A stretch of 47,880 nt of DNA from an archaeon (GTDB lineage Archaea > Nanobdellota > Nanobdellia > SCGC-AAA011-G17 > GW2011-AR17): the NCBI GenBank assembly GCA_018656555.1, contig JABHZQ010000017.1, forward strand, positions 1 through 47,880. The letters run 5' to 3'. Shown here piece after piece: positions 1 through 47,880 of this stretch. The position numbers were made by a program, and so were the translations under genes. Every line of letters begins with the position of its first letter. Within the stretch, counting starts at the first letter, position 1. The notes under the pieces are model-generated. The model saw only the letters and a list, made by a program, of their open reading frames with translations. It made no database searches and was not told the DNA's origin.

Positions 1-485
1 CTTATACTCCTCAAGGTCAGAAGCAACCCACCCATGTGGGGCATATGAGTTTTGTGATTGAACCTTATGTTGCAACTGATGAGGATATTGAATTTTACAA
101 AGAACACACAGATAAAGAAACCTTAAGTTGGTTTAGTGGTGGAGAGATTGATATGGTTAAGGATGTTGAAGATGCTATGCAATCTTTAGGAGAGGATGTT
201 GAGGGCTACTTGAGAGAGGCTGAAACCGGGAAGAGGGAAAAAGATGATAGTCTGGTTAAATCAAAGAAAAAAAGTACTGATGGTGATTTCTTTGAACCTT
301 TTACAGCACTTATGGATTCGTTTAAGATTTTTGTTCCTGAATTTAAGAAGCCTTCAAGTAAGAAAAGAGGCCAGGATAATTTGACTGAGAAACAAGAATA
401 TGCTAAGGCTAAGAAAACTGCTTCAGGAAGAGCATGGAGCTTATATGATATTTACAAGAAGGCTCATGGACTTTATACTCCGTAA
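1..485 (+). CDS. hypothetical protein, 5' end outside window
   Basis: The reading frame is open from the first complete codon of the window, so the gene begins upstream and only its C-terminal part, about 160 residues, is seen. A GTG at position 36 and an ATG at 45 could act as starts, but no TATA box or ribosome binding site precedes them, which favours truncation by the window edge. The visible part is soluble, with an acidic first half, a lysine-rich centre and a basic C-terminus ending in KAHGLYTP. No membrane segment or known motif is recognised, and no function is assigned. The next gene has its own promoter in the short gap that follows. Confidence 0.6.
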   Translation, partial: YTPQGQKQPTHVGHMSFVIEPYVATDEDIEFYKEHTDKETLSWFSGGEIDMVKDVEDAMQSLGEDVEGYLREAETGKREKDDSLVKSKKKSTDGDFFEPFTALMDSFKIFVPEFKKPSSKKRGQDNLTEKQEYAKAKKTASGRAWSLYDIYKKAHGLYTP

Positions 486-510
486 ATTCTTTAATTAAAT
501 ATATAATAAC

Positions 511-519
511 TTTTATAAA
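511..519 (+). promoter_or_regulatory. TATA box of the TIM-barrel gene
   Basis: TTTTATAAA lies about 31 nt before the ATG at 542 with no Shine-Dalgarno sequence between, as expected for a leaderless archaeal transcript. The same spacing recurs at most single genes of this window and was used to choose starts. Confidence 0.6.
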
Positions 520-541
520 GTTTCTATTCTATAATTTAAGC

Positions 542-2458
542 ATGGTAGAATTTGGCTCTGATTACTGGAATGCGATGGATAGAACTATCTCAAAGAATCT
601 TAAAGTTAGTACTAAAGATTTAGGTACAAGCGCAAAACCAGGAGATGTTCTTAATGAATTAAAAGTTAATATTCATTCTGGTGCTTCTCATGTTGAATTA
701 GGTTTTACTGGTACTGGGAAAGGTATGCTCAGTCAGGGTAGTACTACTCCTGAAATGTTTGATAGAAATAAGAGAAAAGAGATAAGAAGATTGTCTAAAC
801 TTAATGAAGTTACAATTAGTACTCACGCTTCTTTGAAATTACAAGGCTTATCTGGTTTAGATGTTCAAAATAGAAGGTTTAGTGATACTGCTGCAAGAGA
901 ATCAATAAATGAGATAAAAAGAACAATTGATTTTGCAGGAGAGGCTGCGGGTGGGGGAGCTGTTGTTGTTCATACTGGAGAATTTCCAAGAGAGGTTAGT
1001 GAATATGAAGAGTTTAAACCTCCAAAAGAAATTGAAAAAGAAGAAATTATTGTTCTAGTCGATAAAGAGACAGGGCAATTTGCACATATTGCAAATAAAG
1101 GGGAAATAGTTAATGTTCCAGTGTGGGAGACAAATGATAAAGGAGAGAATGTTGGTTATGATGGTAAGCCTACTAATGAAGTTTGTAAGATGATGCCTAA
1201 AATTGAAAAGGAAAGTGGTAGGATTGTGTTTAGGGAGAAGAAATGGGATGAGTATTTGAAGGAAGCTGAAGAGAAAAAAAGATCTAGCCCTTCTACTTAT
1301 GACGGAATAGCACCTGGAGAAATTGCTGCTAAGGATATGCACTTAGAAGCTCAAAGAACTGAATTAGAAAGAGCTGCACCTTTTGCTCATTCACACTATC
1401 AAAGATATGAACAATTAAAAGATCATAATCATGAGCTTGAAAAATTAAGAGAATATTATAAAAATGCAGAGGATAAATTAGATTCTATTCAATTGAAAAA
1501 ACATTTTCAGATGAGTCCTATGGGGGAGAGGATGGGTTATAAGGCTGCAACTGATGGTACACCTTCGGAGTTTTTGAAAAAAGAAGTAAAGGATAATTGG
1601 TTAGATGCAAAGATTCAATTAGAGGGTTACAAAGGTTATGCAAAACAGATAGAACAGATTGAGAAAATGAAGGAAAGGGTAGAACCAATTAGTGTTATGG
1701 GTAAGGAAAGAAGTGCTGATAATATTGCTACAGCTGCATTGTATGCAATTAAAAAAGAACAACAATTAAAAGCTCAAGGCCAAGATGTTCAACCAATTTA
1801 TATTGCTCCTGAAAACTTATTTCCAGAAGGAGGTTATGGTGCTCACCCTGATGAATTAAAAAGTATTATTCAAAAATCTAGAGAGAGACTTAAGGGAAAA
1901 TTAGTGAAACAAGGTTTGAGTAAGGTTGAAGCAAAAAATATGGCTGATGATCATATTAAAGCTACTTTTGATATTGGTCATGCATTTATTTGGAAGAGAT
2001 TCTTTAGAGAGAAAGAAGGAGAAAGTATTGAACAGAGAGATAAAGCGTTTGATAATTGGTTGTTAAAAAAGGTTGATGAATTGAATAAAGATAATATAAT
2101 TGGTCATGTCCACATTTCAGATAATTTTGGTTATCATGATGAGCACTTAACTCCAGGAAGAGGTAGTGCTCCAATTAAAGAATTTGTAGACAAGATGAAA
2201 AAGGCTGGTTTGAAAGAGCCAATGATTGTTGAAGCTGGTGCTCAAACTGAAGCAGAACCACAAGGAGCTATGCTTGGTGCTTGGGCTAAATTAGCAACTT
2301 CACCAATTTATAGAGTTGATGGATTACAACAGACGTGGACTGATATTGAACATAGTGGTTATTTTGGAAGATCAAGTTCACCAAATTTCATAATTGGAAG
2401 TTATGGTCCGAGTAAGGACTGGAATGCATGGGGATGGTCTGAGGCCCCTATTGAATAA
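542..2458 (+). CDS. endonuclease IV / xylose isomerase-like TIM-barrel protein with long insertion
   Basis: This 638-residue protein belongs to the AP endonuclease 2 / xylose isomerase-like TIM-barrel superfamily. Metal-ligand positions of endonuclease IV can be picked out in order: His in ISTHAS, His in VVHTGEF, Glu in APENLF, Asp and His in FDIGHAF, His in GHVHISD, Asp and His in YHDEHLTPGRG, and Glu in IVEAG. Bacterial endonuclease IV has about 280 residues. The extra length is mainly a charged helical insertion at roughly residues 150-400, between the second and third ligand groups. DNA repair at abasic sites is the family role, but sugar isomerases share the fold, so the substrate is open. 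A leaderless promoter precedes it and a nucleotidyltransferase-HEPN gene follows 16 nt downstream. Confidence 0.75.
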   Translation: MVEFGSDYWNAMDRTISKNLKVSTKDLGTSAKPGDVLNELKVNIHSGASHVELGFTGTGKGMLSQGSTTPEMFDRNKRKEIRRLSKLNEVTISTHASLKLQGLSGLDVQNRRFSDTAARESINEIKRTIDFAGEAAGGGAVVVHTGEFPREVSEYEEFKPPKEIEKEEIIVLVDKETGQFAHIANKGEIVNVPVWETNDKGENVGYDGKPTNEVCKMMPKIEKESGRIVFREKKWDEYLKEAEEKKRSSPSTYDGIAPGEIAAKDMHLEAQRTELERAAPFAHSHYQRYEQLKDHNHELEKLREYYKNAEDKLDSIQLKKHFQMSPMGERMGYKAATDGTPSEFLKKEVKDNWLDAKIQLEGYKGYAKQIEQIEKMKERVEPISVMGKERSADNIATAALYAIKKEQQLKAQGQDVQPIYIAPENLFPEGGYGAHPDELKSIIQKSRERLKGKLVKQGLSKVEAKNMADDHIKATFDIGHAFIWKRFFREKEGESIEQRDKAFDNWLLKKVDELNKDNIIGHVHISDNFGYHDEHLTPGRGSAPIKEFVDKMKKAGLKEPMIVEAGAQTEAEPQGAMLGAWAKLATSPIYRVDGLQQTWTDIEHSGYFGRSSSPNFIIGSYGPSKDWNAWGWSEAPIE

Positions 2459-2474
2459 AAAAAGAGGTGTTAAA

Positions 2475-3278
2475 ATGAAGTTTCAAATTAAAAGAAAAGA
2501 AAAAAGAGGATTCAAAAAAGCTTATCCAAAACAAGAGTTTGATATTGCTAAAATATTTGCAAAGAGAGTTTACAATGAGTTTGGGGAATTTGTAAAAGCT
2601 ATTGTTCTATTTGGTTCAACTGTTAAGAAAGGAAAGGCTCATGATATTGATGTATTGGTTGTTCTTGATGATATTAAGGTTGAGTTTACAGAAGATATTG
2701 TACAAACTTATAGGATTATTCTTCAAAAAATAGTTGCTGATACAGAACCTGAAAGATTACATATTCAAACCATGAAGTTTACAAGTTTCTGGGAGTATGT
2801 TAGGGTGGGTGATCCAGTTGCTATAAATATTTTAAGATATGGTGTTGCTTTAATTGATACTGGGTTCTTTGATCCTTTGCAAGCTCTTTTGGATGAGGGA
2901 AGGATTAGGCCAAGTAAGGAAGCTATTTCCACTTATTTCTATATGGCTCCCTCTTCAATACATAAGGCTAAGCAACATATGTTGACTGCAGGTGTTGACA
3001 TGTATTGGGCTGTGATTGATGCTGCACATGCTGCTCTAATGAAGCATGGTGAGATTCCACCAAGTCCAGATCATGTTGCAGATATTATGGAAAAAACTTT
3101 GATAAAAGAGAGAAAGGTTAGTAAGAAATCAGCTAATACTATGCGAGAGATGTATGCTTTGTTTAAAGGGATTAATAATAGGAAGATAAAAGAGATAACT
3201 GGAAAAGAGTATGATATGTATAAGAAGAAAGCTGAAGAATTTGTCAAAGAAATGGAAAAATTTATAAGAAAAAATTAA
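2475..3278 (+). CDS. nucleotidyltransferase-HEPN fusion protein
   Basis: The N-terminal half carries the polymerase-beta-type nucleotidyltransferase signature GSTVKKGKAHDIDVLV (Gly-Ser followed by the Asp-x-Asp metal pair, around residues 47-62). The C-terminal half is helical and HEPN-like, with paired helices around HKAKQHML and AVIDAAHAALMKHG. In bacteria and archaea MNT and HEPN are often separate antitoxin and toxin genes; here one chain of 267 residues holds both. The start is the ATG preceded by GAGGTG, since the longer frame would overlap the previous gene by 65 nt. It may transfer nucleotides to an RNA or protein; the substrate is unknown. It ends 9 nt from a convergent gene. Confidence 0.75.
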   Translation: MKFQIKRKEKRGFKKAYPKQEFDIAKIFAKRVYNEFGEFVKAIVLFGSTVKKGKAHDIDVLVVLDDIKVEFTEDIVQTYRIILQKIVADTEPERLHIQTMKFTSFWEYVRVGDPVAINILRYGVALIDTGFFDPLQALLDEGRIRPSKEAISTYFYMAPSSIHKAKQHMLTAGVDMYWAVIDAAHAALMKHGEIPPSPDHVADIMEKTLIKERKVSKKSANTMREMYALFKGINNRKIKEITGKEYDMYKKKAEEFVKEMEKFIRKN

Positions 3279-3287
3279 AAAAAAGAT

Positions 3288-3965
3288 TTAACCTTGAAGG
3301 TACTGTTTTGCACCATCAAAGTCACTTCTATACTTAGATACTCTTCCGAAGTATTCTGATCCTAAATCTTGTGGACCAACAACTGGTTTCATTCCAGGAT
3401 GGAATTCTCTAAGTTGATCTTCTAAAGTTTTAAGAGTCTCTGGTGTGGTTGCTCTCTTTTGTAAAGCAATTGCACCACTTCTCATATTGTATCCTTCTGA
3501 AGCTTCTTGTGCTTGACCTATTGTTTGTTGTAGTTCAAGGACATTTAATTCTCCATTTTTTTGTGCATCTGCATATAACCTTTCAAAATCAATACCTGCA
3601 ATATTTTTCATCCACTCTACTGTTTCTGTCACAGCTGTAAGTTTTGTTTTATCAACCTTTGAAGGGTCTTTTAAATATTGAGTAATTAATTCTGTTAATT
3701 CAGTATTAAAAACACTTGCGAAAGGTGTCTCTTTAAACACATCTCCTAAATAAGCCATTGATTGTGTAGTCAAGGTGTCTAAGTAAGCTGTTGCTTTATC
3801 TGCACCTTCAATTACTCCAAAATCATTTGCTGCTTCATGAAAGCCGCCTCTAGCTGCATCTAATTTAGAAAGCAATGATGCTCTTCTTGTGAATAGTAAT
3901 CTGATATCTGCACCTAGCTCTCTTTCTAGGTCATTTTTATATTCGTATTTTTCTGGTTCTGCCAT
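3288..3965 (-). CDS. hypothetical helical protein
   Basis: This is a 225-residue soluble, mostly helical, acidic protein with no recognised domain, signal peptide or membrane segment. The ATG used here is preceded by GGAGG at ideal distance; a TTG four codons upstream would place that ribosome binding site inside the gene. Its promoter has a TATA box (TTTATATA, about 4006-4013 on this strand), and between TATA and ATG sits a 16-bp perfect inverted repeat related to a motif found at other unknown genes of the window. It is transcribed away from the Lrp-like regulator gene, which makes that regulator one candidate to control it. Confidence 0.75.
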   Translation of the reverse strand: MAEPEKYEYKNDLERELGADIRLLFTRRASLLSKLDAARGGFHEAANDFGVIEGADKATAYLDTLTTQSMAYLGDVFKETPFASVFNTELTELITQYLKDPSKVDKTKLTAVTETVEWMKNIAGIDFERLYADAQKNGELNVLELQQTIGQAQEASEGYNMRSGAIALQKRATTPETLKTLEDQLREFHPGMKPVVGPQDLGSEYFGRVSKYRSDFDGAKQYLQG

Positions 3966-3977
3966 TTTTTCCTCCAA

Positions 3978-3996
3978 GTAACTACTATTTAGTAGT
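3978..3996 (-). promoter_or_regulatory. TAGTAGTTAC motif, palindromic copy
   Basis: On the minus strand it reads ACTACTAAATAGTAGTTAC. Its first 16 bases are a perfect inverted repeat with 7-bp arms (ACTACTA/TAGTAGT). It falls close to the expected transcription start, about 20 nt downstream of the TATA box, a placement typical of a repressor operator. Related copies are listed at 6338, 19313, 26686, 31776, 33306 and 47819. Confidence 0.5.
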
Positions 3997-4136
3997 ATCT
4001 TCAGGTATATAAATGTTTCGTTTTGGCTTATATATGGTGTATAAGGCCTGAAATGGCCATATTTTAGGGTTAAAATTACATATTTTATATATTTTATTAG
4101 GGTTTAGTCCTTATAATTGGGTTCTTTTGGAGTATT

Positions 4137-4598
4137 ATGGAAAAAGACAGAATAATACTATCTCTATTAAGAGAGGACGCAAGGATCAGTTTGACTAAGA
4201 TGAGTAGAAAAACTAAGATTCCAGTTTCTACACTTTATGAGAGGATAAGGAAGAGTAAGTATATTAAAAAACATACTTCATTACTGGATTTTGAGAGACT
4301 TGGATATGGGGCAAGGGCTAAGGTATTGTTTAAAGTGGATAGGAAAGATCGGGAGGCTTTGAGAGAATTTCTTTGTAAGTGTCAGTTTATTAATGAGTTA
4401 ATTAGGGTGAATAATGGGTATGATTTTTTGGTTGAATTTGTGTTTGAGCAGATGAGAGGTTTGGAGAATTATTTAGAGATTTTGGAGAAGAGATTTAATA
4501 TTAAGGATAATAAGGTGTTTTACATTGTTGATGAGTTAAAAAGGGAGAACTTTTTGAGTAATCATAATGTAGAAAAGATGGGTAAACCTTTTAAATAA
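4137..4598 (+). CDS. Lrp/AsnC-family-like transcriptional regulator
   Basis: Residues 1-50 form an AsnC-type helix-turn-helix: a DRIILSLLREDARIS opening, then a recognition helix around VSTLYERIRK. The rest, to residue 153, resembles the RAM effector domain of Lrp proteins in length and strand pattern but is divergent. A TATA box (TTATAATT near 4111) lies 26 nt before the ATG, giving a leaderless message. Lrp-like proteins usually bind inverted repeats near their own or adjacent promoters, and a perfect 16-bp inverted repeat sits in the divergent promoter next door. That pairing is inference. It is separated by only 19 nt from the HAD gene downstream. Confidence 0.8.
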   Translation: MEKDRIILSLLREDARISLTKMSRKTKIPVSTLYERIRKSKYIKKHTSLLDFERLGYGARAKVLFKVDRKDREALREFLCKCQFINELIRVNNGYDFLVEFVFEQMRGLENYLEILEKRFNIKDNKVFYIVDELKRENFLSNHNVEKMGKPFK

Positions 4599-4617
4599 TT
4601 TATTTTTGTGTTGGGTT

Positions 4618-5448
4618 ATGAGTTATTTACCTGAAGAGAGACAGATATTTAATAATAATAGATCTAGGCAAGAGGTTGTGTCTGTTTATGATACAGATAC
4701 TCTTGTAGGGCGGTTGCATGATTATGCTTCTCCTGATTCCTTGATAGTTTATGATATTGATGGGACATTAAGACCTTCGACTGCAAAGTATCTTGTTCTT
4801 TCTAATTTGACTAATCCTGCAAGATGGAAGAATTGGGTTAAAAGTGAAGGTTTGCTTGAGAGAATGACTTGGCCTTTTGATATGGCTTGGGTTTCTATGG
4901 TTGCATTCGGTATGAATTGGGATTGGAATATTATTGAAGAGTTTTGCTTAAATTATGCTGAATCATTTGTTTTAGATAAATTTGATGATGATGAAAGAAA
5001 ACAAGTAATGGAAAATAGTTCTACTCCGTTTTATCCTGGTGCAAGAGAGGTTGTTGATCTATATTCTGAAGCTCAAAGGATATTGGTATCAAGAACTTTT
5101 GAAGAATTAGTGGAGCAAACAAGAGAACAGTTAGGAATGGAGGAAGGGTTACATAGGGTTGAGGAGAAAGCTGAAACAGTTTTAGGTTTAGTTCAGGAAA
5201 GAGGGGTTAATAGGGTTCTACTTTTTGGTGATTTAGAAATTGATTTGCAAATTGCAGGATTGCTTAAAGATAGGGGAATTGATTATGATATGGTTCTTGT
5301 GAATAAACAATTTGATTATAAGAGATTTGATGATAGGGCAACTATATTCATCCCTAGAAATTGGAGAGGATTGTTGGAAATGCTAAGGGGTGAAACTTAT
5401 AAACAAATGACTGTTTCTGGATTCCATGGAAAAGTGCTGGTTCGGTAG
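4618..5448 (+). CDS. HAD-superfamily phosphatase
   Basis: The four HAD motifs are visible in order: VYDIDGTL (motif I, nucleophile Asp), VSRT (motif II), the Lys of EEKAETV (motif III) and GDLEID (motif IV). A helical cap of about 90 residues between motifs I and II is rich in Trp. The protein has 276 residues from the ATG used; a TTG four codons earlier is possible. The substrate is unknown. Its last 23 nt overlap the start of the radical SAM gene, so the two are probably translated together and may serve one pathway. Confidence 0.8.
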   Translation: MSYLPEERQIFNNNRSRQEVVSVYDTDTLVGRLHDYASPDSLIVYDIDGTLRPSTAKYLVLSNLTNPARWKNWVKSEGLLERMTWPFDMAWVSMVAFGMNWDWNIIEEFCLNYAESFVLDKFDDDERKQVMENSSTPFYPGAREVVDLYSEAQRILVSRTFEELVEQTREQLGMEEGLHRVEEKAETVLGLVQERGVNRVLLFGDLEIDLQIAGLLKDRGIDYDMVLVNKQFDYKRFDDRATIFIPRNWRGLLEMLRGETYKQMTVSGFHGKVLVR

Positions 5449-6346
5449 ATGTATATTTATTTCATGGTATTGTGATGTAGGTACTTGTAAGTTTTGTTAT
5501 AGAAGTACTCAGAAAAGTAGAATTAAACATGCTAAACATGCTAGAAGAACTAAAGAAAGTATGATTGTTGAAGCCATCTTAGCTAAGAATCTTGGATGGA
5601 GGATTGAGTTCTTAACTGGAGGGTATAAGATCTACCCTATTGAGGAATTGGTTGATATTGCTAAGATAATATCTAAAGTGTATGGGGAGAAGATTTGGCT
5701 TAATCTTGGAGCTTTGAAAAAAGAAGAGCTGGAATTGTTTAAACCTTATGTCAAAGGGGTTGTTGCTTCTATTGAAACAGTTAATCCTGAGTTGCATAAA
5801 ACTATTTGTCCTGATAAAAATATTGAAGATTATGAAGAGATGTTAAAAATTGAGGGATTTATGAAGAGTATGACTATTGTTGTGGGATTGGGGGAGAAAA
5901 GGGAAGATTTTCCTTTGTTAAAAGAATTTATTCAAAAGTATAAATTAGATCGAATTACTTTCTATGCATTAAAACCAGTTCCTGGAACTCCTTATGAAGA
6001 AGGTCCAAGTACTGAGGATTATTGTTATTGGATTAGTGAGACTAGAAAGGCCTTTCCCGAGTTAGAAATTATTGCAGGGACTACTGCTAGAAGGGTTGGA
6101 GAGGTTTCAAAAGTGTTAGAAGCAGGTGCTAATGCTATTACTAAGTTTCCAGCCACTAAAAAGTTTAATTCTGAGGAAGCAAGAGTTTTAGAAGCAGAGG
6201 TTGCAAAGGCTGGAAGGGAATTTGTCAGTACTTTGACTAAATTGCCAGATATTGACTGGGCAAAAGAAGTGGATAAATTAGATATTGAAAACAAAGAAGA
6301 AGTGAAGAAGAAATTGTTTTTATATTTGGATAAGATGAGTACTTGA
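5426..6346 (+). CDS. radical SAM enzyme with CX4CX2C cluster motif
   Basis: A cysteine cluster opens the protein at Cys16, Cys21 and Cys24 (CDVGTCKFCY). The standard radical SAM spacing is CX3CX2C, so this is an uncommon variant. The following 250 residues have the alternating strand-helix pattern of a partial TIM barrel, with FLTGG shortly after the cluster and a BioB/lipoyl synthase-like flavour (ALKPVPGTPYE). At 306 residues it is about BioB size. It would bind a 4Fe-4S cluster and cleave SAM; the product is unknown. It overlaps the HAD phosphatase by 23 nt, and its last codons run into the promoter motif of the next operon. Confidence 0.8.
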   Translation: MEKCWFGRCIFISWYCDVGTCKFCYRSTQKSRIKHAKHARRTKESMIVEAILAKNLGWRIEFLTGGYKIYPIEELVDIAKIISKVYGEKIWLNLGALKKEELELFKPYVKGVVASIETVNPELHKTICPDKNIEDYEEMLKIEGFMKSMTIVVGLGEKREDFPLLKEFIQKYKLDRITFYALKPVPGTPYEEGPSTEDYCYWISETRKAFPELEIIAGTTARRVGEVSKVLEAGANAITKFPATKKFNSEEARVLEAEVAKAGREFVSTLTKLPDIDWAKEVDKLDIENKEEVKKKLFLYLDKMST

Positions 6347-6374
6347 TAGTGGTTACAAAATAGAAAGATTTATA
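6338..6374 (+). promoter_or_regulatory. TAGTAGTTAC-type promoter of a two-gene operon
   Basis: AGTACTTGATAGTGGTTAC is followed directly by AAAATAGAAAG (BRE-like) and TTTATA. The last 28 bases match the promoter at 26695-26722 at 27 positions. The left part lies inside the 3' end of the radical SAM gene. The start codon is about 50 nt after the TATA box, with a GAGGT ribosome binding site. Confidence 0.6.
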
Positions 6375-6424
6375 AGTTAATAAAACTCTGTCAAAGTATT
6401 GAAAATTATGAGGTATAATAAAAA

Positions 6425-7042
6425 ATGAATGATAGAAGACTTATATTTACAATAACAATGTTACCAGAAATTCTAACTGAAGCAGAACAAAATTCTACTT
6501 TTGAAATTCCAGAAGCAGACAGAGAGTTAATACTTGGTCAGGATCATAGAACTCTTCTTGCATATTTAAGCATCCAAGTTCCTAGGGGAGATAGTAGAAC
6601 TTACCAACACTTTAGTGATAGCCTTACTAGAGAGCAGGTAGAATTTTTAGAAAGTTTAAGGGAAAGGACTTCCTCAGGATATTATAAATTAGATGTTAAT
6701 GGAAGAAATGTTGAACTAGATGCAAAAGTAGCAGAGCACTTAGAAGAAAGACTTGTATGTGATGCTGAAGCAATTTATGCAGTTAGCCCTGTGGATGGTA
6801 GAGAACATCCTTTGATGTATCCAGGAGAGGTTCCAGTTCAGGAAAAAATTCTTGGAGGAGAAAGGGTTGAAGGAGTTGTTGTTCAAGATGAATTTTGGCC
6901 AATAAAAAGAAAACAATACTCCCTAGTTAGAACAGAATTTGATGTTAGTGATGAAGAAATAAATAGATTTGAACCTTTTTTGTATTCAGAAATTAAGGTC
7001 GCTAGAAAATCATTTTCAGAAGTAATGGGAGAACAAAGATGA
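6425..7042 (+). CDS. hypothetical protein, first gene of unknown operon
   Basis: This 205-residue soluble protein matches no family I recognise. It is acidic and uses arginine far more than lysine (7 lysines), unlike the lysine-rich housekeeping proteins around it. A possible ribosome binding site (GAGGT) precedes the ATG. Its stop overlaps the start of the next gene as ATGA, so the two are co-translated. The operon sits behind a promoter shared with other unknown genes of this window. Function unknown. Confidence 0.75.
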   Translation: MNDRRLIFTITMLPEILTEAEQNSTFEIPEADRELILGQDHRTLLAYLSIQVPRGDSRTYQHFSDSLTREQVEFLESLRERTSSGYYKLDVNGRNVELDAKVAEHLEERLVCDAEAIYAVSPVDGREHPLMYPGEVPVQEKILGGERVEGVVVQDEFWPIKRKQYSLVRTEFDVSDEEINRFEPFLYSEIKVARKSFSEVMGEQR

Positions 7043-7884
7043 ATAGATTTACTAATTTAATGCATTTAGCTTTGATGGGCCTAATGGTACCACCAAGAGA
7101 TGCTTATGAAGAATTACCAGACGTACAACCAATTACTAATACATTAGGACCGGGTGAAGGACCGATCAAGGAATCAAACTTAGAAATATATATGGTTCCT
7201 TTGGATTCAAGACTTGAGAGATTAGATGTACTTGAAGAGTTAACTAGTGGATTCATACCTGAAGATCCAGCATACTTCATATTATTGAGCCAGATGTTTG
7301 AAAATGGTTCAAGTGATACAAATATGTATGTTCCTCAAGCTATAGCTGCATTTGAAGGAGTACCTGAAGAGGTTATTAGGAATTCTTTAGAAAGAGACTA
7401 CTTAGCAGGTCAATTAGCACTTGATGGAGAATCAGTTTATACAATTAAAGATCTTTTAACATATGCTGCTAGTGAACCTGATTTAATGTATGATCCTAGT
7501 GAACAGGAAATAAATAGAATGTTTAGAGATGATGAATTATCTAATGTTTTAGATAATCAAGATATACCTTATCAAGCTAGACAGAGAACAATGGGTGATT
7601 TTGGAGAAGGAGAATGGGTAGATAGAGATACTCTTTTTGATAACTCTACTGCAACAGGTCCTACTTTGGGAATAACACCTGGCAATCTGGGATATAGTGG
7701 ATTTAGAAATATGGGTCCTGGAGTTGAAGGAGGATGGATTGCAGCAGGTCTTATTTTTGGAGAAAGTCAGGATGAAGCAGATTTAGGTTATGAAATTCAA
7801 CCCATTACACCAGAGCAAGAAGCTGATTTATTAGAATTATTTGGAGATTTGTTTGAGAGGTATCAGCCTCTTAATCGAAAATAA
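7039..7884 (+). CDS. hypothetical acidic protein, second gene of unknown operon
   Basis: This 281-residue protein has only 3 lysines against 14 arginines and a large excess of Asp and Glu, which is extreme for this window. A short hydrophobic N-terminus (NLMHLALMGLM) is too weak to call a signal peptide. The C-terminal third is glycine-rich (around GPTLGITPGNLGYSG). No domain is recognised. It is coupled to the upstream gene by an ATGA overlap and followed by a T-rich tract and a new promoter, so the operon has two genes. Confidence 0.75.
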   Translation: MNRFTNLMHLALMGLMVPPRDAYEELPDVQPITNTLGPGEGPIKESNLEIYMVPLDSRLERLDVLEELTSGFIPEDPAYFILLSQMFENGSSDTNMYVPQAIAAFEGVPEEVIRNSLERDYLAGQLALDGESVYTIKDLLTYAASEPDLMYDPSEQEINRMFRDDELSNVLDNQDIPYQARQRTMGDFGEGEWVDRDTLFDNSTATGPTLGITPGNLGYSGFRNMGPGVEGGWIAAGLIFGESQDEADLGYEIQPITPEQEADLLELFGDLFERYQPLNRK

Positions 7885-7885
7885 A

Positions 7886-7900
7886 TTTTTCTTTTTTTCT
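7886..7900 (+). terminator. T-tract terminator
   Basis: A run of 13 T in 15 bases directly follows the stop codon, as in intrinsic archaeal termination. The next promoter begins a few bases later (TATA about 7905-7915). Confidence 0.4.
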
Positions 7901-7935
7901 AAACTTTTATAAATATAATAACTCTTAACCACTGT

Positions 7936-9801
7936 ATGAAAAAGTTATTAATAATCTTTATTCTATTATTACCTTTAGTTTGTGCCCAAGATTATAATTC
8001 TTATGAAACCCTTAATGTAGAGGTAAATGTAGAAAACACAGTGGAAGTTACCTCTAGTGGTTATGATGTTAGTTATTTTATTACAGAGCTTAGTTTTTTT
8101 CCAAAGGACTACCCTTACCAGAGTGTTTCTAATGAAATAACCACTCAGCCCCAAGCAGAGGTAGAAGAAGATGAAACAATAACTATTACTTGGGATGAAA
8201 ACTCACAAAGCTATACTTTTGAAGTAAAGAGCGAAGTAGAAAGGAGAACTGATTTTGTGGAAATAAGAAATAAGATTGACTTTCCTTTGTTAGAAGTTGA
8301 TGAAGAAGTTCTAATGTATTTAGAGGAAACAGAGTTTATTGATATTAATGAGGATATTGAGGATAAAGCTTTAGAGATTGTACAAGGAGAGGATGATTTG
8401 TACATGGCTGTTTTCAAGTTAGCTGATTGGACTGAAAATAATATTGAATATGATTTAAACACTATGACTAGTGATGCTGTACAGTCTAGTTCTTGGGTTT
8501 TAGAAAATAAGGAAGGAGTTTGTGATGAGTTAAGTAATCTGTTTATTTCATTTTGTAGAAGTATGGGCATTCCTGCAAGGTTTGTTTCTGGTATGGCTTA
8601 TACTAATTTATTAGATGACTTTGGTGCTCATGGTTGGGCGGAGGTTTACATTGATGGAGAGTGGGTTCCTTTTGATGTTACTTATGGAATGCAGGGTTGG
8701 ATTGATCCTTCACATATTAAATTTGAAGATGGAGTTGATTCTAGTGGGAGTTCAGCTTCTTTCCAATGGAAAGGAAGTAATTTAGATTTTGATATTGGTG
8801 AATTAGAAATAGATACAGATATTGTTTCTGCTGAAGGAACAGTTTCAGAATATGTAGATATTTCAATGGAAGCTCTTTATGCTGATGTTGGAGAGGATAG
8901 TTATGTTCCTGTGCAAGTAACTGTAGAGAATGATAATAACTTCTATGTACCAGTAAGGGTTGCTATCACAAAAGCACCAGAGGTTATAGGAGATAATGTT
9001 CAATCTATTCTTTTAGGACCTAATGAAGAAAAGAATATTTTTTTCATTGTAAAAGTTAATAATATTTTAGAAGAAAATGTAATCTATACAACACATTTAG
9101 AAGCAGAGACCATGTATGGTGGAATTGCTGAAGATAGTTTTAATTTTGGTGCTAATAAAGAGGTTATTACTGAGAGTGATGCTGAAGAGATGATTGCACT
9201 TTTATCTGGAGAAGAAAATGGGGAGGTATTAACTGGTGTGGAATTAGATTGTTCAATGGATAAAGAAGCTTACTACTCTGAAGAAGAAGGAATACTAACT
9301 TGTGAAGTTGATGGAAGTGTTGATCAGATTTGTTTTGGTGATGATTGTCAAAGTGATTCTTTTACTTGGGATTTAGACATGGATGATTACAATTCTCAGA
9401 GATATGTTGTTATTGCTGAAAAAAATGAAAAGGTTAAATATGAATATTTTGATTTAACTATCGTCGATAAACCTGAGTTTGTAATAACTATTGATCCTTT
9501 GGAATTTGATTATGGTGATACTATTAGTTTTGATTTTAATTTAGATAGTACAGGCAAAGCAAAAAATATTGATATTGATATTGCAGAGTATGGAGATATT
9601 AGTGTTAATGAGATCAATGATGAGTACTCTTTTACCTTACCCATTGATGGGAAGAGGTTTGCAAAAGGATCTATTCAAATGGATTTAACCTATGAGGATG
9701 CATTAGGAGTGGAGTATTCAGAGAGTTTTGTTCAAGAAGTAGAAGTTAGTGGTGTTCCTTTTTATCTAAAAATAGTATATTTCTTTGAAAATTTATTCTA
9801 A
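7936..9801 (+). CDS. secreted transglutaminase-like protein
   Basis: Residues 1-17 are a Sec signal peptide (KKLLIIFILLLPLVCA). After a beta-rich region comes a transglutaminase-like domain (about 150-265) with the full Cys-His-Asp set: Cys196 in GVCDE, His232 in GAHGWAEVY and Asp247 in PFDVTYG. The rest of the 621 residues look like beta-sandwich modules, with an EDDxED-like acidic character and two Cys-containing stretches. The only hydrophobic C-terminal part is a short aromatic tail, not a clear membrane span. It probably acts outside the cell as a protease or cross-linking enzyme; archaeal members of this group are mostly uncharacterised. A TATA box lies 21-31 nt before the ATG. Confidence 0.85.
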   Translation: MKKLLIIFILLLPLVCAQDYNSYETLNVEVNVENTVEVTSSGYDVSYFITELSFFPKDYPYQSVSNEITTQPQAEVEEDETITITWDENSQSYTFEVKSEVERRTDFVEIRNKIDFPLLEVDEEVLMYLEETEFIDINEDIEDKALEIVQGEDDLYMAVFKLADWTENNIEYDLNTMTSDAVQSSSWVLENKEGVCDELSNLFISFCRSMGIPARFVSGMAYTNLLDDFGAHGWAEVYIDGEWVPFDVTYGMQGWIDPSHIKFEDGVDSSGSSASFQWKGSNLDFDIGELEIDTDIVSAEGTVSEYVDISMEALYADVGEDSYVPVQVTVENDNNFYVPVRVAITKAPEVIGDNVQSILLGPNEEKNIFFIVKVNNILEENVIYTTHLEAETMYGGIAEDSFNFGANKEVITESDAEEMIALLSGEENGEVLTGVELDCSMDKEAYYSEEEGILTCEVDGSVDQICFGDDCQSDSFTWDLDMDDYNSQRYVVIAEKNEKVKYEYFDLTIVDKPEFVITIDPLEFDYGDTISFDFNLDSTGKAKNIDIDIAEYGDISVNEINDEYSFTLPIDGKRFAKGSIQMDLTYEDALGVEYSESFVQEVEVSGVPFYLKIVYFFENLF

Positions 9802-9861
9802 TATTTAACTACCGAAGAGAAACACTCCTATACGAGATATGAGTAGTGAATCATAAAAAAG

Positions 9862-9912
9862 CTTATAAATTCACATAATTCTACTTTTTTCAGTCAATTA
9901 ATAAGGGAGGGG
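9862..9912 (+). promoter_or_regulatory. promoter and strong Shine-Dalgarno of the membrane-ATPase operon
   Basis: TTATAAAT near 9863 predicts a start around 9890. A strong ribosome binding site GGAGGGGG (about 9907-9913) follows. No ATG or GTG lies at a suitable distance; the in-frame codon at proper spacing is ATT at 9919. Confidence 0.5.
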
Positions 9913-9918
9913 GATAAA

Positions 9919-10134
9919 ATTATCTGGAAAATAATATTAATAATAATCGGAGTTATTGTCCTATATATGATAGGGTACTACATTGTTAAAGACAGTGCTA
10001 ACAAGTTCTATAGAAAAGCTAGAAAGGCACACAAGAGAGGCCAAAAAGCATACAAAGATGGATTTTATGATTTAGCTGACGAACTGTATGAAAGAGCAGA
10101 AGAGTTCAGGAAGAGAGCTCGGGAGTTGGAATAA
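9919..10134 (+). CDS. small single-span membrane protein with probable AUU start
   Basis: An open frame of 71 codons encodes a hydrophobic segment (WKIILIIIGVIVLYMIGYY) followed by a basic amphipathic tail rich in Lys, Arg and Tyr (KAHKRGQKAYKDG). It ends one base before the ATG of the AAA ATPase gene. No standard start codon precedes the membrane span; ATT sits 6-7 nt after a strong GGAGGGGG. An internal ATG at 9967 would remove the membrane segment. A non-standard start therefore fits best, as known for infC in bacteria. It may anchor the two ATPases encoded next; this is inference from adjacency. Confidence 0.6.
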   Translation: MIWKIILIIIGVIVLYMIGYYIVKDSANKFYRKARKAHKRGQKAYKDGFYDLADELYERAEEFRKRARELE

Positions 10135-10135
10135 A

Positions 10136-10816
10136 ATGGAATGGTATGAAGAATTAGATTTTGATGAAAATCCATTTGGTATAGACTCCAAATATGTTGG
10201 AAATGAGGATTTACTAGATGAAGTTTTTTATTCTATTATGTCCGGCAATATTATTGTAATTCAAGGTGAAGAAGGTAGTGGTAAAACTAGAGTTATGAAA
10301 GAGATTGTTAGGAAGTTTGGAGGCAAAGGAAAGATTGCCTATGTTAATGGAAAGAATCTTGACAAAGAATTGAATGTTGAAACTTTGATAAACAAGAAAA
10401 AAGGATGGTTTAGAAAAAATCCAAAGAACATAATCCTATTATTAGATGATGTTGAACACATTTCAGAAAAAAATATGGAGAGAATCAAGTACTACTTTGA
10501 TCAGAACTATGTTAGAACTGTAATGTTAGGTACAAGTAAACCTGAAGAATTAAAATTAAGCCCAAGTTTAAAGCAAAGGGTTTGGAAAAAATTAGAAGTG
10601 GGTAAGCTTAGTGACTATGAAGCTGTTCAAGTTGTGAGGGAGAGGCTGGGGAATGAAATGCTGACAGATAGAGTTATAAAAGCTGTGTACAAAGAATCTG
10701 ACAAGAACATGAAAAAGTTTATGGAAAACTGTGAGATAATATGTAAAGCTTACATTGATAATAAAGATATAAAAGAAGATGAAGTTAAAAACATCTTAGA
10801 GAGGGGTAAAAAATGA
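10136..10816 (+). CDS. ExeA/Orc-like AAA ATPase, first of tandem pair
   Basis: Walker A is GEEGSGKT at residues 44-51 and Walker B is ILLLDD near residues 100-105. The catalytic Glu usually following the Walker B Asp is Asp here. The N-terminal LDFDENPFG resembles the LGxxxNPF opening of ExeA/TniB-type ATPases. The C-terminal 60 residues look like a winged-helix or lid domain. The ATG used lies one base after the membrane protein's stop codon; a longer frame would overlap that gene. An ATGA overlap couples it to a paralogue. The two share a domain plan and differ at the active site. Confidence 0.8.
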   Translation: MEWYEELDFDENPFGIDSKYVGNEDLLDEVFYSIMSGNIIVIQGEEGSGKTRVMKEIVRKFGGKGKIAYVNGKNLDKELNVETLINKKKGWFRKNPKNIILLLDDVEHISEKNMERIKYYFDQNYVRTVMLGTSKPEELKLSPSLKQRVWKKLEVGKLSDYEAVQVVRERLGNEMLTDRVIKAVYKESDKNMKKFMENCEIICKAYIDNKDIKEDEVKNILERGKK

Positions 10817-11769
10817 ATTCAGTATGGTTTCGAGAACTAGGATTTTTCAATAATCCATTTAGCATAAAACCTGCTATCTATTCTGATAGAATTGTTGGTT
10901 ATGAAGAAGTTGTTGATGAGATTGCCTTTAGTGTGCTAAACAAAAAGATGTTATTTTTAGAAGGTGAGTATGGAGAGGGTAAAAGTACAATATTGAAAAG
11001 ATTGATCAATGATTTTGGTGGTCAGAAGCAAGTTATCTATTATAGTTGTAATAGAATGGAAGCAAGATTAAATGTTAAGAAATTGCTTAATGGAAGATAT
11101 GGGTTCTGGGGAAAACTGTTTGATATGAAACCTAAAGATATGATCTTATTGTTAGACGAAGCTCAAGAGCTAGGTGCTAAAGATTACAGTAAGCTGTATT
11201 CCTACTACCAAGAGGGTTACTTGAAATCTATTGTCTTTGTTGGAAAAGAATTCAAGAAAGAAGAGATTGATGATAATCTTAAGAAAGTGTCTAAAGAGGT
11301 AAAGTTGAGAAAATTAACTGATGCAGAGATTGTTACTTTGGTTAGAAGAAGAGTAGGTTCTTTGCCTTTACTAACTGATGATGTAATAAAGACAGTCTAT
11401 AATCATTCTGACAAAAATGTTAGGAAGATGTTGAAGAACTGTGAGTCTTTATGTAAACATGCTGTTAATTTTGGTGAGACTAAAATTAGTGAGGATATGA
11501 TTAAAGAGGTTCTTGGTTTGAAAGTGGAGAAAAAGGTTGAGAAGAAACCAGTAGTGAAGAAGGTTGAGAAGAAAGTAGAGAAAAAACTTGAAAAAAAGGT
11601 CGTAAAGAAGAAAGAAGTTAAAAAAAAATTAAAAAAGGACCAAAACGAGTTAAAAGAGGAAGAAAAACAAGTGTACAAACCAGACGCCCCGTTAAACATA
11701 GGAAATAGTGCTGAACAGATGTTGGATAAGGGGACTGAAGAGCTCCTTGATGATGACCAGTATTATTAG
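10813..11769 (+). CDS. ExeA/Orc-like AAA ATPase with lysine-rich tail
   Basis: This is a paralogue of the preceding gene. ELGFFNNPF opens the domain, Walker A is GEYGEGKS at 51-58 and Walker B is ILLLDEAQE near 111-118, with the catalytic Glu present. After about residue 235 the protein becomes a lysine-rich low-complexity stretch built of repeated VEKK/VKK units and then an acidic end (EELLDDDQYY). Such tails often contact nucleic acid or a partner. With its Asp-Asp paralogue it could form a mixed ring in which only this subunit hydrolyses ATP efficiently, which is inference. Confidence 0.8.
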   Translation: MNSVWFRELGFFNNPFSIKPAIYSDRIVGYEEVVDEIAFSVLNKKMLFLEGEYGEGKSTILKRLINDFGGQKQVIYYSCNRMEARLNVKKLLNGRYGFWGKLFDMKPKDMILLLDEAQELGAKDYSKLYSYYQEGYLKSIVFVGKEFKKEEIDDNLKKVSKEVKLRKLTDAEIVTLVRRRVGSLPLLTDDVIKTVYNHSDKNVRKMLKNCESLCKHAVNFGETKISEDMIKEVLGLKVEKKVEKKPVVKKVEKKVEKKLEKKVVKKKEVKKKLKKDQNELKEEEKQVYKPDAPLNIGNSAEQMLDKGTEELLDDDQYY

Positions 11770-11804
11770 TTAGTTTTTTAAATTTCCATTATTTCTTTTA
11801 TTTT

Positions 11805-12311
11805 ATGGATATTAACTTATTTGATAAGAATATAGAATTAGTGGTTAAATCAGCTAAAGATAGATTTGTTATTATCAAAGGTGGAAGTGATAAGGTTAAT
11901 AGGCTGGCAGTTAGTTCTAAGAAGGTTGATATTCTATTGGATTCTCATTTAGGATATAGAAAGGATAAGATGCACCAGAGGGATTCTGGCTTGAATCAAG
12001 TGCTTTGTAAGTTAGCTAAAGAGAATAATGTTGCTATTGGATTTAGTTTTTCATCTATTCTACATTCTAAGAATTATAGAGACTTAGGTAGGATTATACA
12101 GAGCATAAAATTGTGTAGAAAGTATAAAGTTAAGATAGTTGTTGGTAACTTTGCAAAGAATAAATCAGATGTTCGAGAGATCAAGGATGTCTATTCTATG
12201 TTCAAAGTGTTAGGGATGACTGGAATGGAAATTAAGGCTAGTTCTGAGTTTATCGAGGGTAGACTAGATTATAAGAAAAGGTATGTTAGTAAGGGTGTCC
12301 GAAAGATTTAA
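11805..12311 (+). CDS. rnp3: ribonuclease P protein component 3 (Rpp30)
   Basis: The protein shows the Rpp30 signature: DILLDSHLG, then SGLNQVLCKLAKENNVAIGFS, KYKVKIVVGNFA and a terminal amphipathic region. At 168 residues it is shorter than most archaeal Rpp30 (about 210). It is a TIM-barrel-related subunit that pairs with Pop5 in the RNase P specificity and catalysis module for tRNA 5' maturation. Pop5 is encoded 22 kb away and Rpp21 less than 1 kb away. A TTTTTAAATT box precedes the ATG at leaderless distance. Confidence 0.85.
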   Translation: MDINLFDKNIELVVKSAKDRFVIIKGGSDKVNRLAVSSKKVDILLDSHLGYRKDKMHQRDSGLNQVLCKLAKENNVAIGFSFSSILHSKNYRDLGRIIQSIKLCRKYKVKIVVGNFAKNKSDVREIKDVYSMFKVLGMTGMEIKASSEFIEGRLDYKKRYVSKGVRKI

Positions 12312-12337
12312 AAAGGGTGGAAATTTTTTGAATCTAC

Positions 12338-12535
12338 ATGATAATTCCTATTAGATGTATGAGCTGTGGAAAACCAATTGCCCAATTATGGGAAGAATTT
12401 AAAGAGCGTTCTCAGAAAGGTGAAAAGGCTAAGGACATTATGGATGATCTTGGTTTAGAGAGATATTGTTGCAGAGCTCAGTTCATGGGACATATTGATT
12501 TGATTGATGAAGTTGCTAAATTTAAGAAAGCTTAA
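12338..12535 (+). CDS. rpoN: DNA-directed RNA polymerase subunit N (Rpb10)
   Basis: The 65 residues match the family end to end: the MIIPIRCMSCGK start with Cys7 and Cys10, and the Cys-Cys pair in ERYCCRAQF, which together bind zinc, then IDLIDEV. It is a small assembly subunit of archaeal RNA polymerase. A TATA-like GATTTAAAAAG inside the end of the Rpp30 gene stands about 30 nt before the ATG, so it has its own promoter despite the short gap. Confidence 0.95.
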   Translation: MIIPIRCMSCGKPIAQLWEEFKERSQKGEKAKDIMDDLGLERYCCRAQFMGHIDLIDEVAKFKKA

Positions 12536-12561
12536 ATACAACTTTTATTTCTAACTTTTAA

Positions 12562-13005
12562 ATGAGGGATAATGATTGGTTAACAAAGAGACTAGATCAT
12601 ATTTGGGAGCTTCTATTTCCTGAGGTTGAAAGGCTTAATACTGTAACAGTTAATTTCAAAGGAAAGTGGAAGAACAAGTTCGGCCACATAAAAAGTATTG
12701 GCAAGGATTCTGAGATTGTTGTTAATGGGTTATTCCAACATGAAGAGGTTCCAGAGTATGTGGTTGATATAACTTTAGCTCATGAGTTAACCCACTACAT
12801 GCATGGTTTTAATTCTCCACATAAAAAGAAATACAAACATCCACATGCTGGAGGGATTGTAACAAGAGAGTTGAGGAAAAGAGGATTTGGGCATATGTTA
12901 ACTTTAGAAAAAGAGTTTGTTGAAAAGGATTGGTTTAAATTATATGAACAATTAAATCCAACTAAGAAGAAAAAGGTTGCATTATTTAGTTTTTGGAGAA
13001 GATAA
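12562..13005 (+). CDS. SprT-like metallopeptidase
   Basis: The zinc motif HELTH is at residues 74-78, with further histidines in KHPHAGG nearby as third-ligand candidates. The preceding strand (NFKGKWKNKFGHIKSI) is like the SprT/YgjP layout. At 147 residues it is SprT size. Family members cut or unfold DNA-bound proteins, but the archaeal ones are little studied. The promoter (CTTAAATA) overlaps the end of rpoN. Its last 24 nt overlap the convergent Rpp21 gene. Confidence 0.65.
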   Translation: MRDNDWLTKRLDHIWELLFPEVERLNTVTVNFKGKWKNKFGHIKSIGKDSEIVVNGLFQHEEVPEYVVDITLAHELTHYMHGFNSPHKKKYKHPHAGGIVTRELRKRGFGHMLTLEKEFVEKDWFKLYEQLNPTKKKKVALFSFWRR

Positions 13006-13299
13006 GGGAATTCTAGTATACTTTTTACATGATAGACAGTAGATTATTAGTTTCTTATCTCTTGTTCTTATTCTTGCATTAACCCCTGTTTGTAAATAAG
13101 TGTAACAATGAGTACAGAACTTCCTTCTTTGAGTTTTTGTTAATCTTAAATTTGCTTTCATAGCTACCTTTCTAGCTAACTCTATGTATCTATTTGCACG
13201 TACAGGGTTTTTTGGAAAAACAGTCTCTGCATTTTTGAATAAAATTTTGATCCTTTCTCGAGCAATCTTCTGTTGCTCTTGTTTGTTAGGTCTTTTCAT
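12982..13299 (-). CDS. rnp4: ribonuclease P protein component 4 (Rpp21)
   Basis: This 105-residue protein has the helical N-terminal half and zinc ribbon of Rpp21: KFCTHC and IYCLSCKKY supply four cysteines. RYIELARKVAMKANLRL is a typical family stretch. It pairs with Rpp29 in RNase P. The start codon overlaps the stop of a 35-codon upstream frame (ATGA), and the 3' end overlaps the convergent peptidase gene. Confidence 0.9.
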   Translation of the reverse strand: MKRPNKQEQQKIARERIKILFKNAETVFPKNPVRANRYIELARKVAMKANLRLTKTQRRKFCTHCYTYLQTGVNARIRTRDKKLIIYCLSCKKYTRIPLSSPKTK

Positions 13300-13403
13300 A
13301 GAAGTTTAATGTTGTGTCTGGGTATAAAAAACTTATCTTTTGTTTCAGTCTTTTCAGCGACATCATCTGCTTTAACTGCTTTTTCCTTGTAATACTTAGC
13401 CAT
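13296..13403 (-). CDS. 35-residue small protein upstream of Rpp21
   Basis: A short frame starts MAKYYKEKAVKADD and ends NIKLL, with its stop overlapping the Rpp21 start as ATGA. A TATA box (CTTATAAAGC, about 13427-13436) stands about 30 nt before the ATG, exactly the leaderless spacing of neighbouring genes, which argues that it is translated. It is basic and has no known domain. It could be a leader peptide coupling Rpp21 translation or a small functional protein. Confidence 0.55.
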   Translation of the reverse strand: MAKYYKEKAVKADDVAEKTETKDKFFIPRHNIKLL

Positions 13404-13472
13404 CTAGTAATACTTATGTCGGGAGGCTTTATAAGGATTATGAAGACCCTTTGGAGGCCATTATATAATATA

Positions 13473-14189
13473 TTAATTAATAGATTGCATTAACCTTTGT
13501 ATTTCTACTGCTGAAAGATTTTGCACTTTTTTATCTAACATTGCTTTGGGGAAGAGTGCTGAAGCCTTTAATGATGCTTCTCTTTTTTTCAAACCTTGTC
13601 CCATAAATAACTCTCTTAATGCATTTCTTAATTTTTTATCATATTGTATGTAAAGTTCTTTTAGTGGATTATCACTCTGTCTTGAAGTTAATACAACTAG
13701 TGCTGATTTTACACTTGGTTGTGGATCAAATGCTTCTTTTGTTATTACTCTTAGTTTTTTTACACCAAAGAACATAGGTAGAATGTAATTTAATTTGCTC
13801 CAAGACTTTCCTATTAGTATGTCTGCGAAGGTTTCAGGTACAACTAAAATAGCTTGGTTAAATTCTAATCTGAAAAATCTCCAAAGTAATGGTTCACAGA
13901 TTGAGTAGGGTAGGTTTGAAATACATTTGTCAAATTTTGGGAATTCAACTCTAAGAGCATCATCAAACATGAAGACTACATTTTTTTGATCTGCAAACTT
14001 TTCTTCTAAGTCTGGAATGAACTCTTGATCTATCTCTATTGCATAGACTCTTTTTGCCCTTTTTACAAGCTGTTCAGTCAGTGCCCCTTTTCCAGCACCT
14101 ATTTCTAGGACAGTATCCCATTTACTTGCATAGCTAGCTATCTCTTGTAACAAGGATTCATCCACCATAAAATGTTGGTCTTCTACCAT
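13473..14189 (-). CDS. ksgA: 16S rRNA dimethyladenosine transferase
   Basis: SAM motif I is LEIGAGKGALTEQL (about 29-42), followed by an acidic ribose-binding residue in AIEIDQEF and the adenine-specific motif SNLPYSI. The C-terminal helical domain includes QGLKKREASLKA. KsgA/Dim1 methylates two adjacent adenines near the 3' end of 16S rRNA during small-subunit maturation. The 238-residue length is a little below the usual 260-280. The N-terminus MVEDQHFMVDE corresponds to the family GQNFLxD segment, in a divergent form. It has its own leaderless promoter. Confidence 0.9.
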   Translation of the reverse strand: MVEDQHFMVDESLLQEIASYASKWDTVLEIGAGKGALTEQLVKRAKRVYAIEIDQEFIPDLEEKFADQKNVVFMFDDALRVEFPKFDKCISNLPYSICEPLLWRFFRLEFNQAILVVPETFADILIGKSWSKLNYILPMFFGVKKLRVITKEAFDPQPSVKSALVVLTSRQSDNPLKELYIQYDKKLRNALRELFMGQGLKKREASLKASALFPKAMLDKKVQNLSAVEIQRLMQSIN

Positions 14190-14231
14190 TAGGATTATTT
14201 TATTTAGAATTGTTTTTAATCTTTTGGGTTT

Positions 14232-14606
14232 TTAAGTAGTATTTTCATAGGGACAAGGTGTTCTAATTCTTTCTTCCAAGAGTTCATTTACATATTCTCC
14301 TGCCTCATATCCCATTGCACTACAACCTAAAGATAGTACTGGTCCTAAGAAACTAGCTCCGTAGAACATAGGAACTTGCCAGATTAGGTTAGGAGTTACC
14401 CCTAGTTCTGCAGCAGGAATTATTCCGATAAGAGCTACAGGGAATAAAGCCCCAAGAGCAGCACCTGCACCACTGAGAGTTATTTTTTCTGTTAGAAGAT
14501 CTCCTAAATCATAACCAGTGTTACCATTAAATGCTCTAAGTGAGACTTTGTTACATTTATCACCTACCCAATCATTGAACCTTCCTCTTTGTGCTTCTAG
14601 AATCAT
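14232..14606 (-). CDS. hypothetical membrane protein
   Basis: The 124 residues contain two hydrophobic, glycine/alanine-rich spans (about 45-70 and 80-102) and a final segment with Glu-Arg and two Cys-Pro residues. No family is recognised. A TATA box (ATTTATACTC) 28 nt upstream of the ATG supports expression as a single gene. Confidence 0.65.
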   Translation of the reverse strand: MILEAQRGRFNDWVGDKCNKVSLRAFNGNTGYDLGDLLTEKITLSGAGAALGALFPVALIGIIPAAELGVTPNLIWQVPMFYGASFLGPVLSLGCSAMGYEAGEYVNELLEERIRTPCPYENTT

Positions 14607-14644
14607 GAAGTAAAATAAATAATAAGAGTATAAATTCTTTTCTG

Positions 14645-15166
14645 TTATAAAAAATTAATAATTTTCTTGAAATCTGCCTCTTTGTAAGAATCTTTGTATT
14701 TCTTTGCTAGTTTTAGTAGCTCTTTATCATATTTGAAGTATTTTACTAGGAATGAACAGAATTGTGAAACATTCTTGGGCTTATCTGTTTCATAACATCT
14801 TTCAAAATCGATCATTGTTACTTTGCCTTTGTTTATGATAACATGTTTTAGTGGTTTGTGCATCTCTAACTTGTTTACTTTCATTTTATCCATTACTCTA
14901 CATTGTTTTAGAACTTGGACAAATACTTTCTTATTTTTTCTCTTTAATTCTTTTATTGGCTTTCCTTCAACAAAGTCATAACAGAAGAAATCTTTACCAT
15001 AGAACAATAATTTAGGACCTATTTTTTTCTTATTTAATTTTTGTAACCAGTTTACTTCTTTTTTTGTATTTTTTACTCTACCATTATCTACTTTCATTGC
15101 AATCTTTTTTCCATCTATTGTAAATAGATAGATAAAGCTTCTTTTTCCCTTTGCAAATAGTTCCAT
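14645..15166 (-). CDS. predicted Ser/Thr protein kinase-like protein (COG2112 type)
   Basis: The 173 residues have the outline of a small archaeal protein kinase. The invariant Lys lies in KKIAMKVD, a Glu follows in KEVNWL, the catalytic-loop region is HKPLKHVII, and the metal-binding Asp lies in MIDFERC (replacing DFG). The C-terminal lobe is very short, as in the RIO/Bud32-like and COG2112 groups. Substrate unknown. The loss of an HRD motif leaves activity uncertain. It shares a TATA region with the divergent surface protein gene. Confidence 0.65.
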   Translation of the reverse strand: MELFAKGKRSFIYLFTIDGKKIAMKVDNGRVKNTKKEVNWLQKLNKKKIGPKLLFYGKDFFCYDFVEGKPIKELKRKNKKVFVQVLKQCRVMDKMKVNKLEMHKPLKHVIINKGKVTMIDFERCYETDKPKNVSQFCSFLVKYFKYDKELLKLAKKYKDSYKEADFKKIINFL

Positions 15167-15231
15167 GAGAGGGATGTATACAGAAACCTTTATAAAATAT
15201 ATTATACTGATAAATATAAAGAGGGATATCC

Positions 15232-17073
15232 ATGAAAAAAATAATACTATCTACAATATTTATCTTAATTATTTCTTTTGGAATGGTCGCAGCAGAATTT
15301 TCAGCACAAGCTGGATATGATTGGTTAACACTTCAAGGTGGAAGTACCGGTTTTGGTGGAGACATATTTGCTACTTCTCTAGCAGTTATGGCTTTGGATG
15401 AAGGTGGGTATGATACAACAGGTTATGAAGATTGGTTATATACTCAAATGAATTCTGATTATTGTTTTGGTGGTACAACTTGTACTACAACTGATACTTC
15501 AGCTGCTGTTTTGGCTTTAGCTGAAGTTCAAGATGATACTTATTTTGATGAAATCGAGAGTTGGTTTGCTGGTAATGTTCAAGGGGCTACTTTTTCAGGG
15601 GATTGGGCTTTAGAGATTTCTACTTCTGCAACAGGCACTTGTACTTTTACTTATGATCTCCTTAATATAACTCAATCTTTAGATATTGAAGTTGATGCAG
15701 GTACTTTCCCTGCGTGTAGTGATTCAAATTTCTTAGATTTAGATACTTGTTTGCAAAGTAACTTGATTAAGAATAATCCAGGTTTAACTTTTGAGGTTGA
15801 TTGTAGTGCTTTAGAAGGAGATGTTATTATGACTCTTTTGTATAAATCAGCTACAACTTATTACTTGTTAGATAATCAAAATACAGATGTTGCTGAGTTT
15901 ACAGTAACTAATGGTTGTTTTGGTTCTGGTGGAACTGGTTCTTGTGATAAGGAATCTTCATTATATGCTAATTGGGCTTTGAAATTAATGGGCTCTGATA
16001 CAAATAGTATAATTTACTTGAAAGAGAATTATGATGACTCTAATGCATTAGATGTAGCAATTATGTATAAGATTACTGGAGATTCAACTTTCCTATCTAC
16101 TCTTGCAGATCAACAGAAAACAGATGGTAGTTTTGATAGGAATGTTTATAGAACTTCTATAGCTGTACTAGCATTAAAAGATTATGAGTCTGAATATTCT
16201 GATGTTATTGATAATGCAAAAGCATGGTTAAGAGAACAACAAGCTTCAGATGGTGATTGGAATGCAAATGTAGAAGATACTGCAATGACACTTTATGGTG
16301 CATTTAGTGATGAAGGTGTATCAGCTGCTAGTTGTTCTGATGGTGTTCAGAATCAAGGAGAGGAAGGAGTAGATTGTGGTGGACCTTGTACTTCTTGTAG
16401 TGGAGGTGCTGAAGAGTGTGCAAGTGATGTGGATTGTGAGATCTGGGGTTCTGGTTACCAATGTACTAGTGGCCAATGTATTTACTATGGAACAAGTGGT
16501 TGTGTAGATGATACAGAGTGTGATACTGGTGAAGCTTGTATAGAAGGATACTGTATGGAAACAGATTGTAATAGTGATGGTATTTGTGATTTTGGTGTGA
16601 CTAATGAGAATTCACAACATTGTCCTAGTGATTGTTACTGTGGCGATAATGTTTATGATGACTATGAACAAGTTTATGGTTGTAGTTTAGATGAACCAGA
16701 GGAAGAAGTACCTGAAGATGAGTGTTATAGTAATAGTGACTGTGCAAATGGTTATGAATGTATCTTTGGTGAATGTGTAGTTGAAGATACAAGTGGCGGA
16801 GGAGGAATTTGGGTTTTCTTGATTATAATTTTGATTTTAGGAGCTTTAGGTGGAGGAGGATTCTTCTTATGGAAGAAAGGTTACCTCGGTCCAATAATTG
16901 ATAAGGTTAAGTCTAAGTTGGGAAAGAAGCCTCCAGGTGGTCCAAGTTTTTCACCACCACCAGGACCAAGACCAGGAATGCCACCAGGCGCTCCAGGGAT
17001 GAGACCTCCAGCACGACAACCACCTTTACAAAGGTCAGTGCAACAGGCAAGACAACCACCTTTTAGAAGATGA
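15232..17073 (+). CDS. membrane-anchored surface protein with prenyltransferase-like and Cys-rich repeats
   Basis: A signal peptide (residues 1-21) precedes alpha-helical repeats of the terpene cyclase/prenyltransferase toroid type (GYDWLTLQGG, SFDRNVYRTSIAVLALK, WLREQQASDGDWN). A beta-rich insert lies at about 120-245. Three to four Cys-rich modules follow, with spacing like DxDCxxxxxCxxGxC (for example CYSNSDCANGYEC). One membrane span (about 524-546) leads to a proline-rich basic tail of about 65 residues facing the cytoplasm. It may bind or display ligands at the surface. A TATA box and a GAGGGAT ribosome site precede the ATG. An ATGA overlap couples it to the next surface gene. Confidence 0.8.
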   Translation: MKKIILSTIFILIISFGMVAAEFSAQAGYDWLTLQGGSTGFGGDIFATSLAVMALDEGGYDTTGYEDWLYTQMNSDYCFGGTTCTTTDTSAAVLALAEVQDDTYFDEIESWFAGNVQGATFSGDWALEISTSATGTCTFTYDLLNITQSLDIEVDAGTFPACSDSNFLDLDTCLQSNLIKNNPGLTFEVDCSALEGDVIMTLLYKSATTYYLLDNQNTDVAEFTVTNGCFGSGGTGSCDKESSLYANWALKLMGSDTNSIIYLKENYDDSNALDVAIMYKITGDSTFLSTLADQQKTDGSFDRNVYRTSIAVLALKDYESEYSDVIDNAKAWLREQQASDGDWNANVEDTAMTLYGAFSDEGVSAASCSDGVQNQGEEGVDCGGPCTSCSGGAEECASDVDCEIWGSGYQCTSGQCIYYGTSGCVDDTECDTGEACIEGYCMETDCNSDGICDFGVTNENSQHCPSDCYCGDNVYDDYEQVYGCSLDEPEEEVPEDECYSNSDCANGYECIFGECVVEDTSGGGGIWVFLIIILILGALGGGGFFLWKKGYLGPIIDKVKSKLGKKPPGGPSFSPPPGPRPGMPPGAPGMRPPARQPPLQRSVQQARQPPFRR

Positions 17074-18275
17074 AAAAGATTTTATTATTTATTTTCTTTA
17101 TATTGTTAATCAATATTGTATCTGCTGGAGATATTGTTATTCTACAGGAGAATTATTATTCTGGTGAAACTGTTCAAGCTTATTTGTATAATTATACATC
17201 TAATCCTTTGGCTAATATTTATGTTTTAGATAATCAAAGTAATCAAGTTTCTGTTCAACCTTCTGTTATTGAATTTAGAGAGGATCAATTTCTTGCTTAT
17301 TTTAATTTACCTCTAGGTTTAGAGAGCAATGTATATGATTTAGTTGTTCTTAGTGATAGGGTAAACTTTACAATTGAAAATAGTAGTAATGTATTAACAA
17401 TTAAACCAGGAGTATTTGTTTTAGAGAATAGAGATAGTAGTGTACAGTTAGAAGTTGAGAATGTTGGTGAAGAGGAGTTAACTCTTGAGATCGGTACTAG
17501 TAATCCATTAATTGTTCCTAGGAAGACTATTTTAGATATTGGTGTGGGTGAAAGTAAAAATATATTTTATGATTTTGAGTATAGTGCTTTAGAAGGTGAT
17601 AGTGAAGTTAGTGTAAAGTATAATTCTAAAACTTATACTATTCCAATTATCCATCCAGATATAGTTGAAGTTGTTAATGAGACAGTTGAAATTAATGAAA
17701 CTGTAAATGTTACAGAAGAGGTAAATGAAACTGAGGATATAGTAATTGTTGGTGATGCAATTGAGTTTATATCTAATGAGAGTGAGAAGAGAGTTGATAT
17801 TAATCGGACTGTTATGTATGAAGCTACTATCTCATTAATTAATAATATGGATGAAGATTTAGATGTTCTTATTGTTATGTCTGGGGATCTGGCTAGTGTT
17901 TTAAGTATTGATAATGAACCAGAAAAACTAGGTGCTAATTCTCAAACAGATTTGAGGTTGGTATTCAATAAGAATATGGGGGCTTTGCCAGGAGAGTACA
18001 AAGGAGATTTAAGAGTTATTTCTGATGAGTTTGAGGCTAAAATGAGCTTTGTTGTTAATGTTCTGGAACCTGAAACTGAAGAAGATATTGAAGTGGAGGA
18101 TTTAGAACAATATATTGTTGATGTTGGAGATCAAGAAGAAGGTACGGATCCAGTTGTTTGGATTGGTGTTGTTATGATTGCAGTTTTGTTAGTTATTTTG
18201 TTAATTCTGTTTATTAAGATGAAAGAGAAGCCTAAGAAAGATTATAATGAAGTTCTACAAGGCAGAAGGCAATAA
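17070..18275 (+). CDS. membrane-anchored surface protein with Ig-like domains
   Basis: The layout is signal peptide (1-19), three or so beta-sandwich modules resembling CARDB/NEW3 domains, one membrane span (about 359-385) and a short basic cytoplasmic tail. Between the modules is an acidic Val/Glu/Thr linker with many N-glycosylation sequons. It is translated from an ATGA overlap with the preceding surface protein, so the pair may form one complex. Its stop codon ends at the base before the 3' end of the convergent tRNA gene, with no spacer. Confidence 0.75.
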   Translation: MKKILLFIFFILLINIVSAGDIVILQENYYSGETVQAYLYNYTSNPLANIYVLDNQSNQVSVQPSVIEFREDQFLAYFNLPLGLESNVYDLVVLSDRVNFTIENSSNVLTIKPGVFVLENRDSSVQLEVENVGEEELTLEIGTSNPLIVPRKTILDIGVGESKNIFYDFEYSALEGDSEVSVKYNSKTYTIPIIHPDIVEVVNETVEINETVNVTEEVNETEDIVIVGDAIEFISNESEKRVDINRTVMYEATISLINNMDEDLDVLIVMSGDLASVLSIDNEPEKLGANSQTDLRLVFNKNMGALPGEYKGDLRVISDEFEAKMSFVVNVLEPETEEDIEVEDLEQYIVDVGDQEEGTDPVVWIGVVMIAVLLVILLILFIKMKEKPKKDYNEVLQGRRQ

Positions 18276-18381
18276 TGGCCCTGCCGGGATTTGAACCCGG
18301 GATCTCTGGCTGTCTTAGAGTGCTTTGTTGTTAAAGCTGTCATATAAGACCAGTGCTTTAACCAGACTAAGCCACAGGGCC
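18276..18381 (-). tRNA. tRNA-Ile(UAU) with intron
   Basis: The spliced molecule is 75 nt. The acceptor stem GGCCCTG/CAGGGCC is fully paired with discriminator A. The D stem is GCTT/AAGC, the anticodon stem CTGGT/GCCAG, and the T arm CCGGG-TTCAAAT-CCCGG. CCA is not encoded. The anticodon loop reads CTTATA then A after removal of a 31-nt intron at the canonical 37/38 site, giving anticodon UAU. Most archaea read AUA with a CAU tRNA modified to agmatidine by TiaS; a UAU tRNA is known from only a few lineages such as Nanoarchaeum. It lies between a convergent surface gene and the divergent cysteine synthase gene. Confidence 0.9.
18312..18342 (-). other. tRNA intron with bulge-helix-bulge motif
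   Basis: The exon bases CTTA (32-35) pair with intron bases TAAG to form the 4-bp central helix. The flanking 3-nt bulges are TA^T and AC^A. The intron folds further through GA/TC and a GCTTT/AAAGC hairpin with loop AACAAC. This is the strict substrate form for the archaeal splicing endonuclease. Confidence 0.85.
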
Positions 18382-18455
18382 GTAAGTGTGAAGATTTGTT
18401 TTTTCTATTTAAAAGTTTCGTCAGTTTTAAATACTTATAAAGTATGGGGTTGAAT

Positions 18456-19313
18456 ATGCATACGATACTTGATGCTATTGGAAACACTCCTATGTTGAGT
18501 ATTCAAGGAGTTAAGGTAAAATTAGAGTATATGAATCCTTCTGGTTCTATTAAAGATAGAATTGCTAAGCATATTATTGAGAGAGCTGAGAAGAGTAAGT
18601 TGTTGAAGCGAGGTTATAGGGTGGTTGAGGCAACTAGTGGTAATTCTGGAATTGCTTTTTCTATGGTCTGTGCAGTAAAGGGTTATGAGATGGTTGTTAT
18701 TATGCCCAAAGGTTTGAGTAGGGAGCGAAAGAAGATTATGAGATACTTTGGGGCTAAGATTATTGAAGTTCCAAGATGGAAGGGTGTGAAGGGTGCTGTG
18801 GCAAGAGAGGAAAAGTATAATAAAAAATGTTATTGTGTTAAACAGTTTGAGAACAGGTGGAATATTGAAGCCCATTATAAAACTGGAAAAGAGATATTAG
18901 AGAAAGGAAGAGTAGATGCTTTTGTTGCTGGTGTTGGAACTGGCGGTTCTTTGATTGGAATTGGCAAGGTTTTGAAGAAAAAGTATCCTAAATGTAAGGT
19001 TTATGCTTTAGAACCTGAAGAATGTTCACCTATGACTGGAAGTAGTTGTGGTAAACATGGGATTGAAGGTATTGGTGATGGTTTTATTCCAAAAATAATT
19101 CAGGATAATGATAAAATAATTGATGGAGTTCTTACTGTTAAGACAAAAGATGCAGTTAAAATGAGTAAAAAGTTGGCTAAGAAGGGATTCTTTGTTGGGA
19201 TAAGTTCTGGAGCTAATTTTCTTGGTGCTTTAAGAGTTAAAAGAATGCATAAGAATGTTGTAACTCTTTTCCCTGATTCTGGAGATAGGTATTTGAGTGA
19301 ATTATTTAAGTAA
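18456..19313 (+). CDS. cysK: cysteine synthase / cystathionine beta-synthase family PLP enzyme
   Basis: The PLP lysine is Lys33 in NPSGSIKDR. The substrate loop TSGNSG, the phosphate-binding GVGTGGS and the ISSGAN motif near the C-terminus are all present. At 285 residues it is slightly shorter than typical CysK (about 310). It makes cysteine from O-acetylserine or O-phosphoserine and sulfide; which donor is used cannot be read here. The second ATG is chosen because the TATA box (CTTATAAAG, 18434-18442) lies almost against the first one at 18444. Confidence 0.85.
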   Translation: MHTILDAIGNTPMLSIQGVKVKLEYMNPSGSIKDRIAKHIIERAEKSKLLKRGYRVVEATSGNSGIAFSMVCAVKGYEMVVIMPKGLSRERKKIMRYFGAKIIEVPRWKGVKGAVAREEKYNKKCYCVKQFENRWNIEAHYKTGKEILEKGRVDAFVAGVGTGGSLIGIGKVLKKKYPKCKVYALEPEECSPMTGSSCGKHGIEGIGDGFIPKIIQDNDKIIDGVLTVKTKDAVKMSKKLAKKGFFVGISSGANFLGALRVKRMHKNVVTLFPDSGDRYLSELFK

Positions 19314-19348
19314 CTATTCTATAGTAATTACAAATAGGAAGACTTATA
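19313..19348 (+). promoter_or_regulatory. TAGTAGTTAC-type promoter of a TIM-barrel gene
   Basis: ACTATTCTATAGTAATTAC is followed by AAATAGGAAGAC and TTATA. It starts at the stop codon of cysK and ends 24 nt before the ATG at 19373. The 19-base motif agrees with the copy at 3978-3996 at 15 positions. Confidence 0.55.
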
Positions 19349-19372
19349 AGTTTGTTTTACTTAGATAATAAT

Positions 19373-20206
19373 ATGGAAATTAGTCTTTGTGTGGAATATC
19401 CAGAAGAAGGTTTAGATAAATTACACCATGTCGATTTTCCAGTAGATTTAGTTGTAGCTGGGAAGAGTATGGAGGAGTTTGATGGATGGAGAGCTCAAAT
19501 AGATCATGATTCTGTTCAAAGAGTGGGTTATTGGCCAACTTTGTCTAGGGAAGAAGGATACTGGTTGTCTACACTTGCTAGTCCAAGAGGATTAGATAGA
19601 GTTCTTGGAGAATTAGGAGAGAGGAATTCAGAAGATGACCAATTACTTTTGTTATGGGATGCTGAGTTACCACACCAAAATCCATTGTTAGTTTTTAAGA
19701 ATGCTATTTATCATTTCAAAAATAGGAAAAAACTGGATAAATTTTTAAGAAATCATAAAGAACATAGTCTTGACATTGCTGCTGCACAGTTTCCAACACG
19801 AACTTGGCCTTTTCCTTTAAATTTAGTTGCTTCCAAACCAGTTTTAGAAGCTACGATGACTCATTTGGATCCTGTTGAATATGATCTTGAAGCAGTTTTT
19901 ACTATGGGGTATACTAGTTTTGGTGAGTTTGAAGATCCAATTAATAGTTTTTTATTGGGTGGATTTAATCCTAGAAATCTTATAGATGAAGCAGGGTTAG
20001 GTGTTAAGAATTATAGAGATAGATTTGGTCTTGCTCTTGGAACAATAGCTGTTGGTGAGATGGGAAATGAACCAATATTAACTCCAAAAAAATTGAATAG
20101 GGATTTATCAATTGCAAGATTAATGGGTGTTAAAAAAGTTGCAATATATAGGCTTGGCGGGATGACTGATGAGTATGCAGCTGCTATAAAGGAAGCTTGT
20201 CTTTAA
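19373..20206 (+). CDS. predicted TIM-barrel protein of unknown function
   Basis: The 277 residues show eight evenly spaced hydrophobic strands (for example EISLCVEY, DLVVAG, QRVGYWP, LLLLWDAEL, FGLALGT, KKVAIYRLGG) separated by helices, which suggests a beta/alpha barrel. WDAELP with its acidic pair at a strand end is glycoside-hydrolase-like, but no family is identified. The ATG is chosen at leaderless distance from the TATA box; a TTG seven codons upstream is less likely. The promoter has the shared motif of other unknown genes here. Confidence 0.65.
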   Translation: MEISLCVEYPEEGLDKLHHVDFPVDLVVAGKSMEEFDGWRAQIDHDSVQRVGYWPTLSREEGYWLSTLASPRGLDRVLGELGERNSEDDQLLLLWDAELPHQNPLLVFKNAIYHFKNRKKLDKFLRNHKEHSLDIAAAQFPTRTWPFPLNLVASKPVLEATMTHLDPVEYDLEAVFTMGYTSFGEFEDPINSFLLGGFNPRNLIDEAGLGVKNYRDRFGLALGTIAVGEMGNEPILTPKKLNRDLSIARLMGVKKVAIYRLGGMTDEYAAAIKEACL

Positions 20207-20242
20207 GTAAAACTTATAAAGAATATAATTAAATTTTCTTCT

Positions 20243-21433
20243 ATGTTAGTCGGTGTTGTAGGGAAACCTAATGTGGGTAAGAGTACATTCTTTAAGGCCA
20301 TGACTTTGGCTGAAGTAGAGATAGCTAACTATCCTTTTGCTACTATAAAACCTAACCAAGGAGTGGGTTATGTTAAGATTGATTGTGTGGATAAGGAATT
20401 TGGAAAACAATGTGATCCTAGAACTGGTTATTGTATTAATGGGAAGAGATTTGTTCCTGTTGAATTGATTGATGTTGCTGGATTAGTACCTGGGGCTCAT
20501 GAAGGTTTAGGAATGGGGAATCAATTCTTAGATGATTTAAATCAGGCTGATGCTTTGATTCATGTTATTGATGTTGCAGGTTCAACTAATGAAAAGGGAG
20601 AGCCAGTAGATCCTGGAAGCTATGATCCTGCTGAAGATATTAAATTCTTAGAAGTTGAATTTGATATGTGGTATTTTAGAATTTTGAAGAAAGGTTGGGA
20701 AAAGTTTGCTAGGCAGGTTAAGCAAGAGAGTAAGAAGATAGAAACAGCTATTGCCAAACAGTTGTCTGGTTTAAGGGTTGATGAAGAGATTGCTAAGTCT
20801 TCAATAAAAGAATTAAATTTAGGGAGTAGTATAGCCGAATGGAGCGAGGATGATTTGATGAAACTTGCTTCTTTGTTAAGAAAGAAAACAAAACCTATGA
20901 TAATTGCTGCTAATAAAGTTGATCTAAGTTCTGGTGAGGCTAACTTGAAAAGATTAAAAGAAGAATTTAAGGATTACGCTATTGTTGGTTGTTCTGCTGA
21001 ATCTGAATTAGCTTTGAAAGAGGCTGCTAAGAAGGAATTAATTGAATATATTCCTGGAATGGATGATTTTAAAATAAATGGTGACTTGAATGATCAACAA
21101 AAAAAAGCTTTAGAGTACATTAAAGAGAATATCCTAAAGAAGTATAGTACTTCTGGTGTTCAGAATGTTATGGATGATTTAATTTTTAAGATTTTAGATA
21201 TGATTTGTATTTTTCCAGGAGGAGTTAACAACTTAGTTGATAAGGATGGTAACTGTCTTCCAGATTGTTTCTTGTTAAAAGATAAAAGCACTGCTTTAGA
21301 TTTTGCATATAAGATCCACTCTGATTTAGGTGATAAGTTTATCAGAGCTATTGATGTAAAAACAAAAAGAACTGTTGGTAAGGACCATCTTCTAAAAAAT
21401 AGAGATGTTGTTGAGATAGTTTCAGGAAAGTAA
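20243..21433 (+). CDS. ychF: archaeal YchF/Obg-family GTPase with TGS domain
   Basis: The G1 loop is GKPNVGKST (from residue 7), G3 is DVAGL and G4 is NKVD. A helical insert at about 135-200 and a C-terminal TGS domain (ALDFAYKIHSDLGDKFIRA) complete the archaeal YchF-like layout. With 396 residues it is full length. Family members bind the ribosome or translation factors. A TATA box (CTTATAAAG) stands 30 nt before the ATG. The gene ends 3 nt from a convergent Nudix gene. Confidence 0.9.
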   Translation: MLVGVVGKPNVGKSTFFKAMTLAEVEIANYPFATIKPNQGVGYVKIDCVDKEFGKQCDPRTGYCINGKRFVPVELIDVAGLVPGAHEGLGMGNQFLDDLNQADALIHVIDVAGSTNEKGEPVDPGSYDPAEDIKFLEVEFDMWYFRILKKGWEKFARQVKQESKKIETAIAKQLSGLRVDEEIAKSSIKELNLGSSIAEWSEDDLMKLASLLRKKTKPMIIAANKVDLSSGEANLKRLKEEFKDYAIVGCSAESELALKEAAKKELIEYIPGMDDFKINGDLNDQQKKALEYIKENILKKYSTSGVQNVMDDLIFKILDMICIFPGGVNNLVDKDGNCLPDCFLLKDKSTALDFAYKIHSDLGDKFIRAIDVKTKRTVGKDHLLKNRDVVEIVSGK

Positions 21434-21436
21434 TTG

Positions 21437-21841
21437 TTATTTATTGTATTTTAAGTGTTCATATGCTAATTTTAATACTTCTTTTTCTCCTTTGAATGTT
21501 ACTCTTGACATGGCCCGATCATAATCAAGCCAAACAAATCCTAAAACTCCTTCAGGAAGTTTAATCTTTTCCTCACTTGTTTCAAATATTAAGAAATTAA
21601 CTTCTTTGTGGTAGGTTTGTCCTAGTTTTTTAAAGAAGTATTCTGTTTTTTCTGTAAAGTCCTTAGTATAGAATAAAGACTTTACTTCCATCTGTTCACA
21701 GATATTTCTTGCTTCTTCTTCCTTGTTTTCAGGGTTTACTAGGGTGCCTTTTGGAAAACTCCAGTGTCCGGGAAACCTTCTCAGTAGAAGGAACTTGTCC
21801 TTGTTTACAAGAATAATACCTAGTGATGAGTCCTGTGGCAT
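21437..21841 (-). CDS. Nudix hydrolase-like protein with altered Nudix box
   Basis: The fold is recognisable from SLGIILVNKDKFLLLRR, HWSFPKGT and later strands. The Nudix box GX5EX7REUXEEXGU is degraded. The segment GTLVNPENKEEEARNICEQM keeps Gly, the first Glu and one of the paired glutamates, but has Arg-Asn for Arg-Glu, Glu-Gln for Glu-Glu and no final Gly. It could be a weak hydrolase for dinucleoside polyphosphates or a binding-only relative. The length of 134 residues is normal. It lies between YchF and PolX. Confidence 0.75.
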   Translation of the reverse strand: MPQDSSLGIILVNKDKFLLLRRFPGHWSFPKGTLVNPENKEEEARNICEQMEVKSLFYTKDFTEKTEYFFKKLGQTYHKEVNFLIFETSEEKIKLPEGVLGFVWLDYDRAMSRVTFKGEKEVLKLAYEHLKYNK

Positions 21842-21873
21842 CCAATTATATAATTTAGAGGAGTTTTTAAGGA

Positions 21874-23529
21874 TTATTTAAGAAAATTATATAGTTTTTC
21901 TCTTGATTTAGTGTTCAAAATGTCCTTTTTTCTGCACCAGCCCCTTCTTGCTGTACCTATACCGTATTGTAAGGTTTCAAGATTGTCTGTAGCATGAGTA
22001 TCTGTACCAAGGGAGATTATTCCACCTTTTTTTACAAATCTTTTTACTAATTTATCATCAATATCCATTCTAGTTGGGGTGCAATTTATTTCAATAGCTA
22101 TATTATTATCTCTTGCTTTGTCAAATATTGCATCAAAGTCCATTTTCCTTGGTTCTTTTATTCCAAATTTTCTTCCGGTTAAATGGCCCATAATGTTTAT
22201 GTGCTTATTGTCCATTGCTTTTAGGAATGTTTTAGTTTGATCACCTTTGTTTGTAGTGTGCATTGAAGCAATAACTAGATCCATTTTCTTTAGAAGGCTA
22301 TCTTTGTAGAACAATTTACCTTTTCTTACAATGTCTACTTCTACTCCCATTATAAGATTCTTATATTTTTTTATTTCTTTGAACTTTTCATTTAATCTCT
22401 TCATTGTTAATGGTGGACCAGCATATTTTTGTGGAGTTCCATGATCTGTTACTGCAAGATATTCATAATTTAGTCTCTTTGCTCCAAGACTTAAGTCCTT
22501 TAAGGTTGATAACCCATCAGAATAGATTGAATGAGTATGGAAATCTCCTTTAATATCTTTTAAGGTTACTAATTTAGGTATTTTATTTGTAAACTCTCCA
22601 TCATTCTCTCTTAATTCAGGAGGGATTAATGGTAATGATAGTTTTTTGTAAATTCCACTTTCTGTTTTTCCAGCTATTTTTTTCTTTCCTTTGAATAAAC
22701 CATATTCATTTAGTTTGTAGCCTTTTTTTATTGCAATCTGTCTTAGTTTTATGTTATGGGTTTTACTTCCAGTAAAGTATTGCATTGCAGCCCCATACTC
22801 ATCTTCTTTGAATAGTCTAAGATCTACTTGTATTCCATGATAGAGTATTGACGCTTTTTTTGGACCCTTTACAATTTTTTTACCTAGAGAGGTAAAGTGA
22901 GTCATTATGTTTTTGTTTGAGACTACAAGAATATCAATATCTTTTATTGTTGATTTTTTTCTTCTTAAACTTCCTACAATTGCTATTTTCTTTGGTTTTT
23001 CTTTTTTTAAATCTGAGATAATTATGTTTGCAACTTCAGTCATAGTTGCTATTGCCATTCTTCCTCTTCCTTGTTTTAGAATTTCAATTCCATTTCTGAT
23101 ATTCTCTTCTGTTTTTTTATCATACCCTTTATGATATCTTAATTTCTTTGCTTCTGCAGCACTTTTAAGTTTTCTAAGGTTTGTAATTTTTAGTTTTTTA
23201 TAGAGAAAGTTTACTTTTTTTGGTCCTAATGTGGGAACATGGAGCATATCTATTACTCCTTTTGGAATTGATCTCTTTAGTTTGTTGTATTCTTTTATCT
23301 TTCCTGTTTCTAAGTATTCAATTATTTTTGTTGCTATTCCTTCACCTATTCCTGGAATGTCATCTAAACCCTTTTCTCCTTTTTTTTCATATATTTTTTT
23401 TATATCTTTAGAAAGAGATTCAATATTTTGTGCTGCGAATCTATAGGCTCTTGGTTTCCAAGGTATGGCTTCTATTTCTAATAGGTCTGCCATTGCATAG
23501 AAAATCTCTGCTATCTCTTGATTGATCAT
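21874..23529 (-). CDS. polX: DNA polymerase X family protein with PHP domain
   Basis: The order of domains is typical of bacterial/archaeal PolX. An 8-kDa and HhH region (DDIPGIGEGIATKIIEYL), the nucleotidyl transfer site VGSLRRKKSTIKDIDILV with the Asp-x-Asp pair, a thumb, and a C-terminal PHP phosphoesterase starting at DFHTHSIYSDG with later histidines (ASMHTT, GTDTHA) make up 551 residues. It fills short gaps in base excision repair, and the PHP domain supplies 3' processing. All main catalytic residues look intact. Confidence 0.9.
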   Translation of the reverse strand: MINQEIAEIFYAMADLLEIEAIPWKPRAYRFAAQNIESLSKDIKKIYEKKGEKGLDDIPGIGEGIATKIIEYLETGKIKEYNKLKRSIPKGVIDMLHVPTLGPKKVNFLYKKLKITNLRKLKSAAEAKKLRYHKGYDKKTEENIRNGIEILKQGRGRMAIATMTEVANIIISDLKKEKPKKIAIVGSLRRKKSTIKDIDILVVSNKNIMTHFTSLGKKIVKGPKKASILYHGIQVDLRLFKEDEYGAAMQYFTGSKTHNIKLRQIAIKKGYKLNEYGLFKGKKKIAGKTESGIYKKLSLPLIPPELRENDGEFTNKIPKLVTLKDIKGDFHTHSIYSDGLSTLKDLSLGAKRLNYEYLAVTDHGTPQKYAGPPLTMKRLNEKFKEIKKYKNLIMGVEVDIVRKGKLFYKDSLLKKMDLVIASMHTTNKGDQTKTFLKAMDNKHINIMGHLTGRKFGIKEPRKMDFDAIFDKARDNNIAIEINCTPTRMDIDDKLVKRFVKKGGIISLGTDTHATDNLETLQYGIGTARRGWCRKKDILNTKSREKLYNFLK

Positions 23530-23561
23530 AGTAGAATGTGGGGCAAAGAGATTAATAAAGT

Positions 23562-24185
23562 TTACTTTAGTCTTGGAAGTGGTTTCTTTATTTTATGAGG
23601 GGTCTTTGTTAGTTTAGGTAGTGGCTTTTGAAAGTCTGGAAGATTTTCTGCTATCTTTGCTTCTGGAAATGCCATTTTTATTACCCAGAATAATACTAGT
23701 AAGAATAGATAAAATACAAATACAGCAAATAGTATATCTGTATTGATTATTGTTTCTGTATATACTGCAAATATTGCAAAATATGCTATGTAGTTTACTG
23801 TTAAAGGAGATGAAATGAAAAAAGCTACCCTTTTAGGCATCTCTCTAAAGAAATTCATTATGAACAGAAGTAATCCAATTATACCTACAAGGACAACTAA
23901 AGGAATAGTTACTATAAGATGTTCTTGAAATGCAAAATCCATTCCATACTTTGTATAAATGTGCCGGATCATATCAACAAATATGAAGAAAAGAACTAAA
24001 CTGTTTGATGTTGCTGATCCCCATCCTAACTCATCTTTATATCTTGCAAAGTAAAATTCCATTACAATGAAGATTGCTACTAGTGGGATAGTCATCCAAA
24101 TCATTTCAGGATAATTTACTGGTGCTGTTAGAAAATCAGCTAGATTTGGGAAGAATACATCATTAAGATATTGATTTAAAGACAT
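23562..24185 (-). CDS. hypothetical multi-pass membrane protein
   Basis: The 207 residues contain five hydrophobic spans and a basic, proline-containing C-terminal tail (KPLPKLTKTPHKIKKPLPRLK is only partly hydrophilic linker). No family is recognised. The start MSLNQYLN is chosen because the TATA box AATTATATAT lies 25-30 nt upstream on this strand; a longer frame would overlap the divergent methyltransferase gene. Confidence 0.7.
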   Translation of the reverse strand: MSLNQYLNDVFFPNLADFLTAPVNYPEMIWMTIPLVAIFIVMEFYFARYKDELGWGSATSNSLVLFFIFVDMIRHIYTKYGMDFAFQEHLIVTIPLVVLVGIIGLLLFIMNFFREMPKRVAFFISSPLTVNYIAYFAIFAVYTETIINTDILFAVFVFYLFLLVLFWVIKMAFPEAKIAENLPDFQKPLPKLTKTPHKIKKPLPRLK

Positions 24186-24198
24186 GATATTGCAAAGG

Positions 24199-24218
24199 AT
24201 TAAAAAGTATATATAATT
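24199..24218. promoter_or_regulatory. interleaved divergent TATA boxes
   Basis: In a 43-bp gap between divergent ATGs, ATTAAAAAG serves the rightward gene and AATTATATAT (minus strand) serves the leftward one. Each TATA is about 25-31 nt from its own ATG, and the two overlap face to face. Confidence 0.5.
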
Positions 24219-24228
24219 TTGGTTTTTT

Positions 24229-24681
24229 ATGTATGATGAAATAGCAAAAGGGTATGACAGACTGCACAAAGAAGAGCAGTTGGATAAATTAAAGATTATT
24301 GCACAATATTTTAAGCCAAAAGCTCTTATGTTGGATTTGGGATGTGGTACTGGAATTGCAATGGATTATTTTGATGTTGATTCTGTTGGGATTGATCCTT
24401 CTTTAGAACTGTTGAAGTTAGGTAAAGGTAATAGGGTTTGTTGTTATGCTGAGAATTTGCCATTTAAAGATGATTCTTTTAGTTCTGTAATCTGTTTGAC
24501 TGCTGTACACCATATGGATGTAGATCTGGTGATTAAAGAAGTAAAAAGGGTGTGTAAAGGAGATGTATGTTTTAGTGTGTTAAAGAAGGCTGCAAAAAGT
24601 GATGAAATTGTAAAGAAATTAGTTGAGGCTTTTGAATTAAAAATAATTGAAGAAAAAAAAGATTTTATTTTATTCAAATAG
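24229..24681 (+). CDS. class I SAM-dependent methyltransferase
   Basis: The sequence opens MYDEIAKGYDRLH as in UbiE/Methyltransf_11 proteins. Motif I is LDLGCGTG, an acidic residue follows in VGIDPS, and ENLPFKDDSFSSVICLTAVHH carries motifs II-III, with the last part split from its usual helix. The 150 residues make it a minimal version without the C-terminal strands of larger members. The substrate is unknown. Its end overlaps the convergent surface protein gene by 12 nt. Confidence 0.8.
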   Translation: MYDEIAKGYDRLHKEEQLDKLKIIAQYFKPKALMLDLGCGTGIAMDYFDVDSVGIDPSLELLKLGKGNRVCCYAENLPFKDDSFSSVICLTAVHHMDVDLVIKEVKRVCKGDVCFSVLKKAAKSDEIVKKLVEAFELKIIEEKKDFILFK

Positions 24682-26571
24682 TTTGAAGAAATTACCTGAT
24701 TCTTGTTTCTGTGGTGCTTGTGCTGCGGTATTTGGTTCAGCTTTTCCAAGAACTGTTGCTAGTTTACCTCTATCTGCTCTCTGTTGTTTCATTGCTTCCT
24801 TCTTTTCTATCTTAGCTTCTGTTGCTTTAATATCTTTTACAACTCTTTCTCTAAAATCCTTTATGCCTTTTTCTTTTTCAAAGGTTAGTGAAGGTTTTTT
24901 CTCTTTCTTTGGCTTATCTGCCATTGTTACTGTTGGTGTTTTTTTACCAAATCTCTTTTTTGTAGGTTCTAGTGGTTTTCTAGGTACTCTTCCATATACT
25001 AAGTAAGATAATCCACCAATGAAGACTACTGCTAGCAAGATGTATAGCCAACCAAGATTATATCTCTTTGTACCATTTACAACTTCAACATTATCAACAT
25101 TTAGCAAAGCGTTTCCTGTTGGAAGCTCTATTGCATAGTTTCCTGAAGGAACTTCATCTGCAAGATTGATTTCTATTGTTTCATTAACACCAATACTCTT
25201 CTTTTTTGTTAATGTATAATCATATCCTGCACCAGACACAAGAACTTGAAGATCTTCTCTGTATCTTGTGTTACCCATGTTTCTAATGTAAAGGATTTCT
25301 CCTTCTACCCACATTTGTATGTCTTCTATTTCATTAACTATAATTGTGTCTTCATCTTGGATCTCTCCAATAGAAGATTTTATTGTCCAAGTTCCAGGTG
25401 TTGCAAACTGTGGAATTTTGTAAGATAACTCAGTTGAAGATGCAACTTGTTTTTCTGAAGCCAAATCACCAGCTGAATCTCTTACTTCTAACAATAAAGA
25501 TCCATCCATTAATTCTTCTGCTTGATCATAGAGTAAGATTTCAAATTCTAATATATCTTCTGGATCTAAAGAGGTATTTGATAGAGAATTTTCAAGTGTT
25601 GTCTCTACAGGCAAAATTTCAAAAGTTGCAGTATCTGTTCCAGTGTTTCCATCAATATCATTAACTTCAATTGCGATAGTATGTGCACCAGATTCTATTA
25701 ATAGATTTGCTTCAACTTCATAAGTGAATGATCCAGAGATTAAAGATGTGCTTGTTAGTTCTTCATTATCAACAGTTATCTCTACTGTTGCTTGATTTAC
25801 TAGCTCCTGATTAATATTTTTTACTGATCCATAGATTATTACCATCTCTCCAGGATATAGAGTATCTTCTTCTAGATCGATTATAACTGAAAGTTCATCA
25901 ACAATTTCAAAGGTTTCAATTGTTTCAAATCTTTGTTCATTACCATAACTATCTCTTACAACCAGATTTAAGTCGTAATTTCCAGGATAGGTGTTTGAAG
26001 AATCATAAGTGTAAGATATTGTTCCACCATATACAGATACTGAATCAATTAAGTACTCAATTCCTTCTTGTTCAAAGTATATTTCTGCTGTACCAGTTAT
26101 TTTTTCTTCATTCATTTTTGTAATAGTACCAGAAAGTTTGAAAGCGTCACCCATTTGTACTTGAGTTTTGTCTAGGCTGAAAAGACCATTAAGCTCTCTT
26201 GTAACTGAGAAAATATCTGAGGATGTTGATTCAAGAGGAATGCCACCAGCAAGAATGTCTGCTTCTAATTGACAAGAACCACCCATAGAGGAAGTAACAG
26301 TGATATCTGGAATGCCTAATTGAGAGAATGTTTGTTGTTCTCCAGCATTAAGATCAACAGGTACTAATTGTCTAGGGAAGGAAGTGTTTGAACAATCTAC
26401 TACAATCTGTAGAAATCCAGAGAGTTCCTCCTCTTGGAAAACATAACCTTCCACGTCGATAGTGTCTCCTATATTGTATAGGGCATCTGACGGACCAGAA
26501 ATACTTATTGTTGCTGCGACTGACGGTAATAATAACAGTATAATAAAGATAAAAACTATTCCTCTTTTCAT
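24670..26571 (-). CDS. membrane-anchored surface protein with Ig-like repeats
   Basis: A signal peptide (1-20), five or so beta-sandwich modules of about 90 residues (each with PGD/YPGEMVIIYG-like openings), one membrane span (about 502-523) and a cytoplasmic tail of about 110 residues rich in Lys, Glu and Gln form this 633-residue protein. The tail looks coiled-coil prone. GAGAGGGG precedes the ATG as ribosome site, with a TATA box further upstream. The plan matches the proteins at 15232, 17070 and 39975, suggesting a common cell-surface system. Confidence 0.75.
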   Translation of the reverse strand: MKRGIVFIFIILLLLPSVAATISISGPSDALYNIGDTIDVEGYVFQEEELSGFLQIVVDCSNTSFPRQLVPVDLNAGEQQTFSQLGIPDITVTSSMGGSCQLEADILAGGIPLESTSSDIFSVTRELNGLFSLDKTQVQMGDAFKLSGTITKMNEEKITGTAEIYFEQEGIEYLIDSVSVYGGTISYTYDSSNTYPGNYDLNLVVRDSYGNEQRFETIETFEIVDELSVIIDLEEDTLYPGEMVIIYGSVKNINQELVNQATVEITVDNEELTSTSLISGSFTYEVEANLLIESGAHTIAIEVNDIDGNTGTDTATFEILPVETTLENSLSNTSLDPEDILEFEILLYDQAEELMDGSLLLEVRDSAGDLASEKQVASSTELSYKIPQFATPGTWTIKSSIGEIQDEDTIIVNEIEDIQMWVEGEILYIRNMGNTRYREDLQVLVSGAGYDYTLTKKKSIGVNETIEINLADEVPSGNYAIELPTGNALLNVDNVEVVNGTKRYNLGWLYILLAVVFIGGLSYLVYGRVPRKPLEPTKKRFGKKTPTVTMADKPKKEKKPSLTFEKEKGIKDFRERVVKDIKATEAKIEKKEAMKQQRADRGKLATVLGKAEPNTAAQAPQKQESGNFFKLFE

Positions 26572-26685
26572 TTTAGACTTTCCCCTCTCTATAATTTTAT
26601 TAATATAAAAGGATGAATATTTATAAATTTTACTATATGTGAAAATAAATTTAAATTATTAGTATATTAGAGAATTTTTACTGTT

Positions 26686-26722
26686 GTTCTTTGTTAGTAG
26701 TTACAAAATAGAAAGATTTATA
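26686..26722 (+). promoter_or_regulatory. TAGTAGTTAC-type promoter of the caspase-like gene
   Basis: TAGTAGTTAC followed by AAAATAGAAAGA and TTTATA, nearly identical to the promoter at 6347-6374 (27 of 28). The ATG lies about 28 nt after the TATA box. The rest of the 178-bp gap holds the divergent promoter (ATTTATAAATATT on the minus strand) and AT-rich sequence without further structure. Confidence 0.6.
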
Positions 26723-26749
26723 TATGATTAATTATAGTATTTTAATAAA

Positions 26750-27940
26750 ATGTTAGAAGATTTTTTAAAAAATGCTGGAATTGAACAAGTTACTGATTTA
26801 CATCCTTCTTCAAATAGAATTTTCTCTCAAAGAGCTTTGGATTATTACTGGTTAGAAACAGTTGTAACACCTATGTTCGAGATTTTTGGTGAGAAAGCTG
26901 ATGCAAGTACAACTAAGAAAGGAAAAGTGGGTTATATTATTGCTCAAGGGCTTACTACTGCTGCAGGTGTTGTTCCTTATGTGGGTGCGGAAGTAGCATC
27001 AAGAGTTACTGAAAGTGGATTGAGAGGAGTTGGAAGACTTGCTAAGTTTGTTGCTGGAAAAATTTATGACCAACTGAACAAAACAGATAATGAAAGCTTA
27101 CGAGTTGTTGATGATTTAATTCATGCTTATGAAAGTGCTAAAGCTGAGTTTGGAAATAAATTAGAACCTAGAGGTAGGTGGAGATGGGATTTAGCAAAAG
27201 ATATTGGAATGGTTTCTTTATCTTTGATTCTTGCTACTAGTGCTGTTATTAAAACTGGAGAGATTATTATTGGAGATGGTGGAGAGGATGATAGAAGAGG
27301 ATCTCAAGTTGAACCTCGTGAACCATATCCTCCACAACAATTACCTCCTCCAGTTGTTTTTGAACCAGAACCAATTCCATTAGCTGATTTAGATGAGTTT
27401 AATCAACAAAAAGTTTTGATTTACTGTGCTAATGATGGAGAAAAACAATATGCTTTAGATTCATTAAGAGAAAGAAGTAGATTAAGAAGTGCAAGTAAAA
27501 AGATGAATTTTAGAAATGTTGGTGGAGGAGTAACAAAAGTTACTTACAGAGGAGCTGGAGATGTTCCTATTGAAATGCATGTAGTTACTTCTACTAATGG
27601 TATTCCTGATAATGATTATAGTGTTGTTCAAGTAAGAGGGCATACCTGGGATATGGCACCTTTAGCTGGAGAGGTTAATGGGCATACTGATGACCATGTG
27701 ATTTACTTCTTTGGTGGTTGTAATTCAAATGGTTTAGCAGCTGGTTTAGCTGATGAGAATACTGCTGTAATTGGTGGAGATGGTATTCAAAATGGGGCAA
27801 GTAATGGATATTTATTAGTTAGAATGCTTGATGAGATGGGTAGAACTGATGAATGGAGTACTTTAAGAGCTAATATTCAAGCTCAATCTCAGGTTGCTGG
27901 AACCTTTACCTGGCCTGGTGATTCTAATTATGTTCGGTAG
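26750..27940 (+). CDS. membrane protein with possible caspase-like (clan CD) C-terminal domain
   Basis: Two hydrophobic stretches (about 65-85 and 150-180) lie in the N-terminal half, then an acidic proline-rich linker (about 180-215). The C-terminal domain begins with a strand and continues to VVQVRGHTWDM, and about 25 residues later VIYFFGGCNSNGLA. A His after a strand and a Cys after a following strand, with small residues around them, are the hallmark of clan CD cysteine peptidases and related CHAT or gingipain folds. No such annotation can be confirmed by eye. The promoter carries the shared motif. Function unknown. Confidence 0.6.
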   Translation: MLEDFLKNAGIEQVTDLHPSSNRIFSQRALDYYWLETVVTPMFEIFGEKADASTTKKGKVGYIIAQGLTTAAGVVPYVGAEVASRVTESGLRGVGRLAKFVAGKIYDQLNKTDNESLRVVDDLIHAYESAKAEFGNKLEPRGRWRWDLAKDIGMVSLSLILATSAVIKTGEIIIGDGGEDDRRGSQVEPREPYPPQQLPPPVVFEPEPIPLADLDEFNQQKVLIYCANDGEKQYALDSLRERSRLRSASKKMNFRNVGGGVTKVTYRGAGDVPIEMHVVTSTNGIPDNDYSVVQVRGHTWDMAPLAGEVNGHTDDHVIYFFGGCNSNGLAAGLADENTAVIGGDGIQNGASNGYLLVRMLDEMGRTDEWSTLRANIQAQSQVAGTFTWPGDSNYVR

Positions 27941-27975
27941 AAAAGCTTAAATAGAAATTTTTATTTAATGATTCT

Positions 27976-29685
27976 ATGGATATTGAGACTTTGAGGCATA
28001 GTGCTGCACATTTATTAGCACAAGCTGTTAAGGAATTGTTTCCTGATGTTAAGTTGGGAATAGGTCCAGCTATTGAGAAGGGTTTCTATTATGATTTTCA
28101 AAAGGATGAACCATTTACTCCTGAAGACTTGAAAAAGATTGAGAAAAAGATGAAAGCTTTGTCTCATCAGAAGTTAACTATAGAACAGGTTTCAATGAGT
28201 GATGATGATTTAGAAGATTATTATAGAAAAGAATCTTTTAAGAAAGAATTAGCTGAAGAGTTAGATAAACCTATTTTCTTTAAACAAGGAAATTTTATTG
28301 ATCTTTGTAAAGGACCTCATGTTGAGGATACTGGTAAGATTAAAAATTATAAATTAATGAAAGTTTCTGGTGCTTATTGGAAGGGGGATGCTTCTAATCA
28401 ACAATTACAAAGAATTTATGGTGTTATTTTCGAGACTAAAGAAGAATTAAAAGAATATTTACATATGTTAGAAGAGGCAGAGAAAAGAAATCATATTAAA
28501 TTAGGTAAAGAGTTAGGATTGTATTCTTTCCATAAGGAAGGCCCAGGTTTTCCATTTATGCATCCAAAAGGAATGATCTTCTGGAATGAGATTATGAAAC
28601 TTTGGAAAGAGAAGCATGATGATTATGAATATGTGGAAATAAGAACTCCTATTATTTTGAATAAAGAATTATGGGTTAAGTCTGGACATTGGGAAAATTA
28701 TAGAGATAATATGTATGAAACCAAGATCGATAAGGATGAAGTTGCGATTAAACCAATGAACTGTCCGGGTGGAATCTTATGGTATAATGAGAGATTACAT
28801 TCTTATAGAGAGTTTCCAATGAGGGTTGCCGAGATTGGTTTGGTTCATCGTCATGAATTATCTGGAGTATTGAATGGAATGTTTAGAGTTAGGGCCTTTC
28901 ATCAAGATGATGCCCATATTTATATGACTAAAACTCAGATTCAAAAGGAAGTTTTGAATGTTTTGAAATTAACTGATGAACTTTATAGTGCATTTGGTTT
29001 GAAATATCATTTAGAATTATCTACTAGACCTGAAAAAAGAATTGGTAAGGATAAAGATTGGGATCTTTCTGAGAAAGCATTAAAGAAAGCTTTAGAAAAA
29101 TATGGAATGAAATATGATTTGAATGAAGGAGATGGTGCTTTTTATGGTCCTAAGATTGATGTACATATTAAGGATGCTTTGGGAAGGACTTGGCAGTGTG
29201 CTACAATACAATTGGATATGAATTTACCTGAAAGGTTTGATATGACTTTTGAAGGTAAAGATGGTAAGAAACATAGACCAATTATGATTCACAGAACTAT
29301 TTATGGTGGAGTGGAAAGGTTTGTAGGTATAATCGTTGAACACTTCGGAGGTAAATTTCCATTGTGGTTGAGTCCTGTTCAAGTTAGAATCTTAAATGTT
29401 ACTGATCGGAATTTGAAGTTTGCAAGAGCTATTGCAAAAAAAATGAAGAAAAAAGGAATTAGAGCAGAAGTTGATGATAGAGCTGAGACCATTTCAAAGA
29501 AAGTTAGAAGTGCTCAAGTAGAAAAGGTTCCCATTATGGTCACAATTGGTGATAAGGAAGAGGAGAATAAGACTTTAGCTGTTAGGACTAGAGATGGTAA
29601 ATTAAAATTTGGTGTTGAATCTAATGATCTAATGAAAAAAATGGTGAAGAATATAAAAGATAGGGAGTTGGAGTTTTCATGTTAG
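27976..29685 (+). CDS. thrS: threonyl-tRNA synthetase, bacterial type lacking TGS
   Basis: The protein begins directly with the N2 editing domain (His8 and His12 in RHSAAH; CKGPH near 110), the version found in bacterial and eukaryotic ThrRS; typical archaeal ThrRS has an unrelated editing domain. The TGS domain usually in front, of about 60 residues, is absent. The class II core shows MNCPGG, VHRHELSGVLNG and AFHQDDAH, and the anticodon domain ends the 569 residues. It charges tRNA-Thr. A TATA-like CTTAAATAG is 31 nt before the ATG. The start of the next gene overlaps its end by 7 nt. Confidence 0.95.
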   Translation: MDIETLRHSAAHLLAQAVKELFPDVKLGIGPAIEKGFYYDFQKDEPFTPEDLKKIEKKMKALSHQKLTIEQVSMSDDDLEDYYRKESFKKELAEELDKPIFFKQGNFIDLCKGPHVEDTGKIKNYKLMKVSGAYWKGDASNQQLQRIYGVIFETKEELKEYLHMLEEAEKRNHIKLGKELGLYSFHKEGPGFPFMHPKGMIFWNEIMKLWKEKHDDYEYVEIRTPIILNKELWVKSGHWENYRDNMYETKIDKDEVAIKPMNCPGGILWYNERLHSYREFPMRVAEIGLVHRHELSGVLNGMFRVRAFHQDDAHIYMTKTQIQKEVLNVLKLTDELYSAFGLKYHLELSTRPEKRIGKDKDWDLSEKALKKALEKYGMKYDLNEGDGAFYGPKIDVHIKDALGRTWQCATIQLDMNLPERFDMTFEGKDGKKHRPIMIHRTIYGGVERFVGIIVEHFGGKFPLWLSPVQVRILNVTDRNLKFARAIAKKMKKKGIRAEVDDRAETISKKVRSAQVEKVPIMVTIGDKEEENKTLAVRTRDGKLKFGVESNDLMKKMVKNIKDRELEFSC

Positions 29686-30128
29686 AAGATATTAAGGAAA
29701 GAGTAGATTTGGCTAAGGAAAAAGGATTGAAAGGTAAATTTGTTTCTGCTTTTTATATGGGCGATTTAAAAGAGATTAAATGGCAAATTGATTTTTTTGA
29801 AGAAGGTGTAATCCATTCTTTTTTACCAGATGGTAATATTAAAGAAGATAGCTTATTGAGTAAGGAAGAGTTAAAGGGATTAGATCTGGATGAGATTAAG
29901 GTTGATTTGACCCATGCTTTACAAAAAGTTGAGAAGATTAGAGATGAAAAGTATGAAGGAATGTCTGCTGATAAAGTTATTGTTATCTTACAAAAAACAG
30001 ACCAGGTTATTTGGAATATTACTTGGTTGACAAAGAACTTCAAGGTGTTTAATGTAAAAGTTGATGCTGTTTCTGGGGAAGTTCTAAGAGAGAATTGTGA
30101 GAGTATAATGGGTTTTAAAAAAAATTAA
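29679..30128 (+). CDS. hypothetical protein, possibly PepSY-like
   Basis: The 149 residues are soluble and charged. The end VFNVKVDAVSGEVLRE is similar to the last strand of PepSY domains (DAxTGEVL), and ITWLTKNF would be the strand before it. No signal peptide is present. It overlaps the ThrRS gene by 7 nt and so is probably co-translated, and overlaps a convergent membrane gene by 4 nt. A link to ThrRS function is not evident. Confidence 0.6.
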   Translation: MLEDIKERVDLAKEKGLKGKFVSAFYMGDLKEIKWQIDFFEEGVIHSFLPDGNIKEDSLLSKEELKGLDLDEIKVDLTHALQKVEKIRDEKYEGMSADKVIVILQKTDQVIWNITWLTKNFKVFNVKVDAVSGEVLRENCESIMGFKKN

Positions 30129-30508
30129 AAAAGAATTGTGTATAAAACCCAAAGTGCTAAAACTAGCCAGATAACGATTACTAACCAAGCTCTTCTTAAC
30201 ATATTCTTTTGTTTTAGTAGTTTATTCATCAAAGCAGTTGTTTCTTTTGCGTAAAGCGCAAAACCCATTGCAAATAAGGGCATTATGAATAGAGTTACTG
30301 CGAAGATATGGACTATTGTTAGTTCTTGTAATAAGAAATATAGAACTACTGCTGACCAAATTAAGCTAACTACTATTGTTACTGTAGGTTTAGCAAAACT
30401 AGTTTCTGCTACTTTTGCCCAATGTTTTGGATTTATGAAAATCACAACTAATTTGATAATAAGTAAAGCTGCAACAATCAAAGCCATAATTTCAATTGGT
30501 GTCATCAT
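30125..30508 (-). CDS. hypothetical membrane protein, four spans
   Basis: Four hydrophobic spans fill the 127 residues (about 4-27, 43-62, 66-86 and 104-125) with a positively charged loop before the last. No family is recognised. The ATG-ATG start has an excellent ribosome site, GGAGG, five bases upstream. It ends against a convergent gene with a 4-nt overlap. Confidence 0.65.
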   Translation of the reverse strand: MMTPIEIMALIVAALLIIKLVVIFINPKHWAKVAETSFAKPTVTIVVSLIWSAVVLYFLLQELTIVHIFAVTLFIMPLFAMGFALYAKETTALMNKLLKQKNMLRRAWLVIVIWLVLALWVLYTILF

Positions 30509-30540
30509 ATCAACCTCCTTTTGTTTTGTGAAGTGTTTAT

Positions 30541-30741
30541 TTAATATAAAATTATTGTTTTTTCTTTAGAAGTGAAGCCAGATTTGATTCTTACTTCTTT
30601 TTTGAAGTGTTTTTTTAGAATTTTTAGAAGTTCTTTGTTTGCTTTTCCTTTTTCTGGTTGTGCTTTCAAGTAGACAGTAATTACTCCATTCTCTTCTATT
30701 ACTTCTTGCTTTTTGGAGTTTGGTTTAACTCTTACCTTCAT
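30541..30741 (-). CDS. DUF167 / YggU family protein
   Basis: The 66 residues match DUF167 throughout: MKVRVKPNSKK at the start, then VYLKAQPEKGKANKELLK and the end VRIKSGFTSKEKTI. It is a small cytosolic protein of unknown function that is widespread in all domains. It is leaderless; its TATA box is interleaved with that of the divergent gene. Confidence 0.85.
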   Translation of the reverse strand: MKVRVKPNSKKQEVIEENGVITVYLKAQPEKGKANKELLKILKKHFKKEVRIKSGFTSKEKTIILY

Positions 30742-30746
30742 AAAAG

Positions 30747-30772
30747 TTTATAAAGTTTTGAACTATATAAAA
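30747..30772. promoter_or_regulatory. interleaved divergent promoters in a 35-bp gap
   Basis: TTTATAAAG (30747-30755) lies 30 nt before the rightward ATG at 30777. TTTATATAG on the minus strand (30772-30764) lies 31 nt before the leftward ATG at 30741. Each TATA box is nearer the opposite gene, so the two promoters cross. Confidence 0.6.
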
Positions 30773-30776
30773 TAAT

Positions 30777-31013
30777 ATGAAATTAGATCCAAAAGCTATG
30801 GCTTATACCTTTTCTATCTTTGGAGGTTTTTGGACTTTTGTTATTGCGTTCTTAGGACAGTTTGGTTTTGAGGATTTGGTTGCAATTTGTAACCCTTTTT
30901 ACTTTTTTGACTTGAGTACTTGGTTAGGTGTGTTCTTAGGAACAATAGAAGCTTTAGTGTTTTGGTTGTTAATTGGTTATGTTTTTGCTTGGTTATATAA
31001 TAAATTTATTTAG
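30777..31013 (+). CDS. hypothetical small membrane protein
   Basis: The 78 residues include two membrane spans (about 12-31 and 48-73) rich in Phe and Trp. Similar two-span proteins occur in small archaea and candidate bacteria without known function. It has its own leaderless promoter and overlaps the convergent dphB gene by 21 nt. Confidence 0.6.
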   Translation: MKLDPKAMAYTFSIFGGFWTFVIAFLGQFGFEDLVAICNPFYFFDLSTWLGVFLGTIEALVFWLLIGYVFAWLYNKFI

Positions 31014-31727
31014 AAATTCTTCTTCTACAAAGTGCAAGTTACCCGGAATAATTAAACATTGAGGATAAAGGTTTAGATTCTTTACATTCTTAGCTTCAGT
31101 GTATAGAATTGTAGGTTTACCACCTAGTTGTGCACAGACAACTACCTTTGTGTCAGGAGTTATTACATTCTCTTTTCTTTTAGCTTCTATGTTTAGTAAG
31201 AAATCAATAGCTTCTTTTGCTTCCATAAACTTATCTTCTTTGGGTGTGAGATCTAGTAAACATAAGGTATGTAATGGTTTATTGTCTTTAATCACATTAT
31301 AAGGAGTTTCTACATTTTCATTGTGGAAAGGAATTGAGGTTGTTTTTCCATATTTGTAAAGTTCTAAACCAATAATTCCTACTGCTGTCAATACAGATGC
31401 ATTGTTTATGATGTTTATTTGGATATTATTTTCTTTTGCTTGTTGTAAAAGTGATAAATGAGTGGTTGCTGAGAAAGGATCTCCTATGATTAAAAGAGAT
31501 ACATTAGATTCTTTTGCTTGTTTGATTATTTCTTTGCCATCTTCTACGAATTCTCTTTCTGCTAGAATTATTTTCTTATTGTATAGTGTTTCTAGGTTTG
31601 TTATTGGTACTTGTAGTTTAGAGGTGTAGTTTTCTAGGTAAATGTAGTCTGAAGCTTGTACTAATTCTAAGCCTTTTACTGTGATGTCTTTTTCATCATT
31701 TAATCCTATTCCAATGATATTTAGCAT
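30993..31727 (-). CDS. dphB: diphthine synthase
   Basis: The first strand IGIGLNDEKDITVKGL, the YLENYTS segment and the SAM-binding GDPFSATTH are typical of the tetrapyrrole-methylase-fold diphthine synthase. The 244 residues fit the family (about 255). It methylates the modified histidine of elongation factor 2 on the way to diphthamide. The start MLNIIG is chosen because of the family N-terminus and a TATA box 30 nt upstream; a longer frame would cross into the divergent gene's promoter. Confidence 0.9.
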   Translation of the reverse strand: MLNIIGIGLNDEKDITVKGLELVQASDYIYLENYTSKLQVPITNLETLYNKKIILAEREFVEDGKEIIKQAKESNVSLLIIGDPFSATTHLSLLQQAKENNIQINIINNASVLTAVGIIGLELYKYGKTTSIPFHNENVETPYNVIKDNKPLHTLCLLDLTPKEDKFMEAKEAIDFLLNIEAKRKENVITPDTKVVVCAQLGGKPTILYTEAKNVKNLNLYPQCLIIPGNLHFVEEEFLNKFII

Positions 31728-31775
31728 GATTTTACTGAATTTGGGAGGTTTATAAAGGTTTTTGTTATCTTTTTC

Positions 31776-31795
31776 TAGTAGTAAAATATATAAAC
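31776..31795 (+). promoter_or_regulatory. TAGTAGT element fused to TATA box
   Basis: TAGTAGT is followed immediately by AAAATATATAAA, so the motif abuts the TATA box here. The ATG at 31818 is 31 nt after the TATA. It is the weakest member of the motif set. Confidence 0.4.
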
Positions 31796-31817
31796 AAGTT
31801 AATTGAACAAAAAGATT

Positions 31818-32558
31818 ATGGTAAAAGTTATGGCTCAAAGGGAAGCTGAATTTTATGATCAATTAAAGGCATTAGGGACTCAGCTGGATTTAGGTGGTTT
31901 GATGAAGTGGTTTGATAGTTATACTGCTTTTTTTAAAGATTGTATGATAAATGGTGCATTAGCTCCTTATGAAATGGGAAATCAAAGTATGTTAGCTGCT
32001 GCAAGAGAAATGCATAAATCAATTGGGAATTTTGTGGAAGGTCGAGAATCAATGCCTTCTGGAGGAATTATACTTCAACCAATTATCTTAAGTTCCCAAA
32101 GTCTTACTCCAACCAAATTATCATTTAGAATTGAAAGAGCTAGAATACCTACTGCTTATGGGTTGGTGGGGGGAAAGATTGGAGAATTTATTGCTCAAGA
32201 TGCTCTTTTCCAAGGTCTTAAATCTGGAGTTGAAAGAGTTATTGATTTTGAGGTAAGACCAGATGAGGATTTAGGGGTAGCTGTATACCAACCACAAGGA
32301 GTTCTAATTATACAAGAGAAAGATGCCCTAAGATCTTATAGGGCTTTTAGGTTTAGAGATATGGGAAGTGGAATGAATTTAGAAGGTTTGGGTAGTACTT
32401 ATGATTTAGAGTCTGCACTTGGGGGATATGGTAATTCTCTTGCTTTGAATGAGTCTTTGGTTATTGTTAAAGGTGGAGAACATTGGCCTTTAGAAGAGAC
32501 TGCTTTACCTGTTGCAGTAAAGATGTATGGTTCTAGAATTGGTGAATGGGTTGAATAG
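31818..32558 (+). CDS. hypothetical protein, first gene of unknown operon
   Basis: The 246 residues begin MVKVMAQREAEFYDQL and include a helical part followed by a beta-rich half with many Gly-Gly turns (SGGIILQPII, LVGGKIGEF). No domain is recognised. Starts at TTG 31803, ATG 31818 and ATG 31830 are all possible; 31818 fits the TATA spacing best. Only 4 nt separate its stop from the next gene. Confidence 0.65.
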   Translation: MVKVMAQREAEFYDQLKALGTQLDLGGLMKWFDSYTAFFKDCMINGALAPYEMGNQSMLAAAREMHKSIGNFVEGRESMPSGGIILQPIILSSQSLTPTKLSFRIERARIPTAYGLVGGKIGEFIAQDALFQGLKSGVERVIDFEVRPDEDLGVAVYQPQGVLIIQEKDALRSYRAFRFRDMGSGMNLEGLGSTYDLESALGGYGNSLALNESLVIVKGGEHWPLEETALPVAVKMYGSRIGEWVE

Positions 32559-32562
32559 TAAA

Positions 32563-33300
32563 ATGGAGTTAAGTGAATTTGTTTCTGGGAATAGAAAAAA
32601 CACTGTACTGAACAGACTGTTCTTTAAATGGGAAGAAAGAGTAAATGGAGTTTTTAGACCTCAATCTCTTGATACTGTTTACAGAATAATTAGGAAAAGA
32701 GAACAGATTATGTTTGAAGATGATATTCAATTTTATAGATCTGGGCAGGGTTTAGAATTATTAAGAGAATGTAGAGAACATGCTCAAGAAAGAGTTAAGG
32801 GTTTAGGGAAGAAAGAAGTTATTGTTTTGGTTCATCCTTTATGTGCACATATGGATTCTGTAGAAATGACAGATTATATGAGAAAAGATCTTGTAAGGTA
32901 TGAAGAAGGATTGAGAGTTTTATTAAATTCACCAGAAGTTAGGGAAAGGTTTGATTTTGTTCTTGTTGAAATGCCTGAAAGTTATGCTGCTAGAACAAGC
33001 GGGTGGGTTGAAGAAGGAGATATTGGTGATGTAGTTTTTACTGGGCTGCATTCTGGAGAATTATTAGAACCTACTCAAATATTAAATGAGAGAGATATGT
33101 ATTTTCTGGGGGGCTATCTAGAGAGGTGTTTAAGTGCTACAAAGGATGAATTAGATCCCTCTGGAAATGCTAAGTTTGTTAGAGATTTATCTTTGAGATC
33201 TCCTCAAGATGTAGAAGGTTTAGTTGACTCTTTTTTGCTTTATTTTCCCCCTTTTAATTTTCCTGAAGAAAATAGTGTTCATAGTTCTGAATTGTACTGA
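32563..33300 (+). CDS. hypothetical alpha/beta protein, second gene of unknown operon
   Basis: The 245 residues look like a Rossmann-type alpha/beta fold: strand KEVIVLVHPLCAHMDS, strand FDFVLVEMPES, then DMYFLGGYLERCLS with Gly-Gly and Cys. Arginine far exceeds lysine. A match to isochorismatase-like hydrolases was considered but no catalytic triad is clear. It follows the previous unknown gene with a 4-nt gap. Confidence 0.65.
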   Translation: MELSEFVSGNRKNTVLNRLFFKWEERVNGVFRPQSLDTVYRIIRKREQIMFEDDIQFYRSGQGLELLRECREHAQERVKGLGKKEVIVLVHPLCAHMDSVEMTDYMRKDLVRYEEGLRVLLNSPEVRERFDFVLVEMPESYAARTSGWVEEGDIGDVVFTGLHSGELLEPTQILNERDMYFLGGYLERCLSATKDELDPSGNAKFVRDLSLRSPQDVEGLVDSFLLYFPPFNFPEENSVHSSELY

Positions 33301-33305
33301 TTGTT

Positions 33306-33340
33306 GCCATTTTACAGTAGTTACAAAACCAGAATGATTT
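33306..33340 (+). promoter_or_regulatory. TAGTAGTTAC-type promoter with decayed TATA
   Basis: CAGTAGTTACAAAA is followed by CCAGAATGATTTAC where other copies have AGAAAGATTTATA. The TATA box is thus altered. A 28-codon frame starts 14 nt later. The other 80 nt up to the exosome operon carry that operon's own promoter (TTATAAATAA near 33451). Confidence 0.4.
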
Positions 33341-33353
33341 ACTGGATGATTCT

Positions 33354-33440
33354 ATGGAAATAGCAAAAGAAAATAGAGAAGCTTATGATCGATGCATAGA
33401 TATGGTAGAAGAACATATCAGACTTAGTAGCCTATATTAA
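33354..33440 (+). CDS. 28-residue small ORF
   Basis: ATGGAAATAGC opens a frame of 28 codons ending SSLY, acidic in the middle (DMVEEHIRL). It stands downstream of a copy of the shared promoter motif, which is the only support for expression. It may be a real small protein or the remnant of a deleted gene of the unknown set; the altered TATA box favours a remnant. Confidence 0.3.
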   Translation: MEIAKENREAYDRCIDMVEEHIRLSSLY

Positions 33441-33491
33441 TCCAAAAGCCTTATAAATAATAATTAATTATAGTCCTTCTGTAAAGAGAAA

Positions 33492-33516
33492 GAGAATAGG
33501 GAACTATAATATTCTC
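33492..33516 (+). promoter_or_regulatory. leader hairpin before the exosome superoperon
   Basis: GAGAATA and TATTCTC form a 7-bp stem with an 11-nt loop, placed 8 nt before the Pop5 ATG. It could hide or regulate the start. No ribosome site is obvious otherwise. Confidence 0.35.
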
Positions 33517-33524
33517 GGTTTAAA

Positions 33525-33860
33525 ATGAAATTAAAACCACTAATGCCCAGTTTAAGGGAAAAGAAGCGGTATATAGCATTTGAAGTTAAAACAGAAGGTA
33601 AAATAACATTTTCTGAAACAAAAAATGCAATAGAAGATAAGATGAAAGAATTCGTAGGAACTCTAGGTATGGCTAATGCTGGACCAATCTTTTTGAAGGA
33701 TTGGAAAGATAATAGAGGTATTGTAAGAGTTAACACAAAATATGTAGATCATACTAAAGCAAGTTTGGCTTTGATAAAAGAAGTCAATGGTAAAAAGGTT
33801 AAAATCCAGAGCTTGAATGTTTCAGGCATTATAGATAAATTAAGAAAAAGATATTTTTAA
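33525..33860 (+). CDS. rnp2: ribonuclease P protein component 2 (Pop5)
   Basis: The start LMPSLREKKRYIAFEV is the family signature, and VRVNTKYVDHTKASLALI is the second conserved block. The 111 residues are normal. It is the partner of Rpp30 in RNase P and stimulates cleavage of tRNA 5' leaders. As in many archaea, it leads the exosome-proteasome superoperon. A 7-bp hairpin lies directly upstream. Confidence 0.9.
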   Translation: MKLKPLMPSLREKKRYIAFEVKTEGKITFSETKNAIEDKMKEFVGTLGMANAGPIFLKDWKDNRGIVRVNTKYVDHTKASLALIKEVNGKKVKIQSLNVSGIIDKLRKRYF

Positions 33861-33877
33861 GGAGGGATATAAAAAAA

Positions 33878-34579
33878 ATGCAAGAAGGCGCACATCAAAT
33901 GATGGGATACGATAGGGCTTCAACAATGTTTAGTCCGGATGGTAGACTGTTACAGGTAGAATATGCTAAAGAGGCTGTAAAACAAGGAAGTACTGCAATA
34001 GGAATTGTTTGTAGTGATGGAGCTGTTTTAATAGCTGATAAAAGAATTTCTGATGAATTAATAATCTCAGATGCTGTTGAGAAAATTTTCCAAGTAGACA
34101 AACATATGGGGGCTACATCTGTGGGTTATGTTATGGATGGCAGAGTTTTAATTGAAAGAGCTCAAGTTATTTCACAACAACACATGGTAACTTACACAGT
34201 TCCTATGGAAACTCTTACTTTGGTTAAAGAAATCTCAGACACAAAGCAATCTTACACTCAATATGGTGGAGCAAGACCTTTTGGTGTTTCAATCTTATTT
34301 ATTGGTGTAGATGATGGCCCAGTATTGTATGTTACTGAACCTACTGGAATATTTTTCCAATTCAGAGCTACTGCTGTTGGTGAGAACTCAGATGCTATCA
34401 AGAATTTGTTGAGAAAAGAATACAAAGAAGAGATGAATACAGACGATGGAATTAAGTTAGCAATCAAAGCTTTGAAAAAAGTAATGGGAAAAGATTTTGA
34501 TGCTAGAAGAATTGACGGAGCTGTTATTTCAACAAGTGATAAACAATTCAGAAGAATTGATAAGAAGAGGTTAAAGTAA
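33878..34579 (+). CDS. psmA: 20S proteasome alpha subunit
   Basis: The proteasome alpha N-terminal signature is present: YDRASTMFSPDGRLLQVEYA, then VKQGSTAIGI. The rest follows the Ntn-hydrolase sandwich, with YTQYGGARPFGVSI. No catalytic N-terminal Thr exists, as expected for alpha. The N-terminal tail gates the chamber. The ribosome site is GGAGGG. The beta subunit is not in the window. It is followed after one base by SBDS. Confidence 0.97.
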   Translation: MQEGAHQMMGYDRASTMFSPDGRLLQVEYAKEAVKQGSTAIGIVCSDGAVLIADKRISDELIISDAVEKIFQVDKHMGATSVGYVMDGRVLIERAQVISQQHMVTYTVPMETLTLVKEISDTKQSYTQYGGARPFGVSILFIGVDDGPVLYVTEPTGIFFQFRATAVGENSDAIKNLLRKEYKEEMNTDDGIKLAIKALKKVMGKDFDARRIDGAVISTSDKQFRRIDKKRLK

Positions 34580-34580
34580 A

Positions 34581-35282
34581 ATGGTTAATGTAGATAAAGC
34601 AATTATTGCAAGGATTAAGAAAGAAGGAGAAATCTTTGAGATCTTAGTCGACTGTGACAAGGCTTTAGAGTATAGAGATGGTAAAATAGAGAGCTTAAAT
34701 GAAGTGTTAGCAACAAGAGATATTTTTAAAGATGTTAAGAAAGCAGAAAAAGCATCAGAAACAGATATGCAAAAATTGTTTCATTCTACAAATCCAGATG
34801 AAGTCGCAGATATTATTCTTAAAAAAGGTGAGATTCAGTTAACTGCTGAATATAGAAATAACCTGAGAGAAGAAAGGAAAAAACAAATAATTGCTTTCAT
34901 ACATAGAAATGCAATTGATGCTAGAACTGGTTTACCTCATCCACCTCAAAGAATTGAGGATGCAATTGAACAGAGTAAATGTAAAATTGATGAATTTAGA
35001 TCTGTTGATGAACAAGTTCAAGAGATTGTGAGTAAACTAAGAGAGTTATTAGCAATAAAATTTGAAGTTAGAGAATTAGAAATTACAATTCCTTCTCAAT
35101 TTACAGGACCTGCCTATGGAAAGGTTAAGGGATTTGGTAAAATGTTAAAAGAAGAATGGTTGTCTAATGGAGACTTAAAAATTATGTTAGAATTACCTGC
35201 TGGTATGCAGGAATCTCTAGAAAATGAATTGAATAAATTGACAAGAGGAGATGTCGATATAAAGATTTTAAATAAGAAATAG
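34581..35282 (+). CDS. sdo1: ribosome maturation protein SBDS
   Basis: The N-terminal FYSH domain (AIIARIKKEGEIFEILVDCDK is its first strand pair) is followed by the central helical domain (AFIHRNAIDARTGLPHPPQR) and a C-terminal ferredoxin-like domain. The length of 233 residues is standard. SBDS helps release the anti-association factor aIF6 from the large subunit. It lies in the conserved order between psmA and rrp4. Confidence 0.95.
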   Translation: MVNVDKAIIARIKKEGEIFEILVDCDKALEYRDGKIESLNEVLATRDIFKDVKKAEKASETDMQKLFHSTNPDEVADIILKKGEIQLTAEYRNNLREERKKQIIAFIHRNAIDARTGLPHPPQRIEDAIEQSKCKIDEFRSVDEQVQEIVSKLRELLAIKFEVRELEITIPSQFTGPAYGKVKGFGKMLKEEWLSNGDLKIMLELPAGMQESLENELNKLTRGDVDIKILNKK

Positions 35283-35294
35283 GAGAATAAGAAA

Positions 35295-35996
35295 ATGAGT
35301 AATTTACTAATAGAAGATAAACAAGTTGTTGTGCCAGGAGATATTTTGGCAGAGGGTATGGATTATTTACCTTCATATGGTACACAAAGAGTTGGAGAGC
35401 AAATCATTGCAATGCAAGTTGGTTTAGCTAATGTGAATGGAAGAGTCATTAAGATAATTTCATTGAATGGAAGATATATTCCAAAAAAAGACGATACTGT
35501 TATTGGTTATGTTAGTGATAGTACCTACAGTTCATGGTTTGTGGACGTTGGATATGCTTATGATGGAAGCTTATCATTAAAGGATGCAACATCAGACTTT
35601 ATTGAGAGAGGAGCTAGTTTGAGTAAGTTTTTCAAATCAGGAGATATTGTTTTAATCAAGATAACAAATGTTACACGAGAAAAAGCAATTGATCTTAGTA
35701 TGAAAGGTCCAGGACTAAGGAAATTAACAACTGGTAAAGTTATTGAAATCTCACCTTCAAAGGTTCCAAGAGTTGTTGGAAAACAAGGAAGTATGATCTC
35801 AATGATTAAAGAGAAAACAGGTTGTTCAATCTTTGCAGGACAAAATGGAAGGATTTGGATTAAAAGTGAGGATCCAGTAATGGACAAACTTGCTACAGAC
35901 GCAATCTTACTTATCGAACAAAAGTCACATGTATCTGGTTTGACTGATCTGATAAAAGAATTCTTAGAACAGAATGTTAAGGAGAAGAAAAAATGA
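35295..35996 (+). CDS. rrp4: exosome RNA-binding subunit Rrp4
   Basis: Three parts are visible: N-terminal domain (VVVPGDILAEG), an S1 domain (FKSGDIVLIKITNV) and a KH domain with the GKQGS loop (VVGKQGSMISMIKEKTG). Rrp4 caps the hexameric Rrp41-Rrp42 ring and guides RNA into it. It has 233 residues. An AGGAGAAT ribosome site is upstream, and an ATGA overlap links it to rrp41. Confidence 0.95.
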   Translation: MSNLLIEDKQVVVPGDILAEGMDYLPSYGTQRVGEQIIAMQVGLANVNGRVIKIISLNGRYIPKKDDTVIGYVSDSTYSSWFVDVGYAYDGSLSLKDATSDFIERGASLSKFFKSGDIVLIKITNVTREKAIDLSMKGPGLRKLTTGKVIEISPSKVPRVVGKQGSMISMIKEKTGCSIFAGQNGRIWIKSEDPVMDKLATDAILLIEQKSHVSGLTDLIKEFLEQNVKEKKK

Positions 35997-36700
35997 AATA
36001 CACAAAAAGAAATGACGGAAGAAAGTTCGATGAATCTCGTAAGGTAGAGGCTAAGGTTGGAGTTGTTCCAAATGCTTTGGGTTCTGCTATGCTTAAGATT
36101 GGAAAGACTGTTGCTGTTGCAGCTGTTTATGGACCAAAAGAATTATTTCCAAAACCATTACAAAACCCATTAAGAGGTAGGTTAAGATGTACTTACAACA
36201 TGATGGCTTTTTCTGGAGCTGGAGATAGAGTAAGACCAGGACCAAGTAGAAGAAGTAAGGAAATTGCTTTGGTTACTGAGAATGCATTGGATCCTGTTTT
36301 AGATCTTAGTGCTTTTCCAAAAACAGTAATTGATGTGCATATTGAATTAATTCAAACAGATGCTGGAACAAGATGTGCTGGAATTAGTGCAGCTTCAATG
36401 GCTTTAGCTGATGCTGGATTTAGAATGAAAGATATGGTAGCAGCTGTTGCTTGTGGTGTTGTTGGCGGACAACCTTTAGTTGACCTTGATAAATTTGAGG
36501 AAGATTATGAGGGTGGAAGTGTTGACATACCAGTTGCAATGATGCCAAGAACTGGAGAGATTACTTTACTTCAGTTAGATGGTGAAGTCGATAAAAAAGA
36601 TCTTATGAAAGCTGTTGAAATGGCCAAAGTTGGTTGTATGCAGATTTTTGAGGTACAAAAAGCAGCATTAAAGGCTAAGTATGAGGAGGCTAAAAAATGA
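35993..36700 (+). CDS. rrp41: exosome catalytic subunit Rrp41
   Basis: The RNase PH fold carries the phosphate- and RNA-binding Arg pair in PSRRSKEIALV, IELIQTDAGTRCAGISAAS, and the catalytic Asp in SVDIPVAMMP. The 235 residues match archaeal Rrp41. It degrades RNA 3' to 5' with phosphate, and adds tails with nucleoside diphosphates in reverse. It is coupled at both ends by ATGA overlaps. Confidence 0.96.
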   Translation: MKYTKRNDGRKFDESRKVEAKVGVVPNALGSAMLKIGKTVAVAAVYGPKELFPKPLQNPLRGRLRCTYNMMAFSGAGDRVRPGPSRRSKEIALVTENALDPVLDLSAFPKTVIDVHIELIQTDAGTRCAGISAASMALADAGFRMKDMVAAVACGVVGGQPLVDLDKFEEDYEGGSVDIPVAMMPRTGEITLLQLDGEVDKKDLMKAVEMAKVGCMQIFEVQKAALKAKYEEAKK

Positions 36701-37470
36701 TATCCGCAAGTTATATTAATCAAATCACTGCAAAGGGATTTAGAGCTGATGGCCGAAAGTTTGATGAATATAGACAGCCTGTTTCAGTAGAATATGGTAT
36801 TTCTGCTAAATCAGCTGAAGGTTCTGCAAGAGTAAAAATTGGTGGAACTGAAGTTGTAGCTGGAGTTAAGTTAGATTTAGGAACTCCTTATTCAGATAGA
36901 CCTGCTGAAGGTACTATTATGGTTAATGTAGAATTGTTACCTCTATCTTCAACCAAGTATGAATCTGGTCCTCCAGATGTTTCAGCAATTGAAATGTCAA
37001 GAGTTATTGACAGAGGTATCAGAGAATGTGATGCTGTTGACTTTAAGAAACTCTGCGTTACACCAGGAGAGAAAGTATGGATGGTATTTGTTGATATCTA
37101 TCCAATAAATGCTGATGGAAATCTTTTTGATGCTTGTTCATTAGCTGCTTTAGCTGCTTTGAAAGATGCAAAGTTTCCAAAAATAGTTGATGGTATTGTT
37201 GATTATAAGGAAAGAACAAAAGATAGTCTTCCAATACAGAAAATGCCTTTAGAGTGTACTGTTTGGAAAGTAGGTAGTGAGTTCCTTATTGACCCAACTG
37301 TTGATGAAGAGAATGCAGCCGAGAGTAGACTTACAGTTGCTTTTACTGATAAAGGAGCGGTTTGTGCCTTACAAAAAGGTGGCAAATTAAGTTTAACCTC
37401 AGAAGATATTGGAAAAATGGTTGATTTGGCTGATAAAAAGACAAAGGAGTTAAGAGGTTATTTGAAATGA
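36697..37470 (+). CDS. rrp42: exosome subunit Rrp42
   Basis: This is the inactive RNase PH-fold partner of Rrp41. The N-terminus [13 protein letters not shown] is typical, and the phosphate-site arginines and catalytic Asp seen in Rrp41 are not conserved. Three copies alternate with Rrp41 in the ring and help bind RNA. It has 257 residues and overlaps both neighbours as ATGA. Confidence 0.96.
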
Positions 37471-37676
37471 AGCTAACCAAATATGAAAAAGCTAGAATAA
37501 TTGGTGCTAGAGCCTTACAGCTTGGTATGGGTGCTCCCATTTTGATAAAGATGAAGAAAAGTGACTATGCAGAGTTGAATTTCAACCCAATAGAGATTGC
37601 AAAAGAAGAGTTTGCAAAAGATGCATTACCCTTAACCATTAGAAGGCCTTTGCCAGAAAAATTAGAAAGAAAATAA
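37467..37676 (+). CDS. rpoK: DNA-directed RNA polymerase subunit K (Rpb6/omega)
   Basis: [20 protein letters not shown] is followed by AP, then the IEIAKEEF and [10 protein letters not shown] blocks that define Rpb6/omega. The 69 residues are normal for archaea. It stabilises the assembly of the largest subunits. It ends the superoperon and overlaps rrp42 by 4 nt; a convergent gene stops 3 nt beyond. Confidence 0.95.
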
Positions 37677-37679
37677 AAA

Positions 37680-37967
37680 TTATTTTTTCTTCTTTTTAGT
37701 TCTTTTTACCTTTTTCTTTTTAGGTTTCTTTTTTACTACTCGCTTTTTCTTTACAATTGTTCTTTTTAGTAAAGGTTTATTTTTCTTTTGGAAGAATAGC
37801 AAGTATATTATCGGTAGAATACCTACAGTATTAAGTATTAGAATAAATACAAACCAGGTTAATTGGTTATGTCTTCCACATTTCCATAGAGCAATACCTT
37901 TCCAGATTAATTCCCAGGCTCCTAATAGAACTATTGCATAAACTGGTAGTGTTGAAAAATCAAACAT
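37680..37967 (-). CDS. small membrane protein (DUF5652 / PLDc_N-like)
   Basis: Two membrane spans (about 5-27 and 36-59) with WKGIALWKCGRHNQLTWF between them match the small family seen in candidate bacteria and DPANN archaea. The last 30 residues are almost only lysine, arginine and valine. A very strong ribosome site, GAGGTGATC, precedes the ATG. Function unknown; the basic tail might contact membranes or nucleic acid. Confidence 0.7.
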   Translation of the reverse strand: MFDFSTLPVYAIVLLGAWELIWKGIALWKCGRHNQLTWFVFILILNTVGILPIIYLLFFQKKNKPLLKRTIVKKKRVVKKKPKKKKVKRTKKKKK

Positions 37968-38064
37968 TTGATCACCTCAATTCTATAACATATGTTCTTA
38001 TTTATATATTTTACTTTATTTTTCGTAATTCTTTCTTTTTTGTTTTAGAACTTTATGTAAAAAA

Positions 38065-38895
38065 TTATATATTTTTTATTATTTCTGAAGGGAGATCAAC
38101 AACTTTTATGCCATTGTTTCTCAATGTTTCAATTTTTGAACTAGCTGTTCCTTTGTTTCCATAGACAACTGCACCAGCATGTCCCATTCTTTTTCCCTTA
38201 GGCGCACTCTTTCCTGCAATATAAGCAATAACTGGTTTAGAAATATTATTTTTAATATATTCTGCAGCTCTTTCTTCTGCATCTCCACCAATCTCACCTA
38301 ACAAGACAATATGAGTTGTATTTTCATCCTTTTCAAATTCATCTAGAATATCAATAAAATTACTTCCAATGATCATATCTCCACCAATTCCAACTACTGT
38401 AGATTGTCCAATATTATTTTTTGTCAAAATATCTACTATTTCATAAGTTAGAGTACCAGACCTTGATACTACACCCACTTTTCCTTGTTTGAATAGGTGA
38501 TTTGGCATTATTCCTAGTTTAGATTCTCCTACAGAACATACTCCCGGACAGTTTGGACCAATTATTTTATTATCTCCCTTGTGTTTCATGACTTCTATCA
38601 TATCCTTTACTGGAATACCTTCTGTAATAATACAAATGTTTAGATTATTATTTAGTGCTTCTATACATGCATCTTTTGCAAATTTAGCAGGAACAAATAT
38701 TACAGACCATTCAGGTTTATGTTCCATTGATTCTTTAACTGTTTTGTAAACTGGAACTTTTGTTTCTTTTAGGTTTGGATTCACACCTGCAACAACCTTT
38801 GTTCCATACTCTAACATTCTTTCTAAGTGGAATAAACCTTGTTTACCTAATCCTTGTACTATAACTTTAGTAGTTGTGTTTATGGCTATTGACAT
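38065..38895 (-). CDS. sucD: succinyl-CoA synthetase alpha subunit-like (SucD)
   Basis: VIVQGLGKQGLFHLERM is the CoA-binding fold, IIGPNCPGVCSVGESKLGI and VGVVSRSGTLTYEI follow, and the phosphohistidine lies in RMGHAGAVV. The 276 residues are close to normal. It would make ATP or GTP from succinyl-CoA, or possibly another acyl-CoA. Its 5' end overlaps TruD by 29 nt. The beta subunit gene is about 6 kb upstream on the same strand, an unusual separation. Confidence 0.92.
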   Translation of the reverse strand: MSIAINTTTKVIVQGLGKQGLFHLERMLEYGTKVVAGVNPNLKETKVPVYKTVKESMEHKPEWSVIFVPAKFAKDACIEALNNNLNICIITEGIPVKDMIEVMKHKGDNKIIGPNCPGVCSVGESKLGIMPNHLFKQGKVGVVSRSGTLTYEIVDILTKNNIGQSTVVGIGGDMIIGSNFIDILDEFEKDENTTHIVLLGEIGGDAEERAAEYIKNNISKPVIAYIAGKSAPKGKRMGHAGAVVYGNKGTASSKIETLRNNGIKVVDLPSEIIKNI

Positions 38896-39952
38896 TTTCC
38901 ATTCCTTTCAAAACCATTGTAGCATATGAACCGGGAGGTAAAGAAAATTCTACCTCTTGTTTATTATCTTTAAACTTTCCCATTTGTATACTCACTTTAA
39001 TCATTGCTTTTCTTGTTAAGCCTTCTGAAGCTAATTGAGGTATTTCATGGTTGAATATTTCTTTTGTTATTCCTTCTTCTTTTAGTAGTCCATCAAACTC
39101 ATTTCCTTTTGTTTTATAGCCAATTATGGGCCAGTCTATCTCTAAGGGGAGATCACAGAAGAATAGTTTTCCAAGAGCATACTCTCTGTCCTCACCTTCA
39201 TAATTATTTTTTAAGTAAGCTGACAGGGATTTATTGAATAAATAACTCTGGTAAGCTTGTGGGATCATAGAAAATAATTGTCTTGGTAGTGCTTTTAATG
39301 CTCCTTTGAAATCATTTGGATTTTTTTCTAGATAACCAACAAGCTTTTTCTCATTTACCATTCCTTTTGGTAATTCAAAAGTTACCCAGTCTCCCCAATT
39401 CTCTTCCATGTATACTCTTGCATCTGTGTAGTTTTCTGTTTCTGTTGGAAAAGGATACAAAAGTAGTAATTTTACTGCTTGTTCATAATTGTTTTTTAGA
39501 ACTTCTTTTCCAACTAGATGTAAATTGGGTCTATAACCCCCAAATCTTTGATCATCATAATAATTTGGAACATGTCTTATTGGTTGTAATGGCTCTTTAA
39601 TGTCCCTTATTGTTATTTTGAATTTGTTCATATCTAAACCACCAAGCATAATTGGTTTATCAGAGTATTTTACAAAAGTTAGTTTGATATCTTTTAATCT
39701 TAAGTAGGCTATATCTTGTTTTCCAATATCTGCACAAGAAACATATTGCTTTGTGATAGCTTGTCTATCTTTTTGACCAGCTATGTTGAATCTCCTTACT
39801 GAGACCTTCATCTTTTTTGCAATGGCTTCTATTGCCTTTAAAGTGGTCCATTTCTTTTTCTCTAGAATGAATATACAGTATTTTTTACCGTCGGGAATAT
39901 TAGTGTAAACCTCCTCTACTCTAAAGTCCTCTGGATTTTGTTTGATTTTCAT
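38867..39952 (-). CDS. truD: tRNA pseudouridine synthase TruD
   Basis: The nucleophile is Asp62 in AGQKDRQAIT, the TruD signature. NFRVEE-like opening (PEDFRVEEV), NYYDDQRFGG and a central insertion domain fit archaeal TruD. Its length of 361 residues is slightly less than usual. It converts a uridine in the anticodon region or position 13 of tRNAs to pseudouridine. It overlaps SucD by 29 nt, so they may be co-transcribed. Confidence 0.92.
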   Translation of the reverse strand: MKIKQNPEDFRVEEVYTNIPDGKKYCIFILEKKKWTTLKAIEAIAKKMKVSVRRFNIAGQKDRQAITKQYVSCADIGKQDIAYLRLKDIKLTFVKYSDKPIMLGGLDMNKFKITIRDIKEPLQPIRHVPNYYDDQRFGGYRPNLHLVGKEVLKNNYEQAVKLLLLYPFPTETENYTDARVYMEENWGDWVTFELPKGMVNEKKLVGYLEKNPNDFKGALKALPRQLFSMIPQAYQSYLFNKSLSAYLKNNYEGEDREYALGKLFFCDLPLEIDWPIIGYKTKGNEFDGLLKEEGITKEIFNHEIPQLASEGLTRKAMIKVSIQMGKFKDNKQEVEFSLPPGSYATMVLKGMENVNSHKHNY

Positions 39953-39974
39953 GAGATGAATAAAAAATTACCCC

Positions 39975-42900
39975 TTAATTAATCTTGTCTTTTGGCTTTT
40001 TCTTTAAAACCTTCTCTAATAATCCTTTTGTGATTAATCTTCCCCTTTCCTTAGCACTTAAGGGTTGTTTAGTCCTCTTTTTTTGAATGGATTTTTTTGG
40101 TTCAAAATAATTATCTATTTTTTCTTTATAATTCCACAATAAGAAGACTATTGTTGCCCCAAGGATTAGAATTAATATTATCCAGAAATAAGGGAAGGAA
40201 GAGGTTTCCCTTGTAATAGGGTCAAAACTAAACTCTACTTCTTCTCCACTATCTTCAACAAAAACTGTTCTATAGGATGTGGCTATATAATCTCCATAAT
40301 TTACTTCAATGTAGAATTGGTAAGAACCTGAATCTAATCCTCTTGGGATGTAGAGATTTGCTTGTTCATCTTTTTCTTCATATTCTGATAAGTAGATAGT
40401 ATCTTGTCCAGAGGTTATAATTTCTCCATTTTCATCTTCTAACCAGAATCTTACAATAACATCATCATTTATATTGGCCATTCCTTTAAGGAAATAATCA
40501 AAACTTAATGTATCATCAATATCTAAAACTGGTTCAATCTCAATTATTTTTATATCAAATACTTTTTGACATTGATGTTCATGACAGGTTTCATCTTCAG
40601 CACAGTCTTCATTTGTATAACATTCATATTCTTCTGTTTCTATAGAAGAGCTACTTCCTCCAGAAGAACCACTCCCACTAGATGTTCCACTTCCTGAACT
40701 AGGAGCTGGAGCTGCTTCTGAAGCTGCAATTGAAAAATTAGCAAGAGCAGTTCCAATTAGGTTTTGATCATTTATAGCATATACTTTTAGAATATGGTTT
40801 TCTGTACTTAGACTAGATATTGTTGTATTTGGTGTAAAACTAATATTAGCTCCAGAATCTAAACTATATAACCAGCTAGAAATATTTTGATCTGCAGTGA
40901 CAGCAAGATCTACTTCTGTTTCATTGTAAGTTATATTTTCTGGAGATACAACTGAGATTATAGGATTTGCACTTGTTGAATATGTAACACTTCTTTGTTC
41001 TGTTTGGTTTAGGTTTCCTGCAATATCTTGTATGTAGGCTGTATAAAGATAGGTTGCATTAATAGTCATATTTGTGAATGTATTTGAAAAAGGGTAGATG
41101 TTTGCATTGTAACTTGAATTAATCTCTGCAGGAGATAACACTCTTGAATGTAATCTAACTTCATCCATAGTTCCATTGAAGAATTCTGTTGTATAAGATG
41201 AAATGTAGTGTCTTCCAACTACCACTGCATCATCATTAGTAGGTAGGGTTCCATTGTAATCAGTTCCAGATGCAGTTAAAGTTCCATCAACATATAATCT
41301 CATTTCAGTTCCATTGTATGTTGCAGCAATATGATGCCATTGATTGTCATTTACATTTATAGAAGAGGTAATATTGTAATTTGTTTCATCACTAATTATT
41401 GTGAATTTTCCTCCATCAACTGTGCTTAATGCAAAAGGAAGATTTTCTTTTGATACAGAATCATCTCCATCTCTGATATAAATATTCATTCTAATATCTG
41501 AAGAGGTTGTTGAAGTGGTATCATAATAGTATTTATTACAGGCAGCATCTCCAGTGTTATAGTTTTCTTGTCCAAATTTAGGAGTACTTCCCCCTGTACC
41601 TAATGCTGGACCACCTGAACCTGCATTTAAAGTTGTTCCAGATGTTACTCCCCAAGATCCATCATCACCAGAAAATGTACTTCTTGTGTAAAATGTTGAA
41701 GAGGTTATACTTGCTTCATGGCTAAATCTATAAACATCCAAAAATCCAGAAACAAAATTTCCACTGTAGTTTGCTGTCCAATTTACAGATTCTCCAGCAG
41801 ATACAATATCACCTAACCTTTCATCTAGCTCTTTTGAAGTATTGTACTTCATTTTAACTGCAAATTTAAAAACATCATCATCAAATAATTCTAATAACCA
41901 CTGATTATTTGACATATTCCCTAATTTTTTTGTTGCATAAACAGTTGTTAAATCTGTTAAATTATTATACCCCAGGGGAATGCCTTCTGCACAACGAGTA
42001 CTATCTGTTGTTGCAAAAAGAGTCCAACCCCCACCAAACCCAGAATCATTTTGTTGTTTACAATATGCACTTGTTGCAACCCCTTGTATTGTAAGATTAT
42101 ATGCACCATTAGTATTATACCCTTCATTAAGTAAATCTAAACAGGTTGTGTTTGTTGTTGGGTCTTTTGCAAGGATATAACCCTCAGAACCAGACTTAAT
42201 CCAAGCTTCTATAGTAATTTCATCAGTTATATTCAAACTACTTGCATTTCCTGAATTTATTTGATCATTAATCCCATCAAAACTTAATCCTTTTCCAAAT
42301 TTTCCTGCAGAGGATATTGTTGCACCAGAAATTGTTCCATTATTTCCATAGGTTGATTGATCTAAAACTAAAGTACTATTCTCTCCAGTTTCATTATTCA
42401 TTCTATACCAAAGTCTTAAACTTTGGTTCCAATCTAGAAATACTGTGTTATTATTGGATTCTGTAGAGTCTACACTTATTGTTACAGTGTTACTTGCTTG
42501 TATTGTTCCATTGGAAGGTGTAGGTGAATCAAATTCTATTAGTGGATTTGTTGAATCTATTGTTATTGTATATGTGGCAGTATTATTTTTGTTACCATAA
42601 ATATCGTTTATTGTAGCATTAAGATAATAAGTACCTCCATCTAAGCTTGAAAATGTATTTGAAAAATCATCAGAACTGTCGCTTGCCGTACTATCAAGTC
42701 CATCTGCATCATAAAGATTTATTGTAACTAAATTTACTCCTGCACTTGTTGTTGTGATATTAGCAAAAATTGAATTTGTTGTGTAAGTTCCACTAGTTGT
42801 TGTACTATCTCCATAATCTATTGAAGGAAGATTCTTTATGGTAGTATTCCATTTTGCTGTCTCTGTATTGATTGATGTATTGCTTGTTAAATTAGCATAA

Positions 42901-44348
42901 ATATAGAATTCAAAAGAATCATCTAAATCTCCAGTTGCATTAACATACCAAGTTACAATTGTTGATTCACTAACATTAAGACTAACATTGTAGGGATTTG
43001 TAACATTAGTATAGAATGGACTTGTCCCTATTATTGTGGGGATTAATCCACTTTTACTTGAACTATAATTTGCTTCTTCCCTAAACCAGACAAACCAAGC
43101 TCCTGTAGAAGCAGTACTTGATCCACATTTTTTTGATCCATCGTCCTCTCCCCAATCAGTTCCATCATTTTGGTTACTATCCATTCCTCTATCATCAAAA
43201 TCAACAGTGAAGTCAGTAGAAGAACTACAACCATCTTCTCCTTCCAAATAACCTGCAGCCCATTGATCATTTAATTCTAGAAAACTATCTCCAATAACAT
43301 CTCTTCTTGCAGGGGTGGGTTGAGTATCTCCTGCACCATTGCCTTCTTCAAAACAAACACTTGCTTCTGAAGAAGAATTTGTTAATTCATAATACCAATG
43401 TATATTATAAAAGATTAAATCTACTGCAAAATTAGCATCATCTACATCACTTTTACAGGAGAATCTAATATCATCTGTAGAATTTGTATGTACTCTAGAG
43501 GTGTTAGATAGGTTTCTCATTCCTAACCAGATACCTTGAGCTGTTGCTGATGAATCAGTAGGTGTTAGAGTAGTTAAATTAGAATGATATACTAGTCCTA
43601 AATCGTCCAGAGTATTTTGATATACAGAACCAACTAATGTCCAACCCCCTCCATCTGTGTCCATATCACAATAAACATTAAAAGAAGTTCCATTATTATA
43701 AGGATAGATTGTATGAACTCCACTAGATTTTGTTGAATCTAATTGGAATACTTCCTTACATGAAACTGGAGAACCAACTGGATCTAGGCTAACATTTATT
43801 TGCCCACAATCTTGATCATTACATGTAACTTCTACTGAGACATTAAAGAATTGATTTTGTATAACATTAACATTTCCAGTGGGATTTATCATGGAAAGTG
43901 CAATTGAGGGATTATCTGCTAAGACTTCAATTATTTCTTCACTTTCATTAATTTCAGGTAAAACTTCAATAACCTCTTCAGGTAGCTCAATTACTTCTTC
44001 TGGTGTTTCAATTATGTTTTCTATAATTTCTTCAATTGAAATACTGTCTATAACTGTTTCATCAACAATAAGATCAATAAAGATAGTTCCATTTGTTAGA
44101 TTATAGTTGTTTAAATTTACATGAACTGTGTTTTCAACAAGAAGGTTTAAGGTTGGAGTGTCTACTAAGGTATTACCTTGACTGACTCTAACCCAGCTTC
44201 CATTTATATTCCATGTTTCATTCCAATCAAAATATATTTGGTTGTCTTCTATAATTGCTAATCCAGTATAATTTTGGGAGACTAAAACCAGACTTATACA
44301 AAATAAGATAACTATTACAAAAGGAATTATTTCATTTTTCTTTCTCAT
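39975..44348 (-). CDS. giant surface protein with fibrinogen-like and LamG domains
   Basis: The 1457 residues begin with a signal anchor (about 8-28) and an acidic Glu/Val/Ile linker. At about 190-425 is a fibrinogen-like domain (VYCDMDTDGGGWTLVG and a Trp-rich end). Ig-like modules follow. A LamG/concanavalin-like domain starts near 686 (ITIEAWIKS) and resumes near 980-1085 (NDNQWHHIAATYNGT, MRLYVDG), with a second fibrinogen-like domain (about 730-945, FGGGWTLFA) inserted. A Cys module (YTNEDCAEDETCHEHQC) near 1245 matches the 15232 gene. One span (about 1384-1404) and a basic tail end it. Likely an adhesin. Its start overlaps the stop of the winged-helix gene as ATGA. Confidence 0.85.
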   Translation of the reverse strand: MRKKNEIIPFVIVILFCISLVLVSQNYTGLAIIEDNQIYFDWNETWNINGSWVRVSQGNTLVDTPTLNLLVENTVHVNLNNYNLTNGTIFIDLIVDETVIDSISIEEIIENIIETPEEVIELPEEVIEVLPEINESEEIIEVLADNPSIALSMINPTGNVNVIQNQFFNVSVEVTCNDQDCGQINVSLDPVGSPVSCKEVFQLDSTKSSGVHTIYPYNNGTSFNVYCDMDTDGGGWTLVGSVYQNTLDDLGLVYHSNLTTLTPTDSSATAQGIWLGMRNLSNTSRVHTNSTDDIRFSCKSDVDDANFAVDLIFYNIHWYYELTNSSSEASVCFEEGNGAGDTQPTPARRDVIGDSFLELNDQWAAGYLEGEDGCSSSTDFTVDFDDRGMDSNQNDGTDWGEDDGSKKCGSSTASTGAWFVWFREEANYSSSKSGLIPTIIGTSPFYTNVTNPYNVSLNVSESTIVTWYVNATGDLDDSFEFYIYANLTSNTSINTETAKWNTTIKNLPSIDYGDSTTTSGTYTTNSIFANITTTSAGVNLVTINLYDADGLDSTASDSSDDFSNTFSSLDGGTYYLNATINDIYGNKNNTATYTITIDSTNPLIEFDSPTPSNGTIQASNTVTISVDSTESNNNTVFLDWNQSLRLWYRMNNETGENSTLVLDQSTYGNNGTISGATISSAGKFGKGLSFDGINDQINSGNASSLNITDEITIEAWIKSGSEGYILAKDPTTNTTCLDLLNEGYNTNGAYNLTIQGVATSAYCKQQNDSGFGGGWTLFATTDSTRCAEGIPLGYNNLTDLTTVYATKKLGNMSNNQWLLELFDDDVFKFAVKMKYNTSKELDERLGDIVSAGESVNWTANYSGNFVSGFLDVYRFSHEASITSSTFYTRSTFSGDDGSWGVTSGTTLNAGSGGPALGTGGSTPKFGQENYNTGDAACNKYYYDTTSTTSSDIRMNIYIRDGDDSVSKENLPFALSTVDGGKFTIISDETNYNITSSINVNDNQWHHIAATYNGTEMRLYVDGTLTASGTDYNGTLPTNDDAVVVGRHYISSYTTEFFNGTMDEVRLHSRVLSPAEINSSYNANIYPFSNTFTNMTINATYLYTAYIQDIAGNLNQTEQRSVTYSTSANPIISVVSPENITYNETEVDLAVTADQNISSWLYSLDSGANISFTPNTTISSLSTENHILKVYAINDQNLIGTALANFSIAASEAAPAPSSGSGTSSGSGSSGGSSSSIETEEYECYTNEDCAEDETCHEHQCQKVFDIKIIEIEPVLDIDDTLSFDYFLKGMANINDDVIVRFWLEDENGEIITSGQDTIYLSEYEEKDEQANLYIPRGLDSGSYQFYIEVNYGDYIATSYRTVFVEDSGEEVEFSFDPITRETSSFPYFWIILILILGATIVFLLWNYKEKIDNYFEPKKSIQKKRTKQPLSAKERGRLITKGLLEKVLKKKPKDKIN

Positions 44349-44524
44349 TTTATATAGTGTAGTTTTGCTTTTCCTACTGGTCTGATTCTAATCTTTTTTG
44401 CGCCTTTTAATTCAGCTAGAACTATAGGTATTGTATTTCTTGAGACTTTTAGAGCCCTAGCTATTTCTTGGACTGTAAGCCCGTCTCTATTCTCTTTTAG
44501 AAGTTTTAGTACCCTTTTTTTCAT
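44345..44524 (-). CDS. 59-residue winged-helix regulator
   Basis: The product MKKRVLKLLKENRDGLT continues with VQEIARALKVSRNTI, a helix-turn-helix of the small archaeal winged-helix type, and ends in a wing-like basic strand (KKIRIRPVGKAKLHYIK). It overlaps the giant adhesin gene by 4 nt as ATGA. A TATA box is about 50 nt upstream and an array of TAATGC repeats with palindromes lies between. It probably represses its own operon and so the adhesin. Confidence 0.75.
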   Translation of the reverse strand: MKKRVLKLLKENRDGLTVQEIARALKVSRNTIPIVLAELKGAKKIRIRPVGKAKLHYIK

Positions 44525-44525
44525 T

Positions 44526-44565
44526 GTGCATTAATGCTTAACTTTAATGCTATGCAATAATGCAC
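44526..44565 (-). promoter_or_regulatory. operator array of TAATGC repeats
   Basis: On the plus strand TAATGC occurs at 44532, 44545 and 44558, spaced exactly 13 bp. GTGCATTA (44526-44533) and TAATGCAC (44558-44565) form an inverted repeat, and GCATTAATGC is a perfect 10-bp palindrome. The TATA box of the minus-strand operon (CTTATAAAT) lies just beyond, near 44571-44579. Confidence 0.6.
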
Positions 44566-44588
44566 TGATATTTATAAGAGTTTCTATC

Positions 44589-44843
44589 TTAGTATACTTG
44601 ACTGTCATGCTTTAATGGCAGATTACAACAGCTAAAACAAATGTATTGGGCTGTTCTTTCTTGAGTGATTATATGATATCCTAAGATTTTATCTCCACAA
44701 GATGAACACCACTGAGAGCTTTGGAATTTATCTTCATATCCAATCCTTAAGCCTTGTTCATCAACAGGAATTTTGGATAGAAAAGCCATTAATACCTTGC
44801 TTGCTATTCCACCTAATTGTTCAGTCTCAAGGGCACTATCCAT
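44589..44843 (-). CDS. small zinc-ribbon protein
   Basis: The 84 residues have a helical N-terminus and four cysteines as two CxxC pairs (WCSSCGD and ICFSCC), fitting a zinc ribbon. No family is recognised. Its start overlaps the end of sucC by 8 nt, so they are probably translated together. The C-terminal part is polar. A role with SucC is not evident. Confidence 0.6.
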   Translation of the reverse strand: MDSALETEQLGGIASKVLMAFLSKIPVDEQGLRIGYEDKFQSSQWCSSCGDKILGYHIITQERTAQYICFSCCNLPLKHDSQVY

Positions 44844-45807
44844 TTACTATCTCCTTTGCACACTCTTCCATAGAGTCAAAGGCTTTTAGGTTATTTTCAT
44901 TTAGAATTCTTCTTCCTTCTTCTTGGTTTGTTCCAACCATCCTTATTACAGTAGGAATTTGTATGTTTTTATTTACAATTGCTTTTGCAACTTCATCGCA
45001 TCTTGAGATGCCTGCGAATATGTTTATGAATAGCTTTTTTACATTTGAATTACTTAGTACTTGGTCTATTGCTTGTTCAACAACTTCAGTACTTGATCCT
45101 CCTCCCACATCTAAGAAGTTTGCTGGTTTTCCTCCAAAATGAGCAAGAGTATCTAATGTTGCCATGACTAATCCCGCACCATTTCCAATAACTCCTATGT
45201 CTCCATCTAGTTCTACATAGTTTCCCCCTTCTTTTTCTCCTTTGAAGGATTGTCTGAATAAAGCATTATCATCTATGATTATTTTTGAGTCTGCTGCGAA
45301 TAATTTGTGGTTACTTAAGATTAGAGGATTTATTTCTACTAGGATAGCATCTTTGTCTTTTGCTATTTGTATTAGTTTTTTGAATAGGGCTTGTTTTCCA
45401 TGACAGATTTTATTTTCTATTTCTTGGTAAGAACCTTTGATTATATCTTCTTTAGGTACTGATTCTATGTCAATTCCTCCTTTTTTAGAAGTAATACAAA
45501 GATAGTCCTTAGTGTTTCTGTCTAGAGTTACACTCAGATAATGTTCTTCTTCAATCTCTATTGCTTCTTCAATTAGAACTTCTTTTACTTGTTCTCCTTT
45601 TATGTTTAAAGAAAGCACTTTGTTTGTTATTTCTTGTATGTTTTCTTTGTTAGCTTTTAGAATTCCACCAGCCTTTCCCCTTCCCCCAACTAGAACTTGA
45701 GCTTTTACTATGACATCTTGGTCTACTTCTTCTATTTGGAATTGTTTGGGGATAGAGATCTCATACTCTTTGAATATCTGCTTTCCTTGTGATTCGGTCA
45801 GTTTCAT
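44836..45807 (-). CDS. sucC: succinyl-CoA synthetase beta subunit-like (SucC), shortened
   Basis: The ATP-grasp and flavodoxin-like halves are present: VIVKAQVLVGGRGKAGGI, ILVEINPL, GNGAGLVMATLD, ANFLDVGGGS and INIFAGISRCDEVAKAI. At 323 residues it is shorter than usual (360-390), with about 20 residues missing between the first strand and VKAQ and others in the ATP-grasp lid. With SucD it would form an ADP-forming acyl-CoA synthetase. It has its own short promoter region upstream. Confidence 0.9.
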   Translation of the reverse strand: MKLTESQGKQIFKEYEISIPKQFQIEEVDQDVIVKAQVLVGGRGKAGGILKANKENIQEITNKVLSLNIKGEQVKEVLIEEAIEIEEEHYLSVTLDRNTKDYLCITSKKGGIDIESVPKEDIIKGSYQEIENKICHGKQALFKKLIQIAKDKDAILVEINPLILSNHKLFAADSKIIIDDNALFRQSFKGEKEGGNYVELDGDIGVIGNGAGLVMATLDTLAHFGGKPANFLDVGGGSSTEVVEQAIDQVLSNSNVKKLFINIFAGISRCDEVAKAIVNKNIQIPTVIRMVGTNQEEGRRILNENNLKAFDSMEECAKEIVNG

Positions 45808-45918
45808 ATGGTTGAAGAAATTAGTTTGATTTATATGTTTTATTGAAAATATTTCAATTTTTTATGCTAAACTCTTATTAAAGGGGTTTTATACAGTATA
45901 GTAAGACTTAAATAGTAA

Positions 45919-45934
45919 GTAAGATTAATCTTAC
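45919..45934 (+). promoter_or_regulatory. perfect palindrome, toxin-antitoxin operator
   Basis: GTAAGATTAATCTTAC is a perfect 16-bp palindrome, 2 nt before the antitoxin ATG and 4-13 nt after the TATA-like CTTAAATAG. It overlaps the transcription start, as expected for antitoxin autorepression. Confidence 0.65.
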
Positions 45935-45936
45935 CT

Positions 45937-46209
45937 ATGGATATCGCAACAACAAAAATGAGTTCAAAAGGACAGATTGTCATTCCAGTGGAAATGAGAG
46001 AAGGCATTAAAGAAGGAGAGAAATTAGTAATTATTAGAAATAATAATCAGATAATTATAGAAAAAGTAGACCAGATTAGAAAAAGTTTAGAGAAAGATAT
46101 TGCAAGGGCTAAGAAAGTTGATAAATTAGTTCAAAACTATGAAACTGGTAAAGGAAAATGGGTTGAAATGGAATTTGATGATTTTGTTGAAGAGATGAAA
46201 AAATGGTGA
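45937..46209 (+). CDS. AbrB/SpoVT-type antitoxin
   Basis: The N-terminal 45 residues form the swapped-hairpin AbrB domain: MSSKGQIVIPVEMREGI is the family signature and IIEKV the last strand. The C-terminal half is a charged helix ending in a Trp-containing acidic segment, typical for binding a toxin. The overlapping start of the RelE-like gene and the operator palindrome support a toxin-antitoxin operon. Confidence 0.85.
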   Translation: MDIATTKMSSKGQIVIPVEMREGIKEGEKLVIIRNNNQIIIEKVDQIRKSLEKDIARAKKVDKLVQNYETGKGKWVEMEFDDFVEEMKKW

Positions 46210-46445
46210 TTGTTGCCTTTGAAGAAAACTTCAAGAAAAAAATTTCTAAACTTAAAGATAAAACAATCAAAGAAAAAATTATTAAACAAATTACAAAAAT
46301 AAAAAATAATCCAAATATTGGAAAACCCATGAAATTCTCTAGAAAAGGAACAAGAGAAATATACATTTCTCCATTTAGATTAGTATACAAATATGTTGAA
46401 GAGAAGGTAATAATCATTGATATTTATCACAAAGATGATCAATAA
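46203..46445 (+). CDS. RelE/ParE-superfamily toxin
   Basis: The 80 residues follow the RelE layout: two helices with basic residues (FKKKISKLKDK, QITKIKNNPNIGKPMKF), then strands REIYISPFRLVYKY and VIIIDIYHKDD. The Arg in FRLVY and the His near the end are in the positions used by RelE-type ribonucleases. It overlaps the antitoxin gene by 7 nt, so both are made together. Confidence 0.85.
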   Translation: MVIVAFEENFKKKISKLKDKTIKEKIIKQITKIKNNPNIGKPMKFSRKGTREIYISPFRLVYKYVEEKVIIIDIYHKDDQ

Positions 46446-46458
46446 AAAAGAAAAAAAG

Positions 46459-47130
46459 TTATAGGCTTTTTCTGTAATCTCCGATAATTCTACCAATATC
46501 TGCTACAATTCTGCCAAGGTTATAAACATTAACAACTCTGGGTACTTCATCTAACTCAATATACTTCATATCGTGTGCAACTGTTCCATGAGCTCTATCT
46601 CCTCCACCAAAAAGATTTAATGTACTTGTGTCTATAACTAATCCATAAGCACCGGTTTCTATTTCTGACCTTAAATCAGATGTTACAACTACTTCTTCAC
46701 CAAACAAGGTGTGGACTACTTTAGTTAAACCATTTTTTCCTGCCTCATCTCGAGGGTAATAGATCAAGACTTCTCCATCTTTTTTTAATGGGGCTTTGTT
46801 AACTACTTGACCAACCAATGCTCCAATTTCAGGTTTATCTAAAACTTCAGCACCTAAAGATTCTGCCCTTTCTTTAACGCCTGTTTCATAGGCATTACCA
46901 GTCCAAAGTATTTTTCTGACTTCTAGATCTTGTAATTCATCTAAAACTCTATAACCTTCTTCTCCACCAGGTGTATAATTCAAATCAGTGATAACTAAGT
47001 CATAGTCTCTTGCTCTTGCAATAACTTCATCGGGATTATCAACAAAGTCAATTTCTGCATTAGGGATGTAAGGAAAATTTCTCCTAGCATGGATTAAATT
47101 GTCATCCCCAACTAAAATTTTTTCTATCAT
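46459..47130 (-). CDS. receiver-domain response regulator-like protein
   Basis: The N-terminal receiver domain is complete: Asp9-Asp10, phosphoacceptor Asp49 in VITDL, Thr77 in WTGN and Lys99-Pro100. Residues 110-223 form a second alpha/beta region (VLIYYPRDEAG, GLVIDTSTLNLFGGG) without known output domain. Its ATG follows the stop of the beta-barrel-like gene by one base, with a GGGGAAA site upstream. No histidine kinase is in the window, so its input is unknown. Confidence 0.8.
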   Translation of the reverse strand: MIEKILVGDDNLIHARRNFPYIPNAEIDFVDNPDEVIARARDYDLVITDLNYTPGGEEGYRVLDELQDLEVRKILWTGNAYETGVKERAESLGAEVLDKPEIGALVGQVVNKAPLKKDGEVLIYYPRDEAGKNGLTKVVHTLFGEEVVVTSDLRSEIETGAYGLVIDTSTLNLFGGGDRAHGTVAHDMKYIELDEVPRVVNVYNLGRIVADIGRIIGDYRKSL

Positions 47131-47131
47131 T

Positions 47132-47800
47132 TTAAAATTTCCCCTGTACATATGGTCCTGCAACTACATCAACTACAGTTACTCCATCTACATTGATCTC
47201 TCTTACATTCACACCTGCACCAGCTTCAAAATGGTCATCACCCAAACCTAATCTTACTTTTTGGTGTGCGTAACTTGGTCCTTCTAGACCTACATCTAAC
47301 AAAGCCTCTGCATCAACACTTAAGTCAACTTTACCTAAGTCCTTACTGTAACTTGCAGTTCCAAATAGCTCAACTAAAGCTCCACTATCTAGATCAGCCG
47401 GATTCATTTCCATTGTTGCTACACCATATAGACTTACTGGACCTGCTCCACCATATGCTTGTAGTCCAACTCTTGGGCTAGCAAAACCACCTGTAGCTGA
47501 AAACTGTCCTTCAAGTACTGCATCTCCATTTGGTCCTAGATTGTATGTTAAGTCTAAGATTTCAAAATCACTCAATGCAACACCATCTGCACCATAGCTT
47601 AGATCCACTAGACTTCTTCCAAATAATCCAAAACCTTCACCTAGGTCTACCATTATTTTTCCATCTAATCCGGTTGATTTATGTGTCCCCATTAATTCTA
47701 CACTACCAGATACTGGGATTTCTGGTGTTTCTTCTGCTCTTACAGTACCCGCGCTTAACATAGCAGCTAATACTCCAGCAGCAATTATTGTTTTTTTCAT
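47132..47800 (-). CDS. exported beta-barrel-like protein
   Basis: A clear Sec signal peptide with an AxA-type site (AGTVRA) precedes about 200 residues of alternating hydrophobic and polar positions with many glycine turns. About ten amphipathic strands can be drawn, and the last residue is Phe (AGPYVQGKF), like the C-terminal signal of bacterial outer-membrane proteins. There is no membrane span to anchor it. Lysine is scarce. The ribosome site GGAGGAG is strong. It is co-transcribed with a receiver-domain gene. A secreted beta-sandwich is an alternative. Confidence 0.7.
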   Translation of the reverse strand: MKKTIIAAGVLAAMLSAGTVRAEETPEIPVSGSVELMGTHKSTGLDGKIMVDLGEGFGLFGRSLVDLSYGADGVALSDFEILDLTYNLGPNGDAVLEGQFSATGGFASPRVGLQAYGGAGPVSLYGVATMEMNPADLDSGALVELFGTASYSKDLGKVDLSVDAEALLDVGLEGPSYAHQKVRLGLGDDHFEAGAGVNVREINVDGVTVVDVVAGPYVQGKF

Positions 47801-47818
47801 TTTCTTTACTCCTCCTTT

Positions 47819-47853
47819 GTTACTACTATAGAATGGTTTTAGCTATTTAAATC
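47819..47853 (-). promoter_or_regulatory. TAGTAGTAAC motif and TATA of the beta-barrel operon
   Basis: On the minus strand GATTTAAATAG is the TATA box. ACCATTCTATAGTAGTAAC follows near the expected start, agreeing at 16 of 19 positions with the copy at 19313. A CCCC-TTGA-GGGG inverted repeat lies just upstream (about 47859-47871). Confidence 0.5.
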
Positions 47854-47880
47854 TAATCTCCCCTTGAGGGGGCGAAAAAA

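Follow-up and report, generated by a model that had tools for sequence, protein, structure and literature searches.

The motif that recurs at promoters along the 47,880-nucleotide stretch of archaeal DNA analysed here (the window; contig C21 of a Woesearchaeota genome of 1.08 Mb in 26 contigs, G000) is a real, class-wide element: a 24-bp inverted repeat with the consensus TGTARYWAYT-N4-AGTAGTWACA, which occupies two fixed positions relative to TATA, is conserved among relatives, is strongly biased towards genes for arginine-rich proteins and is present in promoters of TrmB-family genes. We suggest, with a probability of about two in three, that it is the predicted binding site of a dimeric, autoregulatory and position-dependent factor, most likely a TrmB-family (TrmBL2-like) winged-helix protein. 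The palindrome, the candidate regulator and the arginine-rich gene class go beyond an earlier note on this DNA, which had listed motif copies at six or seven promoters and proposed a common regulator. Stretches of ∼660 kb (61% of the genome) were sampled and complemented by pattern and model searches of the whole genome; genes were called with a simple ORF picker on that 61%, the genomes are MAGs, and score thresholds were set by eye, after looking.

The motif of the earlier note turned out to be the right half of the repeat. Its left half, at positions -14 to -5, emerged unsought when 105 sites were aligned, and it is this second half that identifies the element as a 24-bp inverted repeat. 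A direct GTARTWAC repeat, 14 bp apart, had been our first reading and was given up in view of the overlap of sites on the two strands and their service to divergent promoters. Each half-site holds a TACT/AGTA core, and noncoding TACT-N4-AGTA stands out in this DNA, as do the same palindromes read as N7. The motif positions were recovered as noted, with 7 matches at up to 3 mismatches where shuffling predicts 0.29 (none of 100 shuffles reached 7), two of the matches being the palindromes at 3978 and 19313 read on the other strand; the identity of 27/28 bases between 6347-6374 and 26695-26722 was likewise reproduced. Genome-wide, a 19-mer searched at up to 2 mismatches yielded 6 matches and its reversed control 0, and one of the six, the copy on contig C23, is a contig overlap of the site at 47819. 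With 6 palindromes in 48 kb versus 31 in 612 kb sampled elsewhere the window is ∼2.5-fold enriched, and, since palindromes are thus also found outside it, it is not their sole location.

Four sites had been described as lying upstream of BRE, which holds for three of them. At 6334-6376 (+), an upstream, activator-type element (6334-6357, with a poor left half) is followed by BRE and TATA (composite score 36.9; E=1.3e-9 with R1, a sequence model trained on relatives only) and drives genes 6425-7042 and 7039-7884 (+), which form a two-gene operon (6425-7884) for arginine-rich proteins without family (R/(R+K) 0.72 and 0.82; no Pfam or NCBIfam match). The upstream element at 19309-19348 (+; element proper 19309-19332, palindrome score 21.5, TATA offset +22, R1 E=8e-4) has a spacer one base shorter and CTTATA as its TATA, and drives 19352-20206 (+), a gene likely leaderless from the ATG at 19373 whose product has no Pfam or NCBIfam match. 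At 26682-26724 (+), an element (26682-26705) with BRE and TATA (composite score 46.6; R1 E=3.5e-9) drives 26750-27940 (+), encoding a protein without match in Pfam, NCBIfam or PHROG. The fourth site, noted at 33306, departs from this pattern: the full element at 33302-33325 (+) scores second best in the sample (29.1) and lacks a recognisable BRE or TATA in register, with TTTACT at the expected TATA position and no clear gene behind, and is possibly a remnant. It lies upstream of an RNase P/proteasome/exosome operon (genes recognised by eye from translations) that has a separate TATA, CTTATAAA, near 33450. The copy called partial at 31776 is indeed weak; it occupies 31763-31786, reads on the minus strand with a score of 15.5 and a TATA offset of -20 and on the plus strand with an element score of 12.2, and stands between the divergent genes 30993-31862 (-) and 31803-32558 (+).

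Both sites placed downstream of TATA in the earlier note, 3978 and 47819, are start-site (operator-type) palindromes. The former, 3977-4000 (-; score 20.6, TATA offset -25), lies between TATA (4008-4013) and the Shine-Dalgarno sequence of gene 3288-3965 (-), which encodes a 225-aa protein without Pfam match; the latter, 47818-47841 (-; score 17.4, TATA offset -22), lies between the TATA box TTTAAA and the Shine-Dalgarno sequence of gene 47132-47800, the first of an operon (46459-47800, -) encoding a strand-rich protein with signal peptide and then an arginine-rich protein, without Pfam or NCBIfam match. The 3977-type operator was also found in 5 other genomes of the same family, again 24-25 bp downstream of TATA, with the gene divergent from an Lrp gene beginning 22-30 nt beyond it. 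The proteins encoded under it are similar in length (206-214 aa in the relatives, 225 aa here), and neither BLASTP nor phmmer detected significant similarity between the 3288-3965 protein and its counterparts, so that at this locus operator and gene position are better kept than the protein. As a separate observation, the products of 47132-47800 and of L088:16838-18043 have signal peptides, many predicted strands and no family, and look like small β-barrels, which would be unusual for an archaeon; a single-sequence AlphaFold model of the former is strand-only and of low confidence (pLDDT 37), too poor to judge.

Across the sample, the palindrome centre lies 21-23 bp before the first T of TATA, just upstream of BRE, in the main group of sites, and 20-25 bp after TATA (peak 22), over the predicted start site, in a second group. 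As scored with a half-site matrix that includes this genome's sites, the palindrome-TATA offsets peak at +21 to +23 and at -22, with -24/-25 at the 3288-3977 promoters, and matches at -29 to -31 reflect the symmetric TTTATAAA being read in mirror orientation. There are 34 upstream versus 8 start-site strand-hits, some sites being counted on both strands. Genes of the upstream group are mostly leaderless, and a Shine-Dalgarno leader precedes several of the start-site group, among them 47132-47800 and 3288-3965. Six or seven palindromes sit between two divergent promoters at the correct distance from both, and the element hence works symmetrically. Two placements fixed relative to TATA are what the idea of a dual activator/repressor, put forward in the earlier note, predicts, and by analogy such a regulator is plausible. 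In this genome a gene for a surface-layer-like protein has both an upstream and a start-site element (L080:4130 and 4174), and surface-layer-like relatives in other families also carry the element (L050, L062, L063, L069, L189, L190).

The spread of the element was assessed with a composite matrix (element, BRE and TATA) and with model R1, both trained on relatives only, this genome being left out. A direct search for the composite itself found 14 sites in this genome and none in its reversed control; among 40 relatives, 36 had sites. In the sampled 660 kb, the relatives-trained matrix yielded 18 composites versus 0 reversed, 17 of the 18 within 100 nt of a start; composites are hence concentrated in promoters rather than spread evenly over coding and noncoding DNA. 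Model R1 has 25 matches in the whole genome at E≤1e-3, among them the one at 33306 without core promoter, and with the latter set aside some 24 promoters of this type are present. Nearly the whole order, 99 of 102 genomes, has matches to the sequence model; as the model spans BRE and TATA, counts at its weak end may take in some ordinary promoters. Within the order, 37 of 103 genomes have the composite 27-mer at no more than 1 mismatch, as do 90 of 371 genomes drawn from the phylum, all of one class, while its reversed pattern matches in none of the 103 or the 371; this genome has the most matches, 10.

The element is not a general promoter feature, since 254 aligned promoters show BRE and TATA only and nothing consistent upstream. 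The upstream palindrome is present in 15 of 306 leaderless promoters, and 14 of these belong to arginine-rich genes. When arginine-rich is defined as R/(R+K)≥0.5, the palindrome is found at 14/69 leaderless promoters of such genes versus 1/237 others (odds ratio 60, P=4e-9), and the sole exception shares its palindrome with a divergent arginine-rich gene. Relatives exhibit the same bias, motif genes being richer in arginine (0.40) than other genes at the same loci (0.26, P=2e-6). The statement of the earlier note that the downstream genes are almost all uncharacterised is borne out in the window, where the tested proteins directly behind elements have no Pfam match, and only in part elsewhere, where 5/10 motif genes have one, compared with 1/10 arginine-rich genes without motif and 7/10 lysine-rich genes; in terms of Pfam families, 109 motif genes yield 60 and 99 control genes 117. 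The earlier note had asked whether the downstream proteins form families: among 135 such proteins, no more than five small families recur and 118 proteins are singletons, so that no common pathway was found among the targets. Secretion as a common function was sought with a crude rule, which gave 22% versus a background of 20%, that is, the same. Independently of the motif, R/(R+K) of the genes in the sampled 660 kb forms a lysine-rich main peak at ∼0.28 with an arginine-rich shoulder from 0.5 to 0.9; compared with others, motif genes are higher in overall GC and lower in GC3.

The common regulator envisaged in the earlier note is, as judged from sequence, most likely a TrmBL2-like protein of the TrmB family. 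Both here (L087) and in a relative (L281), one of the genes behind the element belongs to the TrmB family. Of the 102 genomes of the order, 101 encode TrmB proteins, as a rule two; the pair of this genome is L087:4991-5794 and L022:3778-4602. With the same half-site matrix as above, 29/70 TrmB promoters score at least 10, versus 1/70 when reversed and 46/611 genes of this genome. About two dozen TrmB promoters have a site at the activator offset, a spacing found in most first-paralog sites, and many, chiefly those of the second paralog, are without a good site. Both paralogs exceed the gathering score of the TrmB winged-helix domain PF01978 (68.9 and 65.8 versus 25.6 bits), and the candidate (PF01978 E 3.5e-19) is closest to the TrmBL2 structure 5BPD (6.8e-22). 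Its recognition-helix Tyr-Asp pair (Y50, D51) is conserved in alignment with TrmBL2 and TrmB, and in TrmB this pair contacts DNA (PMC4158304). The recognition helix, VPRSR(S/A/T)YDVLE, is near-invariant across the order, as is expected if one binding site is kept. A C-terminal sugar-binding domain is present in TrmB and TrmBL1 and absent in TrmBL2 and TrmBL3; since the candidate has 267 aa and matches PF11495 only at profile positions 5-129 of 233, it is TrmBL2-like, devoid of that domain, and not a sugar-sensing TrmB.

We infer the following mode of action, including TrmB binding itself and the sign of each effect. The winged-helix protein, with about two copies per genome across the order, would bind the palindrome as a dimer. 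Bound just upstream of BRE, with its centre 21-23 bp before TATA, it would help TFB and TBP to assemble and might thus, by analogy, activate one of two divergent promoters or the pair; when positioned over the start site, with its centre 20-25 bp after the start of TATA, it would block RNA polymerase and thereby repress. Besides autoregulation, the protein would control about two dozen promoters of this genome, most of them belonging to genes for uncharacterised arginine-rich proteins.

It is rather unlikely, though the most serious of the other explanations, that another conserved transcription factor binds the element and that TrmB is merely one of its targets. A regulator gene can itself be a target, the site positions would suit any archaeal activator or repressor, and the TrmB candidate came from its promoter and not from binding; however, the half-site matches the core of the published TrmB operator, TACT...AGTA, both TrmB and the motif are near-universal, and the site is far more frequent at TrmB promoters than at other genes. 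We regard it as improbable that the element is a core-promoter enhancer, i.e. an extended BRE that marks strong promoters and is recognised by TFB/TBP or RNA polymerase. Its fixed spacing next to BRE and its presence in relatives at some highly expressed gene types (EF-1α at L184; surface-layer-like at L063, L189 and L190) would fit such a role, whereas its palindromic nature, its service to both sides of divergent promoters, its additional location downstream of TATA over the start site and its absence from nearly all other promoters would not.

The neighbouring Lrp/AsnC gene of the window, 4137-4598 (+; PF13404 2.1e-7), was considered and rejected. It is divergent from the perfect palindrome 3977-4000, which adjoins it, and is nevertheless very improbable as source of the regulator: an ortholog exists in only 49 of 102 genomes, and composite promoters remain numerous in genomes lacking it (e.g. 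21 in G018 and 18 in G027). Moreover, Lrp promoters outside the family are without the site; where a palindrome is present in the region (6 of 30 Lrp loci scored), it is tied to the start site of the divergent gene. Finally, a chance likeness of AT-rich promoter DNA, conceivable at a genomic GC content of 33%, or a repeat of mobile or viral origin has a practically negligible probability, given that reversed-control composites match 0 times in 103 and 371 genomes, that viral contigs contain 0 matches, that 8 arginine-rich proteins without family have no PHROG match, and that the downstream genes are unrelated.

The TrmB-family reading can be compared with known systems of Thermococcales. TrmBL1 of P. 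furiosus acts as an activator where it binds upstream of BRE and as a repressor where it binds downstream of TATA, and the targets of the TrmBL1/Tgr regulon are mainly genes of sugar and central metabolism (PMC4706686). That regulon shares with the present one a TrmB-family wHTH protein, a palindromic site, tens of promoters and both site placements. It differs in its half-site (TGM TATCAC-N5-GTGATA versus TGTARYWAYT-N4-AGTAGTWACA here), in its upstream sites at variable distance, up to 156 bp, versus one fixed register here, and in the share of upstream sites, 7/28 versus the majority here. The operator of P. furiosus TrmB at malE is TACT-N3-AGTA (PMC4158304); the TACT/AGTA half-site core and the recognition-helix Tyr-Asp are common to both, whereas the spacer is 3 there and 4 here, within a longer 24-bp consensus, and TrmB is a sugar-sensing repressor of 338 aa, compared with 267 aa for the candidate. 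TrmBL2 (P. furiosus PF0496, T. kodakarensis TK0471), with 5BPD the nearest solved structure along the entire length, is of the same size and likewise lacks a C-terminal sugar-binding part. However, TrmBL2 is a rather unspecific chromosomal protein (PMC4158304) that coats coding and intergenic DNA, whereas a specific palindrome is predicted here, and the candidate scores 87 bits, far below the TrmBL2 equivalog cut-off of 530. TFB-RF1 of P. furiosus activates promoters by recruiting TFB (PMC5937170), which resembles the action proposed here; it acts on weak BREs, those of the present promoters being near consensus.

The literature searched yielded no transcription factor described together with its site in Woesearchaeota or other DPANN archaea. 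These organisms are uncultured, with many uncharacterised genes, and a defined site with a named candidate provides a testable regulon; moreover, a promoter code in which a factor would activate from upstream of BRE and repress from over the start could be read across hundreds of genomes. The element's near-exclusive tie to orphan genes rich in arginine leads one to ask what they are and why they should share a single regulator. It is tempting, if somewhat doubtful, to speculate that a class-wide Nanoarchaeota regulator derived from TrmBL2 is dedicated to fast-evolving, arginine-rich orphan genes with a promoter type of their own, as an archaeal counterpart of the regulators of accessory genes, with one operator having been kept though its protein changed beyond recognition.

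Several further genes deserve mention. The 391-aa product of L037:272-1444 (-; contig C25, ∼124.1-125.3 kb), a gene under a shared palindrome and divergent from a methionyl-tRNA synthetase gene, combines region 4 of bacterial sigma-70 (9.7e-18) with the C-terminal domain of RNA polymerase alpha (5.4e-22). L016:16226-16894 (+; contig C10) encodes an arginine-rich 222-aa protein with sigma-70 region 2 (PF04542 2.6e-6) and weak full-length similarity to sigma factors, in an archaeal genome. In the window, the product of 44589-44843, of 84 aa, weakly resembles a Cas12f1-like/TnpB zinc-ribbon (TNB), scoring under the Pfam cut-off, and is likely a transposase fragment. Finally, 27976-29685 encodes the threonyl-tRNA synthetase that served for taxonomic placement; it is of bacterial type, and for it Firmicutes MAGs provide most of the best 80 matches and Woesearchaeota/Nanoarchaeota MAGs the very best.

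Follow-up and report, generated by a model that had tools for sequence, protein, structure and literature searches.

The window analysed here, a stretch of 47,880 nucleotides, is one contig of a 1.08 Mb archaeal genome. At 9919–11769 it carries a gene for a 71-residue protein with a single transmembrane (TM) span, followed by genes for two AAA+ ATPases, termed A and B below (Table 1); this is the arrangement described by the initial annotation, which was made from the sequence without database searches. The anchor gene and A are separated by 1 nt, and the stop codon of A is overlapped by the start codon of B (ATGA, a gap of −4 nt).

Table 1. Features of the three-gene unit and its upstream neighbour (window coordinates)
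Feature	Position	Strand	Remarks
Secreted transglutaminase-core protein	7936..9801	+	Signal peptide; Pfam Transglut_core 5.9e-26; candidate extracellular partner
TATA-box-like TTATAAAT before the unit	9863..9870	+	Read from sequence; putative function
Shine–Dalgarno-like GGGAGGGGG	9905..9913	+	Read from sequence; includes GGAGGGGG at 9906-9913
One-span anchor, 71 residues	9919..10134	+	TM span, then predicted cytoplasmic TPR-like hairpin; ATT start
Hairpin module	9988..10131	+	Search profile A5, E 2.8e-18 at the window
Anchor His38	10030-10032	+	Invariant
Anchor Arg64	10108-10110	+	Invariant
ATPase A, AAA+	10136..10816	+	ATG 10136; predicted arginine-finger donor, own site decayed
A Walker A GEEGSGKT	10265..10288	+	Lys in 65/68 A, Arg in 3
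A Walker B Asp-Asp (LLLLDD)	10445..10450	+	Second residue N/D/E/G in other A
A Arg148, box VII arginine-finger position	10577..10579	+	Arg in 68/68 A
ATPase B, AAA+	10813..11769	+	ATG 10813; predicted catalytic subunit without arginine finger; disordered Lys-rich tail
B Walker B Asp-Glu (LLLLDE)	11155..11160	+	Glu in 66/66 B
B sensor-2-type Arg204	11422..11424	+	Arg in 64/64 B; Lys in most A
B low-complexity K/E tail	11563..11766	+	Ends acidic-aromatic, LLDDDQYY; pLDDT <50 over residues 251-303 and 306-318

The anchor frame opens without an ATG, at ATT 9919, 5 nt past GGAGGGGG, and the next in-frame ATG (9967) would truncate the TM span. Since the relatives have ATG at the position aligned with ATT 9919 (M-E/I-W-W-K-I) and the nearest relative (L035, with its anchor gene on the reverse strand) has ATC, the gene is real and is likely to use a non-AUG start. 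Such starts with a strong Shine–Dalgarno sequence are common to two genera (ATT in the window, ATC in L035). The relatives of ATPase A start with MEWYEELD, matching ATG 10136; the mechanical open-reading-frame call begins at 10088.

Both ATPases have the invariant Walker A and Walker B motifs of AAA+ proteins (the Walker A motif of B is GEYGEGKS) and, in the models, a RecA-like core with a helical lid. A was modelled by AlphaFold2 with a pLDDT of 89.9; the model of B has a confident core and a tail that is disordered from about residue 251. Foldseek matched the cores to RuvB, ORC/Cdc6, RFC, MgsA, MuB and TnsC (E to 1.8e-9), and the N-terminal 'GF..NPFSI.P' is a stretch that we take to resemble ExeA. 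A MoxR-type operon, suggested by the transglutaminase gene, was rejected: A and B match Pfam AAA_14/AAA_22, and the MoxR match is weak.

The Lys-rich tail on B and the unequal Walker B motifs, Asp-Asp in A and Asp-Glu in B, had been noted in the initial annotation and were confirmed. The end of the tail is a conserved acidic-aromatic peptide. A single partner carries a terminal [YF][YF] in 32 of the 67 pairs (B in 17, A in 15, never both), so the tail has moved between the paralogues with its last residues kept; among 480 other neighbour genes, none ends in YY. In other lineages the tails end in PEYNIVFYNE-like or YWGEFMGMQK-like motifs. In L157, L170, L177, L179, L193, L197 and L251–L258, A carries a C-terminal zinc ribbon, and these lineages have giant anchors or no detectable anchor. 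A similarity at contig C17 of genome G000 is confined to the Lys-rich tail (a fragment match). Binding of the -YY tail to PCNA as a PIP box was rejected on the misfit of spacing and hydrophobic position, and its recognition by the hairpin because -YY is kept in the hairpinless g8 and G003 loci.

An alignment of 155 sequences served to read the catalytic columns. Directly after the Walker B Asp, every B has Glu, as do 20/20 unpaired homologues; in A the same column holds Asn in 39, Asp in 19, Glu in 9 and Gly in one. The box VII Arg, present in every A and in 19/20 unpaired homologues, is found in only 4/63 B. Profile-to-PDB alignment placed Arg148 of A on the SRF of Aquifex DnaA (1l8q), which is its box VII finger. 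The sensor 2 Arg of B is likewise kept in 20/20 unpaired homologues. Across the 67 pairs, whose counts share ancestry and are not independent replicates, A keeps the finger Arg in 67/67 and is without the Glu in 59/67, while B has the Glu in 66/66 and is without the Arg in 59/63, a loss that may be a single ancestral event. The exceptions to complementary loss are nine A sequences with the Walker B Glu and four B sequences with Arg in the finger column. A and B are 35% identical, and the argument rests on residues kept in both partners despite divergence to about that level.

With both catalytic columns taken out of the alignment, the tree groups the A sequences on one side and the B sequences, except in one aberrant pair, on another. 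Winged-helix singletons make up a separate clade, and the anchor-linked single ATPase falls beside B. The distances among A sequences mirror those among B sequences (r 0.85, against a permutation maximum of 0.20). A and B are the products of one old duplication, and their decay was complementary. Because the losses within pairs are complementary and the unpaired homologues keep both Glu and Arg, a composite B:A active site is predicted, and we consider it very probable. The natural reading would be that A and B form an obligate heteromer, with ATP hydrolysed by B against the Arg of A and the reverse interface silent. The complementary losses and the co-diverging trees support the earlier suggestion that two unequal ATPases form a hetero-complex.

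The small protein is a modular unit of a TM span and a TPR-like hairpin, in which Ala34, His38 and Arg64 are invariant. It had been described as carrying a basic amphipathic tail; this segment is indeed helical, with basic and acidic residues, but is better described as a helical hairpin with invariant residues. 'TPR-like' should be taken as a description of the hairpin and not as membership of the TPR family, because the models for TPR_2 (11/35 matches), DUF1771 (14/35) and MIT all match weakly. A profile of the 50-residue cytoplasmic hairpin gave 50 matches in 378 genomes of the class, 48 of which lie directly 5′ of an ATPase of this family (median gap 5 nt); of the two exceptions, one is at a contig start and one is a weak match.

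In other lineages the hairpin is often the C-terminus of a larger protein. The anchors of L055–L057 have an ectodomain of ∼110 residues, those of L158, L169, L178 and others are Cys-rich secreted domains ending in the hairpin, and further fusions are giant surface proteins of Ig, PKD, cadherin or β-helix type. Two giant anchors are complete (2,213 aa in L259 and 2,182 aa in L260), each with a signal peptide, one TM span near the C-terminus and the hairpin, and hence the likely topology of the anchor is an extracellular arm, a TM span and a cytoplasmic hairpin. The genome of L259 (G254:C31) has two copies of the system within ∼19 kb, each with its own giant surface protein. The window itself also encodes a 1,457-aa secreted protein with a C-terminal TM span and a Lys-rich end (39975-44348, reverse strand) and smaller secreted one-span proteins (15232-17073, 17070-18275 and 24670-26571); at 1e-6 the hairpin profile matched none of these proteins.

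Of 17 searched relatives in the window's family, 16 have tandem A–B pairs, and so do several further families within the order and the class. When each species was represented by one genome, a scan gave 74 loci (75 with the window), labelled mostly Woesearchaeota/Nanoarchaeota, the others 'archaeon' metagenome-assembled genomes and once 'bacterium'. Outside the class (Woesearchaeota/Nanoarchaeia) there were zero matches in 279 genomes spread across the phylum. A hairpin protein lies directly upstream of the pair in 62/75 loci, 58 by the profile and four more in which the ATPase start was miscalled. Conservation of the three-gene order in related archaea, the check that the initial annotation had put forward, was thus borne out. 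Relatives with the ATPases and without the small protein, which it had named as counter-evidence, do occur: the other 13 loci have no detectable hairpin protein beside the pair, and among them are four genomes of one sister genus in which a secreted transglutaminase gene runs straight into A. The anchor is therefore usual and not obligatory. Since the pair turns up repeatedly, both within the window's family and in many others, with the hairpin upstream in most loci, the arrangement is not due to chance.

The transglutaminase gene upstream of the unit belongs to cluster c3; in the window's family this cluster is present at 13 loci, immediately before either the unit or the ATPases. Before it in the window lie genes for two overlapping acidic proteins (6425-7042 and 7039-7884) with no Pfam match and no relatives in the neighbouring loci. 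Further along, a tRNA was found by Rfam at 18276-18381 on the reverse strand (62.9 bits, 106 nt span) and missed by ARAGORN; it probably contains an intron. About 22 kb from the ATPases, a run at 33878-37470 encodes proteasome α and apparent SBDS, Rrp4, Rrp41 and Rrp42, which is the usual archaeal exosome–proteasome cluster. In L061, L063 and L068, winged-helix or unpaired relatives of A and B lie near short genes starting MKRGQ or MKKGQ, which resemble class III signal peptide pilins.

Elsewhere, M29 and M16 peptidase genes lie upstream in two other families, with DUF1385 also a neighbour, and in L165 and L174 a SepF gene is directly upstream of the hairpin gene. In 7/8 single-ATPase loci, all of one family, genes for a GTPase, OapB, OapC, the anchor and the ATPase follow in this order on the same strand, with 55 nt to 1.8 kb between OapC and the anchor. 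OapABC was renamed ArvABC by Mills and colleagues; it drives vesicle formation in Haloferax and is present in DPANN archaea (PMC10927574). The arvABC link is limited to one lineage. Taken with the surface arms, this vesiculation operon suggests a role at the envelope and not on DNA.

On balance we favour, as somewhat the more probable account, a heteromeric AAA+ machine that is encoded by the three genes, is anchored in the envelope and acts on a surface protein or the membrane next to it. Directly observed in the genomes are the gene order, the duplication, the complementary loss of residues, the modularity of the hairpin and its fusions; homology and gene order suggest the hetero-complex, the contact between hairpin and ATPases, and the topology. 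B would bind and hydrolyse ATP, and the arginine finger of A would complete the site of B in trans, the site of A itself being mostly inactive. Only the B-to-A interface would then fire, in an A–B dimer or an alternating ring. The TPR-like hairpin of the single-span protein would hold the complex at the inner face of the membrane; such tethering, where the hairpin is present, can be proposed with good confidence, and the earlier suggestion of membrane tethering is supported. Outside the cell, the anchors of other lineages would present a Cys-rich ectodomain or a giant arm of Ig, cadherin or β-helix type; in the window's family the anchor has no outside part, and a secreted transglutaminase-like protein is encoded just upstream. 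ATP cycling would most plausibly be used to assemble, cluster, release or remodel the surface protein or nearby membrane, for which we put the chances at about even. Neither A nor B is likely to work alone; they most probably act together at the cell envelope. In its fullest and more tentative form, the proposal is an envelope machine of a kind not described before in DPANN archaea: two paralogous AAA+ subunits, each needing the other and sharing one composite active site, may work the cytoplasmic hairpin tail of a surface protein of up to 2,200 residues and so remodel or move the envelope for host attachment or vesicle release. Several observations count against this account: the foldable cores most resemble RuvB, ORC, RFC and MgsA, which act on DNA; 13 loci have the pair and no detectable hairpin; the complementary loss has its exceptions in A and B; and the arvABC link comes from a single lineage.

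The initial annotation had left the choice between DNA and a surface machine; the fused giant surface proteins favour the surface half, and the DNA half is weakened by the absence of a winged helix from A and B and of any DNA-related gene beside them. An initiator- or clamp-loader-like complex fixing DNA at the membrane, with the Lys tail or zinc ribbon contacting nucleic acid, would suit the folds closest to the cores (RuvB, ORC1/Cdc6, RFC, MgsA, TnsC and MuB), DnaA as the best PDB profile match, the C-terminal winged-helix domains on unpaired homologous ATPases of the same genomes and the zinc ribbon on A in several lineages. It is nevertheless unlikely: adjacent genes encode surface proteins, peptidases, SepF or ArvABC and not DNA functions, the hairpin anchors bear 2,200-aa extracellular arms and the 'origin-associated' Oap genes near the single-ATPase loci are the vesicle operon arvABC (PMC10927574). 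The SepF gene that immediately precedes the hairpin gene in L165 and L174, and the enrichment of FtsZ2 in Haloferax vesicles (PMC10927574), might instead suggest a regulator of cell division or envelope constriction working with FtsZ and SepF. The SepF link is confined to one lineage, however, the FtsZ tails of these genomes (GIEFVD) are unlike the ATPase tails and the system is missing from most genomes of the class, while FtsZ is present in 60/60 relatives searched; we hold such a role to be quite improbable. Three FtsZ genes were seen in G000 and several genomes of the same family, and two in most genomes of the order; mimicry of the FtsZ tail was rejected because the C-termini differ.

That the -YY tail docks on the 20S α ring in the manner of HbYX/GQYL, bringing proteolysis to the membrane, is very unlikely as the function of the system. 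In 32 pairs exactly one partner has the YY-type end, which is absent from the other neighbour genes, a 20S proteasome is encoded in nearly all of the genomes and M29 and M16 peptidase genes lie upstream in two families; yet most tails have Q/K/R, not a hydrophobic residue, before YY, and only LYY (one genus and G003) fits HbYX. In the same genomes the C-termini of the Cdc48 and PAN-like ATPases are -Y(L/M/F)G and -MFG, and the YY motif is missing from 35/67 pairs. Docking of the tail on the proteasome is thus possible and poorly supported. Weak Pfam matches to NACHT, NB-ARC and nSTAND and a weak PADLOC match to mad8 would fit a STAND-like signalling or defence switch, in which the surface arm senses contact and the ATPases oligomerise; with no effector domain or nuclease either fused or adjacent, and with co-diverging, largely vertical-looking inheritance that is not island-like, we give this reading very little weight. 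An anti-phage defence system was rejected, as the PADLOC defence models gave only partial weak matches and no full-length match with partner genes.

To our knowledge, DPANN archaea that have been brought into culture depend on touching their host cell directly, and the motors that serve such contacts at the surface are poorly known. The unit described here, carried by many tiny uncultured archaea of Woesearchaeota type, is a conserved, class-restricted set of ATPase genes that is genetically tied to surface arms and, in one family, to a vesiculation operon. If the proposal is right, ATP turnover should occur only when A and B are mixed and should be lost on a single change of Arg148 in A. The pair would be a clean natural case of paralogues splitting one active site, with the unpaired homologues as an internal control.

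One of the closest known systems is TorsinA of the eukaryotic nuclear envelope and ER, which is activated in trans by a membrane-linked AAA-like partner, LAP1 or LULL1, that gives the arginine finger (PMC4358337): ATPase B is likewise without the finger and A would supply it. The likeness is one of residue pattern only, and no sequence kinship with Torsin or LAP1 was seen. LAP1 is itself a membrane protein without nucleotide motifs, whereas A is soluble, has no TM span and keeps its Walker A motif, the anchor being a third protein. ExeA/ExeB (GspA/GspB) couples a cytoplasmic AAA ATPase through one TM span to an extracytoplasmic domain in a heteromultimer that helps to assemble a surface machine (PMC4098917), and this coupling is shared. 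ExeA, however, is a single chain of AAA domain, TM span and peptidoglycan-binding domain; here the anchor and two paralogous ATPases are separate, the soluble single-domain A and B have no peptidoglycan-binding Pfam match and, unlike type II secretion, neither a secretin nor a peptidoglycan-binding domain is involved. RFC and the γ complex also divide labour among AAA+ paralogues of similar fold with an arginine finger in trans, but the present system has no collar domain and no clamp and does have a membrane anchor. Archaeal Orc1/Cdc6 shares the initiator-like AAA+ core; A and B differ in having paired genes, a membrane anchor and no winged-helix domain (no match to an HTH on either, and no fold after the lid in the AlphaFold2 models). 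ArvABC, which adjoins the single-ATPase form in one family, is a neighbour and not a homologue, its GTPase not being AAA+. Because these defining features fail, the system belongs to neither Torsin/LAP1 nor ExeA/ExeB nor Orc1/Cdc6. The earlier statement that no described system has this plan held in our literature searches for the arrangement, which covered open-access papers and found none. The system is real, conserved and, within the reach of these searches, undescribed: its chemistry is of a known kind and its plan is new.
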